A DNA stretch of 64,000 nt from Tremella fuciformis (lineage: Eukaryota; Basidiomycota; Tremellomycetes; Tremellales; Tremellaceae): NCBI GenBank assembly GCA_032768795.1, contig CP136490.1, positions 2,790,001-2,854,000 of the forward strand, in the 5' to 3' direction. The position numbers were made by a program, and so were the translations under genes. Numbering within the stretch: position 1 is the first letter of the stretch; each line of letters starts with the position of its first letter. Positions 1 through 64,000 of the stretch are shown here, one piece after another. The notes under the pieces were generated by a model that saw only the letters and a program-made list of their open reading frames with translations, did not search any database and was not told the DNA's origin.

Positions 1-1
1 A

Positions 2-1420
2 TTCTACCGAGACAACAACGACGACCCATACATCACCTTGAAAGACGTTAGCTGCCTGTTCGTAAGCAAAGTCTCAGCTGACATTCAGGACGACGAGGAT
101 GAGGAAGAAGAGCTCAAGCTCCTCCCTACAGACTCCATGCTCATCACCGCACGCACGACGTCCGACCTCTCCTCGCTCGACTTTCACGTATACGACGACC
201 CCAATTCCTCCCTGTCTACGCATCACGACCTCCTGCTCACCTCGTTCCCCCTGTGCGTCGAGTGGCTTGACTTCCCCTCCGGCTCGTCCTCTTCCGGGTC
301 TGGTAGCTATGTCGCCGTGGGCGGGTTCGACCCGACCATTGAGATCTGGGACGCCGACATGGTCGACGGCCTGTACCCACAGGCCATCCTCGGCCCGTCA
401 CCCAGTATGGAAAAGCCCGAACCGAAACCCTTGGGGACAGGCAAGAAGAAGCGCAAGCAGATCGTGCAGCCGCCTCCAAACGACGAGTATCATACTCGAC
501 CGGTCCTGAGTCTGTCTTGGACACCGAACCACCGGCACCTGCTGCTATCTGGCTCGGCAGACTCGACGGTCAAGCTGTGGGACTTGACTCGGGAGAGCCC
601 CATGCCGGCTCTCAGGAGCTGGGACAGTATACATAAAGGCGAAGACAAGGTGCAGGCGGTCGAGTGGAACAAGAGCACGGGGGGCGGATTGGACAAAGCG
701 GTGTTGAGCGCGGGCGAGCGGACCGTCAAGGTGTGGGACACGCGGGCGGTCGAGAGCTGGATCGGCGTGTCAGTAGGGAGCGACGTCGAGTGTGTGCGGT
801 GGGACCCGTGGGACCCAACGAGCTTCTACGTAAGCCATCCTATGGTTTAGCAGTCGCGAGTATGTTTGCTGACCCCCAGGTCTCCCTGGAGAACGGCCTG
901 ATCCTAGCATACGACTCACGTACACTGTCCTCGACACAAGGAGCGATATCGTCCGCGCCGCCCAAGTTCACGCTATCAGCACACGATGGCCCAGCGTCGG
1001 CACTGGACGTCAACCCGCATATCCGAGGATGCCTCGTGACTGGCGGACAAGACAAGCTGGTCAAGCTCTGGAACGTGATGGACGAGGAGACCGAGGGCGT
1101 CAAAGGCCGGTCGAGGGAGATCTCCATGACTGCCAGCCGGGATCTCGGAGTCGTATGTCTGTACATAAACTTGGGTGATCGGTGCTGATTCTCAGGGCAA
1201 GGTCTTCACGGCTCGGTTCTCGCCTGACCCGGCGACGCCCCTGACGGTCGCTGCAGCGGGCAGCAAGGCCACTTTGCAGATCTGGGATGCGGCATCAAAT
1301 CCTGGCGCGCGGAAAGCGTTTGGGGACCGGTTGAAGAGGCAAGGGAGAGATTTGGGAGAGGTGAAGAAGGGCAGTGGTGTGGTCGGCCTTGATGATGATG
1401 GGGAAGAGGACGATGATTGA
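2..1420 (+). CDS. PWP1: PWP1-type WD40 ribosome-biogenesis protein (5' truncated)
   Basis: Three exons are read: 2-829, 880-1152 and 1196-1420, all joined in phase 0 with gt-ag introns of 50 and 43 nt. The 5' end lies outside the window, so 441 C-terminal residues are visible. The protein has an acidic stretch (DDEDEEEE) and then WD40 blades, with visible endings such as KLWDL, KVWDT, KLWNV and QIWDA, and it finishes in an acidic tail. The N-terminal block (DPYITLKD, then HVYDD and the FPLCVEWLDF stretch) is the PWP1 signature rather than that of a generic WD40 protein. PWP1 acts in the nucleolus in pre-rRNA processing and 60S biogenesis. The gene converges on the ArfGAP gene, whose stop lies about 210 bp downstream. 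Confidence 0.9.
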
Positions 1421-1629
1421 GCATTCGAAGAAGTCTGAACTCATCTGTGTATATACTGTATAGAGTTTGCTGCATTATGACAATCTTGCATGTTTCGACC
1501 AGTCGCCGTGGCCTCTGCGAGATCTGCGCGTATGATCATGGTGCATCATGTGGGCTACACTGGAGTCAGATACACAATCATCATCTTCGGTATCGTAGAT
1601 GTAGGTGGGTGCAGAATGAATGCAGAAGA

Positions 1630-4600
1630 TCAGGCGATGCCGAAGGATATCCGATCCGCAGGAGACAGCCAGACGCCATCGACATACTTCCTCTTGATCC
1701 ATGCTCCCATGGTTCTACTCATCAGCTCGGGTCTCGACATCTCTGTTCAAGCCAGAATCTACTCACTCATCCGAGGGCGCCATGTCCGAAGGTCTGTGTG
1801 CCTCCCAGACGGCATTGGCACGCTCATTACCCCATTGCCGAGCGAGAAGTATGGTCTCTGCTGGCCAGATGTCCAGATCCACAGAGCGAGGTTTCGATAT
1901 ATGGGTGCCAAGAGAGCGATGAATACCGACGCAACGTATGCAGAGGAACAGCACCATTGGTGTCTCGCGCAGACCTGATGAGACAAGTCAGTTTTGCTGT
2001 ATGGAGCAGAGTATCGACTCACTGATTGTAGCCCATCGGGAAGATTTCATGCCTCTCCCGCAATCAGCGCATTTGCTGTTACTCTCCTCGCTCGCGATAG
2101 TCCTCAACAGCCTCATATCCACGTCCGGCCCCTCTTCCGGCCCATGCGCCAAATCCTCGGATTGTGAACGCACCACGCCATCTCCGGGCTGAACTGCATC
2201 GGCGGCTGTAGCACGTCTGGCTGACATCGCGTGATGACTCTCGCTTTTGACTCTGCGACTGCTGCCACTCCCACTGCCACTGCCACTTCCGGTACTGTCG
2301 CCAAGTCCAACTGCTGCCATCTCGAGGACGCGACGCTCGATCTCGGCAGAATCATCATACCAGCTGGTTCGATCGCTAGGTTTGCTTGACGGTGAGGCAT
2401 CAATTCTGAGACTACTATCTGCAGTCGTCGACCCTGTACGCTCAATGACAGGCGTGAGAGTAGATTCATCTGCTGGACTTGATCGAGCTGGTGTGCGCAG
2501 AAAGGATGGTCGGGGTATCTCCAAAGAAGGCGATATTGCGGGCCGGGGAGCCACAGCCTGCGAGACATTCGACCATTGAGACTCGGCAAAGTTGGCGCCC
2601 TGCTTAAGAACCTTCTTCAGACTCGGCTGCCGACGACGCCGATCGAGCTCGGACAATCCTGGCGTCGGTCCCGATCCGTGCGGTACAGGCGGCATGGATC
2701 GCCTCATGCCAGGGTGTCCGAGACCGTGAAGGCCGCCATGCTTGTTGCGGGTGGGTAAGGCATGGTCGTCGAGCGAGCCGGATACGGTACGCAACTTAGA
2801 TGTGTCAAAGGTTCTTACTGATGATGTGCCGTTAATACATGACTCTATGGCGTTGCAGATAGCATACAGCCATTGCTGGTGATCAGTCTTGGGGATGAAG
2901 CCAAAGGGTCAATGTACCTTCATTTCGGCTTCTGATGTCGCTTGATACAGTCGCTTGCCCTGAGTTGGCGTGACAATTTCGAACACGAAACGTCGGTCCG
3001 TTCCCCTCCCTTCTCGAACACTGGCAAACTTGAGGTCGATGATTGCGTGAGCGTGGTCAGGCTGCTCAAATCCGTCATGTCGGTACTAATCGTTAGCAGA
3101 ATCGCGAGTCAATCGCCGCCGATACTGACCTCGAAAATACTTGAATGATCTAACACCACCCAGTATTCTTGTTATGAGCCTGATAATGACAATAGAATGT
3201 GATTCTCACTCTCCCATTTGCTTTTGGGCCCGGCTTTGCTCAGACCCTCCCAGGTCCCAGCGCCCCACAGGACCCCTTCTTTCTTCCGGCCTACTTCTTC
3301 GCGCTGCGCATCTTCGTCACCGGCTCCGTCGAGTCCACCAACACCGCCAAGGTATGATTTGCTCGGAGTGCCCTCTGCGAGGCCTAAAGGGACAGACTCG
3401 ATTGAAGGCAGATGGTCCGGCGTCGTTGTCCCAGCGTGCATTGATCGCCTTTTCAGTCCTACCGGCCGGCCGGGCGTGTCTCCACCAGGCAGTCCTAATA
3501 CCGGTCGAGTTGCGCTATCGAGAGACATGCGTGCACTTCGACTGGAAGGGCCATCTGCAAGATTTGCGAGACTGATCGAGCTCGCGGAGGGATTCAGCAA
3601 GTCACGCAACTTGCCTCCAAGCACCGATTTCTGTATTTTGTGGATTCGTTTGGGTTTGCGGTGTTCGATGCCGGCACTGGGGGAAGTAGATATCTGGGCC
3701 GGTAGGTTCGCTTGCGGTTGCAAGTACTCGTCCGACGGGATTGATCCTGCTGAACCTGGAGGGTCGTTCCCCGCGGCCGCCTGCTCCAGCTCCGTGGTCT
3801 GCTTCTCTCTCATGGCCCATGCCGTCAGGAGATCCAGTCTCACCTGTCCAAGCTGAACCAATGACTGGGTTAAAGAGTTGCTCATTCGCTGACTCTCCGG
3901 TTTCGTGCGTGACTCCGATGTCGGCTCGGCGGGACCTACTGAAGGAACATTTGGCTTGGGTGTCTTCTCTAGGAGCGACTCATCCCTTGATGCCACTGGA
4001 TTATCCCCCAATACACTGCCAGCCCAGGTGTACAGCCCTACGAGCAGGTCGACGCATCCGACCGAGCTAGGCGGAACCGCATAAAGCAGAGTAGAATGAT
4101 GATTGTATCGGGCAAAGTTGAAGTTTGCTAGTCGCGAGGCTTGCGCATGATCGTGGCTGTTCGTGCGGACTGGAGTCGGCCGACCGTTTGGAGGCTGTAG
4201 ATGTGTGGAGACTCCTCCGCCTTGCTGGGTGGACGCAGGCGCCAAGTAGACTGATGTCTGGTGATAGAACTGCTTGGCGATGTTCTGCAATATGAGCTTG
4301 CGACGACAGCTGCTCACAAGGGAGCTCACGTCAAATTTCTCCTGGGCTCTGCCGTTTCCTACCCCTTGACGCTTGAGCTCCGACTTGACAGCCGCGACGT
4401 TCCTTTCCACCAGCACTTCGAGCTCCTCGCGCTCTTTCCGCCTCTTGTATCGCTTCGCTTTCCTGATACCAGTACCACTGTTCCATATGTCACCCTGCAA
4501 ACCAAAGCCGCCCTCCAACCACGTCCCCAGCTCGGACAAGCTTGCGAGCATGTCGTCCTCGGCCTTCTCCAGCTGATCGAGCAGGCTCGTTACTACGGCT

Positions 4601-4869
4601 GTGGTCATGAGGACCGATTTGAGGAGGCGCTTCAGGACATGGGCCGAGTGATCCAAGGAGGTGAAAGTTGACCGCAGTAGCAACGAATCGGCAGCCGGCT
4701 TGATGGGGAGCAGTAGCTCGGCGGATGTGTCTGGCATCGGCGCGGGAGGAGCTAGTGGGACCTTGACACCTTTGGGCAGAGGCAGGGGCGAGACTCGGCC
4801 GGTCGAGCTGGTTGCCGCCGAATGAGACGATAGGCGGGACGAGCCGGCACTTGACAAAGAGGGGTCCAT
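1630..4869 (-). CDS. BAR-PH-ArfGAP protein (ACAP/centaurin type)
   Basis: Six exons close in frame: 4869-3210, 3167-3130, 3085-2918, 2875-2023, 1974-1767 and 1717-1630, giving 1004 aa. Introns are 42-49 nt. The order is an N-terminal helical BAR-like region (about residues 60-400, with a low-complexity insert), a PH domain (about 510-640, containing KWEKYWVVLDH and RRFVFEIVT), a disordered Ser/Pro linker with a Gly-Ser repeat, and a C-terminal ArfGAP domain (about 880-1000). The ArfGAP domain keeps CADC...CIRC, the GIHRSLGTHIS motif with the catalytic arginine, and NERANAVWEA. Such proteins stimulate GTP hydrolysis on Arf at curved membranes in vesicle traffic. The spacing between the two zinc CxxC pairs is 23 residues instead of the usual 16, an insertion at an intron junction. 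The start is the first ATG of the long open frame. Confidence 0.88.
2258..2291. repeat. CCACTG-type hexamer repeat inside the ArfGAP linker
   Basis: A short imperfect array of the hexamer CCACTG/CCACTT encodes, on the minus strand, an alternating Gly-Ser run in the linker between the PH and ArfGAP domains. Such arrays are prone to length change, but here the frame is intact. Confidence 0.7.
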
Positions 4870-5364
4870 TGTCGATGAATCGTATGCAGAAGCTCGGTGG
4901 CAAGGGCGGACTGGGACTGCCAGGGCTGTTAAAGGGGGAGGAGGGCGGCTCGCCTGTTAGTCGAGCTGAGTCGGGGGCAAGGCGAGATCGTCACAAGCTG
5001 TGTCAGGGCCTGAAGAACCTCATGGTGACTGTGTCGATGTCCGTGATGTGCTTGTGCTCATCGCCATCCGAAGCTCCGTTGTCGTCGTCGTTCTCGCTGT
5101 CGATGTCGTTGACGGGACCAAAAGTCAACGTCACGGCGCGTGCCGACGGCGCCCGGCAAACGAACCAACGCCCCTGAACGTTTCAGATCTCAGGGACTTC
5201 CGATCATAATGACGTGGACTTTGCCATGCGTGACAGGACCGTATCACAAAATCCAAAAGTTGAGCGGCAACGATGACGAAAGACGATACTAGAAGGCATG
5301 GCAGTCGTGCGCGTTGCAACTACACTCCTACTCGAAACACAGTCGGATCACATCGAAAGACAGG
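4870..5364. other. intergenic region between the ArfGAP and PBDC1 starts
   Basis: About 495 bp separate the divergent start codons of the ArfGAP gene (-) and the PBDC1 gene (+), so the stretch must hold both promoters. I see no convincing TATA box, RNA gene or conserved ORF. It contains none of the AGCCGA elements found in the metabolic cluster, so it served as one of the control regions for that motif. Confidence 0.6.
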
Positions 5365-6010
5365 ATGGGCGAAGAATTCGACCCCGAGACAGCCGGCAAT
5401 GCCGCCGAAATCGAAATGCAATTCGCCGTGCAAACGGTGGAGCACCTCGAGGTGAGACGAGCACGATTGAGCGAGGCGCACCGTGAAGCTGATGGCTAGT
5501 AGACCTACGAAAAGCTCATCACCTCCTTACCACCTCGGAAACTGAAGTTGACACCGTCAGCTACATTCAATTTGAGGTGTGACAAGCTGATCGCCAGGAT
5601 CGATGATGACATCCTGAATCACTTCTTCGAGATCTTCCCCGAATACAAGTTCGACGATGCTCTACGTGAGCTGGATGAGAACAGTATGAAGTCGGCAAAA
5701 GGCAAGGAGAGATGGAGAGACTTCATCATGCCTGTTCGTCCAGCTGTTCATCTGGCATGCTCGAGCTGATGTCCCAGTACGAGAAGAAGCTCAAAGACTA
5801 TAACTTTGGCACGCTTGTGCGCAAATTCAGCAACCGGCCATATGCAGAGGACAACTCCATACTTGTCACAAGAGTACAGTTCTTCGCCATCGAGGTGAGT
5901 TCGTCGCCTCGACTCTATGTCGAGGCTAATGTCAGATCGCACGGAACCGAGCAGGACTCAACGACACGGTGTATCAAGACGCGCAGGCGAAGAAGAAGGC
6001 ATCATCATGA
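5365..6010 (+). CDS. PBDC1: PBDC1 / YPL225W family co-translational eEF1A chaperone
   Basis: Five exons (5365-5451, 5503-5555, 5598-5733, 5778-5894, 5936-6010) close to a 155-aa protein. It opens MGEEFDPETAGNAAEIEMQF and carries ETYEKL, PRKLKLTP, KSAKGKERWRDFIMPYE, DYNFGTL and the terminal IARNRAGLND, a near end-to-end match to the PBDC1 family (old name polysaccharide biosynthesis domain containing 1). The yeast homologue YPL225W/Chp1 has been shown to assist folding of nascent eEF1A at the ribosome; the old name is misleading. Introns are 41-51 nt. Its stop lies 35 bp from the convergent stop of the MFAP1 gene. Confidence 0.93.
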
Positions 6011-6045
6011 CATGCAGTGCTGGATGTATTACTGTACAAAATGGA

Positions 6046-7725
6046 CTATCTTCGCCTGTCCCGATCGCGTTCTCTGTCTCGGTCATCCCGACGATCCCTA
6101 TCTCTCCGCGGACTTCTGCTCCGGCTCCTGTTACGACCATCTCCTCGGTGAAATTCCCGTTCGTGATTGTCGTGATTCTTTTCTCTTCGACGACTGTAGT
6201 CTCGGTCATCGCGATCGTCTCGGTCATACCCCCTGTCCCGTCCATAAGATTGCCTCTCCTCAGCGAATCTCCTCTCTCTGCCCTCTTCACGATAGCGAGA
6301 CCGTCCATCGTCTCTGGGCTGATCCCGATCGCCCCATGCACGGGAGGGTGCACCGCCGTATCCAAGGGCTGCCGAGTTCGCGCTCGTGCCGGCTGCTGGA
6401 TTCCCCATACCACCCATGGGGTCGTTGATATTGTTGTTCGGGCAGTCTTTGCGCAAATGTGGCCCACCGCAATTCCAGCATCCTTCCTGAGTCTGACCCG
6501 GTTGACCGAACGCGCTCGAGCTTTGTCTCGCGGCTGTTCCCCAACCCCCTTGTGAGGTGTCCTGGTCTGCCAAATGGGTGTATTTGCTGCGCGACATCTT
6601 GCCGTAATCTCGGACTTGCAGGACCTTGGGCAGCATGGACATGTCAACGGCACTCTCCGTCGCAAGGGTGTAATCTCGGTTTGCAAGATCGTCATCCTGG
6701 CGGTCAGCGCTGTGACAGACTCGAACCGCTAGACTGACCAAGTGGAAAGCACCCTTGTGGTAGTACTTCTGCATGAAGCCCATCTCGCCCTTCTCCTTGG
6801 CTCGTGTTGCCTCGGCATGCTCCATGTCCTCCCGTAGCCTCTGCTCTTCTGGCAAGGCTCGTCGTCGCTCGATCTCCTCCCTTTCTGCATCTTTGGCTGC
6901 CTGAGCCTCTTTGTCTCTCAGCAGTCGAGCCAGCTCTCTCGCTCGCCATTCTTCGAACTCGGTAGCGGGATCGAGACCGTCTGTGTCGTCCACATCAGGC
7001 TGCAAGTCGAGTGCCTCTCCTGTGATCATCAGCCTTGCAACTCCTTCTATTTTCAAGAATAGACTGACTCTCTGCCAGTTCACGCCGTATGGTCTCCCCA
7101 GCCAGATCCTTCGAATCCAGCTTGCGTTGTTCCCGCATCTCCTCTTCCTCTCTCAGCGCCGCTTCTGCTGCTGCAGCCGCCTTCTCCTGTGTCATTCCTC
7201 GCTGGTCCTTCCTCACAAAGACCGGGCGGAAAGCTGGCTTCTTCACCTCCTCGTCCGATTCTTCCTCCTCTGAGTCGGTCTCATACTCGCTCGACTCCTC
7301 ACCCGGTACGCGGGGTTTCACGTCCTCCTCGTCCTCATCCTCTTCATCGCTTTCTTCTTCCTCACTCTCCTCTTCCACTCCTACGCATCAGACCGGTCTA
7401 GCTCTGGCCAAGACAACTCACTCGGTTTAGGTGGACGCGGCACCTCGCCACCGACCAAGACTCGTCCTCCTTCCACCTTGACGTCTTTGAGCTGCACCTT
7501 CATCTGAGGCTTCACATCTCTCTGCACACTTGTGATGACCCGTCCAGCGCCTCCCGCGACCAGATTCGGATCAGGCTTGGCCGGTGCGGGCGCCTGTACT
7601 GGGGCGACATCTTCGTCGGACTCGTCAGAATCAGAGCGGACATCGGCAAGCGGCTTGTTCTTGAAGTATCGCACTTTCGAAGGCTTGGCGAGCGGCCTGT
7701 TGGCCATCGCAGCGGGCGCAGGCAT
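6046..7725 (-). CDS. MFAP1: MFAP1-type spliceosomal protein with C-terminal zinc knuckle and Arg/Asp-rich tail
   Basis: Four exons (7725-7422, 7380-7069, 7019-6739, 6696-6046) give 515 aa. The N-terminal part is acidic and Glu-rich with RPVFVRKDQRG. The middle holds the MFAP1 core: EFEEWRARELARLLRDK, GFMQKYYHKGAFH, then MLPKVLQVRDYGKMSRSKYTHLADQDTS. MFAP1 is a component of the activated spliceosome that contacts Prp38. After the core comes a CCHC-like knuckle, CWNCGGPHLRKDC (Cx2Cx3Hx4C, one residue shorter than the retroviral type), then a tail of about 130 residues dominated by RD, RE and RS dipeptides. MFAP1 proteins I know end soon after the core, so the knuckle and tail are a lineage extension. 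The gene is head-to-head with the PPR gene, 170 bp between start codons. Confidence 0.88.
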
Positions 7726-7895
7726 CTTCGCTTCCTCTGCCAGACCAACTACCAGCCAAAGAGGTGAAGTTGTAACCGAGCCAGAGGGTTGTGCTATGAG
7801 TCCTCCGACGGGACCTAAATTTCAGTGCACTTTGACCAGATCACTGGCATTTTCAGCTTCTTCACCATACATTGCCCTACACGCCATCGACGAGG

Positions 7896-10334
7896 ATGCA
7901 AGCATGGGGAAGGGCGGCATCGCGGCGTCTGGCTGCGACCCGAATGGCTAGTGGTACCTACGTACCGCCTGTCAGGCCGCTCGACACGCCAACACCGCCG
8001 CAAGTCCGGCTTCTCGTCCGGGGTTCTCTCAAGTCGGAGGTCGATGGCGATGATGGGATCCCTTTCGCGGGCCCTTCCCGCATCCCGGACAGCAGAGCTC
8101 CTCGGCATTCGCCTCGAGCTCCTAGCTCACATGATCACGCGGACTCACCGATGTGGAGCGCAGCATACGAAACATTGCACCCAGAAGACACTCCGAATAC
8201 GGCCTACCTCCGTGCGAGACTACGGGCTGCGCTTAGGCGTATGCCCGACGACATGTCCATAACGAGCTATAGAACGCTGCTTGACGTCACACATCCCCTC
8301 CTACGTTCCGAAAACAGCTCTCTCCTCGACTCTTACCTCGTCAAAATCGCTGATAGCCTCTGCCGGCCTCCGACCAACCAGCCGCTTCTGCCTTGGCAGC
8401 AAGCTCACGCAGCAGAGGTCCTGGGATACTGTTGGTCTCGACAAACGGCGCTGCACAGAGCCGAAGGAGGAGATGAAATGAGAGTCATGGCCACCGCGAA
8501 GGCTTTCGGCGATTACTTGCTAGGACAAGCGGTTGCAAGATCGTCCGAACCTGCACGCTTCGAGCGCCTGTTGCACGTGTTGGAAGAAACATTAGCGAAC
8601 TTTGGCAGAGCGATACCTGGCGCACGATTGCCGACCCCGATCACGGCCGCCTGGATTGTATTGCGCGCAGAGAATCACATCACGACACCGGTCAATACCA
8701 GTCTCACTTTTCCCGCCCTCTCCGTGATCGTTTCGCACCTGGAGATCATGGGATTCTCGGGATCGAGGTGGACGAAAGCAGCACGGACGTTCATGTCATC
8801 ACAAGACGGCCAGATCCCGCTGCCAACTTCGCTGGAAGGCTTGGAAGGCATTATCACTTCGCTGCGCGCACGCGAGGACGATCAAGGTGTTTTCTCCCTG
8901 TGGAACCGCTACGAGCATCTGTTGCGCCACCCAGACGAGGTGCCAGAATCCAATCCGATCCTTCATCCCGACATGCGCGGCGAATTGCTTGCTAGATTCA
9001 TCCGGTCCATGCTTCGACCTTCGCGCAAGCGGGCTTCTGCACCCGGGACCGATTCCGACCTGATCCAGAACATACTGTCATTTGCGCCGAGACCCATACC
9101 GCGACCAATACATCGCGTATTCTTGGCATATCGAGCCAAATCAATAGACTACATCGACCAGCAGCAGTCAGTCGGATCCGACTCAAGCGAAATGACATCG
9201 ATCGACGAGTCGGCGACAGTGCTTCCCGAAGAGCGGCGGGGCAACACCCTCGCAAATCTTAAAGCGACCTGGAAAGCGACTCGTGCGGACGGAGGCGTCC
9301 GTGATGTGGCGATGTACATGATATATTTTGCCGGGCTGGGACGTCTCAGCGATGTAGAGGGTTTGCAAGAGGCATGGAACGAGCTGGTGCAGGATAACGA
9401 CGCCAAGCAGCTTTTCATCGAGAACTCAGGACCTCGTCAGTCGACTCAGTGGCCATCGACCGGTGCTCTCAACGTCGTTCTTTCCGCTGCTCTGAACGTA
9501 CCGAAAATCGGCGGTCCAGTCGGTCTCGGCCTGTTCGAGCAATGCATCCAGCCCGGCTCTGCAATCAAAGTCGACATGGTGACTATCAATACGGTGCTTA
9601 GACATCACGCTCGGCAGCGCGACATAGAGGCGATGAACCGGCTGATCACGCTTGCGCTCCAGAAAGGCCTAAGTCCAGACATTGTTACTTTCACGACCCT
9701 GGTGCAAGGGATGTTGAAGGCGGGTCGCCTTGACTTGGCCAAACAGATTCTCAACTCGATGAATGAGCGCGGCGTCAAGCCTAACGAACGCATGTGCTCG
9801 ATGCTGATAGCCGACCTCGCGAAAAATGGGGACAAGGTCGGACTGGAACGTGCAGAAGAGCTCCTCGCGGAAATGCGGCGGAACAAGATGGACACGGGCT
9901 CAGTCACTTGGACTGCCCTGATCGCCGGCTACTTCCGGGGTGGATGGGAGACCGACGGCTGGGATGCGGTAGCCCGCATGGAGCGCACGGGCGTCAAGAT
10001 GAATCGCATCACGTACAACATCATCCTCAAACAAGCGCACGACAAGGAACTCGAAGCGAAACAATCTATGCCGAAGGGCGGGTGGCGACGTGGAGAAGAG
10101 AGCTTGGCCTACAAGATCTATCAGAGGATGGTGGCGGACGGCGTTCAGCCGAATTCAGATACGTACATCATCGTGCTCGGTCCGTTGATCAAGGCACAGA
10201 AGTGGTGGGAGGCGGACGAGATTGTGCGAGACATGCAGGCGAGGGAGTTTAATGCGGAGAGCGGGGTGCTCCGGGGCTTGCTGAGAAGGGTCAGATTGAG
10301 GCGTCACAAGGCGGCATTACCACTAGGTTCTTGA
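7896..10334 (+). CDS. mitochondrial pentatricopeptide-repeat protein
   Basis: A single uninterrupted frame of 812 aa runs from the first in-frame ATG at 7896. Its N-terminus (MQAWGRAASRRLAATRMASG) is rich in Arg, Ala and Ser and lacks acidic residues, as expected of a mitochondrial presequence. The C-terminal third, about residues 535-790, contains several 35-residue PPR units, for example VTINTVLRHHARQRD, VTFTTLVQGMLKAGRLDLA, GVKPNERMCSMLIADLAK, VTWTALIAGYF and PNSDTYIIVLGPLI. PPR proteins bind organellar RNA and govern its processing, stability or translation. The lack of introns contrasts with most neighbours. The RNA target cannot be told from the sequence. Confidence 0.85.
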   Translation: MQAWGRAASRRLAATRMASGTYVPPVRPLDTPTPPQVRLLVRGSLKSEVDGDDGIPFAGPSRIPDSRAPRHSPRAPSSHDHADSPMWSAAYETLHPEDTPNTAYLRARLRAALRRMPDDMSITSYRTLLDVTHPLLRSENSSLLDSYLVKIADSLCRPPTNQPLLPWQQAHAAEVLGYCWSRQTALHRAEGGDEMRVMATAKAFGDYLLGQAVARSSEPARFERLLHVLEETLANFGRAIPGARLPTPITAAWIVLRAENHITTPVNTSLTFPALSVIVSHLEIMGFSGSRWTKAARTFMSSQDGQIPLPTSLEGLEGIITSLRAREDDQGVFSLWNRYEHLLRHPDEVPESNPILHPDMRGELLARFIRSMLRPSRKRASAPGTDSDLIQNILSFAPRPIPRPIHRVFLAYRAKSIDYIDQQQSVGSDSSEMTSIDESATVLPEERRGNTLANLKATWKATRADGGVRDVAMYMIYFAGLGRLSDVEGLQEAWNELVQDNDAKQLFIENSGPRQSTQWPSTGALNVVLSAALNVPKIGGPVGLGLFEQCIQPGSAIKVDMVTINTVLRHHARQRDIEAMNRLITLALQKGLSPDIVTFTTLVQGMLKAGRLDLAKQILNSMNERGVKPNERMCSMLIADLAKNGDKVGLERAEELLAEMRRNKMDTGSVTWTALIAGYFRGGWETDGWDAVARMERTGVKMNRITYNIILKQAHDKELEAKQSMPKGGWRRGEESLAYKIYQRMVADGVQPNSDTYIIVLGPLIKAQKWWEADEIVRDMQAREFNAESGVLRGLLRRVRLRRHKAALPLGS

Positions 10335-11190
10335 TGCAACCCTCGAAAGTCATCGTGAGCAATCCATATGCGATACTCATGCAGTAAACAATTCACAAGC
10401 CGATTACGATCTCCTATCTATAGTCTGTAGTGGCAGCAGGGGCCAAATTCAAACACGCCCACATTTGCACTCAACGGTTGTACTCAGGAGAGGATAGGCT
10501 CTACAACATGGGTGGCCTTCGCTGACCGGCGAGGCAAGTGTATCATACGACACCCGGAGTGTGGCTTCCTCATGAAAAGGGGATGGCTGGGACGCTCCTC
10601 GGCAACTGGACTTCTTGTGGGTCAGCGACAGGCGTGTTCGTGTCCTCCTCTAGGACCAGGCCGGGCACTTGGATGATGTGCCGCACGCCGTGAGTACATT
10701 CTCTGCCATTAATTCTCTGCTATCAAACTTTCCGGATGTCAATGTCGGGGGCTGCTGGTCGTACGATCCACTCCGGCAGATATTGGCTCGCCAAATACAC
10801 CCCCACGACCCTTGCCACCAATGTCCGTAGTGCTACCAAGATGGACACCGACCAGGATTCGCGCCAACATCCTTGGATTCCGGACATGAGACCAAAATAC
10901 CTTCATAGCAAGACGATTTTGACCAAAGTCACGGTCAGAGGGTTTCAGCGAAAGTCAAGGGAGAATCACTTTTTTTCGAATACTATTGGATGCCAGCCGG
11001 CGGTCATGGTCAAAGGATAAGGATGGATACAAGAGTGTGTGAAGGAGAAGCATCAATTCGCGATAGCCACAAAACGTCTTTGAAAGGATATCCTTCGTTG
11101 CTCAGACAAGCTTAAGGTTGGACTGATTCGCCACCGTCCCCTCCAACACGCCTCTCTTGGCTAAGCCTCAAGACGGATGTCAACTCGATC
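10335..11190. other. intergenic region, no gene recognised
   Basis: About 855 bp lie between the PPR stop and the first tandem cysteine-rich gene. The longest open stretch (about 10736-11020) has no family resemblance and no plausible splice partners. I see no tRNA-like box B. One isolated AGCCGA hexamer occurs near 10398, the only one I found in non-cluster intergenic DNA. A pyrimidine-rich stretch just before 11190 may belong to the downstream promoter or 5' UTR. Confidence 0.55.
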
Positions 11191-13102
11191 ATGTATCCCT
11201 CACACCGAGAAGAGCAGAATGACACGGCTTACCAACACGATGAGGATGAGCTTCAACACATGCAAAGCGTCGCAGTTGACCTCGGGCAGCCCTTCGGCAG
11301 CCCTGAGGATACTAACATTCCTTCCGTCTATCCGGCGGCTGCACTTACGGATTCGGCAGCGTTTCGACAATCGCTCGATGATCGAAGAGGTCCCCTCGCG
11401 CCGTCTCAAGGTACTGCGGGCGTCGGCTTCAATCTCTTTGATGGTTCTGAGCAGTTCCTCGCCCTGACCGAGCACCGTGGGATGACTGGCCTGTACCAAA
11501 CTGTCACTGACCGGGACGATGGTTTGAGCGCGAATCGGTCATTCCAGCCCGCCTTCGGCCACCCAGCAAGGCCGTACCCAATGCAGGTTCCCTTGGATTC
11601 ATCTTATGGCTCTTATCAATCGATCACGACTCAATCCGGTAGACCCATAGACGGTATCTGGCCTGGATCTTTCGCCGCTCCGGCTCATAATCCAGCTTCC
11701 GGAAACCGTGAGTATAATCCCTTTTTTCTGCTCGTCCTTCAGGTATCAGCGTTGATATCTGGCACAGAGTATGTCGGGTTCGCTCCAGACACGAAGCACT
11801 CCCAAACAGAGGCCAGCGCTGAGGCAGCTCAAATGTCTGCTCTTACTCCTCGTGGGTACACCCGAGGGCGTCATTTCTGTCCCAAGAAGATCTTCGGCAT
11901 GTGATGTATGGAGCATCGACTTGCTGATCCGTAGATGCGTCGGCGCCCCGCGGAGCTCACGGGACGCTCAGCTTCCACGACTCTAATGTGAACACGTTGT
12001 TTTCCGAAGCGTCTTATCAAGGTCTCCCCTCGACAGGCAAAACAAGCAACCCCTCCCAGCGATCCCAAGAAACCTTATCGTGGGCCCTCCGTGAAGAACA
12101 CAGCAGAAGCTGATTACAGTACGAGTGGCCGAGTAGGCACGCCCCAGCGCCGCGGTAGGCCCGGCAAGAATACTGACAGCGTTCTCAGCGGTAAAGAGAA
12201 GAAGGCGCCCGGAGTCAAGACGGTGAGTGCGCTCATCTGCCGGAAGTGGTGGGGCTCAGCACCATCAGGCGTCGACAACGCGTCCGATCAATGCTCAACT
12301 CGCGCTGGAGCAATGGAACTCGCATGAGTGGGACGTCCTAGGCCAGCAGTGGCAGCAGGAGCCCATCAAGGCAAGGATACATCGGATTCTTGCAAGACAC
12401 GCCGAAATCATGTCTACCAATAGCCCAAATCAGCTTGTTCCGCTGGCTCGCAGGGTGTGCGCCTTCATCCCTGCAACATGGGAGAGCGTTGACAGCATCA
12501 CTACACTTTTGGTGACAGAGTCCACGCCGGCATCTATGCCGGGAATGGGCCTTCAAGATCAGAACTCGCTCGAGTATTTGGTCTCAGCAGTGAATATCAT
12601 CTCCGCATCCATCGTCCGAGCCCAAAAGTCGGCCATTGCACCGTCGAAGGAAAGCGCGCGCAGGGAGGAAAACCTTAAAAGCCTCAAGGGGATTTTAGGA
12701 GACACTCCCGTGGTTACATTTGCTGCGCTGCCCCCGCAAGTCGAGCAAGGGAACCCCAGGGACTCTCTCAAAGATTATCGCTGCGACACGTGCAAGCTTA
12801 CTGCAGCTTCTGTCTGCGTGATGCCGGTCACGCTTCGAGATTGGGAATTGAAGCGACCTTGGCTGCATGATCCATGCTCGCGCTGCGCCTTAGACCCGGA
12901 CTCGAACCCAAAATTGTGCACTAAACGCGCATTGACCGTGGGCGAGCGGACCGTGGACTATAAGGGTCTAGCTCGCGACGCAAAATACCAGCATCCTCTG
13001 TTGGAGAAGCTTCTTTCAACAGCAGCCGGGCACAACGTGGAAGTGCAGGCCACCATAGAGGGTCAACCTTCTGGCGCTTCGCAATACTTTCAACCAAGCT
13101 AG
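11191..13102 (+). CDS. orphan cysteine-rich C-terminal protein, tandem copy 1
   Basis: I do not recognise this family. Five exons close in frame: 11191-11707, 11768-11851, 11935-11987, 12037-12222 and 12269-13102, giving 557 aa; the two middle junctions are the least certain. The first 200 residues are low-complexity (Gln, Ser, Pro, Ala). A basic patch, QRRGRPGK, resembles an AT-hook. The helical second half ends in a cysteine block: CDTC, then CVMPV, then CSRC, then LC, spaced C-x2-C-x8-C-V-x-P-V and C-x2-C-x11-C. This resembles a stretched Zn2Cys6 cluster placed at the C-terminus. The next gene downstream shares the layout and cysteine block, so the two are tandem duplicates. Nuclear or DNA-binding function is a guess from the basic patch and putative zinc site. 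Confidence 0.65.
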
Positions 13103-13603
13103 AAGCTAGGCCAACGCATTCCAGTCTGACCCCATCAATCGGGAGAATAATTGTCCATACATGTATCTCCTTTCAGTCAGCGTCAGATGCATCTCACGGT
13201 CGTCTATGCCTTTGTTTATGCGTACCTATGACGATCGTACTTGATCTGCTAAGATCAAATTGCTCATTACGTTGATGCCGGTCTGTCATTCTTGACAAAG
13301 CCGCACCGGTGGTGTCCACAGCACACCACGTAAGTATCGAGCATGTACCCTCAAACGCTCACCTTCGCGATACCCTAGCCGCCGTTGACAAGCTGCACGC
13401 TCACGGAAGACGCGCGTCTTAGCGGGTACAGGAAGGCGGGTGGATCCAAACAGTACGGCTTCCTGGGAGCGAAAGGACCTTCACAGGAAGAACGAAGCTG
13501 TGCTGCGCGCTTCGCCCAGATCATAATCAACGGTGGCCCGTTTGCCACAGCCCGATCGTTCCCACTCCTGTTACAAGACCGGTTCAACGCCTCCAGCTGG
13601 ATC
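13103..13603. other. intergenic region between the tandem paralogues
   Basis: About 500 bp separate the two tandem genes. An open frame reaches upstream of the chosen start of the second gene to 13385, so an alternative in-frame ATG there would lengthen it by 73 residues. I prefer 13604 because the protein then begins like copy 1, short and Gln/His/Asn-rich. No RNA gene or AGCCGA element is seen. Confidence 0.5.
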
Positions 13604-15500
13604 ATGGACTCTCGCCACTACCAGCAGTCTGCTGTTCCCAACAATCAACACTACAGGATCGGTACGCATGAGTTTGAGTTTTTACACGGTTGTCCATCCG
13701 AGACCTCCGTCCCCGGAGCTGCCAGTACTTTCTGGGTCGGCCCAGGGGCTCAGGGACGTATTCCCGATACCAGTGCGGCTCCGCTGGAAGTCTCCCCCTC
13801 GCCAGCCTCACTTACGTCGCCGATATCTCGCTCGAGCAGATTCTACGTGCCGGCGCTCTCTATAGCTGAGGAATCCTTGGGTCACTTGGATCAGAAACTT
13901 CAGTATCAGAGCGAAGAACCAAGGACAGATGGAACCGCAGACATCCACGGGAGTCTGAATGACATTTTTCCTGCCGATCACCAGAGCTTGACAAATGACG
14001 GCTGGTACCCGCAGTCTCCGTCGCCCGGGGTGTGGTTCGATACTGCGATTCTCGACCTTGATCTCACCAGTCCGAGCAGTAAACCGACAGGTATGAACTC
14101 AGGTCAGCCTTTGAAGCTGTCACCAGACCGACGCTGATCCGGAGAATGGGTGCCCTCTCAGAGTCCCTTGCCCCTTGACACTGAGAACCTGAGCAGCGGT
14201 GAGTCGTCGAGACACGGCCTATTCAGACATTCACAAGGAAAATTCTTTTTGCGAGATTTTACCCGCTCTTGCAGTGTAATTATGCGCACGGACCGGGCTC
14301 TGTAGTCTCACCTTCACACGCTAAGCGCAGCGTTCAGACACACAGACCGAGGCTGAGCCCCAGAATCTGAGAGATACTCACTCTTACAGCACCGACCGTC
14401 CCAAACTGGCAATCAAGCCCTGGAGTGGGAGGGCTTCAGCCCTACTACAGGGTATTTCTATCAGCCGAAAAGTGGTCAAACCTATACGGACGGTATTGAC
14501 ACCTGTGGCGCGGTCCCACTCAATCCCCTCGACTCCACTCAAGCGCCGGCTGGCGTCGAAATGCCCTCTCTGCGACCCCGTCTCACGGACGAGGCGCAAT
14601 CTCAACGCCTATTTTCACCGCCCTTGTAAGTCCGTCAGCTGTTTCTCAGAATGGCGTGGCTCACTTGTCAGTGTGGGTCTGTCACACTGGACTGGCAAGA
14701 GAAGTCTCAGTGGTCGCAACAGCCGAAAGGCAGGATCTAGGAGGAAGACGATTCCAGCTCGACCTGGACCCCTTGATTTACAATTGCCCATGCCTACCAC
14801 GGTCAGTTCGTCGGGACGGCTCAAACTTCCATGGCGAGTCTCAGTGCTCGAAGACCTACACACTAGAGAGCCATCGATGCTAGAGCGGTTACAGCAGGTG
14901 ACGCAGACCCATTCTGGAAAGCTCTTCGGCACATCTATCCCCATTCTCGACACTTCGATAGCCATTATGTGCGAGATTCCCCCGACAGACGCAACGATAG
15001 AAGTGATTGATGCTCTATTCGATCCTCCCCAAACTGCTGTTGATCGGGCGGCGGCAATGAGACAAGTGAACGACATAGTTGCTCTGCATGTGCGGGCTGG
15101 GAAGAAGTATGATCGTCTGAAGAAGGAAGGCACGTCGCGACGTTCAACTCACGTTAAGATGATCGCCTACGCAGAGACGCTTGAGTCTCATGAGCCTGCT
15201 GTGCTCGCAGTCGTCACGATGGACCCAAGAAAATTGGCTGACGGCTCCCAGTTCGGGGACTATCGCTGTGAGTCCTGTCAGGAAGCGGGCATTCTGAATT
15301 GTGTGCTACCTGTCGAGGCTTGTGATCGTCACTGGAAACATAGGAAGTGCACAAGCTGTTCCAAGAGGTCCCTATATTGCGACAAAGAGAACAGGGCGTT
15401 GAATGGGAGCACAACTGGGTTACCCGGGTTGCGGCTGGCACAGCTTTATCGCAACACTCCCTTTTCCAATGCTCCCCCTTTGCCGCCGCGTTATGACTAA
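13604..15500 (+). CDS. orphan cysteine-rich C-terminal protein, tandem copy 2
   Basis: This is the paralogue of the preceding gene, 543 aa from four exons: 13604-14090, 14145-14198, 14364-14625 and 14672-15500. The 165-nt intron at 14199-14363 is long for this locus and could hide a small exon. The N-terminal third is Ser/Pro/Gln-rich, a basic stretch (GRNSRKAGSRRK) follows, and the C-terminal half is helical. The cysteine block reads RCESC, NCVLPVEACDRHWK, KCTSC, LYC, that is C-x2-C-x7-C-V-x-P-V then C-x2-C-x7-C. The same block occurs in copy 1 and, more distantly, in the retroelement-adjacent gene at 61241. The family is unrecognised. A zinc-binding regulator is the most economical guess, but nothing shows its partners. 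Confidence 0.65.
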
Positions 15501-16046
15501 TGTCTCGTCAGAATAGTGAACTAGACGAACAGTGTTTCTAATCCATCGTGATTGGGGGATTGCAATCTCAGGTCTGATGGCCGGGCTACTGGCAGCCACC
15601 TGGTTCCTACATTATCGCAGGTCCGATGGCCTCCTTCCAGACGGACTTGTGATCCGTTGCGCTGATGGCTTGCAATGTGTTAGAGTGGTAAGAGTCAACC
15701 GATCTGCGTGGAGACGGGAGGCGGTGCTCGGTGTCTTGAACGCATACAGACTGCTCCAGTCAGATTTCTTGCGATTCCCCTTGCAATGGGATATACTTTC
15801 GAATGCACAGGTCTTCCTTTGATCATGCCTACCTTTGATGGGCTGTGAGGGGTCGCTCAATCGAAGGCACCTTGATTGTCGTTCCGAAGTCGGGAAGGAC
15901 CATTGACACCTCGATTGGATTAGGTACCCCTGGAAGTTCAGCCCGACGTTCTCCCGCCCTGTATCGATGGCGACGCCTTTTGTTTCTTTTCTTTATTACC
16001 TATCTCACTGCCCAATTGCTCGTCTCGAACCCCATCGTCCGACCAA
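15501..16046. other. intergenic region upstream of the DUF1996 gene
   Basis: About 545 bp without a supportable gene. A 96-codon open frame at 15532-15822 contains one hydrophobic stretch, but it has no family resemblance and overlaps reverse-strand open frames of equal length, so I do not call it. The stretch should hold the DUF1996 promoter. Confidence 0.5.
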
Positions 16047-17791
16047 ATGACACTCTTTATCCTGCTTTCCGCTCTTTGTATGGCAAGGGGATCAGTAGCG
16101 GACGACCGCGAGCGGTATTTCAGCATGTAAGTAGCAGTTTTGTTCCCCCGCCGGAAAAAAACGACAGAGACTGAAAGGTCAGAGGACACCCGCAATTCCT
16201 TCGTACGCGGCTGGATCCGATCGTCTCTCCCGGAACAGTTTCGACACACGTTCACGCTGTGATAGGGGCCTCGAACTTCCGAGCCGATTCGGACTATGGT
16301 GATGCCACCGGATCGAATGCGAGTCATGTCCTGTCTGGAGCCAGGCGCTGACTGGCAGTGCACGACGAGCTTCATACAAGCCGACAAGTCCAACTATTGG
16401 GCACCCCAGCTCTACTAGTCAGTTTGGGTGCTTGTGAGGAACAAGGACTGACTCAAAGCAAGTGGAAGAACAACGGGACCCTGACAGCTATACAAGGGGA
16501 CGGTCTCGTCACTTACTGGAAGTACGCACGGGCCTTCGACAACGAGACTTTCGCCGTTGTCCCGGATGACTTCCGGATGGTCGCTGGTAATATCTCCAGA
16601 GACTACTTTGACGAGAATTTGGCGAGCCATAACGCAATCTCGTTCGAGTGCGTTGGGGACGGATTCGATTGTGAGTATTCCCGGACATCCGCAGTATCCC
16701 TCAGGTGCTAACGGAAAGACCGACTCCCATGGATACCTGCAGACCTTGAGTGCCCGACGATCCGCCCGCAGGCTTTCTTCCCAAATTGCTGGAATGGCAA
16801 AGACTCGTATCTGTCTGACAACTCGCATGTAGCATATCCGATCGGGACCAATAACTACGAGGGCGGTCCTTGTCCGGACGGCTTCGTTCGCATCCCATCG
16901 CTCTTCATGGAAGGTCAGTAGGAGGAAGCACATCAAGTGTTGGGTATTTCTGTGGCTGACCGTAAGCCTACTATCACCCAAAAGATACGCTTGGACCTGA
17001 ATACGAATGGTATCCAGGATGCCTTGTCTTGTGAGCTGTCACTTCATGATGCCAGATAGTCCTAAAGTCCAGGGCGAACGGCGATACCAATGGCTTCTCC
17101 TATCACTCTGATTGGCTAAACGGTCGGCCGGGTAAACTGCTCGACGACTTTGACTGAACCGCAGGCTGGCCGACAGGTATGCTCGTGAATGCATTCAATC
17201 AATGCAACGACGCTCTTGACGGGACCGTGGATACCTGCTCTGTCTTCACGGCCACCAAAGATCAGGGTGCGGCAAATGCGTGCTATGCGTCAGGTCAGCT
17301 TGTCAATGAGGTGAGATTTCTTCGAAGATCTGACACGTCGCTCATGGCAGGCGGTCGGGCTGGACGCACCGCTCGCCGACTTGCCGGGGAACAATGCCAT
17401 ATACAACTCGTCCCGAGCGTCCACAGACTACCCCAAGCAGTCGAGAGACGGGTATGTCGAGAGTGCGTCGCTTGTCGACGTGCCTACGGACCACTCGGGC
17501 ACATGCACGGGAATCGGCAGTCGGGTGTGCGACGATTATGACGGCAGCGACATGGCTAGCGATGCCGAGGGAGCGACAAGGAGCGCGCAGTCATCCTCGT
17601 CAGCAGCTAGCACTGCCTCCTCTTCCGCTTCGTCCAGCTCGACTCTGCCGTCGCTGTCCACATCGAAAACGCGTACCGGCGCTATGCTGCTGGCGACTTC
17701 CATTGTCTCCTCGACAACGACTGCGTCCTCAGTGTCGTCATCAAGCGCGAAAGCGGAGTGCAAGCGGAAGCGTGACGCTCAGCAGCTATGA
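16047..17791 (+). CDS. secreted DUF1996-domain protein
   Basis: Nine exons (16047-16126, 16183-16318, 16359-16417, 16459-16670, 16719-16913, 16967-17030, 17073-17122, 17165-17310, 17351-17791) close to 460 aa. The start MTLFILLSALCMARGSVAD is a clear signal peptide. DUF1996 landmarks follow in order: RLDPIVSPGTVSTHVHAVIG, DYGDATGSNCTT, QADKSNYWAPQLYY, CPTIRPQAFFPNCWNGKDS, SHVAYP, CPDGFVRIPSLFMEAYYH, LANGDTNGFSYHSDWLNGWP and FNQCNDALDG. The C-terminal 100 residues are Ser/Thr-rich and probably O-glycosylated; no hydrophobic GPI tail is seen. The family is extracellular and of uncertain biochemical function. The intron at 16319-16358 is best read as GC-AG (donor gcgagt), because only that join restores the family's conserved CTT motif. 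Confidence 0.86.
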
Positions 17792-18067
17792 TTGTCTCGT
17801 GAACAAGGAGCCCAGCTGGTCTGCTGCCCTTCTGTAGATGTATATGTAGAGTGACGAGAGATGGATCGGACATTGCGCTCCTCAAAGAACGGTGGGGAAG
17901 GCGAGCGGGGCTCCGCTGATGGTGAGCTCGGCCAAATCGGCGACCTGGACACGCCTCGAGCTCGTGTTGAGAAAAGTTGAGACAATCATTCTAACACCCT
18001 TGTCTCTGGCGACAGGGCTTGATCTGGCAGGGCAACCGAAGTCTCCGTCTTCTATCATGACTGCAAG

Positions 18068-19326
18068 ATGACATCCGACTCGCCGTGGGATGCTTCACTC
18101 GAGGCCGTCCTCCCACCCCTCAAGGTGGAATCCCTTCAGTCAGTCCTATCGGTCTTTCAACTCCATGCTGCACCTGTCTGAGGGTCTTCAGGTGTATCAG
18201 GCGTCTTCAGTCCTACAAGAGAGCTCGCGCTGTCGTTGTACCCAAGAGTCGGACTGCTGCGGTCGCAGTGATGTGAGCAATGGCCACCAGTTGCTGTCAT
18301 GCTTCTGACCAACAGACTTTTTGTCGGTCGTCTTGGGGACCTTTATGTCCTGCTTTCAACGTGAGGATGCAAGGACAACACATTGGAGCTACGCTTATCG
18401 GAAGACGGGCGGGATGCCTCTCCTCATATGCTTCGGACACAGCCCTGCCTGGCGGCAAATATGACGACACGGATGAGGACGAAGAGGCAACAGCAGTAAG
18501 CACAATACAAAACCCGCGTCTTGGCCCCTTTCGGCTCACACGCAGCGTCGTGAGGCCTTTGAGGAGGTTGGCATGGTCATTGAGGGTGTTCTCTGGCTCA
18601 CTTGCTAGATTGGCATGCCGCTTGACACCGAAAAGATTCGATTCTTGTGTCTGCTGGACCAATTCTTGACTGGCAATTCTCTGGTCGTGACACCGTGGGC
18701 CACTCACCTGGCTCAACTGAAGAAACATGGGCTCACACCCCAGTGTGGTCCTGCTGGTCACCGACAACTCCATCTACCAGCCTTCACTCAATCCGGATGA
18801 GGTGTCTGGCATCTTCTCTATGCCTTTGTCCGCCTTCCTTGTCCATCGCCCCAATCTCATTCCCGGATGGTCCTTTGGCCTATCTCAGCGTGTTCATCCG
18901 ATCCTTCCCGAGCTGGTCCCGCCTCCTCCGCTGGTCAAATATGCCGACGATGAGGGAGAGGTGGGAGGGAAGGAAGGTGCATATCACGGCTATCGCGACA
19001 TCAGCTGGGGAGAGGGCAAGGTTAGGATGCACCGGTTCCTCACTGGCCGAGAGGCAAAGGGGACGGTCAAACCTGTCTTTGGGCTCACCGCGTGAGCGAT
19101 GTCCGGTAACCATACCAAGGGGGTTCACTGATGCTCTAGAGCCATACTCATTCGTACTGCGTGGGCTGGCTATGAACGTAGCCCGACGTTTGGTGTCTAC
19201 GCCGAGGGGCAGTACACCATGGACGAGAGGATACGCTGGGCTCTCGAGCATGATGGCCCACTGCGCGACGCGGCTGCTGCTGAGGGCTGGGCGCCGCCAC
19301 GGGACTCAGTCAAGGCTCATCTGTGA
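18068..19326 (+). CDS. PCD1: Nudix hydrolase, coenzyme A diphosphatase type (PCD1/NUDT7-like)
   Basis: Eight exons (18068-18138, 18183-18272, 18316-18360, 18405-18495, 18546-18566, 18609-18694, 18744-19091, 19140-19326) close to 312 aa. The PKSRTAAVAVILFVG strand and STRAGCLSSYASDTALPGGK lead into a CoA-diphosphatase Nudix box, GGK...ATARREAFEEIGMP, in which the first glutamate is an acidic Asp/Glu run as is usual in this subfamily. DQFLTGNSLVVTPVV and SGIFSMPLSAFL follow. These enzymes hydrolyse CoA, oxidised CoA or acyl-CoA to 3',5'-ADP and phosphopantetheines, usually in peroxisomes. The C-terminus is KAHL: a PTS1-like end (A/K-x-L) is possible but not canonical SKL. The 21-nt exon 18546-18566 is notable. 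The gene converges on the CocE gene. Confidence 0.87.
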
Positions 19327-19633
19327 CACCCACCTGCCGCTGGGCAAGGCGCTCCGCCGCGCCGCAAAAATCATACCCATCGATCGTGCATGCGTGAGCA
19401 TTCTTGGACGGACGAGACCCTCTGACATCGGTCCATATTTCCTAGCTGACGGAGACTGCTCACGCATGACGTACGCTGAGTTGACCAGACCCAGCAGGAC
19501 CGGTGACCGATGTGGCCTGCCTCAAGCATTTCGCTACAGGCCAGTGCATGCTGTTCGTTCTCAGATCACTGATGCATGCTTGCATGGAGTATGATGGCGC
19601 AAGCGATCAGGTGCTGTAAAGCTCAGCCTCCCG
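19327..19633. other. short convergent intergenic region
   Basis: About 307 bp between the convergent stops of the Nudix gene and the CocE gene. It marks the left edge of the metabolic cluster. I see no gene, repeat or AGCCGA element here apart from one hexamer overlapping the CocE stop region. Confidence 0.5.
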
Positions 19634-21791
19634 CTAGCCGATGATGGGCAACATCAAGTAACTGTCGTGCTCGCCGCCCGTGTGGATCTTGTGCACTCCT
19701 ACGTTCTCATCCTCAGGTTCCGTCAACACGCTCTCGTCGGTCTCGGGCAACGCCATCGTATGCCCCGCAACGCGAAGCATTATACCCTCTCCAGGCCCGA
19801 AGATCATCCCCATAGGCCACAGCATAATTTCGAGTGGTACGATGGTACCCTTGGGAATTGGTTCTCGTTTGTCGTGGCCATACTTGGCATCCACCGCGTT
19901 CACGTCTTTCGAGTCTGCCGGTACTAAGGTAATACGATGAGAGGCGCGCAGATACCCCTCTGGACCAAGGTATGTGGTGCTGTTGAGCTGAGGAACGCTG
20001 GATCGATCTGCAGATGCAGGGATGGGATAATTGAGGTGAGAGAGCAGTTGACCGTCGACGCTGATCTTCCGAAGCTGGACGACGATATCGAGATCATCGT
20101 TCTCATCGCATGACACCCATAACTTCACCTTAGCGTCTCCATGCATTTCAAGTCTCTCGTTGAATCGCACGGTGAAGTCCTGAAGTGTCAGCGTTGCCCC
20201 AAAATCCAAGCTGCCGCGCTCAGTGGGACGCACCGAGCTTGCGGTGAGACTGTGCCCCTCATACGATGCTATGGCATGCTTCGATGGGACGGTATTGGGC
20301 AAGGTGTGAGTCTCGCCGTCGAGGTAGTACGTTCGGTACTTTGTCTCAGGCAAGGGGTACACGTCGTACGGTCGTTCAACCACAGTCGATTCGGTGCTGC
20401 CGTCAAAGCCCAACAAGCTCACGCGGAACAGCGGAGTCTTGTCCCAGCCGTTCTGCTCGCCTTTTGCGAAGAAGTCAAAGAATTGCTGCAAGTCGTCCAC
20501 CATCTCAGGTCGATACAGGTCGTACCCTAATATCAGCCTCTTGGTCTACCCTGACGCCAAGGAGCAGCGCTCTGACGCACAGTCCTTGTAAGGGTGTACT
20601 CGCAGCCATTTGTGTTTGGTCTTTGCCTGTTCGAATCCGGCAAATGAGCCTCGGGGATGCAGCTGTGAGCTTGAGTGGATCAGCCCTACCGTCATCTTAT
20701 GAGAGACGGAAGATCTCACGAGTACGTGGCGACTTGATAAAGCGGCGTGTCGATCTTGAATGCGTTGAGCTTCTTGCTCATCCAGAAATCATCAAACAGT
20801 GGTCTAGCCCGAGCAATCGCAGATATGTCTTCGATTGTCCCCGGCCCTGCTCAGTTCAGATATCTCCTTTGTTGCATCTATCATGACTCGCCTGCGAATG
20901 TGTCCATATGCGTCTTGTGAAGCTTCTCGAGGTGCGGCCTTCCCCCTCGAGCGTACACGTGCCGATACAGGTCTTTCAGGCTATCCCACGGGGCCACGGC
21001 TTTCAGAGCAGGGTGAGAGTATCTCGAGACAAAGTTGATCTGCGGGACACCGAGCCACGAAACACCGCTGCGAGTCAGCCTCTGCACTTTCCCCTTTCAA
21101 AAGAAAAGACTGACGCCATCACGACCGCCCCCGAGGACCACTTTTGCGAGCTGATCCAGTCCAGGGTATCATATATGTCAAGCGCGTCCTATTTCCTTCA
21201 GACATCGCGACAATGCACCACGCAGGGCGGACGGACCTGCTCGCCCCAGAACTGTATGTCGCCTTCAGAATTGCCACAGCCGCGAGCATCGACATTGATC
21301 ACCGCGTAGCCGCGCTCGACCCAATCGGCAGGATCGACACCCTATCTATCAGTCCTGCCAGTCCTGGAATACGGGGGAAGGTTTACCCCAAACGTCTCGT
21401 AACCCGACAAAGTCCCAGGCGCAATACCAGACCCGTAAGGGGCTGCAGTCTTGAGGTGATACGTTCCACTGCCAGTCTTTCCATGCTGGCTCCAGACGAG
21501 CACTGCTGGGACCTGCACACCTGCACTTGCCGGCAGAAAGATGTCCGCTCGCAAAATGGTGCCGTCCCTCGTCCGGATAGCGGTGTCTCTCAGCCAAGTC
21601 GTCTCGACGTCGAAGGCCCGACTGGGTCCTTTTGGATCTCTGCGGTGTCCTACTGGTAGCTTGACTTCGGTGTCCGGGTGAAACCCATGGTATGTCCATC
21701 GCGGATGGTCTTGGGGCCGTTTGAGTGGGATCCAGGGGATATCTGGAAACGCTGCTTTCTGAGCAGCGAGCGGGTCGGCGCGGATAGTCAT
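19634..21791 (-). CDS. CocE/NonD (X-Pro dipeptidyl-peptidase S15) family hydrolase
   Basis: Seven exons (21791-21387, 21341-21237, 21188-21115, 21067-20892, 20846-20720, 20669-20581, 20526-19634) close to 622 aa. The N-terminal alpha/beta-hydrolase part has RDGTILRADIFLP, PADWVERGYAVINVDARGCG and the nucleophile elbow GVSWLG, with serine as nucleophile. A cap segment and the C-terminal jelly-roll domain follow (FTVRFNERLEMHGDAKVKLW, GEGIMLRVAGH). The family includes cocaine esterase and glutaryl-7-ACA acylase relatives; substrates are esters or amides of small acids. The intron at 20847-20891 appears to be GC-AG (donor gcgagt). Two AGCCGA elements lie upstream (21942, 21955). I count it as the left-end member of the cluster because it is an esterase and shares that motif. 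Confidence 0.86.
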
Positions 21792-22179
21792 TCTGTTATC
21801 GAAGTGTCCTCCGACTACTGGCGGCCCCGCGACAGTGACTGAATGACGAAAAGCATGTCATCTCAAAGCAGTCGAGCTAGATATACATTGTACAGTCGAA
21901 TTGCCAACAGGCAAGGGATGCCTGCCGAATGCATTGGGAACAGCCGAAGTCATTAGCCGAATACATCCCCAAACGAGCATATGGCAGAAGATGCGAAGCT
22001 CGCGACAGAATGTGGTTCATCGAATGTAGCTAAGATGCGACTATGTTGACAGCCCCGTATGCGCTGATCACGAGGACATGTTATTATTCTAAAACAATTC
22101 GATGCATGCGCAAGTCGCAAGTGCTGGCACTATGTAGTTGGCTCTAAATGCAGTAACGGAATCTCATGTAATGCGTTCG
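21792..22179. promoter_or_regulatory. CocE upstream region with AGCCGA elements
   Basis: This interval precedes the CocE gene (-) and follows the stop of the DHA2 gene on the same strand. It carries AGCCGAA at 21942 and again at 21955, and TGCCGAA at 21922, within 40 bp of each other. The tight grouping and the repetition of the hexamer in other cluster intergenic regions suggest a regulator-binding site. Confidence 0.6.
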
Positions 22180-24593
22180 TCATGCCGCGGATGTCAAGGC
22201 AGGTGTAGGAACACGTGTGGGTTCTGGATCCCCTTCAACATCCAAGTCGACGGTTTCAGGGGCGGTAACAGCTTCTGGACCAGTCGCTATGCCCTTCTCC
22301 ACGTCGGCGTCCGTGGCAGCTCCACTCTTGCCAGCTTTGCGCTCTTGTAGCCATTGCTTGGCCGCTGCCTTGCGCTCCTTGTCGTCTGCTCGCGCGAGGG
22401 AATAGTCCTTGACGAACAGTAGGACGAGGACAAATTGAAGGAAGTTGAGGCCGATCATGAGGTAGTACAGGATATGAAATCCGCTCACTGGCCGGTCAGC
22501 ACTCCGAGAAACTTCTGGAGCATTAGTCAACTGACAGTACGCGGCAATTGCCTCGGCGCGTTCGGTCGTTGTAATATCCATCGAGCGTATGCCGGTTGGG
22601 GAAGAGATGATAGCTGAGATAACACTCGACGAAACCCCTTCATTTGTCAATTTTGTTCTGAGCTGTCAGTATGAAGTGTTTCTCAAGTCCCGAAACGCTG
22701 ACCTGACGGTGTTGTTGAGCACTGCCGCGGAGCAAGCTACGGCCAAGGTGGAGCCAAACATCCGCAAGAAGTTTCGTGTCCCGGTGATTGTGGCCATTTC
22801 GCTCCTTTGTACAGCTGCTTGAATAGCTACCAAGGTGATTTGCAGGGTCTGTCCGCTTCCAATGCCGCTCAGGATCTGGAAGGCGATCAGAGAACCATTT
22901 GCTGAAGTCGCAGTCACAGTCGTCAGCAGGCCTGCTGCTATCGTCCAGATTGCATAGCCCGCGATGAGGTTGTAGCGGTACCATCCGGTTTTCGAGACGA
23001 AGAAGCCCGATGCAAACGAGGTGATGGATTGTGCCAGAATGATGGGTAGTACCGAGATACCGGACTGCATAGGGGTGTCGCCTCGGATCACCTGATAGTA
23101 TTGCGGCAGCTAGCATGCTCAGCGTCCGCTTTCTGGGTACGGTCGCAAGCAAAGGCTCACGTAGTACAGGTTGACAAATGTGGTGTAGCCCGTTAGAAAC
23201 GAGGTCACGATGCAAGTCGAGACGTGCCCGTTTTTGAAAGCTTTGACTAGCTGTAAGAGTTGTGTCTGGTCTTGTCACAACCTGACCTACGGGGCATTAT
23301 TGGAATTTTGGCGACCTTGAGCTCCACCCAGATGAAAGGCGCGATGAGGATGACTCCGATGAGTAGAGGCGCTAAGACGACGGGAGACGTCCAGGCGTAG
23401 CGGGTGCCAGCCCTGCATGTCAGCTCAGCGCTCGATGAGCATTTCACAACTTGCCAACTGATGGACAACAGGATGAGAATAGCAGAGGCAAACGCAATGA
23501 CGCTCCCCGTGTAGTCGATGCGCTTGAATTTCTCCAAGGCATTGCCTGTGACTGGGCGCAGTGGAAGTACGAGGACGGCGACAATGAAGGCACAACCTGA
23601 CAACGGCAAGTCGATGTACTGCTCATTAGGTCGACAGCTACTCAGGAACCCGCGCCAGACTTACAAAGCACCACCGCCATGTCACTTTCTCCGTAAAGAT
23701 ACCGCCAACCAGAGGACCCAAAGCAGACGCCGTCGCGACGACTGCACCGTTGATCCCCTGGTACTTTCCTCGATCTTGCAGAGTGACGACATCCGATATC
23801 ACGATATTGACCATGGTAAGAATGCCGCCACCGCCGATGCCCTGGATGGCACCTGAGCAGGTCAGCAAGGCTGGTATTTCGATGGGAGAAGCTGACGAAA
23901 AACAATAAGCTCTATGATGCTCTTCGACGTAGCACATAACGTTGCCCCCACAAAGAAGATCGCTATGCTTCCCGTGAGCATGACCTAGGCTTCAGCACAA
24001 GCATCTCGATAGGATTTTAACCCACCTTCCGACCGAAAATGTCGCTCAAACGGCCGTACAGCGGCTGACATGCCGTCGAGGTCAGAAGATAGGCAGTACC
24101 AATCCATGAGGAGATGTCGGAAGCGTGGAAATCTGTGCCAATGGTGGGAAGGGCAGTGGTGACGCTGAAAATCAGCTTGACTGTGACGACGAAGAGCATG
24201 ATCGCACTTTGTCTGATCGAGCGTTGAACCTATGAGTCAGTCAGCCCCTCTATCGAAACTCCAAGCATGAAACTGACAGAAAAGTGCTGTGGACAGGCCG
24301 AGGAAGACAATAATCAATTGTCGCGTTGGCAGCAAATTAGTCTGATCGGACAATGCATGCCGATTCGGAGTCGTTAAAGCCCCTGTTGTCGTGTCCACCT
24401 CAGGTCCAGCTGTAGCCACCGTAGGTGCTCCGACGGGGTCGACCACCTCCTGTTCTTCTTTTATCGAAGATGAATGGATGCTCGACTTTTCGATGGGGGA
24501 TTCTACAGGTGTGATAGAGCTAGACGCCACTATCCCATTGTTCAATTCGTAGTTGTCTGCCAGCGTCGGGGTGCTCGAGCGGTGTTGCGACAT
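22180..24593 (-). CDS. DHA2-family (14-TMS) MFS drug:H+ antiporter, copy 1
   Basis: A multi-exon gene starting at ATG 24593 with a hydrophilic N-terminus and the DQTNLLPTRQLIIVFLGL entry into helix 1. Later landmarks are FCSTLDQT then [37 protein letters not shown] (motif A), [40 protein letters not shown] (motif C region), WRWCF, and a late block SGVSVLP-like to [21 protein letters not shown]. The C-terminal tail is cytosolic and acidic. This is the fungal DHA2 (Azr1/Sge1/Atr1) architecture, exporting drugs or toxic metabolites at the plasma membrane. The paralogue at 50460 is similar throughout, including the early FCSTL-NQT/DQT junctions with introns at matching places. I did not place all introns (about nine). 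Confidence 0.84.
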
Positions 24594-25187
24594 CGTGCAA
24601 GCAATAGGAACGCCAAAGTGGTGTCAACGTGCTGTGAAGTCGACGTACGTCGGCATTGCCTTTCTTATGGTGTGGCCGAGGTGTGCTCTCCAACCGACTC
24701 GGCGACGTGTCCTTGCCCGAGAGACCTTTGGCCGGTAGCTCTTTTCCAGGCGATCGCCCGCGCCTGACACCATCGTTACCGGACGAGCACTGGGTTTGAC
24801 GTTTGGCGGTGCCAAATTCCTCTCGACAATTTCGGCTAGGAGAGTTCGGCAACCAGCCGAGGAAAGCCTGCCGATGAGCGAGTGTCGGCTGCACTATTCG
24901 GCCCATGCAAAGTGTAGCCCTGACTCTCTGAGTCTCAGGAAGACATTGTCATGGTACAAGCGGAGCCCACCGCAATGCTGTGGGCTTCGAGGTCCTCTTG
25001 TACTTCGCATGCCGTGCGCAGTGGACACACACCTGTCATTCATTATCTAACAAGCCAAGCGGGCGTGATGATGGGCTGCCGTAATCATTATTTGTTCCTC
25101 CCATTTTGCCGGCCCAGATTCCCTTCCGACTGAGCCATTCGCTTTGACGTGATGTATTGTGCTTGATACACCGTTCCAGAGAACACC
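24594..25187. promoter_or_regulatory. divergent promoter DHA2-1 / TF1 with AGCCGA elements
   Basis: The region separates the start codons of DHA2 copy 1 (-) and TF1 (+). It holds TCGGCT at 24832, AGCCGA at 24855 and TCGGCT at 24885, with TGCCGA/TCGGCA variants at about 24846 and 24869, all within 60 bp. Mixed orientation and close spacing are typical of zinc-cluster regulator binding regions. Confidence 0.65.
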
Positions 25188-27839
25188 ATGAGTCCCGTTG
25201 TAAGGGTGGAGAAGGACAGAAGCAGCAAGCAGCTGAAGAGAGTCAAGACCGGTGAGTTGTGTCGCGTGCGCAAGGCAAAGGAAGGTCAGACTGAAGCGTG
25301 GCATCAGGATGCTTGACATGTCGATCCCGGAAAATCAAGTGCGATGAGCAGCCAGGAACTTGCGGCAATTGTTCGAAAATGAACATCAGCTGTCGGTGGC
25401 AGCGGTCGGATGCCAGCGAGGGTGAAGGTCAGTCGTGCTCGGACCTGCGCTGTCTAGTCAGCAGATTGGCTGATGCCTAGAGGGAAATCGATCATTGAGC
25501 CCTCAGAGATATACGGACTCGTCCCGCTCACAGAGCTCGCCGAACCTGGTCAAGCCGCCTGTCAGACCATATCGCGCTCGCCATCGACCTCCGCCCTGTA
25601 ATATGTGCAGGAGCGTCAGGAGCAAGTGCACACAGGAAAGACCGGGCTGTGCAAGGTGTCTCTCGCTCAATATCCAATGCAAATATCCTACGCCTGCCTT
25701 GACCTTCCAGTCTCCGCCCGAGGACGTAGGGCAAGGCTCTGGACCCCAAGTGACTCTCCATACAGACGACATGTACGTGGGCAACCACAATCCGATAGTG
25801 CCGGAACCGGAGATCGTCGCGGAATCTAGCGCACAAGGGTCGTATCCGCGGAATGATTCCGAGCAGACAGCTATCCGGTGAGCCCTTGTCCTGATGCTGC
25901 TCGGACCCCGACTTAAGACTAGGCTTCTGCTTCCTTCGACAGAAAGAATCGAGGAGTTGATACTTGCCTTCTTCACTTTCATCGCGCCCTATGAAGCCAA
26001 TGCCTTCATCCGGAAAGGTCCATTCGTCGAATCAGTCAGGACAGGCAAAGCACCTTCAATGTTGTTGGCCGCGATGTGTGCCGTGTCCGCCCCATTCGTC
26101 GAGCCTCCGGAAGCTCCCGCCACTGCCGACACATGGGCCACGGCGGCGGGTCGGTGTTGGTGGAATATGAAAAGGGAGCAGGGTCTGGAGACCGTGCAGA
26201 CTGCTCTGTTGCTCAACCGATACTACTCGTATACCGGCAATTTCACTGTCGGACAGATGTGGTGCGTCCTCGCCAACCGGCAGGCCATCGGTCTGGGATA
26301 TCACCGACAAACACGAAACGATCTTAGCAACTTGAACTGGGCTGTGGCGGAGGAGCGACGGCGCTTGTTCTTCGCTTGCTATTGTATCGACCGAAGAACG
26401 GGAAACGGTACTCCGGAGCTCACCTTCTGTCCCGCCAATCGGATCAAGCTAGCCCTCCCATGTGACGACGTCAACTTTAGAATGGGCATACGTGCGGACA
26501 CTCCTCAAGCTATTCTCGAGGGTGACGAGAGCCACGTGTTGTCATGGCCCATGGAAGAAGTCGGTTTGTTGGGCTACTATATCCGCCTGGTTGGAATCCG
26601 TTATACCGTCAAACAGTGCGCCTCCGCACATTCTGACCGTAAGACGCTTATCAGATAGGTGTCACCGCGCGATGCTCGAAGACAGCGAGCTTGGCGGTAT
26701 CTTAGCTCCGTGGGAGTCCAGCTCGATGTTTCAATGCTGTCTCCGCAACCTCGCGGCTTTTCGTCAATCCATCCCGCCTCGGTACTCTTTATCACGAGAG
26801 GCAATCAGCTCGAGACAAGATTCACCTGACCTGCCGGCGTGCATCATGCTCCATCTCTGGCTGGACATGTGCTACATTGAGCTCTATCGCACCGTCACTC
26901 CCGGATATCCAGAATCCCTCGATGAACATATCAACCCCATGCTGGCGCCTGCCGGGTGGATGCAGGAGGCACAGCACGCCAGTCTACATCACGCGCAGTC
27001 TATCTCGAACATATTCAATCTGGTGGAATCGTCGCTGTCCTCGGGTCACGCCTTAACCGTCGCGGATCACAGCTTGCCGTACGTTGTGTACTCGTCGATC
27101 CGACTGCAAATGGAGGCGGCGGCGATCTCTCCCCACGGCGGACAGCATCTGGAAGAGACTTTCAAGATGATGTTGGCGTACGTACAGCGTACTGGAAGAT
27201 ACATTCCGCTTGCAGGATTGGTTGTGAGATTGGCGTTACGAAAGATTATGCCCAGCTGATGAGGTGCAGGTCAAGGAGGTACGCAAGATGTTGAGAAGAA
27301 AGGGCTATTTCCCCACCGAGACAGGTCCAGAATCGTACGTACGGTCTGCATGTTAGGAATGGATCGCTAATCTGTAGAAGGGCACCCAGTCCCCCTCACC
27401 TGTGGTTCAGGCGGCAAAGAGATGTTGACGCGCGGCGGGACACCACCAGTCCGGCTACCAGTGACGCCATCTATCAGGATATCTTCAGCCTCATTACGGC
27501 CGAGCCAGGTGCCGCATCGTGGAACTCGTTCTTTGACATGCCCTCGTTCGACGTGATCAATTTCCCATCGACTGCGTGGACGACGGCTGACAGCAGTTCA
27601 TGCCGGCGGACAACAGTGGCCCCTCCTTCGGCATGACTGTGCCTTCGGGTGGAAACATGCCTCTATGGCAGGACAAGACACCTCATAGTGCGGCATTCAC
27701 CCAAAGCCTCCCATCCTTGGTCGTGGATCCTAGTCCCCCCTTGATGGACAATTTGTACGCACAGCACCGGGGCAATGGCAATACGGTCAATACTCTCCTA
27801 CCAGACTCGTCATTCCTCAACTCGGGATTCTCGAGATAG
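25188..27839 (+). CDS. TF1: transcription factor with two tandem Zn2Cys6 clusters and a fungal_trans domain
   Basis: Eight exons (25188-25251, 25308-25427, 25481-25877, 25923-26615, 26659-27223, 27264-27334, 27378-27552, 27597-27839) close to 775 aa. Zinc cluster 1 (about residues 22-50) reads GCLTCRSRKIKCDEQPGTC...CSKMNISC. Cluster 2 (about 95-125) reads CNMCRSVRSKCTQERPGC...CLSLNIQC. Both have exact C-x2-C-x6-C-x6-C-x2-C-x6-C spacing and an RSRK/RSVR-type basic loop. The middle-homology (fungal_trans) region contains WCVLANRQAIGLGYHRQT and FFACYCIDRRTGNGTPE. The intron splitting the glycine codon before the first cysteine is at the same place in TF2 and TF3. Zn2Cys6 factors bind CGG triplets, which the recurring TCGGCT hexamers contain. 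It is a nuclear regulator, probably of this cluster. Confidence 0.9.
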
Positions 27840-27935
27840 CCGACTGCCTGCAAGTCGTCATGATGATCGTGATGCATGCAGTGCACTACAGTTCCTGTTG
27901 ACTGAGTGATCCCCTTCTTCGCTCTATCATGTAGG

Positions 27936-29582
27936 CTACCAGATGGCACCTCGGTCTTGGAAGTGGTCCTTCCAGAACTGGACAGCCTCGGGACGGCCGA
28001 TGGTCAATGGCTCATAACTTTTGCCCAGTTCCATGAGCGTGTCAGGCCTTTCGGTCATCGGATCCCACTGGGGAAGCTCGGCAACCTTATCCGCCTCGCT
28101 CTGCCCATTCGGATTGCCGTACTTGATGAAGTTCGCCCAAATGCTAGACATGGTCTCCCCAACCTGATAATCCCTCTTGGTCCATGGCCGCATGTCATTG
28201 GCAATGACACTGTTGAACGTGTACGCGAACTCGGCACCATGAAATGCGCCGTACAGCGGGCCTTTGGACCGCTTGTACCCGTGCACCTTCGGCTTGGACC
28301 AGTCGGTCTCGAACCCGCGGTAATTTGGCGGCTCATGGGTGAAGCAGTAGCCGTAAATTGGTGATTTGGAATGTTTGGCGTAGTCCTGAGCCCAGAGAGA
28401 CATGTTGACCCGCGTGTGGTCTCGAGCAGCCTTGTTCCAAGCGTCCAGCGGTCCCTTGCCGACCTCTTCGTCGGCGGGCGGGTACAGCTCTAGGAATCGT
28501 TTCGAAAACTCGTCGTCCTCGCCTCCAAAGCGATCATATACCGACTCGTGGAGATCCTCAATGGTGAAGCGTGGCTCTACGTAGACCCCGCCCTCGTGAG
28601 CGTTGTGTCCAAACATGATCGGTACATCGTTCGGGACACCATCGTCCAGCGTCTCAGAGTACGGCTTGGTCAGAACGTAGCCGTCGAGGGTCTGCCGAAA
28701 CAGAGCTGGTGGTCCCCAATGCAATGGATCGCGTCGGATGGCCATATTGGCGAATGCCATGCCGTCCGGATAAGCCCGCAACTCTTCCAGACTCTTTATG
28801 CCCATCTCGTCCAGCACCGCTTTTCCTTGCGCCTCGGCATCCTTCTGATACCTGTATTTCGTGAACAGCCCAGCTGGCGCTTTCGGCCACCACGGGCCAG
28901 ACTGCATGATCGCGCCGCTGATGAGCCCCTTGGTCAGCGGGGAGAAGACCAGAATCTGCGTCGTGTTGCACCCCGAAGACTGGCCGCCGATGGTCACTCT
29001 CGAAGGGTCGCCTCCGAACTTGGCGATATTGTCCTTCACCCAGTGCAGTGCTTGGATGATATCGAGCAGACCTTGGTTGCCAGAGGTGTGGTTTGGGTCT
29101 TCCGCAGTGAGGTCAGGGTGCGCCAAGAAACCGCTCATGCCCAGTCGAAAGTTGGGAACGACAACAATGACCCCCTTCCTGGCCAGACCTGTCCCGACAA
29201 AGTTCCGGTCGGCATTCCCTCCTTCGCGCCAGCCGCCACCGTGGATGTAGACGAAGACGGGGAAAGGGCCTGTCTGAGCGTCGGTGGTTTGGGGGACCCA
29301 GACGTTCAGGTGCAAATTGTCTTCGCTCTGCGGGACGCCATGCAGGGTGTCGAAAAATTCGCTCGGGGGCGGGGCTTGCAGATGTACGGGGCCGAACGTG
29401 TCGCAGACTTTGACGCCATCCCATGGCTCGACAGGCTGAGGTGATCTGAATCGGTTCTTCCCCAGGGGAGGTGCCGCGTAGGGTATGGCGAGGTATTCAG
29501 TGATGCTGGGATCGACCGGGTCGGGGGTCCCGCGAATGAGACCACCCGTCACGGGTATAGCGGGCAAGGCGGCGATAGTCAT
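27936..29582 (-). CDS. CE1: type-B carboxylesterase, intronless
   Basis: A single frame of 548 aa. It has the type-B carboxylesterase landmarks: YLAIPYAAPPLGKNRFRSPQ, EDNLHLNVWVP, the oxyanion hole YIHGGGW, FGGDPSRVTIGGQSSG with serine as nucleophile, the acid GHNAHEGG and the histidine GAFHGAEFAYTF. There is no signal peptide, so it should act in the cytosol on imported esters. The closest relatives in the window are CE3 and CE4, which share PLGKNRFR/PVGRNRF and the NEPRF/VEPRF segment but have one intron after the FRL/YRL motif; CE1 lacks it. The gene is tail-to-tail with TF1, about 96 bp between stops. Confidence 0.92.
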   Translation of the reverse strand: MTIAALPAIPVTGGLIRGTPDPVDPSITEYLAIPYAAPPLGKNRFRSPQPVEPWDGVKVCDTFGPVHLQAPPPSEFFDTLHGVPQSEDNLHLNVWVPQTTDAQTGPFPVFVYIHGGGWREGGNADRNFVGTGLARKGVIVVVPNFRLGMSGFLAHPDLTAEDPNHTSGNQGLLDIIQALHWVKDNIAKFGGDPSRVTIGGQSSGCNTTQILVFSPLTKGLISGAIMQSGPWWPKAPAGLFTKYRYQKDAEAQGKAVLDEMGIKSLEELRAYPDGMAFANMAIRRDPLHWGPPALFRQTLDGYVLTKPYSETLDDGVPNDVPIMFGHNAHEGGVYVEPRFTIEDLHESVYDRFGGEDDEFSKRFLELYPPADEEVGKGPLDAWNKAARDHTRVNMSLWAQDYAKHSKSPIYGYCFTHEPPNYRGFETDWSKPKVHGYKRSKGPLYGAFHGAEFAYTFNSVIANDMRPWTKRDYQVGETMSSIWANFIKYGNPNGQSEADKVAELPQWDPMTERPDTLMELGKSYEPLTIGRPEAVQFWKDHFQDRGAIW

Positions 29583-29992
29583 TTGCCTGGTAGCGCCTGG
29601 GTACTCTGACGGTGAATGCTCTTGACTGTGATTCTATGTCTTTTGAGGCATTGGATTCCACCACTAAATACGGACTCAGCATGACGGCGGATCTATCGGA
29701 AATGAGAGCATCTGCCGAATGTCTGCCGCCCTAGCCGAACGATGGTGGTTTCGGCTGTATCGACCTCGCGAGAAGCCTGGTTCATGACCCGCATGGAGCG
29801 ACAGCATCCCTGCTGTCGCGGCTACACGTCAGACATGCAGGACGCTGGACCCGTCCAGGACAATGTCAGGGGCGGTGGTGTAAACGCGAAAGCGTCATGT
29901 CGGGGTAGAGAGATCTTGAATCAGGTTTCTGACGGACGTTGAGGGGTTCAAAGTGTGATGCCATGCTGTAACTACCTATGTTTCTAGGGAGC
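29583..29992. promoter_or_regulatory. CE1 promoter region with AGCCGA elements
   Basis: The interval lies upstream of CE1 and downstream of CE2, both on the minus strand. AGCCGA stands at 29733 and TCGGCT at 29751, with TGCCGA at 29713, all about 130-170 bp before the CE1 start codon. Confidence 0.6.
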
Positions 29993-31992
29993 TCACTTGA
30001 GAGCTTCTATGATTTTCATGAACCTATCCCACCTCTTATCGTCCACCACCTCAATCACCCCCTCAGCTGACAGTCCCCTGAAGTAGCTTGGCTTTTCCGG
30101 GATGTCGTCGTGCCACCAAGTTTTAGCGGCACCGGTGACATCTCCTTCTAAGAACAGCTTGACGGGACGTAGCCAAGCACCAGCAATTGCGTCGTCTTCA
30201 GGACTGAACCCAAGATGCTTGGAGTAGCGCCCTTTTCTTCTTGAGCAATGAATCTAGACAAGGGGGATACAGGAAGCTCACAGGTGTAACTATCGTCGTC
30301 GTGGGTGACCTTCCCACTAAAGGATCAGCCAAGCGGGCCCGGGGCTGTTCGTGTGTGATGACTTACTGAGGGGCAAGTGAGAGTTTGTCCGTTGCGTCCG
30401 GTCGCCGAGCAATACGATAACGCAGCACACGATCCATCCTTACGCCGTGTTGAAAGAGGGAGTTGACGAAGGATCGACTGGGCACGTACACCAGACCGTC
30501 CGTCACGCTATGCGAGAAAACGCTGAGGATGGCCCCCTGGTGTTCCGGATTGGTCTCATCAAGTGGTTGGGGTAGTTGATACTCCGGTACGGTCAATCCC
30601 GGCATACTCCTGATTTTGTCTATGTATGACTGCGGGTAGTAATTTTGGAGCTCTTCCAGCATCCCCTTGAGCGTATTTGGGGCATTTCGCATCGAATACT
30701 TGATCCCCTGTAGGTGTCAATGAAAGCATACAGTAAATTTTTCAAGGCCTACCTCGTGTGAGACCTCGCCAATGATTAGGCCGATATCCCGCTTCGCAAA
30801 CTCTCGGGCGAAATGGCCATCTTGAATGCGGGCATACGTGTCCAAGTGAACAAAAGTGCCGTCGGAGACAGGTCTGAAGTCGTGTAGCTTCCTTATCGTC
30901 AGGAATCCCCACACCTGAGGGATGTACTCGACTGACAATGTCTCAGCAGCATGGAGTAGGTCCGATACTGGCACCTCCCTCAACCGATCCAGCCTCTTCG
31001 CCGGGCTAGTATCCTGTGGAATCCCCAAGGCCAGAGTGAGCTGGTCAAACCCTTGCTGCGCCTCCTCAACCGACTTCGGCTGGCAGGGCAACGAGTTTGA
31101 TATCTGCATGACCCGCTTGATGAGGGATTTGACGGGGAAATTGATTTCGTGAGCCAATTGCAGCTGTGCAGCAGCAGCTCCCGATCCTGAGCCGCCCAAG
31201 GTGATGTTGCCTGGGTCACCCCCAAAGATGGAGATATTCGCTGCGGTCCACTCAAGTGCGAGGCGTTGACTGATAGATCAGCTCAACGAAGCTTGAGCAC
31301 TGGGCGTGGCGCACTCGAGGAGACCGAAGTTGCCAGTGGGCTCGAGCGCACTCGACGACAGAAAGCCCTGGGTGTTGAGGTATTTCTTCAGAGAATGGGG
31401 ATCGCTCACGAGTACACCCAAACGGTATTGAACGGCAACGATGACAACCTGCAATATGAGTGACTGACCTTCTCCGAACTCGCGGACGCCCACATCGATA
31501 TTGGCACCCCGAATAATACCAGATGGGTCGGAGCCCTCGGTGACCAGCGGATGACCAATCTTGGACCATCCTCCGTGAAGCCAGACGAGGACGGGCCAGC
31601 CCTGCTTGGACGGCTCAGTGACGGGAGTCCATATGTTGACTATCAAAGCGCCCTCGGCCTGCTCAACACCGTCAACATGACTGGTGAGCTTGACAGCGCC
31701 CTCTCTGCAATGAGTTCATTTCGGGCAGGAGATTGTGGAGCAGCACGAACCGCTTGAATTCGGTTGTAGGTTGAGGAGCAATCGGACCGTATGCCGTTCC
31801 GTCCACATCGTTCCAAGGATAATCATCTGGCAAGGCGACCGGGGCCCTCCAGCGCAGGTCCCCCACCGGGGACTGTGCGTACGGTACATTGAGGAATCTC
31901 CTGTACCTCGCTACTCCCGCTGCGTTGCTTGTCACTGTCCCAGTAATCTGTCCATGAGGACCCGCTGGGACGGTGACTTCTCGAGCTTCCAT
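29993..31992 (-). CDS. CE2: divergent carboxylesterase-fold protein, nucleophile serine replaced
   Basis: A spliced gene starting at ATG 31992. The N-terminus (YRRFLNVPYAQSPVGDLRWRAP, VNIWTPV, VLVWLHGG) and FGGDPGNITLGG are type-B carboxylesterase signatures, but the elbow reads GGSGSGA where the family has GESAGA, so the nucleophile position is glycine. The acid (IIGEVSHEG) and the histidine (KVTHDDDSYT) are still present. Introns were placed after TEFKRF, in GLLD, after VSHE and after LAP. The last junction near 30258-30285 does not close cleanly, so a small frameshift or an unusual intron is possible there. It is more distant from CE1/CE3/CE4 than they are from each other. It may be a non-catalytic binding protein, use a shifted serine, or be a decaying gene. 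Confidence 0.7.
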
Positions 31993-32527
31993 GTCAGATT
32001 GAAGCCCTCGTGCAGTAGGATAGCTTACAGCTCATGACCGTGGCCTGCCTTGTCGTGAAGGTGCACCTTGGAGCATTCACAAGCGTCAAACGCGCAAGTC
32101 AAGCCGACCGTGCCATATCAGCTTCAGCAGCCGTTCGAAGCGCGACTGAGTTCGCCTACAATCCAGATCCGAAAGTAACAAGGCGAAACAGCTTGATGTC
32201 AGTCTCGCTAGCCGAAATGGCAAATGGGCCAGACCCGGCGCCTTCGACAGTCAAGTCAGCCGAATATGCGTTGTCGCCATTGCCGAAATGCCTCCTGGCC
32301 TGACCGTCCCGCGGGGCCGCTGTAGGGCCAAAGACGGTGCTCCAGGCTAGGCGAGATGACGCCTCACTGCGGCTTGGACATGTGCCGAATGCGCGTGGGT
32401 TTGTACTCCGCTCTGCATCGTTCATCTACATAATCTCAAGAGATATGCCTCGACTCGGTGTAGACTCCCCAGCTCCCGCTTCGGATTGTCAACAGCGCAC
32501 CGCTACTCGGGCAAACACACATCCAAC
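31993..32527. promoter_or_regulatory. divergent promoter CE2 / SP1 with AGCCGA elements
   Basis: The region between the start codons of CE2 (-) and sugar permease SP1 (+) holds AGCCGA at 32102, 32210 and 32258, and TGCCGA at 32281 and about 32383. All are in the same orientation, pointing away from CE2. Confidence 0.62.
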
Positions 32528-34516
32528 ATGTCTGCTGTTCAACCAGGCCTCGTGAGCGAGGACGTGAAGGCCTCGGACACCATGGTAGAGAATGTCGACT
32601 ACAAAGAGGGCGATGTCACCGAGAAAGAGTATATGCGGGAGCTACAGGAAGGTCAGGTCGTCGCCCTCGAGTCGCACAACCAGAACCTCTACGAGGCTTT
32701 CCGTCACAACCCAAGGATTGTAGGCGTGCTCGCCGTTGCTTTAGTGTGTTCACCGCCACTTGATGACCGCTCCTACGCTTACCAGCAGCTCGGCATCCTG
32801 GTTGCTGGCCTGGACAATGTCGTTGTCAATGTCCTCGTCGGCTCTCAGTCATTCTGCAAAGTCATGGGCGGCGGTTACATGTCCAAGGGCGCCTATGCCG
32901 TCACACCCAAGATACAAACCATGTCAGAGCTTTCCAGAAACTGCATGGCGTTGTAGGCTGACGCCTTCCAGCTGGAGTGCACTCCTGCAGCCCGCCATGC
33001 TTCCGGGTGCGTTCCTCATGGGTCCAGTGGCCGATAGGATCGGTCGACGATGGGTAATCCGTATCGACCTCTGTTTGACTATCCTCTATATTCTCGTCGC
33101 CATCCTCGCGCCCAACTGGAAAGCCTTCAGTTTCGTTCAGTTCACGGCGGGCTTTGTCGGCGGTATCACTTCTTCCATCGGCCCTCTCTTCATTGCTGAG
33201 ATTGCCCCACGTGAGATGCGAGCTGCAATGACCGCTGTCATGCTCTTTGGCTGTGAGTCTTCATAGCTACCGCGGACATCCCGTTGACCTGTAGCCGCCG
33301 TGGGATCCTTCATGATCGTCATGATAGCCTACGCCGCCGAGAAGGCCTTCCCCGACCCCGATAACAAGTGGGGCTATCGCCTTCCCCTAGTCGTCTGCGT
33401 CATACTTCCCGCCATCGTCCTCATTCTCCAGGTCTTCTTCCTGTGCGAGTCGCCCGTCTGGCTCCTCATGAAGGACAAGCGAGAGGAGTGCATCAAGACC
33501 ATCAAGTACATGCACCCCAGGAAGACCGACGAAGAGCGCGAGCTCGTGTTGGCCGAATATGAGTACACCCTCGCCAAGCTCAACGAGCACCGAGAGTTTG
33601 TACGCGTATCGAGCGTTCATCTGGTCGCAGACGCTGATGTCCAGGCCAAGGAGGGGTCTTACATCGATCTCTTCCGACCTCAGAATCTCCGCCGAACGAT
33701 TTGTTCCTTCCTACCCCTTGTCGCCGGGTCCATGTCCGGCTTCGCTATGGTCTCGAACCAACGCACGTATTTGTCAGTCGTCGTGATGTTCGCCCATGAG
33801 TGACTCTCACGTTGTAGCTTCAAAGTCGCCGGTGAGACCGACTCCATCCTGTCCACTGCCATTTCATCGGTGCTTGGCTTTGGTGGTATCTTCGCCATGT
33901 TCTTCTTGTCGAACAACAAGTATGTCGGTCGACGGCGCCTCATGCTGTTCAGCCAGGTCCTGATGATCATCGTCATGAGTGAGCATACATTCACACAGTC
34001 AACCATGCTCTAACAGCTCAGTGGGGATCGGTGTTGCCGGTACCGTCTACCCTCAACCATACGGTAAAGCCGCTGGCAAATGGATGATGGGCTTCATCTG
34101 CATCGGCGTCTTCTCCATTCACTCGGGCACGGTCGGTATTGGATGGTCCTATGCAGCCGAATCAGGAGCCACCAAGCTGCGAGCCAAGACCACCGCAGCG
34201 GCTACAGTCATAAACGCTTGCACGAACGTCCCTTACATGATCGCCCTGGCTACGATGCTCGAGGCCAACAATCTCAACATCAATGGCACGTCCTTCTAGT
34301 CAGTTCTCCTTTCAACCCATCGAGAGTCAGCTGACTCTCAGTTTCGGCGCTTGGGGCGTGATCTGGCTCGTGATTCTGTACTTCTTCTTGCCCGATTACA
34401 CTGGCCGATCATTCGCTCAGCTGGATGAGCTGTTCGCTCGCAAGATCCCCGCTCGCCAGTTCAGGACGTTCGATTGCACTGGTGACTATGGACTTGATGT
34501 TCTCCACGAGAACTAG
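32528..34516 (+). CDS. SP1: sugar-porter MFS permease (alpha-glucoside-permease-like)
   Basis: The start is ATG 32528, and about seven introns of 34-45 nt were resolved by frame closure, for example 32744-32785. The joined product is a 12-helix sugar-porter-family protein: LGILVAGLDNVVVNVLVG, the GPVADRIGRRW motif after helix 2, GPLFIAEIAPREMRAA, CESPVWLLMKDKREE, NNKYVGRRRLML and the C-terminal TGRSFAQLDELFARKIPARQF. That ending is typical of the fungal maltose/alpha-glucoside and lactose permease group. It should sit in the plasma membrane and import a sugar-like compound by proton symport. SP2 and SP3 share the ending but differ in the N-terminal half. It is convergent with Est1. Confidence 0.85.
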
Positions 34517-34795
34517 GTTGAAGATGTGCTCTTTGACATCGATGTGGTCGGTGAGCGATGGGAGGTTTCCAGCACTTCTGCTCGAGGAATGACACGGACT
34601 GGAAGATGAGTGTTCTCGAGGGTATGAGGGATCGTAGGTCTCGTTTGGTACAATGATCGATGCACGGAAGTCACATGGAGTCCAGATCACACCGCCACTT
34701 GTCCAGAAAGTCATTTGAAAAGGCTTTGTGCTGATCCGACTTTATAGAGGCCATAGAGTCGCCTGAGGGAGATGGGCAGGGCTGCATGTTATGCC

Positions 34796-35903
34796 TCAGA
34801 GTGACTCGTCTTGCTCTACGATGCGCTTGCTAGCCTCCTGCCAGAACGTCCAGGCCCTATCACCAATGCCAGCTACGAGATCCGGATATAGGTGGCCAAC
34901 ATCTGGCACAGTCAGGAAGTCGCACTCGAACCCCAGCTCCTGTAATCGCTTTGCCATCCGCTTGTTTCCCTCAAACAGCCTCACATCGGCCTCGCCTTCC
35001 ACGACCCGACACAATATCCGCCCAAGGGACTCCTTGTTCCGCTCGGCGAGGTAGTAGGGGTGCGTGTCATCGTACATTTTCCGATTGTGCTTGCCGCCGT
35101 ACGGATCCCGAACGGCATAATCGTTTTCGTCTTCGATCCTCCAGAGAAAAGCGCCAGAGAAGGCGGACGCCGCCCCGAACACATCGGGATGAGCAAACGG
35201 AACATGGAACGCTCCTAGGCTGTTCCCGTCAGCGACAAGAAATGTCTATTCTTCGCATGGCACTGACCCTCCCATCGAAAACCCCTCAATCCAGCGCGCA
35301 GATTTGTGTCGGATCGTGCGGAATTGCGACTCGACTGCCTGGACCAAGTCGCGAGCTGTGATAGTAGCGAGCGGTCGTTTTCCGTCATAGGAGTCCACAT
35401 AGCGCCCTTGAGGCAGTATCTAGAACCTTCAGTCCAGCCTCCAGAATCGACAAGGGGGACAGGGGAATGTGGCTCACTTGAGGGGCAACGATGACTGCCT
35501 CTGGCATCAAGCCCCCCTCCATCTTCCGACCGTAGAATTGGATCGCCCACTCTGCATGCCTGGAGTTGGACAAGCCACCGTGTAGCCACACCAAGATGGG
35601 GAATCGCTTGTCCGGGTTGGATTCGTACGACGGAGGCAGGCGAAACAGGAAGGAGCCCAGCGCTGTAGGTCCGCGGGCGGGCTGAGGGTACAAAGCGTAT
35701 CCTATGCCTGTCGACAGGCCCGAGAGGTTGCTGTCAATCCAAAATTCGTTTGTGGCCCCTTCTGGGAGATCTTTTGGCAAGTACGGACCTGTCAACATAA
35801 GTTTACTGCCTTTCCAGCAAGAATAGGGCTCGTGCTCGGCCCTCCGTTCGAGGATCAGCTCACCATCAGCAGCAGGAATAGGCGGCCAGATATCGCTCGG
35901 CAT
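34796..35903 (-). CDS. Est1: PF00756-type alpha/beta-hydrolase esterase
   Basis: Three exons (35903-35478, 35419-35268, 35219-34796) give 333 aa from the first ATG (MPSDIWPPIP). The fold is that of the esterase D/enterochelin-esterase/feruloyl-esterase family: FRLPPSYES...RFPILVWLHGG, VIVAPQ, the nucleophile elbow EGFSMGG, an acid in GEADVRL and the histidine in PDVGHLYP. No secretion signal is visible. Est2 at 42529 is a clear paralogue with both introns at identical places (after VAPQ and inside the Gly after FSMG). Members cleave acyl or aryl esters; the substrate here is unknown. Its promoter holds three AGCCGA/TCGGCT elements in a 21-bp cluster. Confidence 0.87.
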
Positions 35904-36107
35904 GCTTGCTGGAATGGAAAGCGAGTTGTCGCGACATTCGAGTAGTCCCAACAGTGTAGGCTATATGCAGAAGCAGTAAGACCAGCAAGCGAGCCGACTC
36001 GGCTAGTCGGCTGTATTGGCAAAAGGCAGCATTAATTTGGAGAGTCATTGCGTGAGGCTACGAGATGGGACAGCACGCATGCAACGGCACATATGCAACA
36101 GCGATGG
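35904..36107. promoter_or_regulatory. Est1 promoter with a dense AGCCGA/TCGGCT palindromic cluster
   Basis: AGCCGA at 35992, TCGGCT at 35999 and TCGGCT at 36007 sit within 21 bp. The first two are inverted and one base apart, which makes a near-palindrome; the third repeats the second after two bases. It is the tightest cluster of the element in the window, 90-110 bp before the Est1 start codon. Confidence 0.65.
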
Positions 36108-37271
36108 CTAGCAGTACTTGGCAAGCACTTCTTCATCCACAGTGACACCCAGACCAGGACCGTCAGGAACGATAATATGCCCCTCGACGAGAGAGAAGGA
36201 CTCCTGCAGTAGATCGTCTCGCAGCGGATTGTGCGTCCTGTCAAATTCGATGACGGGCTCATTGAGCAGCGGGATGGGGTTGGCGGTATGAGGTATCGGC
36301 GGAATCGTAGCAATAGCCTGCAATGCCGCAGCGAAAGCGATGCCCGAGCCCCATACGTGCGGGATGACGGTGACGGAGTGCGCGTTGGCGAGTGCCAGGA
36401 TCTGAGCGAAGGCGGTGAAGCCCCCGCAGACGCCGAGATCAGGTTGAGCGACATCTACACAACCGCCCCCGATGAGATCGCGAAAGCCGTAACGGGTGAA
36501 CTCGGCTTCTCCCCCAGCTACAGGGATGGAACCTTCAGTCCGCACTCGGCGATACCCGTCTCTATCTTCTGGGATGACAGGTTCTTCGAAGAAACGGATG
36601 TCGAGCGGCTCCATGAGACGAGCCATCCGTACAGCTGTGGCGGCTGAGTATGCGTGGTTGGCATCGACCATCATGCCTATCTTGGGACCCAGCGCCTCTC
36701 TTATAATCCTCAAACGCTCCGCATCAGCTCGAATATCGAGCAAGCCGATCTTGACTTTGATGTATTCGAAGCCCGAATCTCGATGTCGCAGTGCCTCCGT
36801 CCTGACTCCATCTAGCACCTCCTCCAGATCTCCAAAGTTCTCGGGGTAGTAGCAACCGGTAGCGTACGCTTTGATCCGTTTCCGAAACGCGCCGCCCAGC
36901 AGCTTCCATACTGGCAGCCCAACAGCTTTTCCCGCTATGTCCCATAACGCAATGTCGATCGCCGAGATCGCCTCGATGTAGGTGCCCTTCTGACCGAAGT
37001 CGCGCGAAAAGTTGTAGAGCTCGTCCCATATCCGTACGGGTTCCGTCGGGTCCTGACCGAGGAGCCTACGAGCGAAGACGTCGTTGATCACGGATGCAAC
37101 TGGCTCGGGCGGTCCGTACTCCCCTCCTTCACCCCATCCGACCAGGCCCGTATCTGTCTCGACGCGAACGAGAAGGCTATTTCGCTCGGGGAAGCGGGCT
37201 TGTGAAGAGAAGAAGACCTTGTCGCCGAGTGGTACACGCAGGATGTGGGTCCTAATCGACTTGATACGCAT
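36108..37271 (-). CDS. mandelate racemase/muconate lactonizing-type enolase-superfamily enzyme
   Basis: One uninterrupted frame of 387 aa. After the N-terminal capping domain, the barrel carries the acid/sugar subgroup residues: KVK (Lys172, Lys174), metal ligands Asp203 (MMVDANHAY), Glu229 (FFEEP) and Glu255 (AGGEAE), and a catalytic dyad Asp278 (QPDLG) and His305 (IPHVWGSG). The end is VPDGPGLGVTVDEE. K-x-K with a His-Asp dyad is the mandelate racemase subgroup, which includes sugar-acid dehydratases and aldarolactone cycloisomerases; which of these it is cannot be told from sequence alone. All catalytic residues are intact. The gene has no intron, its family is mostly bacterial, and it sits among intron-rich genes, so an old transfer from bacteria is plausible. 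Two hexamer elements lie upstream. Confidence 0.9.
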   Translation of the reverse strand: MRIKSIRTHILRVPLGDKVFFSSQARFPERNSLLVRVETDTGLVGWGEGGEYGPPEPVASVINDVFARRLLGQDPTEPVRIWDELYNFSRDFGQKGTYIEAISAIDIALWDIAGKAVGLPVWKLLGGAFRKRIKAYATGCYYPENFGDLEEVLDGVRTEALRHRDSGFEYIKVKIGLLDIRADAERLRIIREALGPKIGMMVDANHAYSAATAVRMARLMEPLDIRFFEEPVIPEDRDGYRRVRTEGSIPVAGGEAEFTRYGFRDLIGGGCVDVAQPDLGVCGGFTAFAQILALANAHSVTVIPHVWGSGIAFAAALQAIATIPPIPHTANPIPLLNEPVIEFDRTHNPLRDDLLQESFSLVEGHIIVPDGPGLGVTVDEEVLAKYC

Positions 37272-37653
37272 GATTATGGCGACACCGTATGCTTCGAGTC
37301 AACAATGATGAGCAAGTGCGGGGGTCTGCTTGAGGAGACCGCTTGCCCGCCCACATCATATCGCTTGAACTCCAGCCGACGCCTCGAGCTTAGCCCCAAC
37401 TTTTCTGTCCGATGACCCGAGCGCAGCGTGTCGCGGTTTGTTTACTAGCTGCAGGAGGTTAACTCGTCTGACTCCGCCTGCCCTTCGAGTGAGTGACAAA
37501 GCGAAAGGGGGATCGGGTAAGTAAGGTTAGGCGCTCGTCGGCTGCACATGGGAGATTAGGGCCCTCGGTTAGATGCATTGCTGAACGAGCACCTTGCCTA
37601 TAAGTCGAGCGAGACGAGCACTGTGATGCACACCACCTTCGAACAGCCGCATC
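37272..37653. promoter_or_regulatory. divergent promoter MR/MLE enzyme / CE3
   Basis: The region separates the start codons of the enolase-superfamily gene (-) and CE3 (+). It contains AGCCGA at 37374 and TCGGCT at 37538, so each element lies nearer one gene of the divergent pair. Confidence 0.55.
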
Positions 37654-39375
37654 ATGGTGAACGAGACTCTACCCGCTCCTATCGAGGTCACCGGCGGCCA
37701 AGTGCAAGGCTTCAGAGCCAAGACTGACCCGTCGGTGACTACATATCTTGCGATTCCTTTCGCTGCTCCGCCCTTGGGCAAGAACCGTTTCCGTCCTCCA
37801 CAGCCCGTAGAGCCATGGTCCGGCGTCAAGGTGTGCAATCAGTATGGCCCGGTCTCGCCTCAGGAAGCCCCTGCTTCTTCTTGGGGTCCACCACCCCTCG
37901 ACGGTATCCCGCAAAGCGAGGACTGTCTGCATTTGAATGTCTTCGTCCCCGACAAGGCGAAATACCCGGAGCCTCGAGGCGTTTTCGTCTGGCTCTTCGG
38001 AGGCGCTTACTGCCAAGGCGGCAATGCAGACCCAAACTTTGACGGGACTGCGCTCGCTAGCAAAGGCGTCGTGGTTGTCGTGCCAAACTATCGCCTTCGT
38101 GAGTCTTAGGAATCCGGCGCGGGGCGGAACTGATCCTCAGACGTCTTCGGCTGGCTGGCCCATCCCGAGCTGAGTGCCGAAGCTCCATCGGGAACATCGG
38201 GCATGATGGGCTTCCTGGACATTGTCCAAGCCCTTCAATGGGTGCGGGACAACATAGCCAAATTTGGCGGCAACCCTGATCAGGTCACGGTTGGCGGTCA
38301 ATCAGCCGGGTCTGGCTTGAGTCACGCCGTCCTCATCTCGCCTTTGACGAAAGGTCTTGTGCACGGTATCATCCTTCAGTCCGGCCCTCGCACCTTATAC
38401 GAGCCCACCATGATTGCCGCCTCGTGGTCTTATCGGCCGTATGACCGCGCAGAAAAGGAAGGTCAGGCGTTGTTCGAGGAGCTTGGCGTCAGTAGCCTAC
38501 AAGAACTTCGCGAATACAAGGATATCGATCGCCTTACGAAAATCGGGAGCCGGCGGGCAAGCACTAACGATTACTGGGGCCCGCCTCCGTCGTATCGCTT
38601 GACCATCGATGGCTATGCAATCCCCGACACGTACATGAAGCTGTACGAGCAGGGTATCGTCAAGGACATCCCTATCATGGGCGGGCAGAACGAAGACGAG
38701 GGATGTGTCTACAATGAGCCCCGCTTTACCATCGACGACTACCGTAGTGTAGTCGAGGGTCGCTTGGGGCCTCTTCAGCAGCCAAAGCACTCGAATGGGA
38801 GTCAGGAGCTTGTCGACCGATTCTACGAGATCTATCGACCGGCGGACGAGGATGAGGGCAAAGGGCCTTTGCAGGCTTGGAACGCCGCCTCCAAGGACAA
38901 CATGCGGATGAGCATTTCGTCCTGGGGCGCCATCTTTAACAAGAAGAACAAGTCGCCGTTCTACGGCTACTACTTTACGCAGGGACCACCACCTTGGCAT
39001 GGCTGGGTCCCGACGTTTCCGCCTAAGACGAGCAACTTTACCATGAACAAGGGGCCAGTGCGCGGCGCCTTCCACGGCGCAGAACTGCCATACACGTTCA
39101 ACAGCCTTACGACCAACAACCAGCGACCCTGGACAGAGGAAGATCGGGTAGCTGGGAATATTATATCTAGCCTGTGGTCGAATTTCATCAACTATGGCAA
39201 TCCTAACGGTAAAGGCGGGGTGGCAGGGGTGCCCGAATGGAAGCCATTGACAGGTGATGCCAATGCGGATCGCCTGATGCGACTGGGGCGGCCTGGCTTT
39301 GGACCTATCCCGCTCGCGTCAGAAGAGGGAGCCAAGTTCTGGTCCGACTACTTCGCGGCTCAGACGCCTTGGTAG
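37654..39375 (+). CDS. CE3: type-B carboxylesterase
   Basis: Two exons (37654-38098, 38141-39375) give 559 aa. Landmarks are TYLAIPFAAPPLGKNRFRPPQ, EDCLHLNVFVP, FVWLFGGAYCQGG (the oxyanion-hole HGGG is altered to FGGA), FGGNPDQVTVGGQSAGS with the nucleophile serine, the acid GGQNEDEG and the histidine GAFHGAELPYTF. There is no signal peptide. The 42-nt intron is at the same codon and phase as in CE4. The changed oxyanion hole (histidine replaced by phenylalanine) may alter acyl preference. It reads away from the enolase-superfamily gene with a shared promoter region. Confidence 0.92.
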
Positions 39376-39626
39376 AGGGCAGATCACCTAGTCCAGTAGT
39401 TAGGGATGTCGTGACCATGCATACTCCCTGCCGGTGAAACCATAGGCCATTCCAATTTCGCCTATTCTAGGCGGCCGTCGGCTAAGACTCGGGCTTGTGG
39501 GCCAAGCTATGGCGACTTGCCTCATGGCGCTCTGCAGTCAGAGATGGGCTCCACATTCAGGTCTCCTGGCTGCCCTGCACCCAGAAGTTGTCATTGACAG
39601 ATGTTCCAATTCAGCACCTACCGACG
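39376..39626. promoter_or_regulatory. TF2 upstream region
   Basis: The short gap between CE3 and TF2, both on the plus strand, carries one TCGGCT at 39478, about 145 bp before the TF2 start codon. The element in front of a regulator gene would allow autoregulation. Confidence 0.5.
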
Positions 39627-42324
39627 ATGAGCGCTTCCGAGGAGTCGGCAGGCAAGTCGAAGGGGAAATTTCGCCGGGTGCGAACAGGTCAGCCCCTACC
39701 CTCCCAGCACAGGTAGCACAGCTCAGTGCAGGCTGTCTCACATGCCGAGCGCGCAAGGTCAAGTGCGACGAGACTCCGGGCATCTGTGGTCAGTGCTCCG
39801 ATCTGAAGTTTGAGTGTCGTTGGAGCGATGGTAGTAGGTTCATATCTCATGTCAGCTGTACTGGGAAGCTCACTCATAAGCCAATCGGGGCGCGACAGGG
39901 GATCTCGCTTTGCCGGTCTTGCATTCACGCAACCCACCATGTCTGCGATGTCGCGAGGCTCGATCGAAGTGTTGTCGTACACGTCCCACATGCCAGCGAT
40001 GTCTGCTGAACGGTTTGCCATGCGAATATCAGACGAGCGGGAAGCGCAAACTCAGCACCGCCGCCAAATCCTGGTTCGACCGGCATGACCCAACTGCAAT
40101 CTCGCCGTTCCGCGGCGCGATAGATTCCCTGCCTACAACTGAGCTCGCATCAAAAGATGCGATGCCGGAGCTGCGCCAGCCTACTCCTTCCATCAGCGCC
40201 TCGCAGACGACACACCCTATGGACTCGGCAAGTCCACCAGCAAGCTCGCAGATGTGAGCTACATCTCGAGACAAAGGGGGTTCTCCGCTGATAGCCAGTG
40301 ACCGTCTTCGGTGCGAGCGACTCATGGCCGCCTTCTTCCATCGGGTCCACGAGTATCAAGCCAACGCATTCTTTCACTACGAGGCTACCATGGATGCGAT
40401 GCGCAACGGAAAGATCTCGCGAACTCTTCTTCTTAGCATTTGGGCGGTTTCCGCGCGCTTCTCCGATCCCCCTGAGTCGGCCGAACTAGCGGCCAAATGG
40501 GCTGAAGAAGCTGGTCACTGCGTGACCTCGTCGAGGGAGATCTCGAGGGAGAATGTCATAGCAGCGTTGTTGCTGGCCAAATATTCGCAACACGCCGGCA
40601 TTTACTCGCAGACCCACCTGTGGTGCGCAGTGGCCAACAGGCAGGCACTCAGTCTCGGCTTGCATCGCGAGACTCATGCTCCGGGAGCTCAGTCTTGGAT
40701 CGAAGCCGAGGGTGATCGACGTCTGTATGTCGCTTGCTATGCTCTCGAACGTCACATCTCAAATGGCGCTCCCGAATCAGTCTACTGTCCCGCCCATCGA
40801 CTCAATATCAGGCTTCCCTGCGAGAACGTCAACTATCGCATGGGCATACAAACAGAAACGCCGTTGGCCCTGTTCGAAGGCGACGAGACCCATGTACCGA
40901 TACAATCCCATAATTCGGTAGGACTTATGGGTTTTTACGTCCGACTGGTTGGTATACGGTTCATGCTCAAGCAGTGGCTCCACACTGTGCAGGGCGATCA
41001 ACAGACCAGCTTTGCTTTAGGAAGCGCCCCCTGGGATGCCGGTTCAACATTCGCGCGCTGCTTGGCTAAGCTCGCAACATGGAAGAACTCCTTGCCTTCC
41101 CGCTTGCGACTGAACCGCGAAATCATTCTTGCCCGGCAACATTCTCCCGAACTTGGGCCCCTGGTCATGTTGTACTTATGGTGGAACATGTGTCACTTGG
41201 AGCTTTGTCGAGTCGCCATTCCGGGCTATCCAGAATCTCTCAGTCCTGCGTTGCTCGCACTCGCGCCCGACGGCTGGCAACAAGGGACTCGGCGGACATG
41301 TTTCGTTCACGCCAAAGCCATCTCGTCTATCTTGTCTCTTCTGCACGAGACGTTGCCCCAAGGGCTCGTCATCTACGACCACACGCTGGCTCATCTCGTC
41401 TACTCCTCGATCCGCATGCAGATTGACGAGGTCGATATGAGGCAGATGGACGAGAAGACGAGGGCAGAGATGCGGAGTACTTTTCAGGTCATGCTCAACT
41501 TTGTCGGAAGAACGAGCACGCTCTTCAGGAGTGGACGGTTGCTTGTAGGTCATTTTGAGACGATGTGCATTGGGCTAAGGGTTCAGCGCAAGGAGACGAA
41601 TCGCCTGATCGGGAGACATGGCCTGGGAGTTCCTACGGAGACCAACATCCTGGAATCGTAAGCAACATGGAGCGGCCCTTGGGATGGTCGGCTGACGAGT
41701 AGTCGCCCAGAGACTCCACCCCAGATGTGGTTTCGCAATCAGAAAGCTCTTGATGACGTGGCAGGTTCAGCATCGACCGTTGGCTCTCCGCCAATATTTT
41801 ATATAGGAAGCTGACATCCCAGGACCTGCTCAACCCATCGGAAGCGGACGTCTTTGATCAGCTGCTCGCGGGTATCTTCCCAGAGGACGAGAATTTTGGG
41901 TCTTTCTTTTCGTGGGATCAAGGGATGGCCGATTTTGGCAGCTGGCCTCAGGACGGCCAGGTGACTCTACGCGAACAGCATCTATAGCTTGGCGACTGAC
42001 AGTCAGACCCAGGCAAACGACGGAGCCATGTTCCAACCAAATATCTCCTTCCTCCCCGATGTGAATCAGCCCATATCTCCGTTTCGAACCACGCAGTCAG
42101 GCGACGTCTTCGCCTGGCAAGCGCAGCCTAGTCATTGGCAAGTGAGCCCTGTCTCAATGGTTCTGCCGACATGCGGCTGATGACCTCAGCCATCACCAAC
42201 AGATTCGCTGCTGCCTAATTTCGCACCGCATGATGCGACAATTGTGTCAGGAGGCCAGCCAGGAGCCAATGGGGCAGTATCGCTAGATGCATGGCTCAAC
42301 CCACCGGCGAACTTTCGTCGCTGA
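39627..42324 (+). CDS. TF2: transcription factor with two tandem Zn2Cys6 clusters and a fungal_trans domain
   Basis: Nine exons (39627-39687, 39732-39830, 39881-40253, 40299-41544, 41587-41657, 41703-41778, 41823-41960, 42007-42141, 42190-42324) close to 777 aa, almost the same length as TF1. Zinc cluster 1 is GCLTCRARKVKCDETPGIC...CSDLKFEC; cluster 2 is CLRCREARSKCCRTRPTC...CLLNGLPC, both with exact x2-x6-x6-x2-x6 spacing. The middle region has HLWCAVANRQALSLGLHRET and ACYALERHISNGAPESVYCP, closely matching TF1. The acceptor of the second intron could be 39880 or 39898; both keep the frame. The C-terminal 200 residues are acidic and aromatic (FFSWDQGMADFGSW), as activation domains often are. 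It lies between CE3 and Est2. Confidence 0.9.
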
Positions 42325-42528
42325 GAGATTGCATTTGACAGGTCCATGCATTCGTCGTCTGCTGTACAATTGATACTTCTTTCGCGAGGTCGCATTTCGG
42401 CTGAGTCAAATGTAGCCGCTCATCGCCTAAGTGTGACGTATCATAAACGGGCGGGATGGTAATATTCGATTGACGGCCGACCTCCCTTCCTCCTGTAATC
42501 TACAACTCAGCTGCACAAGAAAGCAGAA
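42325..42528. promoter_or_regulatory. Est2 promoter region
   Basis: About 200 bp between TF2 and Est2 on the same strand. TCGGCT stands at 42397, with an AGCCGC near-match at about 42414. The pyrimidine-rich stretch before the Est2 ATG probably belongs to its 5' UTR. Confidence 0.5.
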
Positions 42529-43605
42529 ATGACGGTTCTTGACACCACAGAGGGCTCAGCGGGAGAAATCTGGCCGCCCCTGCCTCGCGATGAAAGTGAG
42601 AACAACATCCGTGCCTCCAGTGCTGACAGGGCAGAGTTCCTGCCTTTTACACTACCTCCAGGCGCCGCAAATCAGATGTGGATCGATACCGAGTTGACGG
42701 GCCTGCCGGATGAGATAGACTTCGCCCTCTATCCTCAGACCACTCGCGGGGCCGATGCCCAGGGATCGTATCTTGTACGACTCCCACCCGATTATTACAC
42801 GAAAGGAAAACGATACCCGGTGATGTACTGGCTGCACGGCGGTCTATCAAACTCTCGCCAAGCGCAGTGGCCAATGCAATTCTATGCCAAGAAGATGAAT
42901 GACTTCATCACACGCAAATTCATCATTGTTGCTCCTCAGGTCAGTCGCATTTGGCTTTTTGTCCCTGGAATGGGGGGAAGGCCGCGATGCTGAGCTACAG
43001 ATACTGCCTCAGGGCCGTTTCATGGATTCTCGTGACGGGGACCGACCGTTGGGGACTATTTTTGTCCGAGATCTTATCACCGCCGTTGACGCACGGTACA
43101 ATACAATTCCGCATAGGACGGCTCGGTGGCTGGAGGGTTTTTCGATGGGCGGGTCAGTCCTCGCTTACAGTATCAGAAGCCTTGGAACGCTGAATCTCGC
43201 AGCTATGGCGCTCTCCATCTCGCTTTCAAGCATCCCGACCTCTTTGGCGCGGTGTCGGTGTTTGCCGCCGGCTTGATATGGAAATACGACGAAGAGAACG
43301 CGCATTCGGTGACCGACACATTCGCGGGCGACGTCCAGTACTACAACGAGTCGCACCCTTATACCCTTGCCGGCGCGAATCAAGAGAAATTGCGAGACAT
43401 GGCGATACGTATCGTGTGGGGAGGCGATGATACTCGGTTGAAGGGCGGCAGCCAGCGACTTGCACAGAGACTGGAAGAGCTCGGGTTGAAGGTGCAGTCG
43501 CAAGAGGTCGAAGGGGTGGGTCATATTTACCCCCCATTGCTAGCAGCTCTCGGCCCGAGCGCCTGGCAGTTCTGGGGCGATCTTCGGGAGAAAGTGGTAG
43601 AGTGA
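42529..43605 (+). CDS. Est2: PF00756-type alpha/beta-hydrolase esterase
   Basis: Three exons (42529-42939, 43001-43152, 43203-43605) give 321 aa. It is a paralogue of Est1: GEIWPPLP, ANQMWIDTELTGL, YPVMYWLHGGLSNSRQ, FIIVAPQILPQGRF, the elbow EGFSMGGYGAL (nucleophile serine), WGGDDTRL (acid) and GVGHIYPP (histidine). No signal peptide is present. Both intron positions match Est1, so the pair arose by duplication after the introns were gained. The predicted role is cytosolic hydrolysis of an imported ester. It converges on SP2. Confidence 0.88.
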
Positions 43606-43969
43606 TGTGCAGCAATAGTCCGAGGTCGCACGCTATGAGATGTACGAAAGATTGTGCCTCTCACTACAGCGGCTAGCTTGGGCAATGCGAAGGGATGAAC
43701 TGCTGTCTCCTGGGTCTGGATGTGACTGGTGGACGGAGGAACGCGGGTCCATCTAGAGTTCCATTTGGCAAGCAGAGGCAATCTTTGCGAGCTTCTGGCC
43801 GAATCGCGATGCTTGGACTTCACAAGTGAGAAACCCCTGCATGTTCTTCCTTCGCCCGGCACTACACGATAGAGCTGCGAGAAAATATGTGACGCTATTG
43901 TGCCGATAGCAGCAAGCCGCTATATAAACAGACAGCCTTGATACGTGGGCACCTTCTGCCGAGACATGC

Positions 43970-45781
43970 TTAGACTTCCGGCACTACGCCGACAACGGCG
44001 ACCTGAGCGTCCGTGAGGGTCTCTGGGAATCGCCTCGAAGAGATCTTGCGTTCGAAGAGCTCGTCCAGCTCGGCATACGAGCGGCGGGAAGTCTGAGTAA
44101 GATGAGTACAAGGATGACGTCTTCCGAATGAAAGAGAGACGCACGTCTGGCACCGTGAAGTAGATGAGGATGGTGGAGACCAGTGCGAGCGGGGCAAAGA
44201 AGTACCCAGTCTGCGCGCCCCAGCCCGCCTCCTGTGCCGAGATCATCATCGGGACGGTATAGGTGAAGAGAAGACCGAATAAGCCAGATAGGGCAAGAGC
44301 AAACGCTGAAGTCTTGGCGCGAAGTAGCGGAGTGGCTGTATCCGCAATGTACACGAAACCTATCTCGTCAGTGGTGGCATTGGTCTTCGGAAGGAGCTGA
44401 CCGAGGGGACCCGGACCCATAGCTTGAGAGGCGACCCAGACGCAACACACAGCAGTGATACCGATCGACTGCGAGCTGGTCAACGTGCCTCCATTCTTCT
44501 TCTGCACGGTTCCGATCACACCGATGAGAACGTCGCAGACGGTGATGATCGACATGCAAGTGATGAGCAGTATGCGTCGGCCGAACTTGTCCACGCAAAG
44601 AGCGGCGATGATTGTGAAGAGGATGTTGATGGAGTTGGTTGCAACGGTCGGAATGAATGGGTTCGACACATTGGCCAGGGAGAAGAAGTACGAGAGGTAT
44701 GTCGAGGTGAGCATGGTGCCGGCGAGCTGGGTGGTAGTGAGCGGTAGGAACGAGATCCAGGTTCGTCGTGCGTTTGTACCCTTGAAGATCTCCATCCACG
44801 CTGTGGCAGCCTGCTTCTCGCGCAGCCGGTGGGTGTGCGCCACCTCATGGGCAAGCACGGCGTACTCGCGGTCGACGTCGTAGCCGGGCACCTTGCCGTT
44901 CAGCTTGCGTAGGATCTTCTTGGCGTTCTCGTGATCCAGCTTGTTCGCGTAGAACCACGGGGACTCCGGCGCAAAGATGGCGATGGGCATGTAGATGGCG
45001 AAGAAGGCGAGTTCGGACAAAATTGCATGTCGCCAGCTCAGACTCTTGCTCTGAACGATGTTGAGGGCGACGGCCGAGGCGAACTGGCCGACGACGGTCC
45101 ACAGGTAGAACAGCGAGAGGACGGGTGTCCGCAAGTTGGTCGGGATGATCTCGGCAATGTAACAGGGGACTGAGGCTTTGCACAGCCCGACGGCGAAGCC
45201 GCAGAATCCACGGGCAAAGAGGAAGTAGATCCAGTTTTTGGCAGTGAGTTCGAGGACGAAGGCGACGCCGAAGAAGATGTAGACGCCGTTCAGCAGGACT
45301 CGTCGGCCATATCGATCAGACACGAAACTGCCGATGATCATCGAGATGAGCTGGACGCCGCTGCTCATGCCCGACCACGCGGACACGTATTGTGTGTTGA
45401 GGGCAACCTTGCCATTCACGACGACAGTGCCGAAGGCCTTGATGAACGATTTGTTGGCAGCGATTGAGCCGGGCAAGAAAACAGCATAACCTGAACCGTC
45501 AGCATTTCGCGTGCCCTCATGCGGCTTTGCCGGAGCGCGGGTGATGAAGGGTGTGACTTACCTTCGAAGAGAGCTCCACTGAGGACAAGGAACGACAAAA
45601 GAGTCGTGCGCCAGAAGAGCTTGGCGAGTGGGATGGCTCCCATCTTCGAGTAGGCGGACACGAGAAGCTCCTCATTGTCGATGAGCTCGCCCTTGTTGGC
45701 GGTAGTCTCCAGCTGCGAATCCTCCAGCTTTGTGTCCTCGAAGCCATCATTGGCGGTGATATTGTTGGCTTGGGCGCTCAT
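43970..45781 (-). CDS. SP2: sugar-porter MFS permease (alpha-glucoside-permease-like)
   Basis: Three exons (45781-45562, 45490-44145, 44092-43970) close to 562 aa with 12 hydrophobic helices. Landmarks are YAVFLPGSIAANKSF, SAWSGMSSGVQL, SDRYGRRVLLNG, ARGFCGFAVGLCKASVPCYIAEI, APESPWFYANKLDHENA, VDKFGRRILL and the end RRSYAELDELFERKISSRRF. The PESPWF motif and the ELDELFER ending place it with the fungal alpha-glucoside/maltose group. SP3 is its closest relative in the window. A plasma-membrane proton symporter for a sugar or glycoside is likely. It is divergent from the alcohol dehydrogenase gene, with four hexamer elements between them. Confidence 0.87.
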
Positions 45782-46226
45782 GGCTACTCCCAGTAATAAT
45801 CTCGGAGAGTCAAGTAAAGGGAGATGTGCTGTCACCACCGACCGACCTCCCGCTCTCGGCTTATATCATTTGCGACACAGTGCTTCGAGCATCAGTGAGA
45901 AGAGTCGCATACTTCTGCGCTATCCGACGGTCGCCAGGGGTCCCGCGGTGCCCCATCGAGGCTCATGGGTCCTTCGGCGTCGAGCGTTGAAGAATAGCAG
46001 CCGATGCCATTGCAAAGAGGCGATTTGGCAGCCGATGCGAAGCAGAAAAGGGGGTTATAGGCGGCCAGCCGATGCTCGGCTGGTTCAGTCGAGACGACTC
46101 TTGCAACCGAGGTCAGCCGGTCCGGACGACCGCAAGCGACCATAGGAGAGTGGATTCAGTGCTTGACTCGCATATGCAGCAAATACCGTACTGTAGCTTC
46201 ACCTTTCATGAGCCACCTACGCAAAC
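45782..46226. promoter_or_regulatory. divergent promoter SP2 / alcohol dehydrogenase with AGCCGA elements
   Basis: Elements stand at 45999 (AGCCGA), 46030 (AGCCGA), 46077 (AGCCGA) and 46086 (TCGGCT). The last two form an inverted pair three bases apart. Three of the four continue as AGCCGATGC, a longer shared core. Confidence 0.65.
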
Positions 46227-47630
46227 ATGTCGCTTGATCTGCCACAATCGATGCTCGCGGCGCGCGTGACCGCGCCCAACACGTCCGCATTCTTCGCATC
46301 AGTGTGATCGGTGCTGAAGCCTACAAGGGCCGAATGGGAGATCCAGACCGTACCCGTGCCCCGCCCAAAGGACGCAGAAGCGCTCGTGAAAGTCGGGGCT
46401 GCTGGTCTATGCCACACAGATACCATGATCATGGAGTTCTCCATGTTTGGAGTGTACCCCGTGACCGGCTCGCACGAGCCCGCCGGTACGGTGGTGGCCT
46501 TGGGCGACGACGCCGAACGCCGGGGTACAGTCAAGATAGGGGATAGGGTCGCAGGCTTGCAGCACTTCGGCATGTGCCGTCAGTGAGGCGCCGTGCGTAT
46601 GGAAAGCGGGCTCACGGCACAGATAAGTGCAGGGACTGTACCGAGTATAGCTGGAAGTAGGTCAGCCGTTGTTGGTCTCACTTGGACTATACTGATCGCA
46701 GATACTGCGCCGAGTCGAGCTACATGGGTCTGACAGGAGATGGGGCCTTTGCCGAGTATGTGCTACTCGAAGCGGAGTGCCTGGTACCCATCCCCGATGA
46801 CATGCCATTCGAGCAAGCGGCTCCTCTGACGTGCGCTGGAGTGACCATGTGGACCGCGATACGGAATCTCAAGCTGCAACCAGGACAGGTGGTTCCGACA
46901 GCCCAGCGCAAGTCATGATTGACTGACACCACAATCAGGTCATCGGTATCAGCGGTTTGGGAGCTTTGGGGTCTCTCGGAGTGCAGTTTGCGAAAGCCAT
47001 CGTATGTCCCTTACATCTCTGTTGAGATTGCCGCACATTTCGCCATTTAAGACCTCACCTCGTTGCTAACAAGTAGGGGTTGATTGTTGTCGGGATTGAT
47101 GCACGCCCTGAGCCTATCGAGTCGACCCGCCAACTCAAGCTCGCTCCTGACCTGTTGATCAATGCAGCGGAGACAACTACCGAAGAGGCTCGCAAGCAAG
47201 TAGCGCAGTTGCGTCCCCCGGGCTACAAGTCTTTTGCCGAACCTTTCAACGGCGTTGACGGTGCGTTCGACTGGCTCATAGGAATCAGGATCACCTGAGG
47301 ACTGACTGCTGTTCAGCTATGATCCTCACCGCCGACCCTGCGCCTGCGCAGCGCTATGCCGTTGACATAACGCAGCGACATGGCAAATTCATGGTGGTGG
47401 CCCAGCCAGAAACCATCGCCTTCTCGTTCCGCGACTTTGTGTTCCGGGATCTCACAGTACTCGGATCGTTACAAGGCGACGTCAATGACCTGAGGGAGAC
47501 GATCGAGCTAGCGCACACGCACGGAATCGTCAGCGATGTCGTCACATACACAATTGATCAGCACAAGGACTTGCTGGGAAGTGTGCATGGAAACACCAGG
47601 AAAGGCAAGTCCGTCATGGTGTTCCCGTAG
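46227..47630 (+). CDS. zinc-dependent alcohol dehydrogenase
   Basis: Seven exons (46227-46301, 46341-46578, 46623-46656, 46702-46888, 46939-47001, 47077-47260, 47317-47630) close to 364 aa. It belongs to the medium-chain dehydrogenase/reductase superfamily. Visible residues are the catalytic zinc ligands in GAAGLCHTDT and GSHEPAG plus LTCAGVT, four structural-zinc cysteines in GMCHKCRDC...YC, and the Rossmann loop GISGLGALGS followed by acidic VVGIDARP, favouring NAD(H). It should oxidise a primary alcohol or reduce an aldehyde in the cytosol. The third exon is only 34 nt and encodes most of the structural-zinc lobe. Within the cluster it could handle the alcohol released by ester cleavage; that is inference. 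Confidence 0.88.
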
Positions 47631-47873
47631 TCGAGGACAGCGCATGCATACAGTAAGTACTATTACAAATTGCATCTGAGGGCTCGGCTGCATTTCACGG
47701 ATACTCGAAAGTAATTTCTGACTGCTGCGCCGAACATAGGGGCATACGTGGCAATCCTGGGATGTGCAATGTAGCTGACAACTGGCTCTAATGGTTGGCC
47801 AGAACTTTTGGCAATTGCACGGGCTCTGGTTGCGGCATGCCATTCTTCTGCTTTAGTGGAATGCCTGGGCATG

Positions 47874-50206
47874 TCACGATTGCGCTCCAACAATCTGCTC
47901 AAATGATGCCAGTGCTGGCACAGTCCATCCTCCCATTGTTCCGGTAGGCAAGAGCGTCTCCTGTATCTGCACATCAGCCTGGCTCACAAGACCTGCTACT
48001 CTCACATTCGGTGCGGCTCGCTGCACCGACTCTTCGAGACACGTCGGCAAGCCGGCTGCGGCGAGCCAGGCGGCGATGTCATCGTCAATGGGGAATGGGT
48101 TCTCTGCAGGTGCGATCTCGGGCAAAGTCCCGAGCAACAGGCTTTGCAGGAGCTCGTCGGCTATCGACGGTGATACTTCGGTCTGTCGGCTTCCATCAAT
48201 TGCTCTTTGACGTATGAGCCAAGGGTGTTGAGGCGTCTCGGCGCGTCTGATATAAGCGAGGTCCTTGATGGATCGCTTGCAACTCACGACTCATTTCCGA
48301 GATCGAAGAGCCCATGCTTAGCCAGCAATTTCCGTATCTCCTTCAGCTACTCATGAGCTGAATCTTTATAGCAGGCCGATACTTACGACAATGTAAGCGG
48401 TACGAAAGTACTCGCTCAGGCGGACGACATAGCCAATCATGACGTCGAACATGTCGGCCGTCGCCTGGGTACCAAGAAGCTCGAGCTGTATTCGCACAGA
48501 GGTGTATACCACGCGTGGCAGGGAGTGGTCAACGATGAGCGTGTTATCGGCCAGACACAGCAGCTCCCGGATAGCCCGTGCGTGATTCAGGCAAGCATCC
48601 CGCGCGTGCTGGAGCCAGTCTTCAGGGGCTTCTGCAAGCATGTGCTCGCTGAGAGACTCGGGGTAGCCGGCAATAGCCATTCGATAGAGCTCGACATGGC
48701 AGGAGTGCCATCGGACCGAAAACATGATGCGCGGGCCCAGCACGTCCTTGTGCGACTTTGTATACGTGTCGAACCTCATGCGAACAGGAAGGCTATGATT
48801 AATATGATCGAGCTTCCTGAGACATGTGTTGAACGGCGACTGCGGCGACCACGGTTCCATACCTGGTTTGCGAATGCCATTGTTGAGGTCAAATTGGTAA
48901 CGCTTCATGTAGAAGCGCGCTCCCACGAGGCGTATGTAGAACCCCATGGCGCCGACGTTGCTGTACATCCAAGGTGGAAAGTCGGGTTCTTCCCCATCTA
49001 ATTGTGCGTCCGGCGTTTCGCACGGCAGCCCAACGCAGAAGTTGTAACCTTCACAAGGCAACCGCAACTTGACCCGGTCTCCGTTGCAATAAACAGTCTC
49101 TGGACTGCCGTCTGAAATATTGCGCTCCAGACCATAACACGCGAAATAGAGCCGCCTGTCTGCCTCGGCGTCCACCCATGAGCGCGTTTCTGTGATCGGA
49201 GATTCCCGATGCAGCCCAAGGCTAAGAGCTTGTCGATTGGCGATCGCACACCAATTGTGAGAGGAGGGGAATCGCCCAGAGTAAGATGCGTGGATGGCGA
49301 GGAGCAATGCGGCCTTGACGTTATCTCGGGACGCGCAGTTCGAGTCGAGTACCAAAGTTGACGCTTCCTTCGCCCAGCGGTCGGCGTCGTCCTGAGATGT
49401 TCTCGGCCGGGTGAAGCGAGCTCCGACGCTGCACAGGGCAAGTAGCACGGCCGGCACCATCCGATCTTCCGCTAACGCGAGGAAGGTAGCATCTCGATGC
49501 AGGAACGCATGGTACTGATAGGGATGGACGTGTGTGAAGAATACAGTACACAGGGCGACGCGTGCCCCGATGGGCGGCAATGCCAAGCCAGACGAAGCAA
49601 GGCCTGGCCCGACCGCATGCCCCCATGGACTGGGCGTGATCGTCAGCTCCGAAGCGAGAGGCGGCGCAAGTGCGGGCGCCAGGGCTGGGGGTGGGATAAC
49701 AGTGGAGCTGAGCATGCCTTTTGCAAGGGGTGATTGGGTAACACCTTGCGGTGCGGGCGAGGTCGATGATCCGGCCGCAGTGTAGCGACAGGGAAGCTTG
49801 TACAGGTAACATCGGTCGCATGTCGGGCGATTCTGAGAGCATTTGGCTCGCGCTTGTCGACAGGTCAGGCAGGCGATCGGACGGCGCACAGCCTGGACCG
49901 GTGAATCTGCAATGAGGATCGATAGATGGGCTTGATTGTCTACGTTGTACTCACAAGAGGATGAAGTCTCTGATCCCGGTCCAGCCCAGCGACATTCGGC
50001 CCCGACATTCTCACATTTGGTGCATCTTCCCGGCCTTTCGTCACATCTGAGATCAATAAGGACGCCCATGATGGCTCTGAAGGCCGGCTCACTTGACTTT
50101 TCGTGCGCGGCACGTCAGGCAGCCTCACATTCAGCATGCTCGGCGACTGGCATCAGACCGGGGATCGCTCACCTGTCCTCACACGACGTTTGCGGGTAGT
50201 ATCCAT
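47874..50206 (-). CDS. TF3: transcription factor with two tandem Zn2Cys6 clusters and a fungal_trans domain
   Basis: Six exons (50206-50173, 50123-50093, 50046-49955, 49906-48387, 48346-48288, 48246-47874) close to 702 aa. Zinc cluster 1 is GCLTCRARKVKCDERPGRC...CENVGAEC, split by an extra intron inside KVK|C; cluster 2 is CLTCRQARAKCSQNRPTC...CYLYKLPC, with the same spacing as in TF1 and TF2. The middle region has HNWCAIANRQALSLGLHRES and YFACYGLERNISDGSPETVYC. The 48-nt intron 49907-49954 is a multiple of three without a stop, so its removal is inferred from the splice sites and the paralogues. The C-terminus is about 75 residues shorter than in TF1 and TF2. It is divergent from DHA2 copy 2 with four hexamers between. 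Confidence 0.88.
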
Positions 50207-50459
50207 GTCGAATCGGCTGGGGAGTCGGCTGGACGATGACGAGGTGTGCATGTATGACTTGTAGCTTGGCATATAGGGCATAGACTGCGGAGTGATGACC
50301 GCGGGGCGCTGTCTAGCCGAAACACATGTTGCTCGGCAGGAGTTGTCGGCTACGTGGGCCTTGGCATTATTTCGTCAGAGGGCGACACATTCTTTTCATC
50401 AGTGGGGATAGGTGGTGCTTCGACGGTTTGATCAATCATTCTCTTGCATACTGCAAGTC
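50207..50459. promoter_or_regulatory. divergent promoter TF3 / DHA2-2 with AGCCGA elements
   Basis: Only about 253 bp long, the region holds TCGGCT at 50213 and 50225, AGCCGA at 50315 and TCGGCT at 50346: four elements, the highest density among the divergent promoters. The first lies 7 bp from the TF3 start codon. Confidence 0.65.
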
Positions 50460-52602
50460 ATGTCGAAGTCAGCTCCCAAGGCGAACTTGAGATCGGAGAA
50501 TGGATACTCACCAGAATTTGATGAAGGCGACATAGCTGTTCTCCCGGCGCAGGCGAAGGGCGAACCACCATCAGAGACGGTGGCACCCGATGTCGTCGAG
50601 CTGCAGACTCGCCCGATCTTGCAGGATCAGACAAACTTGCTGCCAATGCGTCAGCTGTTACTAGTCTTTGCGGGACTGAGTTCCGCTATGTTCTGTGGGT
50701 ATCAGCTTGAACGTCGAGGTATTCACGCTGATCTCAGGCTCGACCTTGAATCAGACGATGTGAGCCGTTTTTCACGCCTAGCACATTCATCCTCACCAAA
50801 GCGTCTCTACTGCCCTTCCGACTCTTGGTCGAGTGTTCAACGATGCAACGCTGGCAACTTGGGTCGGCACGGCGTATCTGCTGACCAGTACCGCTTGTCA
50901 GCCACTCTACGGACGCTTGAGCGATATCTACGGTCGCAAGCTCATTCTCCTCGGGAGTCTCCTCCTCTTCTTGATTGGAACGGCCCTCTCCGGGGCGGCG
51001 ATCGACTTGCCGATGCTCATAACGGCGCGTAAGTAGAGCGTGACACTTTGGCGATACGCTGAGAGCGCAGGTGCGATTGGCGGGATCGGGGGTGGCGGAA
51101 TCATTACCATGGTCAACATTGTCATTTCCGATGTCGTCTCCCTCCAAGATCGCGGCAAGTATCAGGGAATCACCGGCGGAGTCATTGCCGTCGCAAGCGC
51201 ATTAGGGCCGCTCCTCGGCGGTATCTTCACCCAGAAGGTGTCATGGCGGTGGTGTTTTGTGAGTCCGACTGGGGTCGGGGCAGGAGGATCGCCCTTATAA
51301 CAGTACATCAACTTGCCGCTGACTGTTGGATCGATAGGTATCGTCTCCTTCGGCCTGCCTTTTAGGCGTGTGGAAGGCAATCACCTCCAGAAGCTCAAGC
51401 AAATTGACGGGATTGGGTGCATGCTGTCCGTCGTCGCAACAACGTTGATCCTCATCGCTGTCTCATGGTGGGTCTGGAATATTGTGGAAGGCCTTGGTAG
51501 ACCGCAGGGCGGGTTCCACTTATGCTTGGTCATCTGTTGCCGTGATCGCCCCACTTGTGCTCGGCGCCGCGCTCATCGCGGTCTTCATCGTCTTTGAGTG
51601 GAAGTTTGCCAAATTGCCTTTGTGCGCAATAAGACTGAACACGAGGTTCCAGACCTTGCTGACGTCAGGATCCCGATGCACGTCTTCAAGAATGCTCATG
51701 TCTCGACTTGCATCTTCACCTCCTTCTTGACCGGCTTCTGCAACTTCGTCAATTTGTACTATGTGGGTGTTGTGAATGAACAGAAAGGCACTAAGCTCAT
51801 GTTAGCTCCCGCAATTCTACCAAGTTGCCAAGGGCGATTCTGCCTTCCAGTCGGGCGTGCTCATTCTGCCCCTCATCCTCTCGCAGATCGTCACTTCATT
51901 CTCATCGGGCTACCTCGTGTCCCGATTTGGGTGCTACCGGATCCAACTGATTCTCGGCTACGCGCTATGGACAGTGGCATCCGGTCTATTCACCACCGTC
52001 ACGCCGAAGACGTCAAACGGTCTGCTCGTGTTCTACCAGCTACTCACCGGTCTGGGGTGCGGCCAGACCACTCAGATAACCTTGGTCGCCATCCAAGCGG
52101 CAGTCAAGCGGAATGAAATGGCGGTGACGACCGGCGCACGGAACTATCTCCGCCTGCTCGGCTGCACCCTGGCGGTCGCCGCGACCGGCACGATCATCAA
52201 CAATGTTGTCAAGTACGCTTCTTCACTCTTAAACCTGCAATGCTATGCTGACTCCAGACGCAAGCTCGAGTCACTGGATTTCTCAACGGCAAGCATCAGC
52301 TCAATCGTCGCCGATCCGAGCCGCATTACCTCACTGGGTCTCAGTGCGGCCCAGCAGAGCGAGGCCATCGCTGCCTACGGTCAGTACCAGGTAGAAAAAG
52401 GCGAGCCGCTAATCCAGCAGCCCACGGCGTGCAAGTGGTGTATTACATGATGATCGCGCTCACAGCCGTGCAATTCTGGCTGTGTGTTATATTCGTCAAA
52501 GACTACTCACTGAAAAGAGAGGACGACGAGCAGCAGAAAGCCGAAGCCAAAGCGCGTCTCGCCGAAAAGAAGCGAAGAGCGAGGGCTGAGGAGAAGGTCT
52601 GA
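50460..52602 (+). CDS. DHA2-family (14-TMS) MFS drug:H+ antiporter, copy 2
   Basis: The start is ATG 50460; about nine short introns were resolved, including 50695-50737 and 50760-50801. Landmarks are [63 protein letters not shown] (motif A), [25 protein letters not shown] (motif C region), WRWCF, and [22 protein letters not shown]. The C-terminus is a charged Lys/Glu coil. It matches DHA2 copy 1 along its length. The role is export of a toxic substrate or intermediate across the plasma membrane; such a pump often accompanies catabolic or secondary-metabolite clusters. It is divergent from TF3. Confidence 0.86.
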
Positions 52603-52610
52603 AACCGTAG

Positions 52611-52680
52611 ATATATGTGCATATATAGACGTGCGTATAGCTAGACATGTGCATACAAAGACGTGTGCATACATAGAGAC
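52611..52680. repeat. imperfect GTGCATA/GACGTG tandem repeat
   Basis: Just after the DHA2-2 stop codon, four imperfect units of about 18-20 nt alternate GTGCATA or GTGCGTA with a TAGAC or AAGAC segment. It looks like a small minisatellite in the 3' UTR or terminator region of DHA2-2. Confidence 0.6.
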
Positions 52681-53031
52681 TGATTGTAGAATACATCCCC
52701 ATGTTGATACACACTCGATCAACGCCTCGGCTGTGGTAACTCTGGATGGTCATGATCTCAGTCGAGAACCGGTGTACTGTAGATTGCGAAGGGGTCACGC
52801 AGCTCCATGCTTTGGCCTCTTGCGAAGCACCCGTGTCGCGAGCCTGTAAGGCCTGATCTCTGAGAAGGAACAGAAGGGCAGGCAAAGCCGAAGGCTCTAG
52901 GACGACTCGCCGAACAGATATGCCCCTTTCAACTGACTGCATCGATAATCGCAAGAACTGGGACCTCTCAGAATCAATACCACTGCACACCCATTTGGAA
53001 ATTCCGAACAAGTTATTTGTGATGCCGACAA

Positions 53032-54833
53032 CTACGCCTGGCGGCTCGGGACGGCCTGCTCGACCTGTTCCTGCTCCAGAGTTTTCGTAGAGGCGAAACG
53101 TCGGGCGGGAATACAACGCTCAAAGAGCTCATCGAGTTCGGCGAACGATCGACCTTTGGTCTAGTAGTCAGTGTCGTTCTAAGCTGCGTTCAATGCCCAC
53201 TCACTTCGGGAACGGTCAGATAGATAAGCAGAACACCAATGGCTCCGAGGCCAGCATACACGTAGGCCACCTCCATACCCAAGTTGGCGTCTTGTACGGA
53301 GATGAGCAGAGGGGTACAGTAGGTGAAGACCAGTGCGAAACCACCGCATGCCGCCGTGGCGAAAGCGGTCGTCTTGGCACGCAATACGGGTGTAGAGGTC
53401 TCCGCGACCAAGGTGTAGCCTTCCGTAAGTGAAGGCAAATAATACCCTTAAAATGACTTACCGAGAGGCGCAGGCCCAACCGAGTACGCGGCGACCCACA
53501 AGCATGCGAGGACGACTATGCCGTCGCCCTGTTTGTCCGTGAGAGTCCCGCCCTGCCTGATGCCAAAGGTGCCGATCACGCCCATGAAGATACTGGTGAT
53601 CACGCAAATGCTGCACGATATGAGTAGGAGAGGACGACGTCCAACGCGCTCGATCACGAGACCAGCGGATATCAAGCCCACGATGAGGATGGCATTGTCG
53701 GCGACCGTGACCAAGAAAGCTAAAATCAGCAAATTGCGGACGTTGACATCGTTCGCTTACTATTCTTGAGACCGGCAACCGAGAAGAAGTAAGACAAGTA
53801 TGAGAAGACCAGCGGAGAGCCGACCAGCTGCTGGGTCGTCAAGGGCAGGAAAGAAATCCAAGTGCGGCGGCCATTGATCCCCCGGAACAGCTCGCCCCAA
53901 GATGCCGCAGCCGACTTTGCGGCCAATGCTGCCGTATGCTCGACTTCTTGGGCAATGACGGCATATTCGTGCTCAACATCGTAATCAGGACAGCAGTTGT
54001 TGAGCCGAAGGAGCTGTTGTTTCGCGCGGACGTGGTCGTACTTGTTGGCATAGAACCATGGTGATTCTGGGGCGAACGCAAGGCAAGGGACGAAAAGACC
54101 AAGGAACACGAGTTCGGAGAAGAAGGCATTGCGCCAGTAGAAGCCCTTGAGCTGGATGATCTCAAGGGCGATAGCGCAGGAGAACTGGCCGATGGCGTAC
54201 ATGAGTGCGTATCCGCTGAGCAGGGTACCTCGCAGACCGGTCGGGGCGATCTCGGCGACAAAGCAGGTGAGGGTCGCTTTGGCGATTCCGGTAGCCCAGC
54301 CTGCAACACCTCGTGCACACAAGAAGTAGATCCAGTTCTTCGAGCAGAGCTCGAGGACCATGGCCACGACAAGGAAGACGCAGACGATCCAGAGACAGAT
54401 CTTGCGCCCGAATCGGTCAGATATTGCACCGCCGCAGAACATGCCAACGACCTGCATGCCGCTCGACATGCCGCCCCAGGCCGAGACATACTGCGCGTTG
54501 AGACTGGTCTTGCCTTTCGTGTGGACAGTGCCGAAGTATGCGATGAACGAGGCATTGGCCGAGATGGACCCGGGCATAGTCACGGCAAAGCCTGTCATGA
54601 GCGCTTGTGCGCCCCAGGAGTGCTCGGTAAATCTCACCATCGAAGAGAGCACCGAAGAGAATACCGAATGAGATGAGAATCGGCTTCCAGAACATGCGGG
54701 CGAGTTGACGAGCAGGCAGGTGCGCATACTTGGACACGAGGAGGGTTTCCGTGGTGAGCGGGCCTTTGTGGTCGTCGACCTCGACGTGCTCCGTGCCCGC
54801 GACCTTGTCATCCTGGAAGGCAGGGTCGGACAT
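53032..54833 (-). CDS. SP3: sugar-porter MFS permease (alpha-glucoside-permease-like)
   Basis: A spliced gene starting at ATG 54833 (an in-frame ATG at 54869 is possible). Introns were read after ALFDG, in KNT near 53720-53760, after APLG near 53418-53460 and after TVPE near 53165-53210. The joined product is a 12-helix sugar porter: FAVTMPGSISANASF, SAWGGMSSGMQV, SDRFGRKICL, ARGVAGWATGIAKATLTCFVAEI, APESPWFYANKYDHVRA, GRRPLLLI and the ending TKGRSFAELDELFERCIPARRF. It is the closest relative of SP2. It is probably a plasma-membrane importer of a sugar-like compound. It is divergent from CE4, with three hexamer elements in the shared promoter. Confidence 0.86.
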
Positions 54834-55181
54834 TGTGTTGTCCTGGCTAGTGGGGTCTATTTGGGGCACCGATCTGTCCAGAGGACTCCATTATGTACCC
54901 CGCGGAACGAATCATCGCTGTCAGCTGACTCGTGAGATCTCACATTGGGGCTGGATTCCTGGCGACCGTTCCGTAGCCGACTTGCAGGCGAATATCAAGA
55001 CCAAGTAGCCGAGACGTCGTAATAGCGTACTCCAGCCGAGTGTACTGTAACCGACCGACTGCATATGTATCGGCATGGGCCAGCATCTGCAATGCTTCGC
55101 TGCACCACAATGAGCCCCATCGCTGTCTCGACCTCAAGCTCGTCGGCCACGACTTCGTCAAACAGATTGCACGTCAACAAG
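54834..55181. promoter_or_regulatory. divergent promoter SP3 / CE4 with AGCCGA elements
   Basis: AGCCGA elements stand at 54975, 55007 and 55034, spaced 32 and 27 bp and all in the same orientation. The even spacing is close to three helical turns, which would place them on one face of the DNA. Confidence 0.63.
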
Positions 55182-56878
55182 ATGCCTCAGCCTGTCGAGG
55201 TCACTGGGGGTCTCATCCAGGGCGTTCCGAGTCCCATCGCTCCAGGCGTCACAGTCTACAAGGGCGTTCCCTACGCTGCGCCGCCCGTCGGACGCAATCG
55301 GTTCATGCCGCCTCAGCCTGTGATCCCCTGGGAAGGCGTCAAGATCTGCGATACGCAAGCACCTATCTGCCCCCAGGCAGGACCCGACCCGCGCTACTTC
55401 AACACCCTCAAGGGTGTACCCCAATCCGAGGACTGCCTGTACATCAATATTTTCGTGCCGGACCCAGTCAAGTATCCCGGGCCGAATCCTGTCCTGGTCT
55501 GGCATCATGGCGGAGGGTACCGTGAGGGTGGGAGTGCAGACCCAAACTTTGACGGAACCGGACTAGCCATGAAGGGCGTTGTAGTTGTCGTGCCCTGCTT
55601 CCGTCTATGTGAGCGGTGTGCATTGATGCGCGAGGCAGCGCTGATGGGATAGCCATTTTCGGTTTCTTCGCTCATCCTGAATTGAGTGCAAAGTGGCCGC
55701 ACGGCGGGTCAGGCAACGCTGGCTTGTACGACTGCCTTGAGAACTTGAAGTGGATTCAGGCCAACATCGCAAAACTAGGCGGTGACCCAAAACGTGTCAA
55801 CATCTCTGGTCAATCGGCGGGTTCGGCCAAGACACACATCTTGCTCTTGTCACCCCTCACGAGAGGCCTGATCCATGGAGCGATCATCCAATCCGGGGTG
55901 CGATCACCGACAGAGCCGGCCATCAGTAATTCAGCGGCCAGCTACCGCCCGCTCGCGAAAGCCGAGGCGGAGGGCGTGGCGCTCCTCGCTGAATTGGGCC
56001 TGTCCTCGGTTGAGGAGTTACAAGACCTTGACGACATTGACAAACTCACGCAACTCTCGCTGAAGCGGGACACCACTCTGTGGGGACCGCCTCCGTTCTT
56101 CCGGGCAGTCATGGACGGCCATCTGTTCACTCAGAAATACTACACAACCTACACCACGCAGCCGCCTAACGACATCCCGATCATGACTGGTCAGAACCGT
56201 GACGAGGGTGGTGTCTATAATGAGCCCCGCTTCACTGCCGAGGACTTTGACGAATGCATCGAGCAGCGAGTCGGTCCCAACGCCATCAATGGCATAGGCT
56301 CCGAGGCCAACGTCCGCCGTTTCCACGAGATCTACCCCTTGCCCGACCGGGAGACTGGCAAGGGTCCGCTTACTGCATGGAACGACTCGGCTCGCGACCA
56401 CACAAGGATCAATATCTCTCTATGGTCCAAATACTACAACCTGCATAACAAGAGCCCCGTCTATGGTTACTACTTCACGCACGAGCCGCCGAATTGGCTT
56501 GGTTTCAAACACGACTACTCCAAACCCAAGGTCCCCGGGTTCACAAACGGCAAGGGCCCTCTCTTTGGCTCGTACCATTCTGCCGAATTTGCCTACACAT
56601 TCAACAGCTTGATCACGAACCAAATCAGACCTTGGACCGACGACGACCGAGTGGTGGGAGACAAGGTTTCGACATTGTGGGCCAACTTCTGCAAGTATGG
56701 CAACCCCAACGGGGTCGGTGACGATGGGAGACCGGCGGGTGTGGCCGAGTGGAAGCCGCTTTCTGAACGGCCGGACGAGTTGTTGGAACTTGGTGGAGAC
56801 TTTCAGCCGCTCAAGATCGCCGCGCCGGAAGCCATCAAATTCTGGACCGAGCTCATTGATCAACAGGAGCCCTGGTAG
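55182..56878 (+). CDS. CE4: type-B carboxylesterase
   Basis: Two exons (55182-55608, 55653-56878) give 550 aa from MPQPVEVTGG, which matches the start of CE3. An in-frame ATG at 55065 would add a 39-residue Ser-rich extension. Landmarks are YKGVPYAAPPVGRNRFMPPQ, EDCLYINIFVP, WHHGGGY (intact oxyanion hole), LGGDPKRVNISGQSAGS with the nucleophile serine, TGQNRDEGG (acid) and GSYHSAEFAYTF (histidine). No signal peptide is visible. The 44-nt intron is at the CE3 position and phase. It marks the right end of the cluster as I define it; the next ORF is unrelated and lacks the promoter element. Confidence 0.92.
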
Positions 56879-57284
56879 CTTATCTAGAGATAGATCGCAT
56901 GAACCTACTTCAGAGGCCGATGTGCAGCATCTTCTCTTCTCCTGCCCGGCCAAATAGCCCCTATGAAAGCTCCGCTTACTCATGACGCGGCCCGCACCTG
57001 GCAAAACTTCTATGCAGTGAAACTCACTTCGTCCCCATGTTTTCACCGCTGTTCCGCAGGAAACTTCGAGAGTGTCCTGTCCTCAACTGCATCCTAAATT
57101 GCAAACAGCTTTGCAAATACTCTTGGTGGCATACGCAATGCCGACCAAGCCTCCTCTCAGATAGAGCAACAAAGGAGAAGCGCTTAAAGTGCTCTCTTCA
57201 ATACATGATGGTCCACGGAAGATTATACACCCCCCGCATCGTTGCAATTCAGAACATCCGCGCATAACAGAGCCCGCAGTCCAA
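56879..57284. other. intergenic region, right border of the cluster
   Basis: About 405 bp with no gene. It contains a 15-nt sequence, TTGCAAACAGCTTTG (57099-57113), that recurs at 59509-59523, which hints that repeat-derived DNA begins here. No AGCCGA element is present. Confidence 0.5.
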
Positions 57285-58472
57285 ATGCAGCCTCTTGGTT
57301 GGACTGAGACCATGGACTCCGTCCAGATGTCGCAGACAAAATTGCAGGCAGTGGTGAACAAGCTAGAGAAGCAATACTGGAAGCTTTCGAATGAGCTTTC
57401 CGATGATTTGTTGAACGACATCAATCTGAAAGATCTGGCAGGCCCGTGTCGGTCGTCATATCTGCTTTTACAGAGGAACGCAAAGACGGACTCGTCGGAC
57501 AATTGGCAGGTGAAATTGAGACTGGAAGAGAACGACGCACGAGCGGAGAAAGCGGCTACAGCGTATAGTAAGCTCTGGGCATTCGAGACTCCTGAAGACC
57601 TCAAGGCAATGTTCAGCGCTCAGTTCGACTATAATGACAGATCCGACCGAGTGAGGCTTTATACAGCAAGACCCTCGGCTCACTTCCTCCTCACCTCGCT
57701 TTTTCCCCCGACAAAGTACAAGAGCGGTAAAGACGAATTAGCAGCTCCATCCCGCACGATACTCGAGATCTCGCACGCGTTTGACAAGTTGTGTCGAGTC
57801 GAGAAGGAGATCTGCAGAGGCAGTCTGCTCATGGGATCGAGCGCGAATGAGATAGCCGCTTTGTTTACCTGGGTGCAGAAGGCTGCGACAGACACACGTT
57901 GCAATCTGTCCGAGCTCAACTGGGGTACGCCTACTACTAGGATCCCTTCTTCGCCCGACACGGGAAAGGCGGACCAAATTGAAGTCAAAGAAGATCCGGA
58001 GATGAATCAGCTAATGTACACCATGTTCTCCCAGTATGATATGGCCCTGGAAGCTCGCGGGGACTTTGATCTCTACGACAGCGCAGAAGATGCCGCGGAC
58101 AGTAGCGCGCAGGACGCTACAGGCCATAATGAGGCAAGACCGGGCCCCGAGAGCACAGAAGAGGGGGCTGACAGGGGAATGCAGGTTGCGGCGGACGTCA
58201 GAGACGAGAGGCTGGACGCCAGGCGGATCTTCAGCCACTCATCGATCTGGACCAGTGACACGGCTTTCCACGGGGCGTTCCTAGTTCACAAGGTTACCCA
58301 GATGGTTCGGAAGGAGACCAACCTCTCAGAGTCCGATATATTTTCTGGCGCACACGGTGCCAAGCTCAGCGACATCGCGCATGAACATTTCTTCAAGGCG
58401 GGTTGGGACTCTGCCACGAAGCTTTTGACTTTCGGCAACGTCAAGAAGTTTGCAGAGTACAGAGACGCCTGA
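57285..58472 (+). CDS. orphan single-exon protein, function unknown
   Basis: An open frame of 395 aa from the first in-frame ATG at 57285; the frame is open upstream to 57189 but without an earlier ATG. I do not recognise it. The first 130 residues are polar and helix-prone (QTKLQAVVNKLEKQYWKLSNEL), the middle is mixed, a Ser/Glu/Asp-rich acidic stretch lies around residues 250-320, and the end is again helical. No signal peptide, membrane segment or catalytic motif is visible. Codon use looks coding and the frame is long, but its position beside repeats leaves open a mobile-element origin. Confidence 0.55.
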   Translation: MQPLGWTETMDSVQMSQTKLQAVVNKLEKQYWKLSNELSDDLLNDINLKDLAGPCRSSYLLLQRNAKTDSSDNWQVKLRLEENDARAEKAATAYSKLWAFETPEDLKAMFSAQFDYNDRSDRVRLYTARPSAHFLLTSLFPPTKYKSGKDELAAPSRTILEISHAFDKLCRVEKEICRGSLLMGSSANEIAALFTWVQKAATDTRCNLSELNWGTPTTRIPSSPDTGKADQIEVKEDPEMNQLMYTMFSQYDMALEARGDFDLYDSAEDAADSSAQDATGHNEARPGPESTEEGADRGMQVAADVRDERLDARRIFSHSSIWTSDTAFHGAFLVHKVTQMVRKETNLSESDIFSGAHGAKLSDIAHEHFFKAGWDSATKLLTFGNVKKFAEYRDA

Positions 58473-59640
58473 AGCCTTGGGCGCTAGGACTGTACGGCTG
58501 GCTTCCTCAAGTGCCAGGCGCCCGAAAGCTTTGAATTTGTCTGATGTGCGACCTGTTCCATAGTCCTTCGAAATCGCACGCTCCTGGTTGATCGACCAGA
58601 TATGCATCATCTCAATGATGACCAGACTTTCCCATCAGTCAAGCTCGCAGGATCAGAAACGCTGACGATACGGACACAGTGCCTTGAGACCCATGCAGTC
58701 CTACAGTGCTGGGCAATCGAGCGTGGACCGCAACCTTGGTTCCCACCCAGATGTGCAGTACTGCACTGAGTCTACTCTGGGCTTTCGTCCATGCAGCCGG
58801 CGGGCGCTACTCCCATGCACGGGGCTGAGGCGTGGACAGACTGACGGAAACGTCTAGGTTATAACGAGACTCGGGATCAGCCGGTCGACGAGTATTGCAT
58901 CTTTTGGTCAGTTGATACCAAAGACCCGCTACTTTGGTCGTGACATGGACAAGCTGAGCCCACCGCGTCTGTCATTCTGCATATCCTATCAAGTCAGTCT
59001 TGGCGCCCTACCCCGTTATTTTACATGTGTAGAAGAAGCCCCAAACGATTTTTGCATAGACACAGGGAGCTTGACAGTATACAAAATGCGGGCCTTCGGT
59101 GGATTCTTGCTGACCTCATCCCCCCTTCTCTCGAATCGGCCGGACACTCGACCGACGAAAGAATCCCGAGCAAGTCTGCAATCGCTGCCGCAAGGGATCC
59201 TCTTTGCAGACTGCAGGAAATTGAAGTGTCTGGCATATCTGGGAGGGTGACAGAGCTGGTCTTATGCGTGCGCCAGGCAGGAGACTCGGCAGCCTGGAAA
59301 CTCTGAAGATGAATTTGAGTCTGAGGCAAAAACGCCATGCGCGGTGCTGTTGTTGTGTCTCAAATGCGCCTACTTGAAGCTGTTTTTGCAACAGCTTGAC
59401 GCGCGCAGCGATTGGATCTCAAAAATGACTGGCGTTGGATAGAAAAAAAAAACACCATTGTTCCGCAAGATACTCCGCGAGTTTGTTTGCGTTCAGCCTT
59501 ATGCCATTTTGCAAACAGCTTTGACGAACACGGTTGCCAGAACCGAACTTCACGAATCCCCTTGGGGCGAATAGTGAAAGAAGTGCCCCTACTTTTGTGC
59601 CTTTGCTGGCCATTGGCTTTCGAATTTTGGTCATGACACC
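58473..59640. other. gene-poor region before the repeats
   Basis: Roughly 1.2 kb without a supportable gene. Frames on both strands are short and overlapping. It contains an A-run near 59443 and the second copy of the 15-nt sequence TTGCAAACAGCTTTG (59509-59523). The composition and the repeats suggest remnants of mobile DNA. Confidence 0.45.
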
Positions 59641-59875
59641 CGATTTCAAATGCCTCCGACAAAGCAACGCTTGGTCGCAACCCCCCATCGCCGCCAATTG
59701 CCAAAGAGCCATGAGAAAGTCTTCTTTACTTCGTAAGGAGGATCCAGAGCCTCTCCTATTTTTCCGTTTTGGTCTTGGCTCTTGCTCTTGAGCATTGACG
59801 ATTTTTAGTGCCGATTTCAGATGCCTCTGACAAGGCATGCCTTGTCGGAGTGCCGCTATCGCCAACAGCCAAACA
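59641..59875. repeat. pair of diverged direct repeats of about 65 bp
   Basis: Unit 1 (59641-59706) and unit 2 (about 59812-59875) share CGATTTCA-ATGCCTC-GACAA-GCA...CGCCAA-GCCAAA. They are separated by about 105 bp and clearly related but diverged. A minus-strand open frame crosses both and therefore shows an internal peptide repeat; I attribute that to the DNA repeat. Confidence 0.6.
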
Positions 59876-60529
59876 ACAGCAGGCATTTGATATTCTCGCT
59901 CTTGCCTATATATACCGCCCCGTCCCTCAGCTGGACAATCCAGAAAGCTGCCTTGACACCGTAGCAGATATATGATGCCGGAAGAAGACGCTTCCTCCGA
60001 CCGCGAACCGGGCACTATAAGCACAGAAGTAGATACTGCCTTCACTGAATTACTGTCAAGACCGGACGTAGGATAGTCCGCGTCAAGCTGGGAAGTCGAG
60101 GTTGCCTCACAGGGAGTATGCAATCAAGTAGAGCTACTAGAAGTAGACTGGGAGTACAAGAGATACATTCGACTAGAGATCCCCTCTACTCGAATGTCTA
60201 CTATATGTATTCGAAAACCGTTCAACTATACTAGACAGTCCGAGTGCCGCATTTAGCAGTTCGGCTATCTCACCCGGATGAGGCAAGTGGGCGGTTGGCT
60301 GCGTCAGGCCGTGTGGCACTTGGCCTTGTCTCATTCCGCCACAGTCTCAGTGCCACAGTCCTGACAGTCGTCCCCCTCTTCTTTGATGTCGACCCGACAT
60401 CCTCGGTTGTTGACATCCTTTATTCGACATTGCGTCCTTTAGCACTGTGTGTTCGGTTCGTTGAAGTAGATGCCACGCCCGTAAGCCCAAGAGACGCCGT
60501 TGTTTACCTCTTCATGCAAGTTGTTGTTC
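59876..60529. other. region left of the LTR, possible remnant promoter and short frames
   Basis: A TATATA-containing stretch at about 59908 is followed some 65 bp later by a 34-codon frame starting near 59971 (Met-Met-Pro-Glu-Glu-Asp), which ends at a stop at about 60075. Nothing continues it in a convincing way. Together with the repeats this looks like the decayed 5' end of a mobile element, but the evidence is weak. Confidence 0.35.
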
Positions 60530-61179
60530 TGTCATGACCCAACAAGCTGCTTAGCGCGACAGGGGCCCAGCTTCTATGAAGAAGAGATCTTACTCTGATG
60601 AGATCCCCAGCCAGCCGATGACCCGACGCAGCCGATATACCACATCGTCTCATCGATTGATTGCGTCGGTCCATCGAACGACGTAGTCAAGACACCGTTT
60701 GATTAGCTCGATTCCTCGCTTGACCATGTCAATCTATTACTGACACAGTCTTTATTGAAGCACCTTTTCCGACCTAGCCTCGTAACGATAGGGGAGAATG
60801 GGAGATGGACAGGAGAATGTCACCCGGCTGCAGGGGATATAAACCCCTCTGTTTTCTGTGAGGATCCCTTCTCTCCAAGGATCAAAATATCTTTAGTCTG
60901 GTAGCTCGCCTCACCTTGTAGTTCCCACACTCCTTCCAGTGTGACTTGTAGTTTTGTCTTGCACCCTCTTGCTGCTACCAGTCTCTCGTCACGTCACCAC
61001 AGACCTCTCACCTCCGTCACCACCAGTAGCTTGCCGGATCCTTCCAAGCTACTACTTGCCGTCCACACGCCAATCACTTCCAGGCTTATCTTCTCTTGGT
61101 AAGTCCCACTCCTAAACCGTCTTATTCGCCCCTGTCTCCATTTGTATACTTAAGGTCTGGTGGGGACAGGCCCGTGACA
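60530..61179. mobile_element. 650-bp LTR with TGTCA/TGACA ends and 5-bp flanking repeats
   Basis: The element begins TGTCATGACCC and ends GGCCCGTGACA, a perfect 5-bp inverted terminal TGTCA...TGACA as in Ty3/gypsy LTRs. TGTTC directly precedes it (60525-60529) and directly follows it (61180-61184), as a target-site duplication would. Read on the plus strand it has a TATA box (TATAAA, 60838-60843) followed by a CT-rich leader and a consensus intron (61099-61154, gtaagt...taag). It is either a solo LTR, as the flanking repeats suggest, or the 3' LTR of the minus-strand element at right. In both cases its plus-strand promoter faces the gene at 61241. Confidence 0.72.
60838..60843 (+). promoter_or_regulatory. 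TATA box inside the LTR
   Basis: TATAAA within GGGGATATAAACCCC, about 400 bp before the ATG at 61241 and facing it. A downstream intron at 61099-61154 would be removed from the leader of a transcript started here. Confidence 0.5.
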
Positions 61180-61240
61180 TGTTCTGGTCGTTGTGTTCGG
61201 ACTTCGTCTTTCCTGAGTCGTCTCCCGTACTGTTCTCATC

Positions 61241-62947
61241 ATGGCCGACGACGAATTGGCCGGATTCAATGTTGAGCAGGGCATACAAGATGCCTACGAC
61301 GAGGCGTACCTCGGTACGGCCTCGGCGGACGACTACCGAATTCAGCTCCAGGCCGCTCGAGAGAACCTCGAAGCGCAGCCCGAAAATGCCATTTTCAAGT
61401 TTGAAGTTGACAAGTTGGTTGCTGCGGGGAAGGCGGCTTTACGTCGAGAAAGGGACAAATCCGTACGTCGAATGCGAGTCTGCCATAGGCGAACCTCGAG
61501 CTAAGCTGTTAGGGTTCCTCCCCCGTAAAGTCGACTCCTGCTCGTGCTGAGTCGGTATTCCCGCCGCCTCAATCGCCTTTCAAGGCTCCTCTTGCTCCCG
61601 TCGGTCGCCTCTCGCCCAAGAAACACATCTTGGATCCCTCCCCTATCGCTCGTCAACCACCCTTCGGTTTGAGCACCATTCCCGAGACTCCGGCTAGTCA
61701 AAAGGGTCATGCTCATCGCCCTTTGGGCTTCCCCAAGACCGCCTCACCGCCTGCCAAAGTCGTGTCTCCGGCTACTGCGGTCGGTCTGAGCGACTTGTTC
61801 GGTTCGGCCCCCAACTCGAGCCCGGGCCAGCCGATCCCTACGCCCTCGCCGAACAAGGCGGGCCAAACTCCGAGTGGGGTGTTTCCCAGGGTTGAAGGCA
61901 AAGAGTTGGTAGTCAAGCGTCAGAACCGAGTGTATCGGTATCCGCTCAAAGAACCCGAGGTCGTCGGACACGACGACTCGAGGATCGAGTCCTTCTACTC
62001 GTGGATCGAGTCGTACATTTCGACTCGTACCGGTGACACCGCGGATACCGGGTCTAATATCCTCGAAGCGCTCGAGGATGGCTCGTGGGGCGTCCTGATG
62101 GGGTCGGAGCGTTGTGCAGCCTGTGTGTCCCATAATCGCCCTCCCATGTCGGGCTACTCGGGTCTACTCTGCGTCTGCCCGGTTGTGGAGGTCGATGGTA
62201 GGCGGTATGTGGCGCAAAAGTATGTTTTCGACTTACCGTACTCGATTTTCGCTGACGTATAGGTGTCTCGGGTGTATGATTAAGTCGAAGCACTGCACCC
62301 TTTCGCCCAACACCGCTCTGGGGCCCCGAGCTCAACTCGTTCTCCCCGAGCTCAACTCGTTCTCCCCGCCGACAAGGTCGTTCGTCGCAAGGGCGTGATT
62401 GCAGGGATTCACCGCCAAGCGGCAGCTCTACTTGCAGACGCGAAACCCGGTCTAGCTCGTAATGCTATCTTGGAGATCTATAGAATCAATTACTCCGAGT
62501 ATCAGGTAAGTGTAGTCGGATTTCGCCTTGGTCTTGTCGAGATCTGACTTGCAGCATTTGAACCGGACTGCATTCCGCGGCGAGTCTCAAGTCACTCTGC
62601 TAGACTCGGGTGATCCTCCGTTGGTGTCCACGCTCGACTGGAGCTCTTTGGACGACGCGATGGCCGAAGGCGCTGAGGAGGGGGTTGCGGGTCCCTCGGT
62701 GGTCGGTGGGGGTGGTTTGAAGCGGCTATTGGAGGACTCGCCCGCGCCCTCCATTCACTCGTCTCCCGACCGGCACCATTCGGTTACTCGACTTCTGTCT
62801 ACCCGAGCTGAGTCCCTCGAGTCGGAATCCGACATCCCGCACCGCGCGACCCGACTGCAGACCAAGGAGAAGGCTGCCGGTGAGACGAAGGCGCCACAGC
62901 GCACCGCGCTTGGCGCCCTCAAGACGAAGCGCGGCCGCCGCAAGTGA
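61241..62947 (+). pseudogene. spliced retroelement-adjacent gene with CxxC cluster, frameshifted by a 20-bp duplication
   Basis: Exons are read from ATG 61241 through an intron with donor at about 61462 and acceptor at about 61510, to a second intron at 62220-62262 and a third at 62507-62554, ending at 62947. The product starts MADDELAGFNVEQGIQDAYD, has a Pro/Ser-rich middle, a folded part with YSWIESYISTRTGD, a cysteine block (RCAAC...CVCPV...KCLGC...KHC) and a basic C-terminus ending KTKRGRRK. A perfect 20-bp tandem duplication (62328-62367) shifts the frame just after the cysteine block, so this copy would end early at 62398; beyond it the other frame stays open to 62947. The family is unrecognised. 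The gene lies antisense to, and 32 bp from the stop of, the chromovirus pol gene. An accessory protein of the element and an independent host gene are both possible. Confidence 0.6.
62328..62367. repeat. perfect 20-bp tandem duplication
   Basis: GAGCTCAACTCGTTCTCCCC stands at 62328-62347 and is repeated without change at 62348-62367. As 20 is not a multiple of three it shifts the reading frame of the surrounding exon. The two copies are identical, so the event is recent or an assembly slip. Confidence 0.85.
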
Positions 62948-62979
62948 TTGTAGTCCAGGTTGTATTTTATGCAGAGACC

Positions 62980-64000
62980 TCATGCCGACTCCGTTCTCCA
63001 GCGCGGGGCGCGTCTTGTCCGTTTCGCATTGGATACTAGGGATTCGACTTGGCTGTTCTCGATGTCCTTCATCCACGACTCGAACCGCGGGTCTCCCTTT
63101 AGAGAGTCTGTTGGTTGCCAGGTCGGTTGCTGGTACCCCTTCCATTTCACAAGGACTTGGTCCTCGAGTTGCCTCGCCTTACCCCGGGATCGTCGAGCTC
63201 GTTTAAGTACCCTTTCGACTTCGTAAAGCTCCTCTTCGCTAGTGTGTAGGGCTGGTGGCGGAGCGACCAGTGCGGGTTGCGCTTCGACTCGAGCCCCTCG
63301 AACGTGCGACAACAGCTCTACGTTGAAGACTGGGTGAACTCGATTGGCGATCAATTCCGGAGGCAGGTCCAGTTTATATGCGTTCTCGTTTATCCGTTCT
63401 AGTATGGAGTACGGCCCTACGTGGCGGTGGTCGAATTTCCTAGTCGGACGGAGCGTGCGCAAGTTCTTGCCATTTAGCCAGACTTTGTCCCCTACTTGAA
63501 AGTCCGGTGCACATCGACGCTTATCATATTGCTTCTTCCACCCTTCTTGGGCTTTGAGCAAGTTCCCTCGTATTCGATGATGCAGCTGTTCTAGCTGCTG
63601 AACCCGGTCGGCGGCTGCTGGAACTTGCAGGTCGGACAGGTCGGACAGGTCTCCTGGCGGATCGACTAGGGTCGTACGATATGCTCTCCCGGTGTAGGCC
63701 TCTAGGGGACTCATACCCAGCGAGGCGTGGTGCGTGCTATTGTAGCAGAACTCCGCGTGCGGCAGTAAGGGCACCCAATTGTCCTGTTCGAGGTTCACAT
63801 AGTTGCGTAGGTACTGTTCCAGCCACTGATTCGTTCTCTCGGTTTGTCCGTCTGTTTGTGGGTGGTATGCTGTCGAGTAGCGCAGGTTGGTTCCTAGGCC
63901 TTGGCAGAAGGCTTTCCAGAATTTGGACACGAACAGACTCCCACGATCCCGACGGAAATAGGTGGTACGCTCACATGAGCTTGACTCATCTTCGAGTAAC
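62980..64000 (-). mobile_element. Ty3/gypsy chromovirus pol, integrase C-terminal part and chromodomain (5' part beyond the window)
   Basis: The minus-strand frame is open to the window edge. Visible from the edge inward: DRGSLFVSKFW with the second catalytic Asp region of the integrase core, then YHPQTDGQTERTNQWLEQYL, the LPHAEFCYNSTHHASLGMSP segment with the last catalytic part, the GPY/F region (FDHRHVGPYSILERI) and a C-terminal chromodomain (YEVERVLKRARR..., VLVKWKGYQQPTWQP). Integrase plus chromodomain defines chromoviruses, whose chromodomain steers insertion toward certain chromatin. Reverse transcriptase, RNase H and gag must lie to the right of the window. The first residues at the edge do not match the family well, so a frameshift near 63960 is possible. 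Intactness of the whole element cannot be judged. Confidence 0.88.

Follow-up and report, generated by a model that had tools for sequence, protein, structure and literature searches.

Within the 64,000 nucleotides of Tremella fuciformis DNA analysed here (contig CP136490.1; hereafter the window), a run of metabolic genes raises the question of whether neighbours of such ordinary families form one regulated unit and, if so, on which substrate they act. An intron-aware gene model placed 17 genes between positions 19,634 and 56,878 (Table 1), and the same modelling yielded no further model of at least 100 aa in this interval, so that the run described in the first-pass annotation is indeed uninterrupted. 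By Pfam, the 17 genes comprised one S15 + PepX_C, four COesterase, two PF00756, one MR/MLE, one ADH_N + ADH_zinc_N, three Sugar_tr and two MFS_1 proteins, and three Fungal_trans proteins with two Zn_clus domains each (for W18, W21 and W26 the scan covered the largest exon only). Each family named earlier was therefore confirmed, although the assignment of the two exporters to DHA2 was that annotation's own label and Pfam places them in MFS_1. As had also been claimed, no polyketide, non-ribosomal peptide, terpene or similar backbone synthase family was present among the 17 genes, and a biosynthetic (secondary metabolite) cluster was set aside on that ground. Transporter, regulator and enzyme genes were instead adjacent with no unrelated gene between them, the arrangement of a catabolic (primary) metabolic gene cluster. 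Five of the nine models on the left flank were scanned with Pfam and encode WD40, PBDC1, MFAP1, DUF1996 and NUDIX proteins; on the right lie W27 (no Pfam match), a dispersed repeat gene with 17 copies and LTR-retroelement genes, the repeat and LTR-element genes starting 4-6 kb from the cluster.

Table 1. Genes of the cluster and AGCCGA sites in its promoter regions (positions within the window).
Feature	Position	Strand	Basis
W10, CocE/NonD-type hydrolase (S15 + PepX_C), 604 aa	19634..21791	-	Pfam, NCBIfam
AGCCGA x2, upstream of W10	21942..21960		
W11, MFS_1 exporter-like protein, 622 aa	22180..24593	-	Pfam
AGCCGA x3, between W11 and W12	24832..24890		
W12, regulator TF1, two Zn2Cys6 (25310-25393, 25597-25680) + Fungal_trans	25188..27839	+	Pfam, motif check
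W13, type-B carboxylesterase, 558 aa	27936..29682	-	Pfam COesterase
AGCCGA x2, upstream of W13	29733..29756		
W14, diverged carboxylesterase, nucleophile Ser replaced	29829..32035	-	Pfam COesterase
AGCCGA x3, between W14 and W15	32102..32263		
W15, sugar-type MFS porter, 558 aa	32528..34516	+	Pfam Sugar_tr
W16, PF00756 esterase, 293 aa	34796..35903	-	Pfam
AGCCGA x3, nearly abutting, upstream of W16	35992..36012		
W17, MR/MLE (enolase superfamily) enzyme, 387 aa, intronless	36108..37271	-	Pfam
AGCCGA x2, between W17 and W18	37374..37543		
W18, type-B carboxylesterase, 559 aa	37654..39375	+	Pfam COesterase
AGCCGA x1, upstream of W19	39478..39483	-	
W19, regulator TF2, two Zn2Cys6 (39734-39817, 39940-40023) + Fungal_trans	39627..42324	+	Pfam, motif check
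AGCCGA x1, upstream of W20	42397..42402	-	
W20, PF00756 esterase, 315 aa	42456..43605	+	Pfam
W21, sugar-type MFS porter, 548 aa	43970..45781	-	Pfam Sugar_tr
AGCCGA x5, between W21 and W22	45856..46081		
W22, zinc alcohol dehydrogenase, 360 aa	46227..47630	+	Pfam ADH_N + ADH_zinc_N
W23, regulator TF3, two Zn2Cys6 (first 50121 down to about 49990, intron-split; second 49871-49788) + Fungal_trans	47874..50206	-	Pfam, motif check
AGCCGA x4, between W23 and W24	50213..50351		
W24, MFS_1 exporter-like protein, 584 aa	50460..52602	+	Pfam
W25, sugar-type MFS porter, 542 aa	53032..54833	-	Pfam Sugar_tr
AGCCGA x3, between W25 and W26	54975..55039		
W26, type-B carboxylesterase, 574 aa	55110..56878	+	Pfam COesterase

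The genes share a promoter word. Counting regions non-redundantly (divergent regions once), all 11 cluster promoter regions (3,650 bases) contained AGCCGA, in the longer form YAGCCGA (TCGGCTR), with 29 copies in total; the 35 flanking regions (17,444 bases) had 7 copies, confined to 5 of them, and the intergenic DNA at both cluster edges had none. Across 500 dinucleotide-shuffled versions of the cluster regions, AGCCGA reached at most 8 copies and any 6-mer at most 15. The 37-kb cluster was also the densest place on C1 for close pairs of the word, with 11 pairs (one within coding sequence), compared with 4 at the next best among the places listed, which covered C1 and part of C2. Neighbouring sites were also examined for a constant spacing or orientation, and none emerged. 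Genome-wide, paired sites showed no general excess, the direct-pair control being uninformative as AGCCGA is identical when reversed, and inverted pairs were rarer than in the reversed control (78 vs 115 per strand); the word alone thus does not define a regulon.

Smaller versions of the gene set recur outside the cluster (C2, C3 and C4), several of them near contig ends, and the C3 mini-cluster holds five of the cluster's families, including an exporter and esterases. The promoter regions of these modules had played no part in the discovery of AGCCGA. They contained 30 sites in 9 of 12 regions, where about 9.0 were expected (p about 3e-8) from 24 other off-C1 promoter-type regions outside the modules (17 sites); the three regions lacking the word included those upstream of the C3 carboxylesterase and the C4 porter. 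The enrichment was about elevenfold relative to the C1 flanks and about threefold relative to the 24 off-C1 controls, and because these other off-C1 regions are themselves denser in the word than the C1 flanks (1.4 vs 0.4 sites per kb), part of the module contrast is regional background; the counts for the 17-gene cluster itself are unaffected by this control. The association of families was likewise non-random: of 21 COesterase loci outside the window, 7 had a W25-type porter no more than 10 kb away (0.45 expected, p about 2e-4). A shared word and the return of these families at other loci are together more than chance would give, and with the lack of a biosynthetic backbone family they uphold the earlier description of an accessory catabolic cluster.

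The regulators themselves belong to one distinctive type. After the zinc-cluster exons had been joined by hand and their GT-AG introns checked, W12, W19 and W23 each carried two complete C-x2-C-x6-C ... C-x2-C-x6-C motifs ahead of Fungal_trans, as expected from the annotation of three related paired-zinc-cluster regulators. Ten regulator loci of this family were found in this genome, and all eight examined had two zinc clusters; among 20 database relatives, some of them partial records, 11 had two complete motifs, 6 had one and 3 had none. In the regulator tree, W12 splits off from W19 and W23.

Among the hydrolases, W10 passed the cut-off of the NCBIfam CocE/NonD model and matched 3ib3 best in the PDB. 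The claim of four type-B carboxylesterases holds at the level of the family, found in 4 of 4, but W14 lacks the nucleophile: Gly occupies the catalytic Ser position, giving GGSGSGA (codons at 31196-31176) in place of GxSxG, and the protein is just 26-32% identical to W13, W18 and W26, in which the GxSxG nucleophile and the triad Glu and His are intact. Several of the cluster's genes form paralogue sets at 48-54% identity (W21/W25, W11/W24, W16/W20 and W13/W18/W26), with W16 and W20 at 48% and W11 and W24 at 54%; W15 shares only 26-27% with W21 and W25. For the carboxylesterases, simple local duplication can be only part of the history, since this genome's copies formed one clade in 0% of 200 bootstrap trees.

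W17 bears on the nature of the substrate. Its top PDB match was 4ggb/4hpn, listed as 'uncharacterized' and aligned over the whole length with 333 bits to 4ggb, which we take to be galactarolactone cycloisomerase. The K-x-K, D, E, E, D, H and E residues of 4ggb were all matched; the K-x-K, the D/E/E metal ligands and the H-D dyad, which presumably have metal and acid-base roles, are expected of an enolase-superfamily galactarolactone cycloisomerase, and W17 has them all in this alignment. The second PDB match, 5olc, is called galactonate dehydratase. Any activity of W17 on galactaro- or glucarolactone is putative: all 14 NCBIfam models with a match to it scored below their cut-offs, the best, arabinonate dehydratase, far below. 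In the tree, W17 was nested within Pseudomonadota at successive forks with 94-100% bootstrap support (one fork 84). Two bacterial relatives adjoin an SGL-type lactonase and sugar ABC-transporter parts, the lactonase being no less compatible with an aldonate dehydratase than with a lactone cyclo-isomerase. The PDB matches and these neighbours lend some support to the lactonised sugar acid suggested before, but the substrate itself stays a candidate. By Pfam, SGL, aldolase and semialdehyde dehydrogenase families were absent from the 17 genes.

Like the oxidative galacturonate pathway of Agrobacterium tumefaciens, the cluster has a protein aligning whole-length with 4ggb/4hpn, taken here to be that pathway's cycloisomerase; unlike that pathway, it holds no dehydratase/decarboxylase or semialdehyde dehydrogenase family. 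Galactarolactone cycloisomerase is part of that pathway (PMC6353982). In Aspergillus niger, a galactarate-induced MR/MLE gene is reported to be dispensable for galactarate use, and catabolism to need adenylating reductase, aldo/keto reductase and FAD oxidoreductase genes (PMC5153877). An MR/MLE and a zinc-binding alcohol dehydrogenase were among the induced genes tested there, as in our gene set, whereas counterpart families of the three required genes are absent from the 17 genes and the table of selected genes in that study is without an esterase, unlike the T. fuciformis cluster. Primary metabolic gene clusters of Cryptococcus combine transporters with Zn2Cys6 regulators, as here, and are enriched near telomeres, with swapping between subtelomeric and central positions proposed (PMC8022950). 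Relative to the gene content and enrichment described for them, the T. fuciformis set has 17 genes, three dual-zinc regulators and repeated esterases, together with a bacterial-type MR/MLE gene and a promoter word that marks unlinked modules (PMC8022950).

Regulator and carboxylesterase homologues have consecutive locus tags in the ascomycetes Phialemonium thermophilum and Sporothrix bragantina, so that, as in our cluster, a Fungal_trans protein stands beside a carboxylesterase; these pairs are known by locus tags only, and the S. bragantina regulator record has no complete zinc cluster. In both trees, the C2 regulator-esterase pair of this genome grouped with the proteins from Phialemonium. 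For Saitozyma podzolica, the orthologue of W17 and the single carboxylesterase listed, which falls in another subclade, have distant locus tags and lie on contigs of unequal size. Of the synteny in relatives envisaged in the first-pass annotation, the regulator-esterase pair thus looks conserved in some ascomycetes, judging from locus tags, but the S. podzolica genes lie apart; conservation of all 17 genes as one block is therefore probably not widespread.

How are these observations best explained? The families look fit for the import, splitting and export of esters, the word stands in all promoter regions and modules recur, so that the locus looks like a real co-regulated unit; on balance we think it somewhat probable that the 17 genes are one co-regulated catabolic cluster acting on sugars or sugar acids in ester or lactone form, including the following pathway, whose order is itself a proposal. 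It is most likely that the regulators, paralogues with two tandem Zn2Cys6 clusters apiece, operate through the candidate element YAGCCGA (TCGGCTR), to which they would bind. The three sugar-type porters would import this ester or lactone, which W13/W18/W26, the two PF00756 esterases and the CocE-type W10 would split, probably inside the cell to judge from a crude hydropathy look at the hydrolases, in which the N-terminus of W13 was the most hydrophobic. W17 may then dehydrate or cyclo-isomerise the freed aldonate/aldarate or lactone, W22 may oxidise or reduce the freed alcohol or aldehyde, and the two MFS exporters may pump out the leaving group or surplus product. As the substrate, a hydroxycinnamoyl aldarate, for instance feruloyl-galactaric acid, is a doubtful, long-shot candidate.

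The esterases could equally serve xenobiotic esters, and a detoxification regulon, in which they inactivate acylated antifungal or mycotoxin-like compounds, the MFS pumps expel these and the sugar-type porters carry other solutes, would account for the two exporter-like proteins, the repetition of exporter and esterases in C3, the second, lower-scoring Pfam match of W24 to the trichothecene pump TRI12 (54 bits, above cut-off) and the top PDB match of W13, fumonisin B1 esterase 8s6d (184 bits). However, W13 scored nearly as high on unrelated esterases (176 bits and less). Fumonisin degradation needs an aminotransferase besides the carboxylesterase, and Pfam detected none in the cluster; nor would a detoxifying set be expected to include three sugar porters and an MR/MLE enzyme of the sugar-acid type. 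We consider this reading rather unlikely. It is similarly unlikely, in our estimate, that independent nutrient modules of porter, esterase and regulator are merely parked together, with three regulators serving different subsets and substrates through one ancestral element. The age of the paralogue sets, the existence of C2 and C3 as smaller sets and the presence of three regulators instead of one, W12 branching apart, agree with such parking, whereas the occurrence of the same word in every promoter region, whatever the gene family, argues against it. A chance pile-up of accessory families that are common in any case, in a repeat-rich region resembling a subtelomere, would fit the repeat and LTR-element genes nearby and the positions of related loci: on contigs whose full extent is known, 8 of 18 COesterase, 8 of 24 porter and 4 of 6 regulator loci lay within 100 kb of a contig end, where about 5% were expected. 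It is nonetheless disfavoured as very improbable by the concentration of the word in the 17 genes, with none in either edge region, and by the consecutive regulator-esterase locus tags in distant fungi.

Beyond the co-regulated ester or lactone cluster, we tentatively propose a broader picture, itself less likely than not to hold in full, in which import-then-hydrolyse modules form a genome-wide regulon under dual-zinc regulators acting through repeated TCGGCTR. Its regulator-esterase core would have moved between Ascomycota and Basidiomycota and grown here to 17 genes, among them a sugar-acid enzyme captured from proteobacteria; the fungus would thereby have gained a route for acylated aldarates or their lactones. 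With this analysis, an inventory of ordinary families becomes a regulon open to testing, with several promoters, a regulator family whose double DNA-binding domain is unusual and a candidate binding site. The regulator-enzyme pair seems to be shared across phyla, and W17 is a likely case of a bacterial enzyme for sugar acids that has been incorporated into a fungal unit with local regulation.

The window lies at C1:2,790,001-2,854,000 of an assembly of 28.1 Mb in 11 contigs (C1, C2 and so on). A gene finder trained on the window and other stretches of the same genome placed 17 gene models, W10 to W26, between window positions 19,634 and 56,878, a span that contains no further model of at least 100 aa. 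Every gene class that the first-pass annotation had assigned to this cluster was matched by Pfam, in a scan in which three proteins were entered as their largest exon only. Nine models lie on the left side, and the five scanned with Pfam encode WD40, PBDC1, MFAP1, DUF1996 and NUDIX proteins; the DUF1996 gene (16296-17775) adjoins the NUDIX gene slightly left of the cluster. W27, the gene right of the cluster, gave no Pfam match.

To determine whether the cluster promoters share a sequence element, 33,206 trinucleotide dyads were compared between the cluster's 11 non-convergent intergenic regions (3,650 bases) and 29 flanking regions. The top dyad, AGC-CGA, was found 29 times and in all 11 cluster regions, where 1.27 copies were expected. 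A larger control of 35 regions (17,444 bases) contained 7 copies of AGCCGA in 5 regions; when the cluster regions were dinucleotide-shuffled 500 times, AGCCGA reached at most 8 copies and any 6-mer at most 15, and the top 6-mer in 500 random draws of 11 control regions reached 13. Over all intergenic DNA, 32 sites in 5.1 kb of the cluster compared with 8 sites in 24.5 kb of the C1 flanks. The word was not concentrated in the coding sequence of the cluster, and it was absent from the intergenic DNA before W27 and between the NUDIX gene and W10. The preceding base is preferably C or T, giving YAGCCGA (TCGGCTR), and neighbouring sites vary in spacing and orientation. The close pairs listed on C1 comprise 69 in direct and 36 in inverted orientation. 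Of these, 6 direct and 5 inverted pairs lie in the cluster (expected 0.27 and 0.13), one direct pair being coding, and no other 37 kb of C1 is as dense in them.

The DNA-binding exons of the three regulators, W12, W19 and W23, were absent from the finder models and were recovered from upstream frames with checked GT-AG joins. Each protein then carries two Zn2Cys6 clusters. With the corrected start codons (W12, 25,188; W19, 39,627), 29 of 29 promoter-region AGCCGA sites fall outside the coding part. Ten relatives were found in the same genome, and two zinc clusters were present in all eight examined; among 20 database relatives, some of them partial sequences, 11 had two complete motifs, 6 had one and 3 had none. 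Those named come from Cryptotrichosporon, to whose protein W19 is close, Cutaneotrichosporon, Phialemonium, Xylariales, Aspergillus, Sporothrix and Penicilliopsis. The double zinc domain therefore belongs to a wider family and is not peculiar to this locus.

BLASTP among the predicted genes of the genome revealed related modules on other contigs.

Modules related to the cluster, and the diverged carboxylesterase within it
Feature	Position	Content
W14	window 29829-32035	carboxylesterase relative; nucleophile elbow GGSGSGA
C2 module	10.5-33.7 kb from contig end	two carboxylesterases, two sugar porters, one regulator; unrelated models interspersed
C3 module	2,630,253-2,641,087, about 30 kb from end	carboxylesterase, sugar porter, PF00756 esterase, regulator, exporter
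C4 module	about 2,456,000-2,462,000	carboxylesterase and porter, one other gene in between
Second C3 pair	about 779,000	carboxylesterase and porter

In the C3 module the carboxylesterase is 49% identical to W18, the PF00756 esterase 40% to W20, the regulator 44% to W19 and the exporter 52% to W24; the porter, 25% identical to the cluster porter W21, matches Pfam Sugar_tr. In the C4 module the carboxylesterase (a fused model) is 66% identical to W18 and the porter 64% to W21. Twelve promoter-type regions of the modules (6,538 bases), independent of the discovery of the word, contained 30 AGCCGA sites in 9 regions, where about 9.0 were expected from 24 other off-C1 regions (17 sites in 12,367 bases; p about 3e-8). 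No site was found upstream of the C3 carboxylesterase or of the C4 porter. At C3:98003-101396 a fourth W20-type PF00756 esterase adjoins a porter of the W25 type, with a Fungal_trans gene nearby, and is likely to mark a further module.

With the window excluded, 7 of 21 carboxylesterase loci had a W25-type porter no more than 10 kb away, where 0.45 were expected (p about 2e-4). A carboxylesterase lay equally close to 2 of 7 W19-type regulators, against an expectation of 0.09 (p 0.004). These figures rest on scores for 80 of the 177 porter candidates and on assumed sizes for five contigs. On contigs of known size, 8 of 18 carboxylesterase loci were within 100 kb of an end (about 5% expected). 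The 0.87 Mb of C1 from about 2.23 to 3.10 Mb accounts for 12 of 93 Fungal_trans rows in the genome search, 3 being the cluster's own, and also contains several carboxylesterase and sugar porter genes; this would fit an old chromosome end now internal to the contig. Right of the cluster, a gene without Pfam match (61241-62947) belongs to a dispersed repeat of 17 genome copies, 86-98% identical across their main stretch. Copies adjoin the C3 module and also separate a carboxylesterase from a dual-zinc regulator on C7. Of the 16 copies outside the window, 4 had a COesterase locus at 20 kb or less (0.39 expected) and 2 had one at 10 kb or less (0.21 expected). LTR-retroelement genes run from 62980, about 6 kb beyond the right edge of the cluster, to about 23 kb past the window end. 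Scanned in this block were one chromodomain-type model and one copia-type ORF, and it holds three more long models; it may represent a centromere or what was once a subtelomere.

The association of regulator and carboxylesterase seems to extend to another phylum. Consecutive locus tags join the two in Phialemonium thermophilum (VTK73DRAFT_2367 and VTK73DRAFT_2368) and in Sporothrix bragantina (SBRCBS47491_009300, whose record shows no complete zinc cluster, and 009301). The two genes of Xylariales sp. PMI_506, and likewise those of Aspergillus phoenicis, lie on equally long contigs (3,447,220 and 588,961, respectively), which suggests, without proving, that each pair shares one contig. In trees where the T. 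fuciformis sequences are gene-finder models, the C2 regulator was sister to a group of the Phialemonium protein and a further Sporothrix protein (98/97), and the carboxylesterase of C2 was sister to that of Phialemonium (99/99); the T. fuciformis carboxylesterases formed no single clade. On these sequence comparisons, the simplest reading is that the pair passed between phyla. With few basidiomycete sequences in the comparison, loss in other lineages could also account for the pattern.

W17, the enolase-superfamily enzyme, has no introns and is single-copy in the genome except for three partial matches (31-42%). Among the proteins scored, the best 120 share 68-80% identity with it. Named bacteria, Penicillium and Saitozyma are represented in this set, whose members JGI often calls D-galactarolactone cycloisomerase. 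In a 54-row tree, W17 grouped with Saitozyma (95/90), and all eight fungal rows fell with five unnamed rows into one 13-row clade (99/96) inside Pseudomonadota, at successive forks with 94-100% bootstrap and one with 84. The closeness of W17 to Saitozyma, like that of W19 to Cryptotrichosporon, agrees with a tremellomycete host. The top PDB match, 4ggb/4hpn (333 bits, catalytic residues aligned), is listed as "uncharacterized" and is presumably the A. tumefaciens galactarolactone cycloisomerase; the second is 5olc, a galactonate dehydratase. Two bacterial relatives have an SGL-type lactonase, an oxidoreductase and sugar ABC-transporter parts as neighbours. Given these matches and neighbours, the most likely substrate of W17 is a sugar acid or the lactone of one. 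P0001, almost identical to the W17-type protein of Saitozyma JCM 24511, and the carboxylesterase P0157 come from equally long contigs (56,591), an indication that they lie side by side; in Saitozyma podzolica the corresponding matches are far apart by locus tag (EHS25_007305 and EHS25_007127).

W14 is 26-32% identical to the carboxylesterases W13, W18 and W26, and has Gly at the nucleophile position where these have Ser. Its elbow codons are contiguous at the DNA level, and Glu and a His are retained. W14 may be inactive or altered, possibly a pseudoenzyme amid esterases with intact triads.

The A. tumefaciens galactarolactone cycloisomerase is described in passages of PMC6353982. Among the papers listed in a non-exhaustive search of the open literature, none was recognisable as a description of a fungal one, or of a fungal cluster with such a composition. 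Passages of PMC8022950 describe transporter-regulator-enzyme clusters near telomeres in Cryptococcus, and the T. fuciformis cluster likewise brings such genes together. We propose that the porters would take up an ester, which hydrolases, cytosolic by a crude look at hydropathy, would cleave; W17 would pass the sugar acid into catabolism, the exporters would expel the leaving group, and the dual-zinc regulators would switch all cluster promoters via TCGGCTR. Feruloyl-galactaric acids, which in one study (passages of PMC8158112) accounted for 40-50% of phenolic acids in orange by-products, would need such an esterase and an aldarate step, and are offered as a substrate by way of suggestion only.
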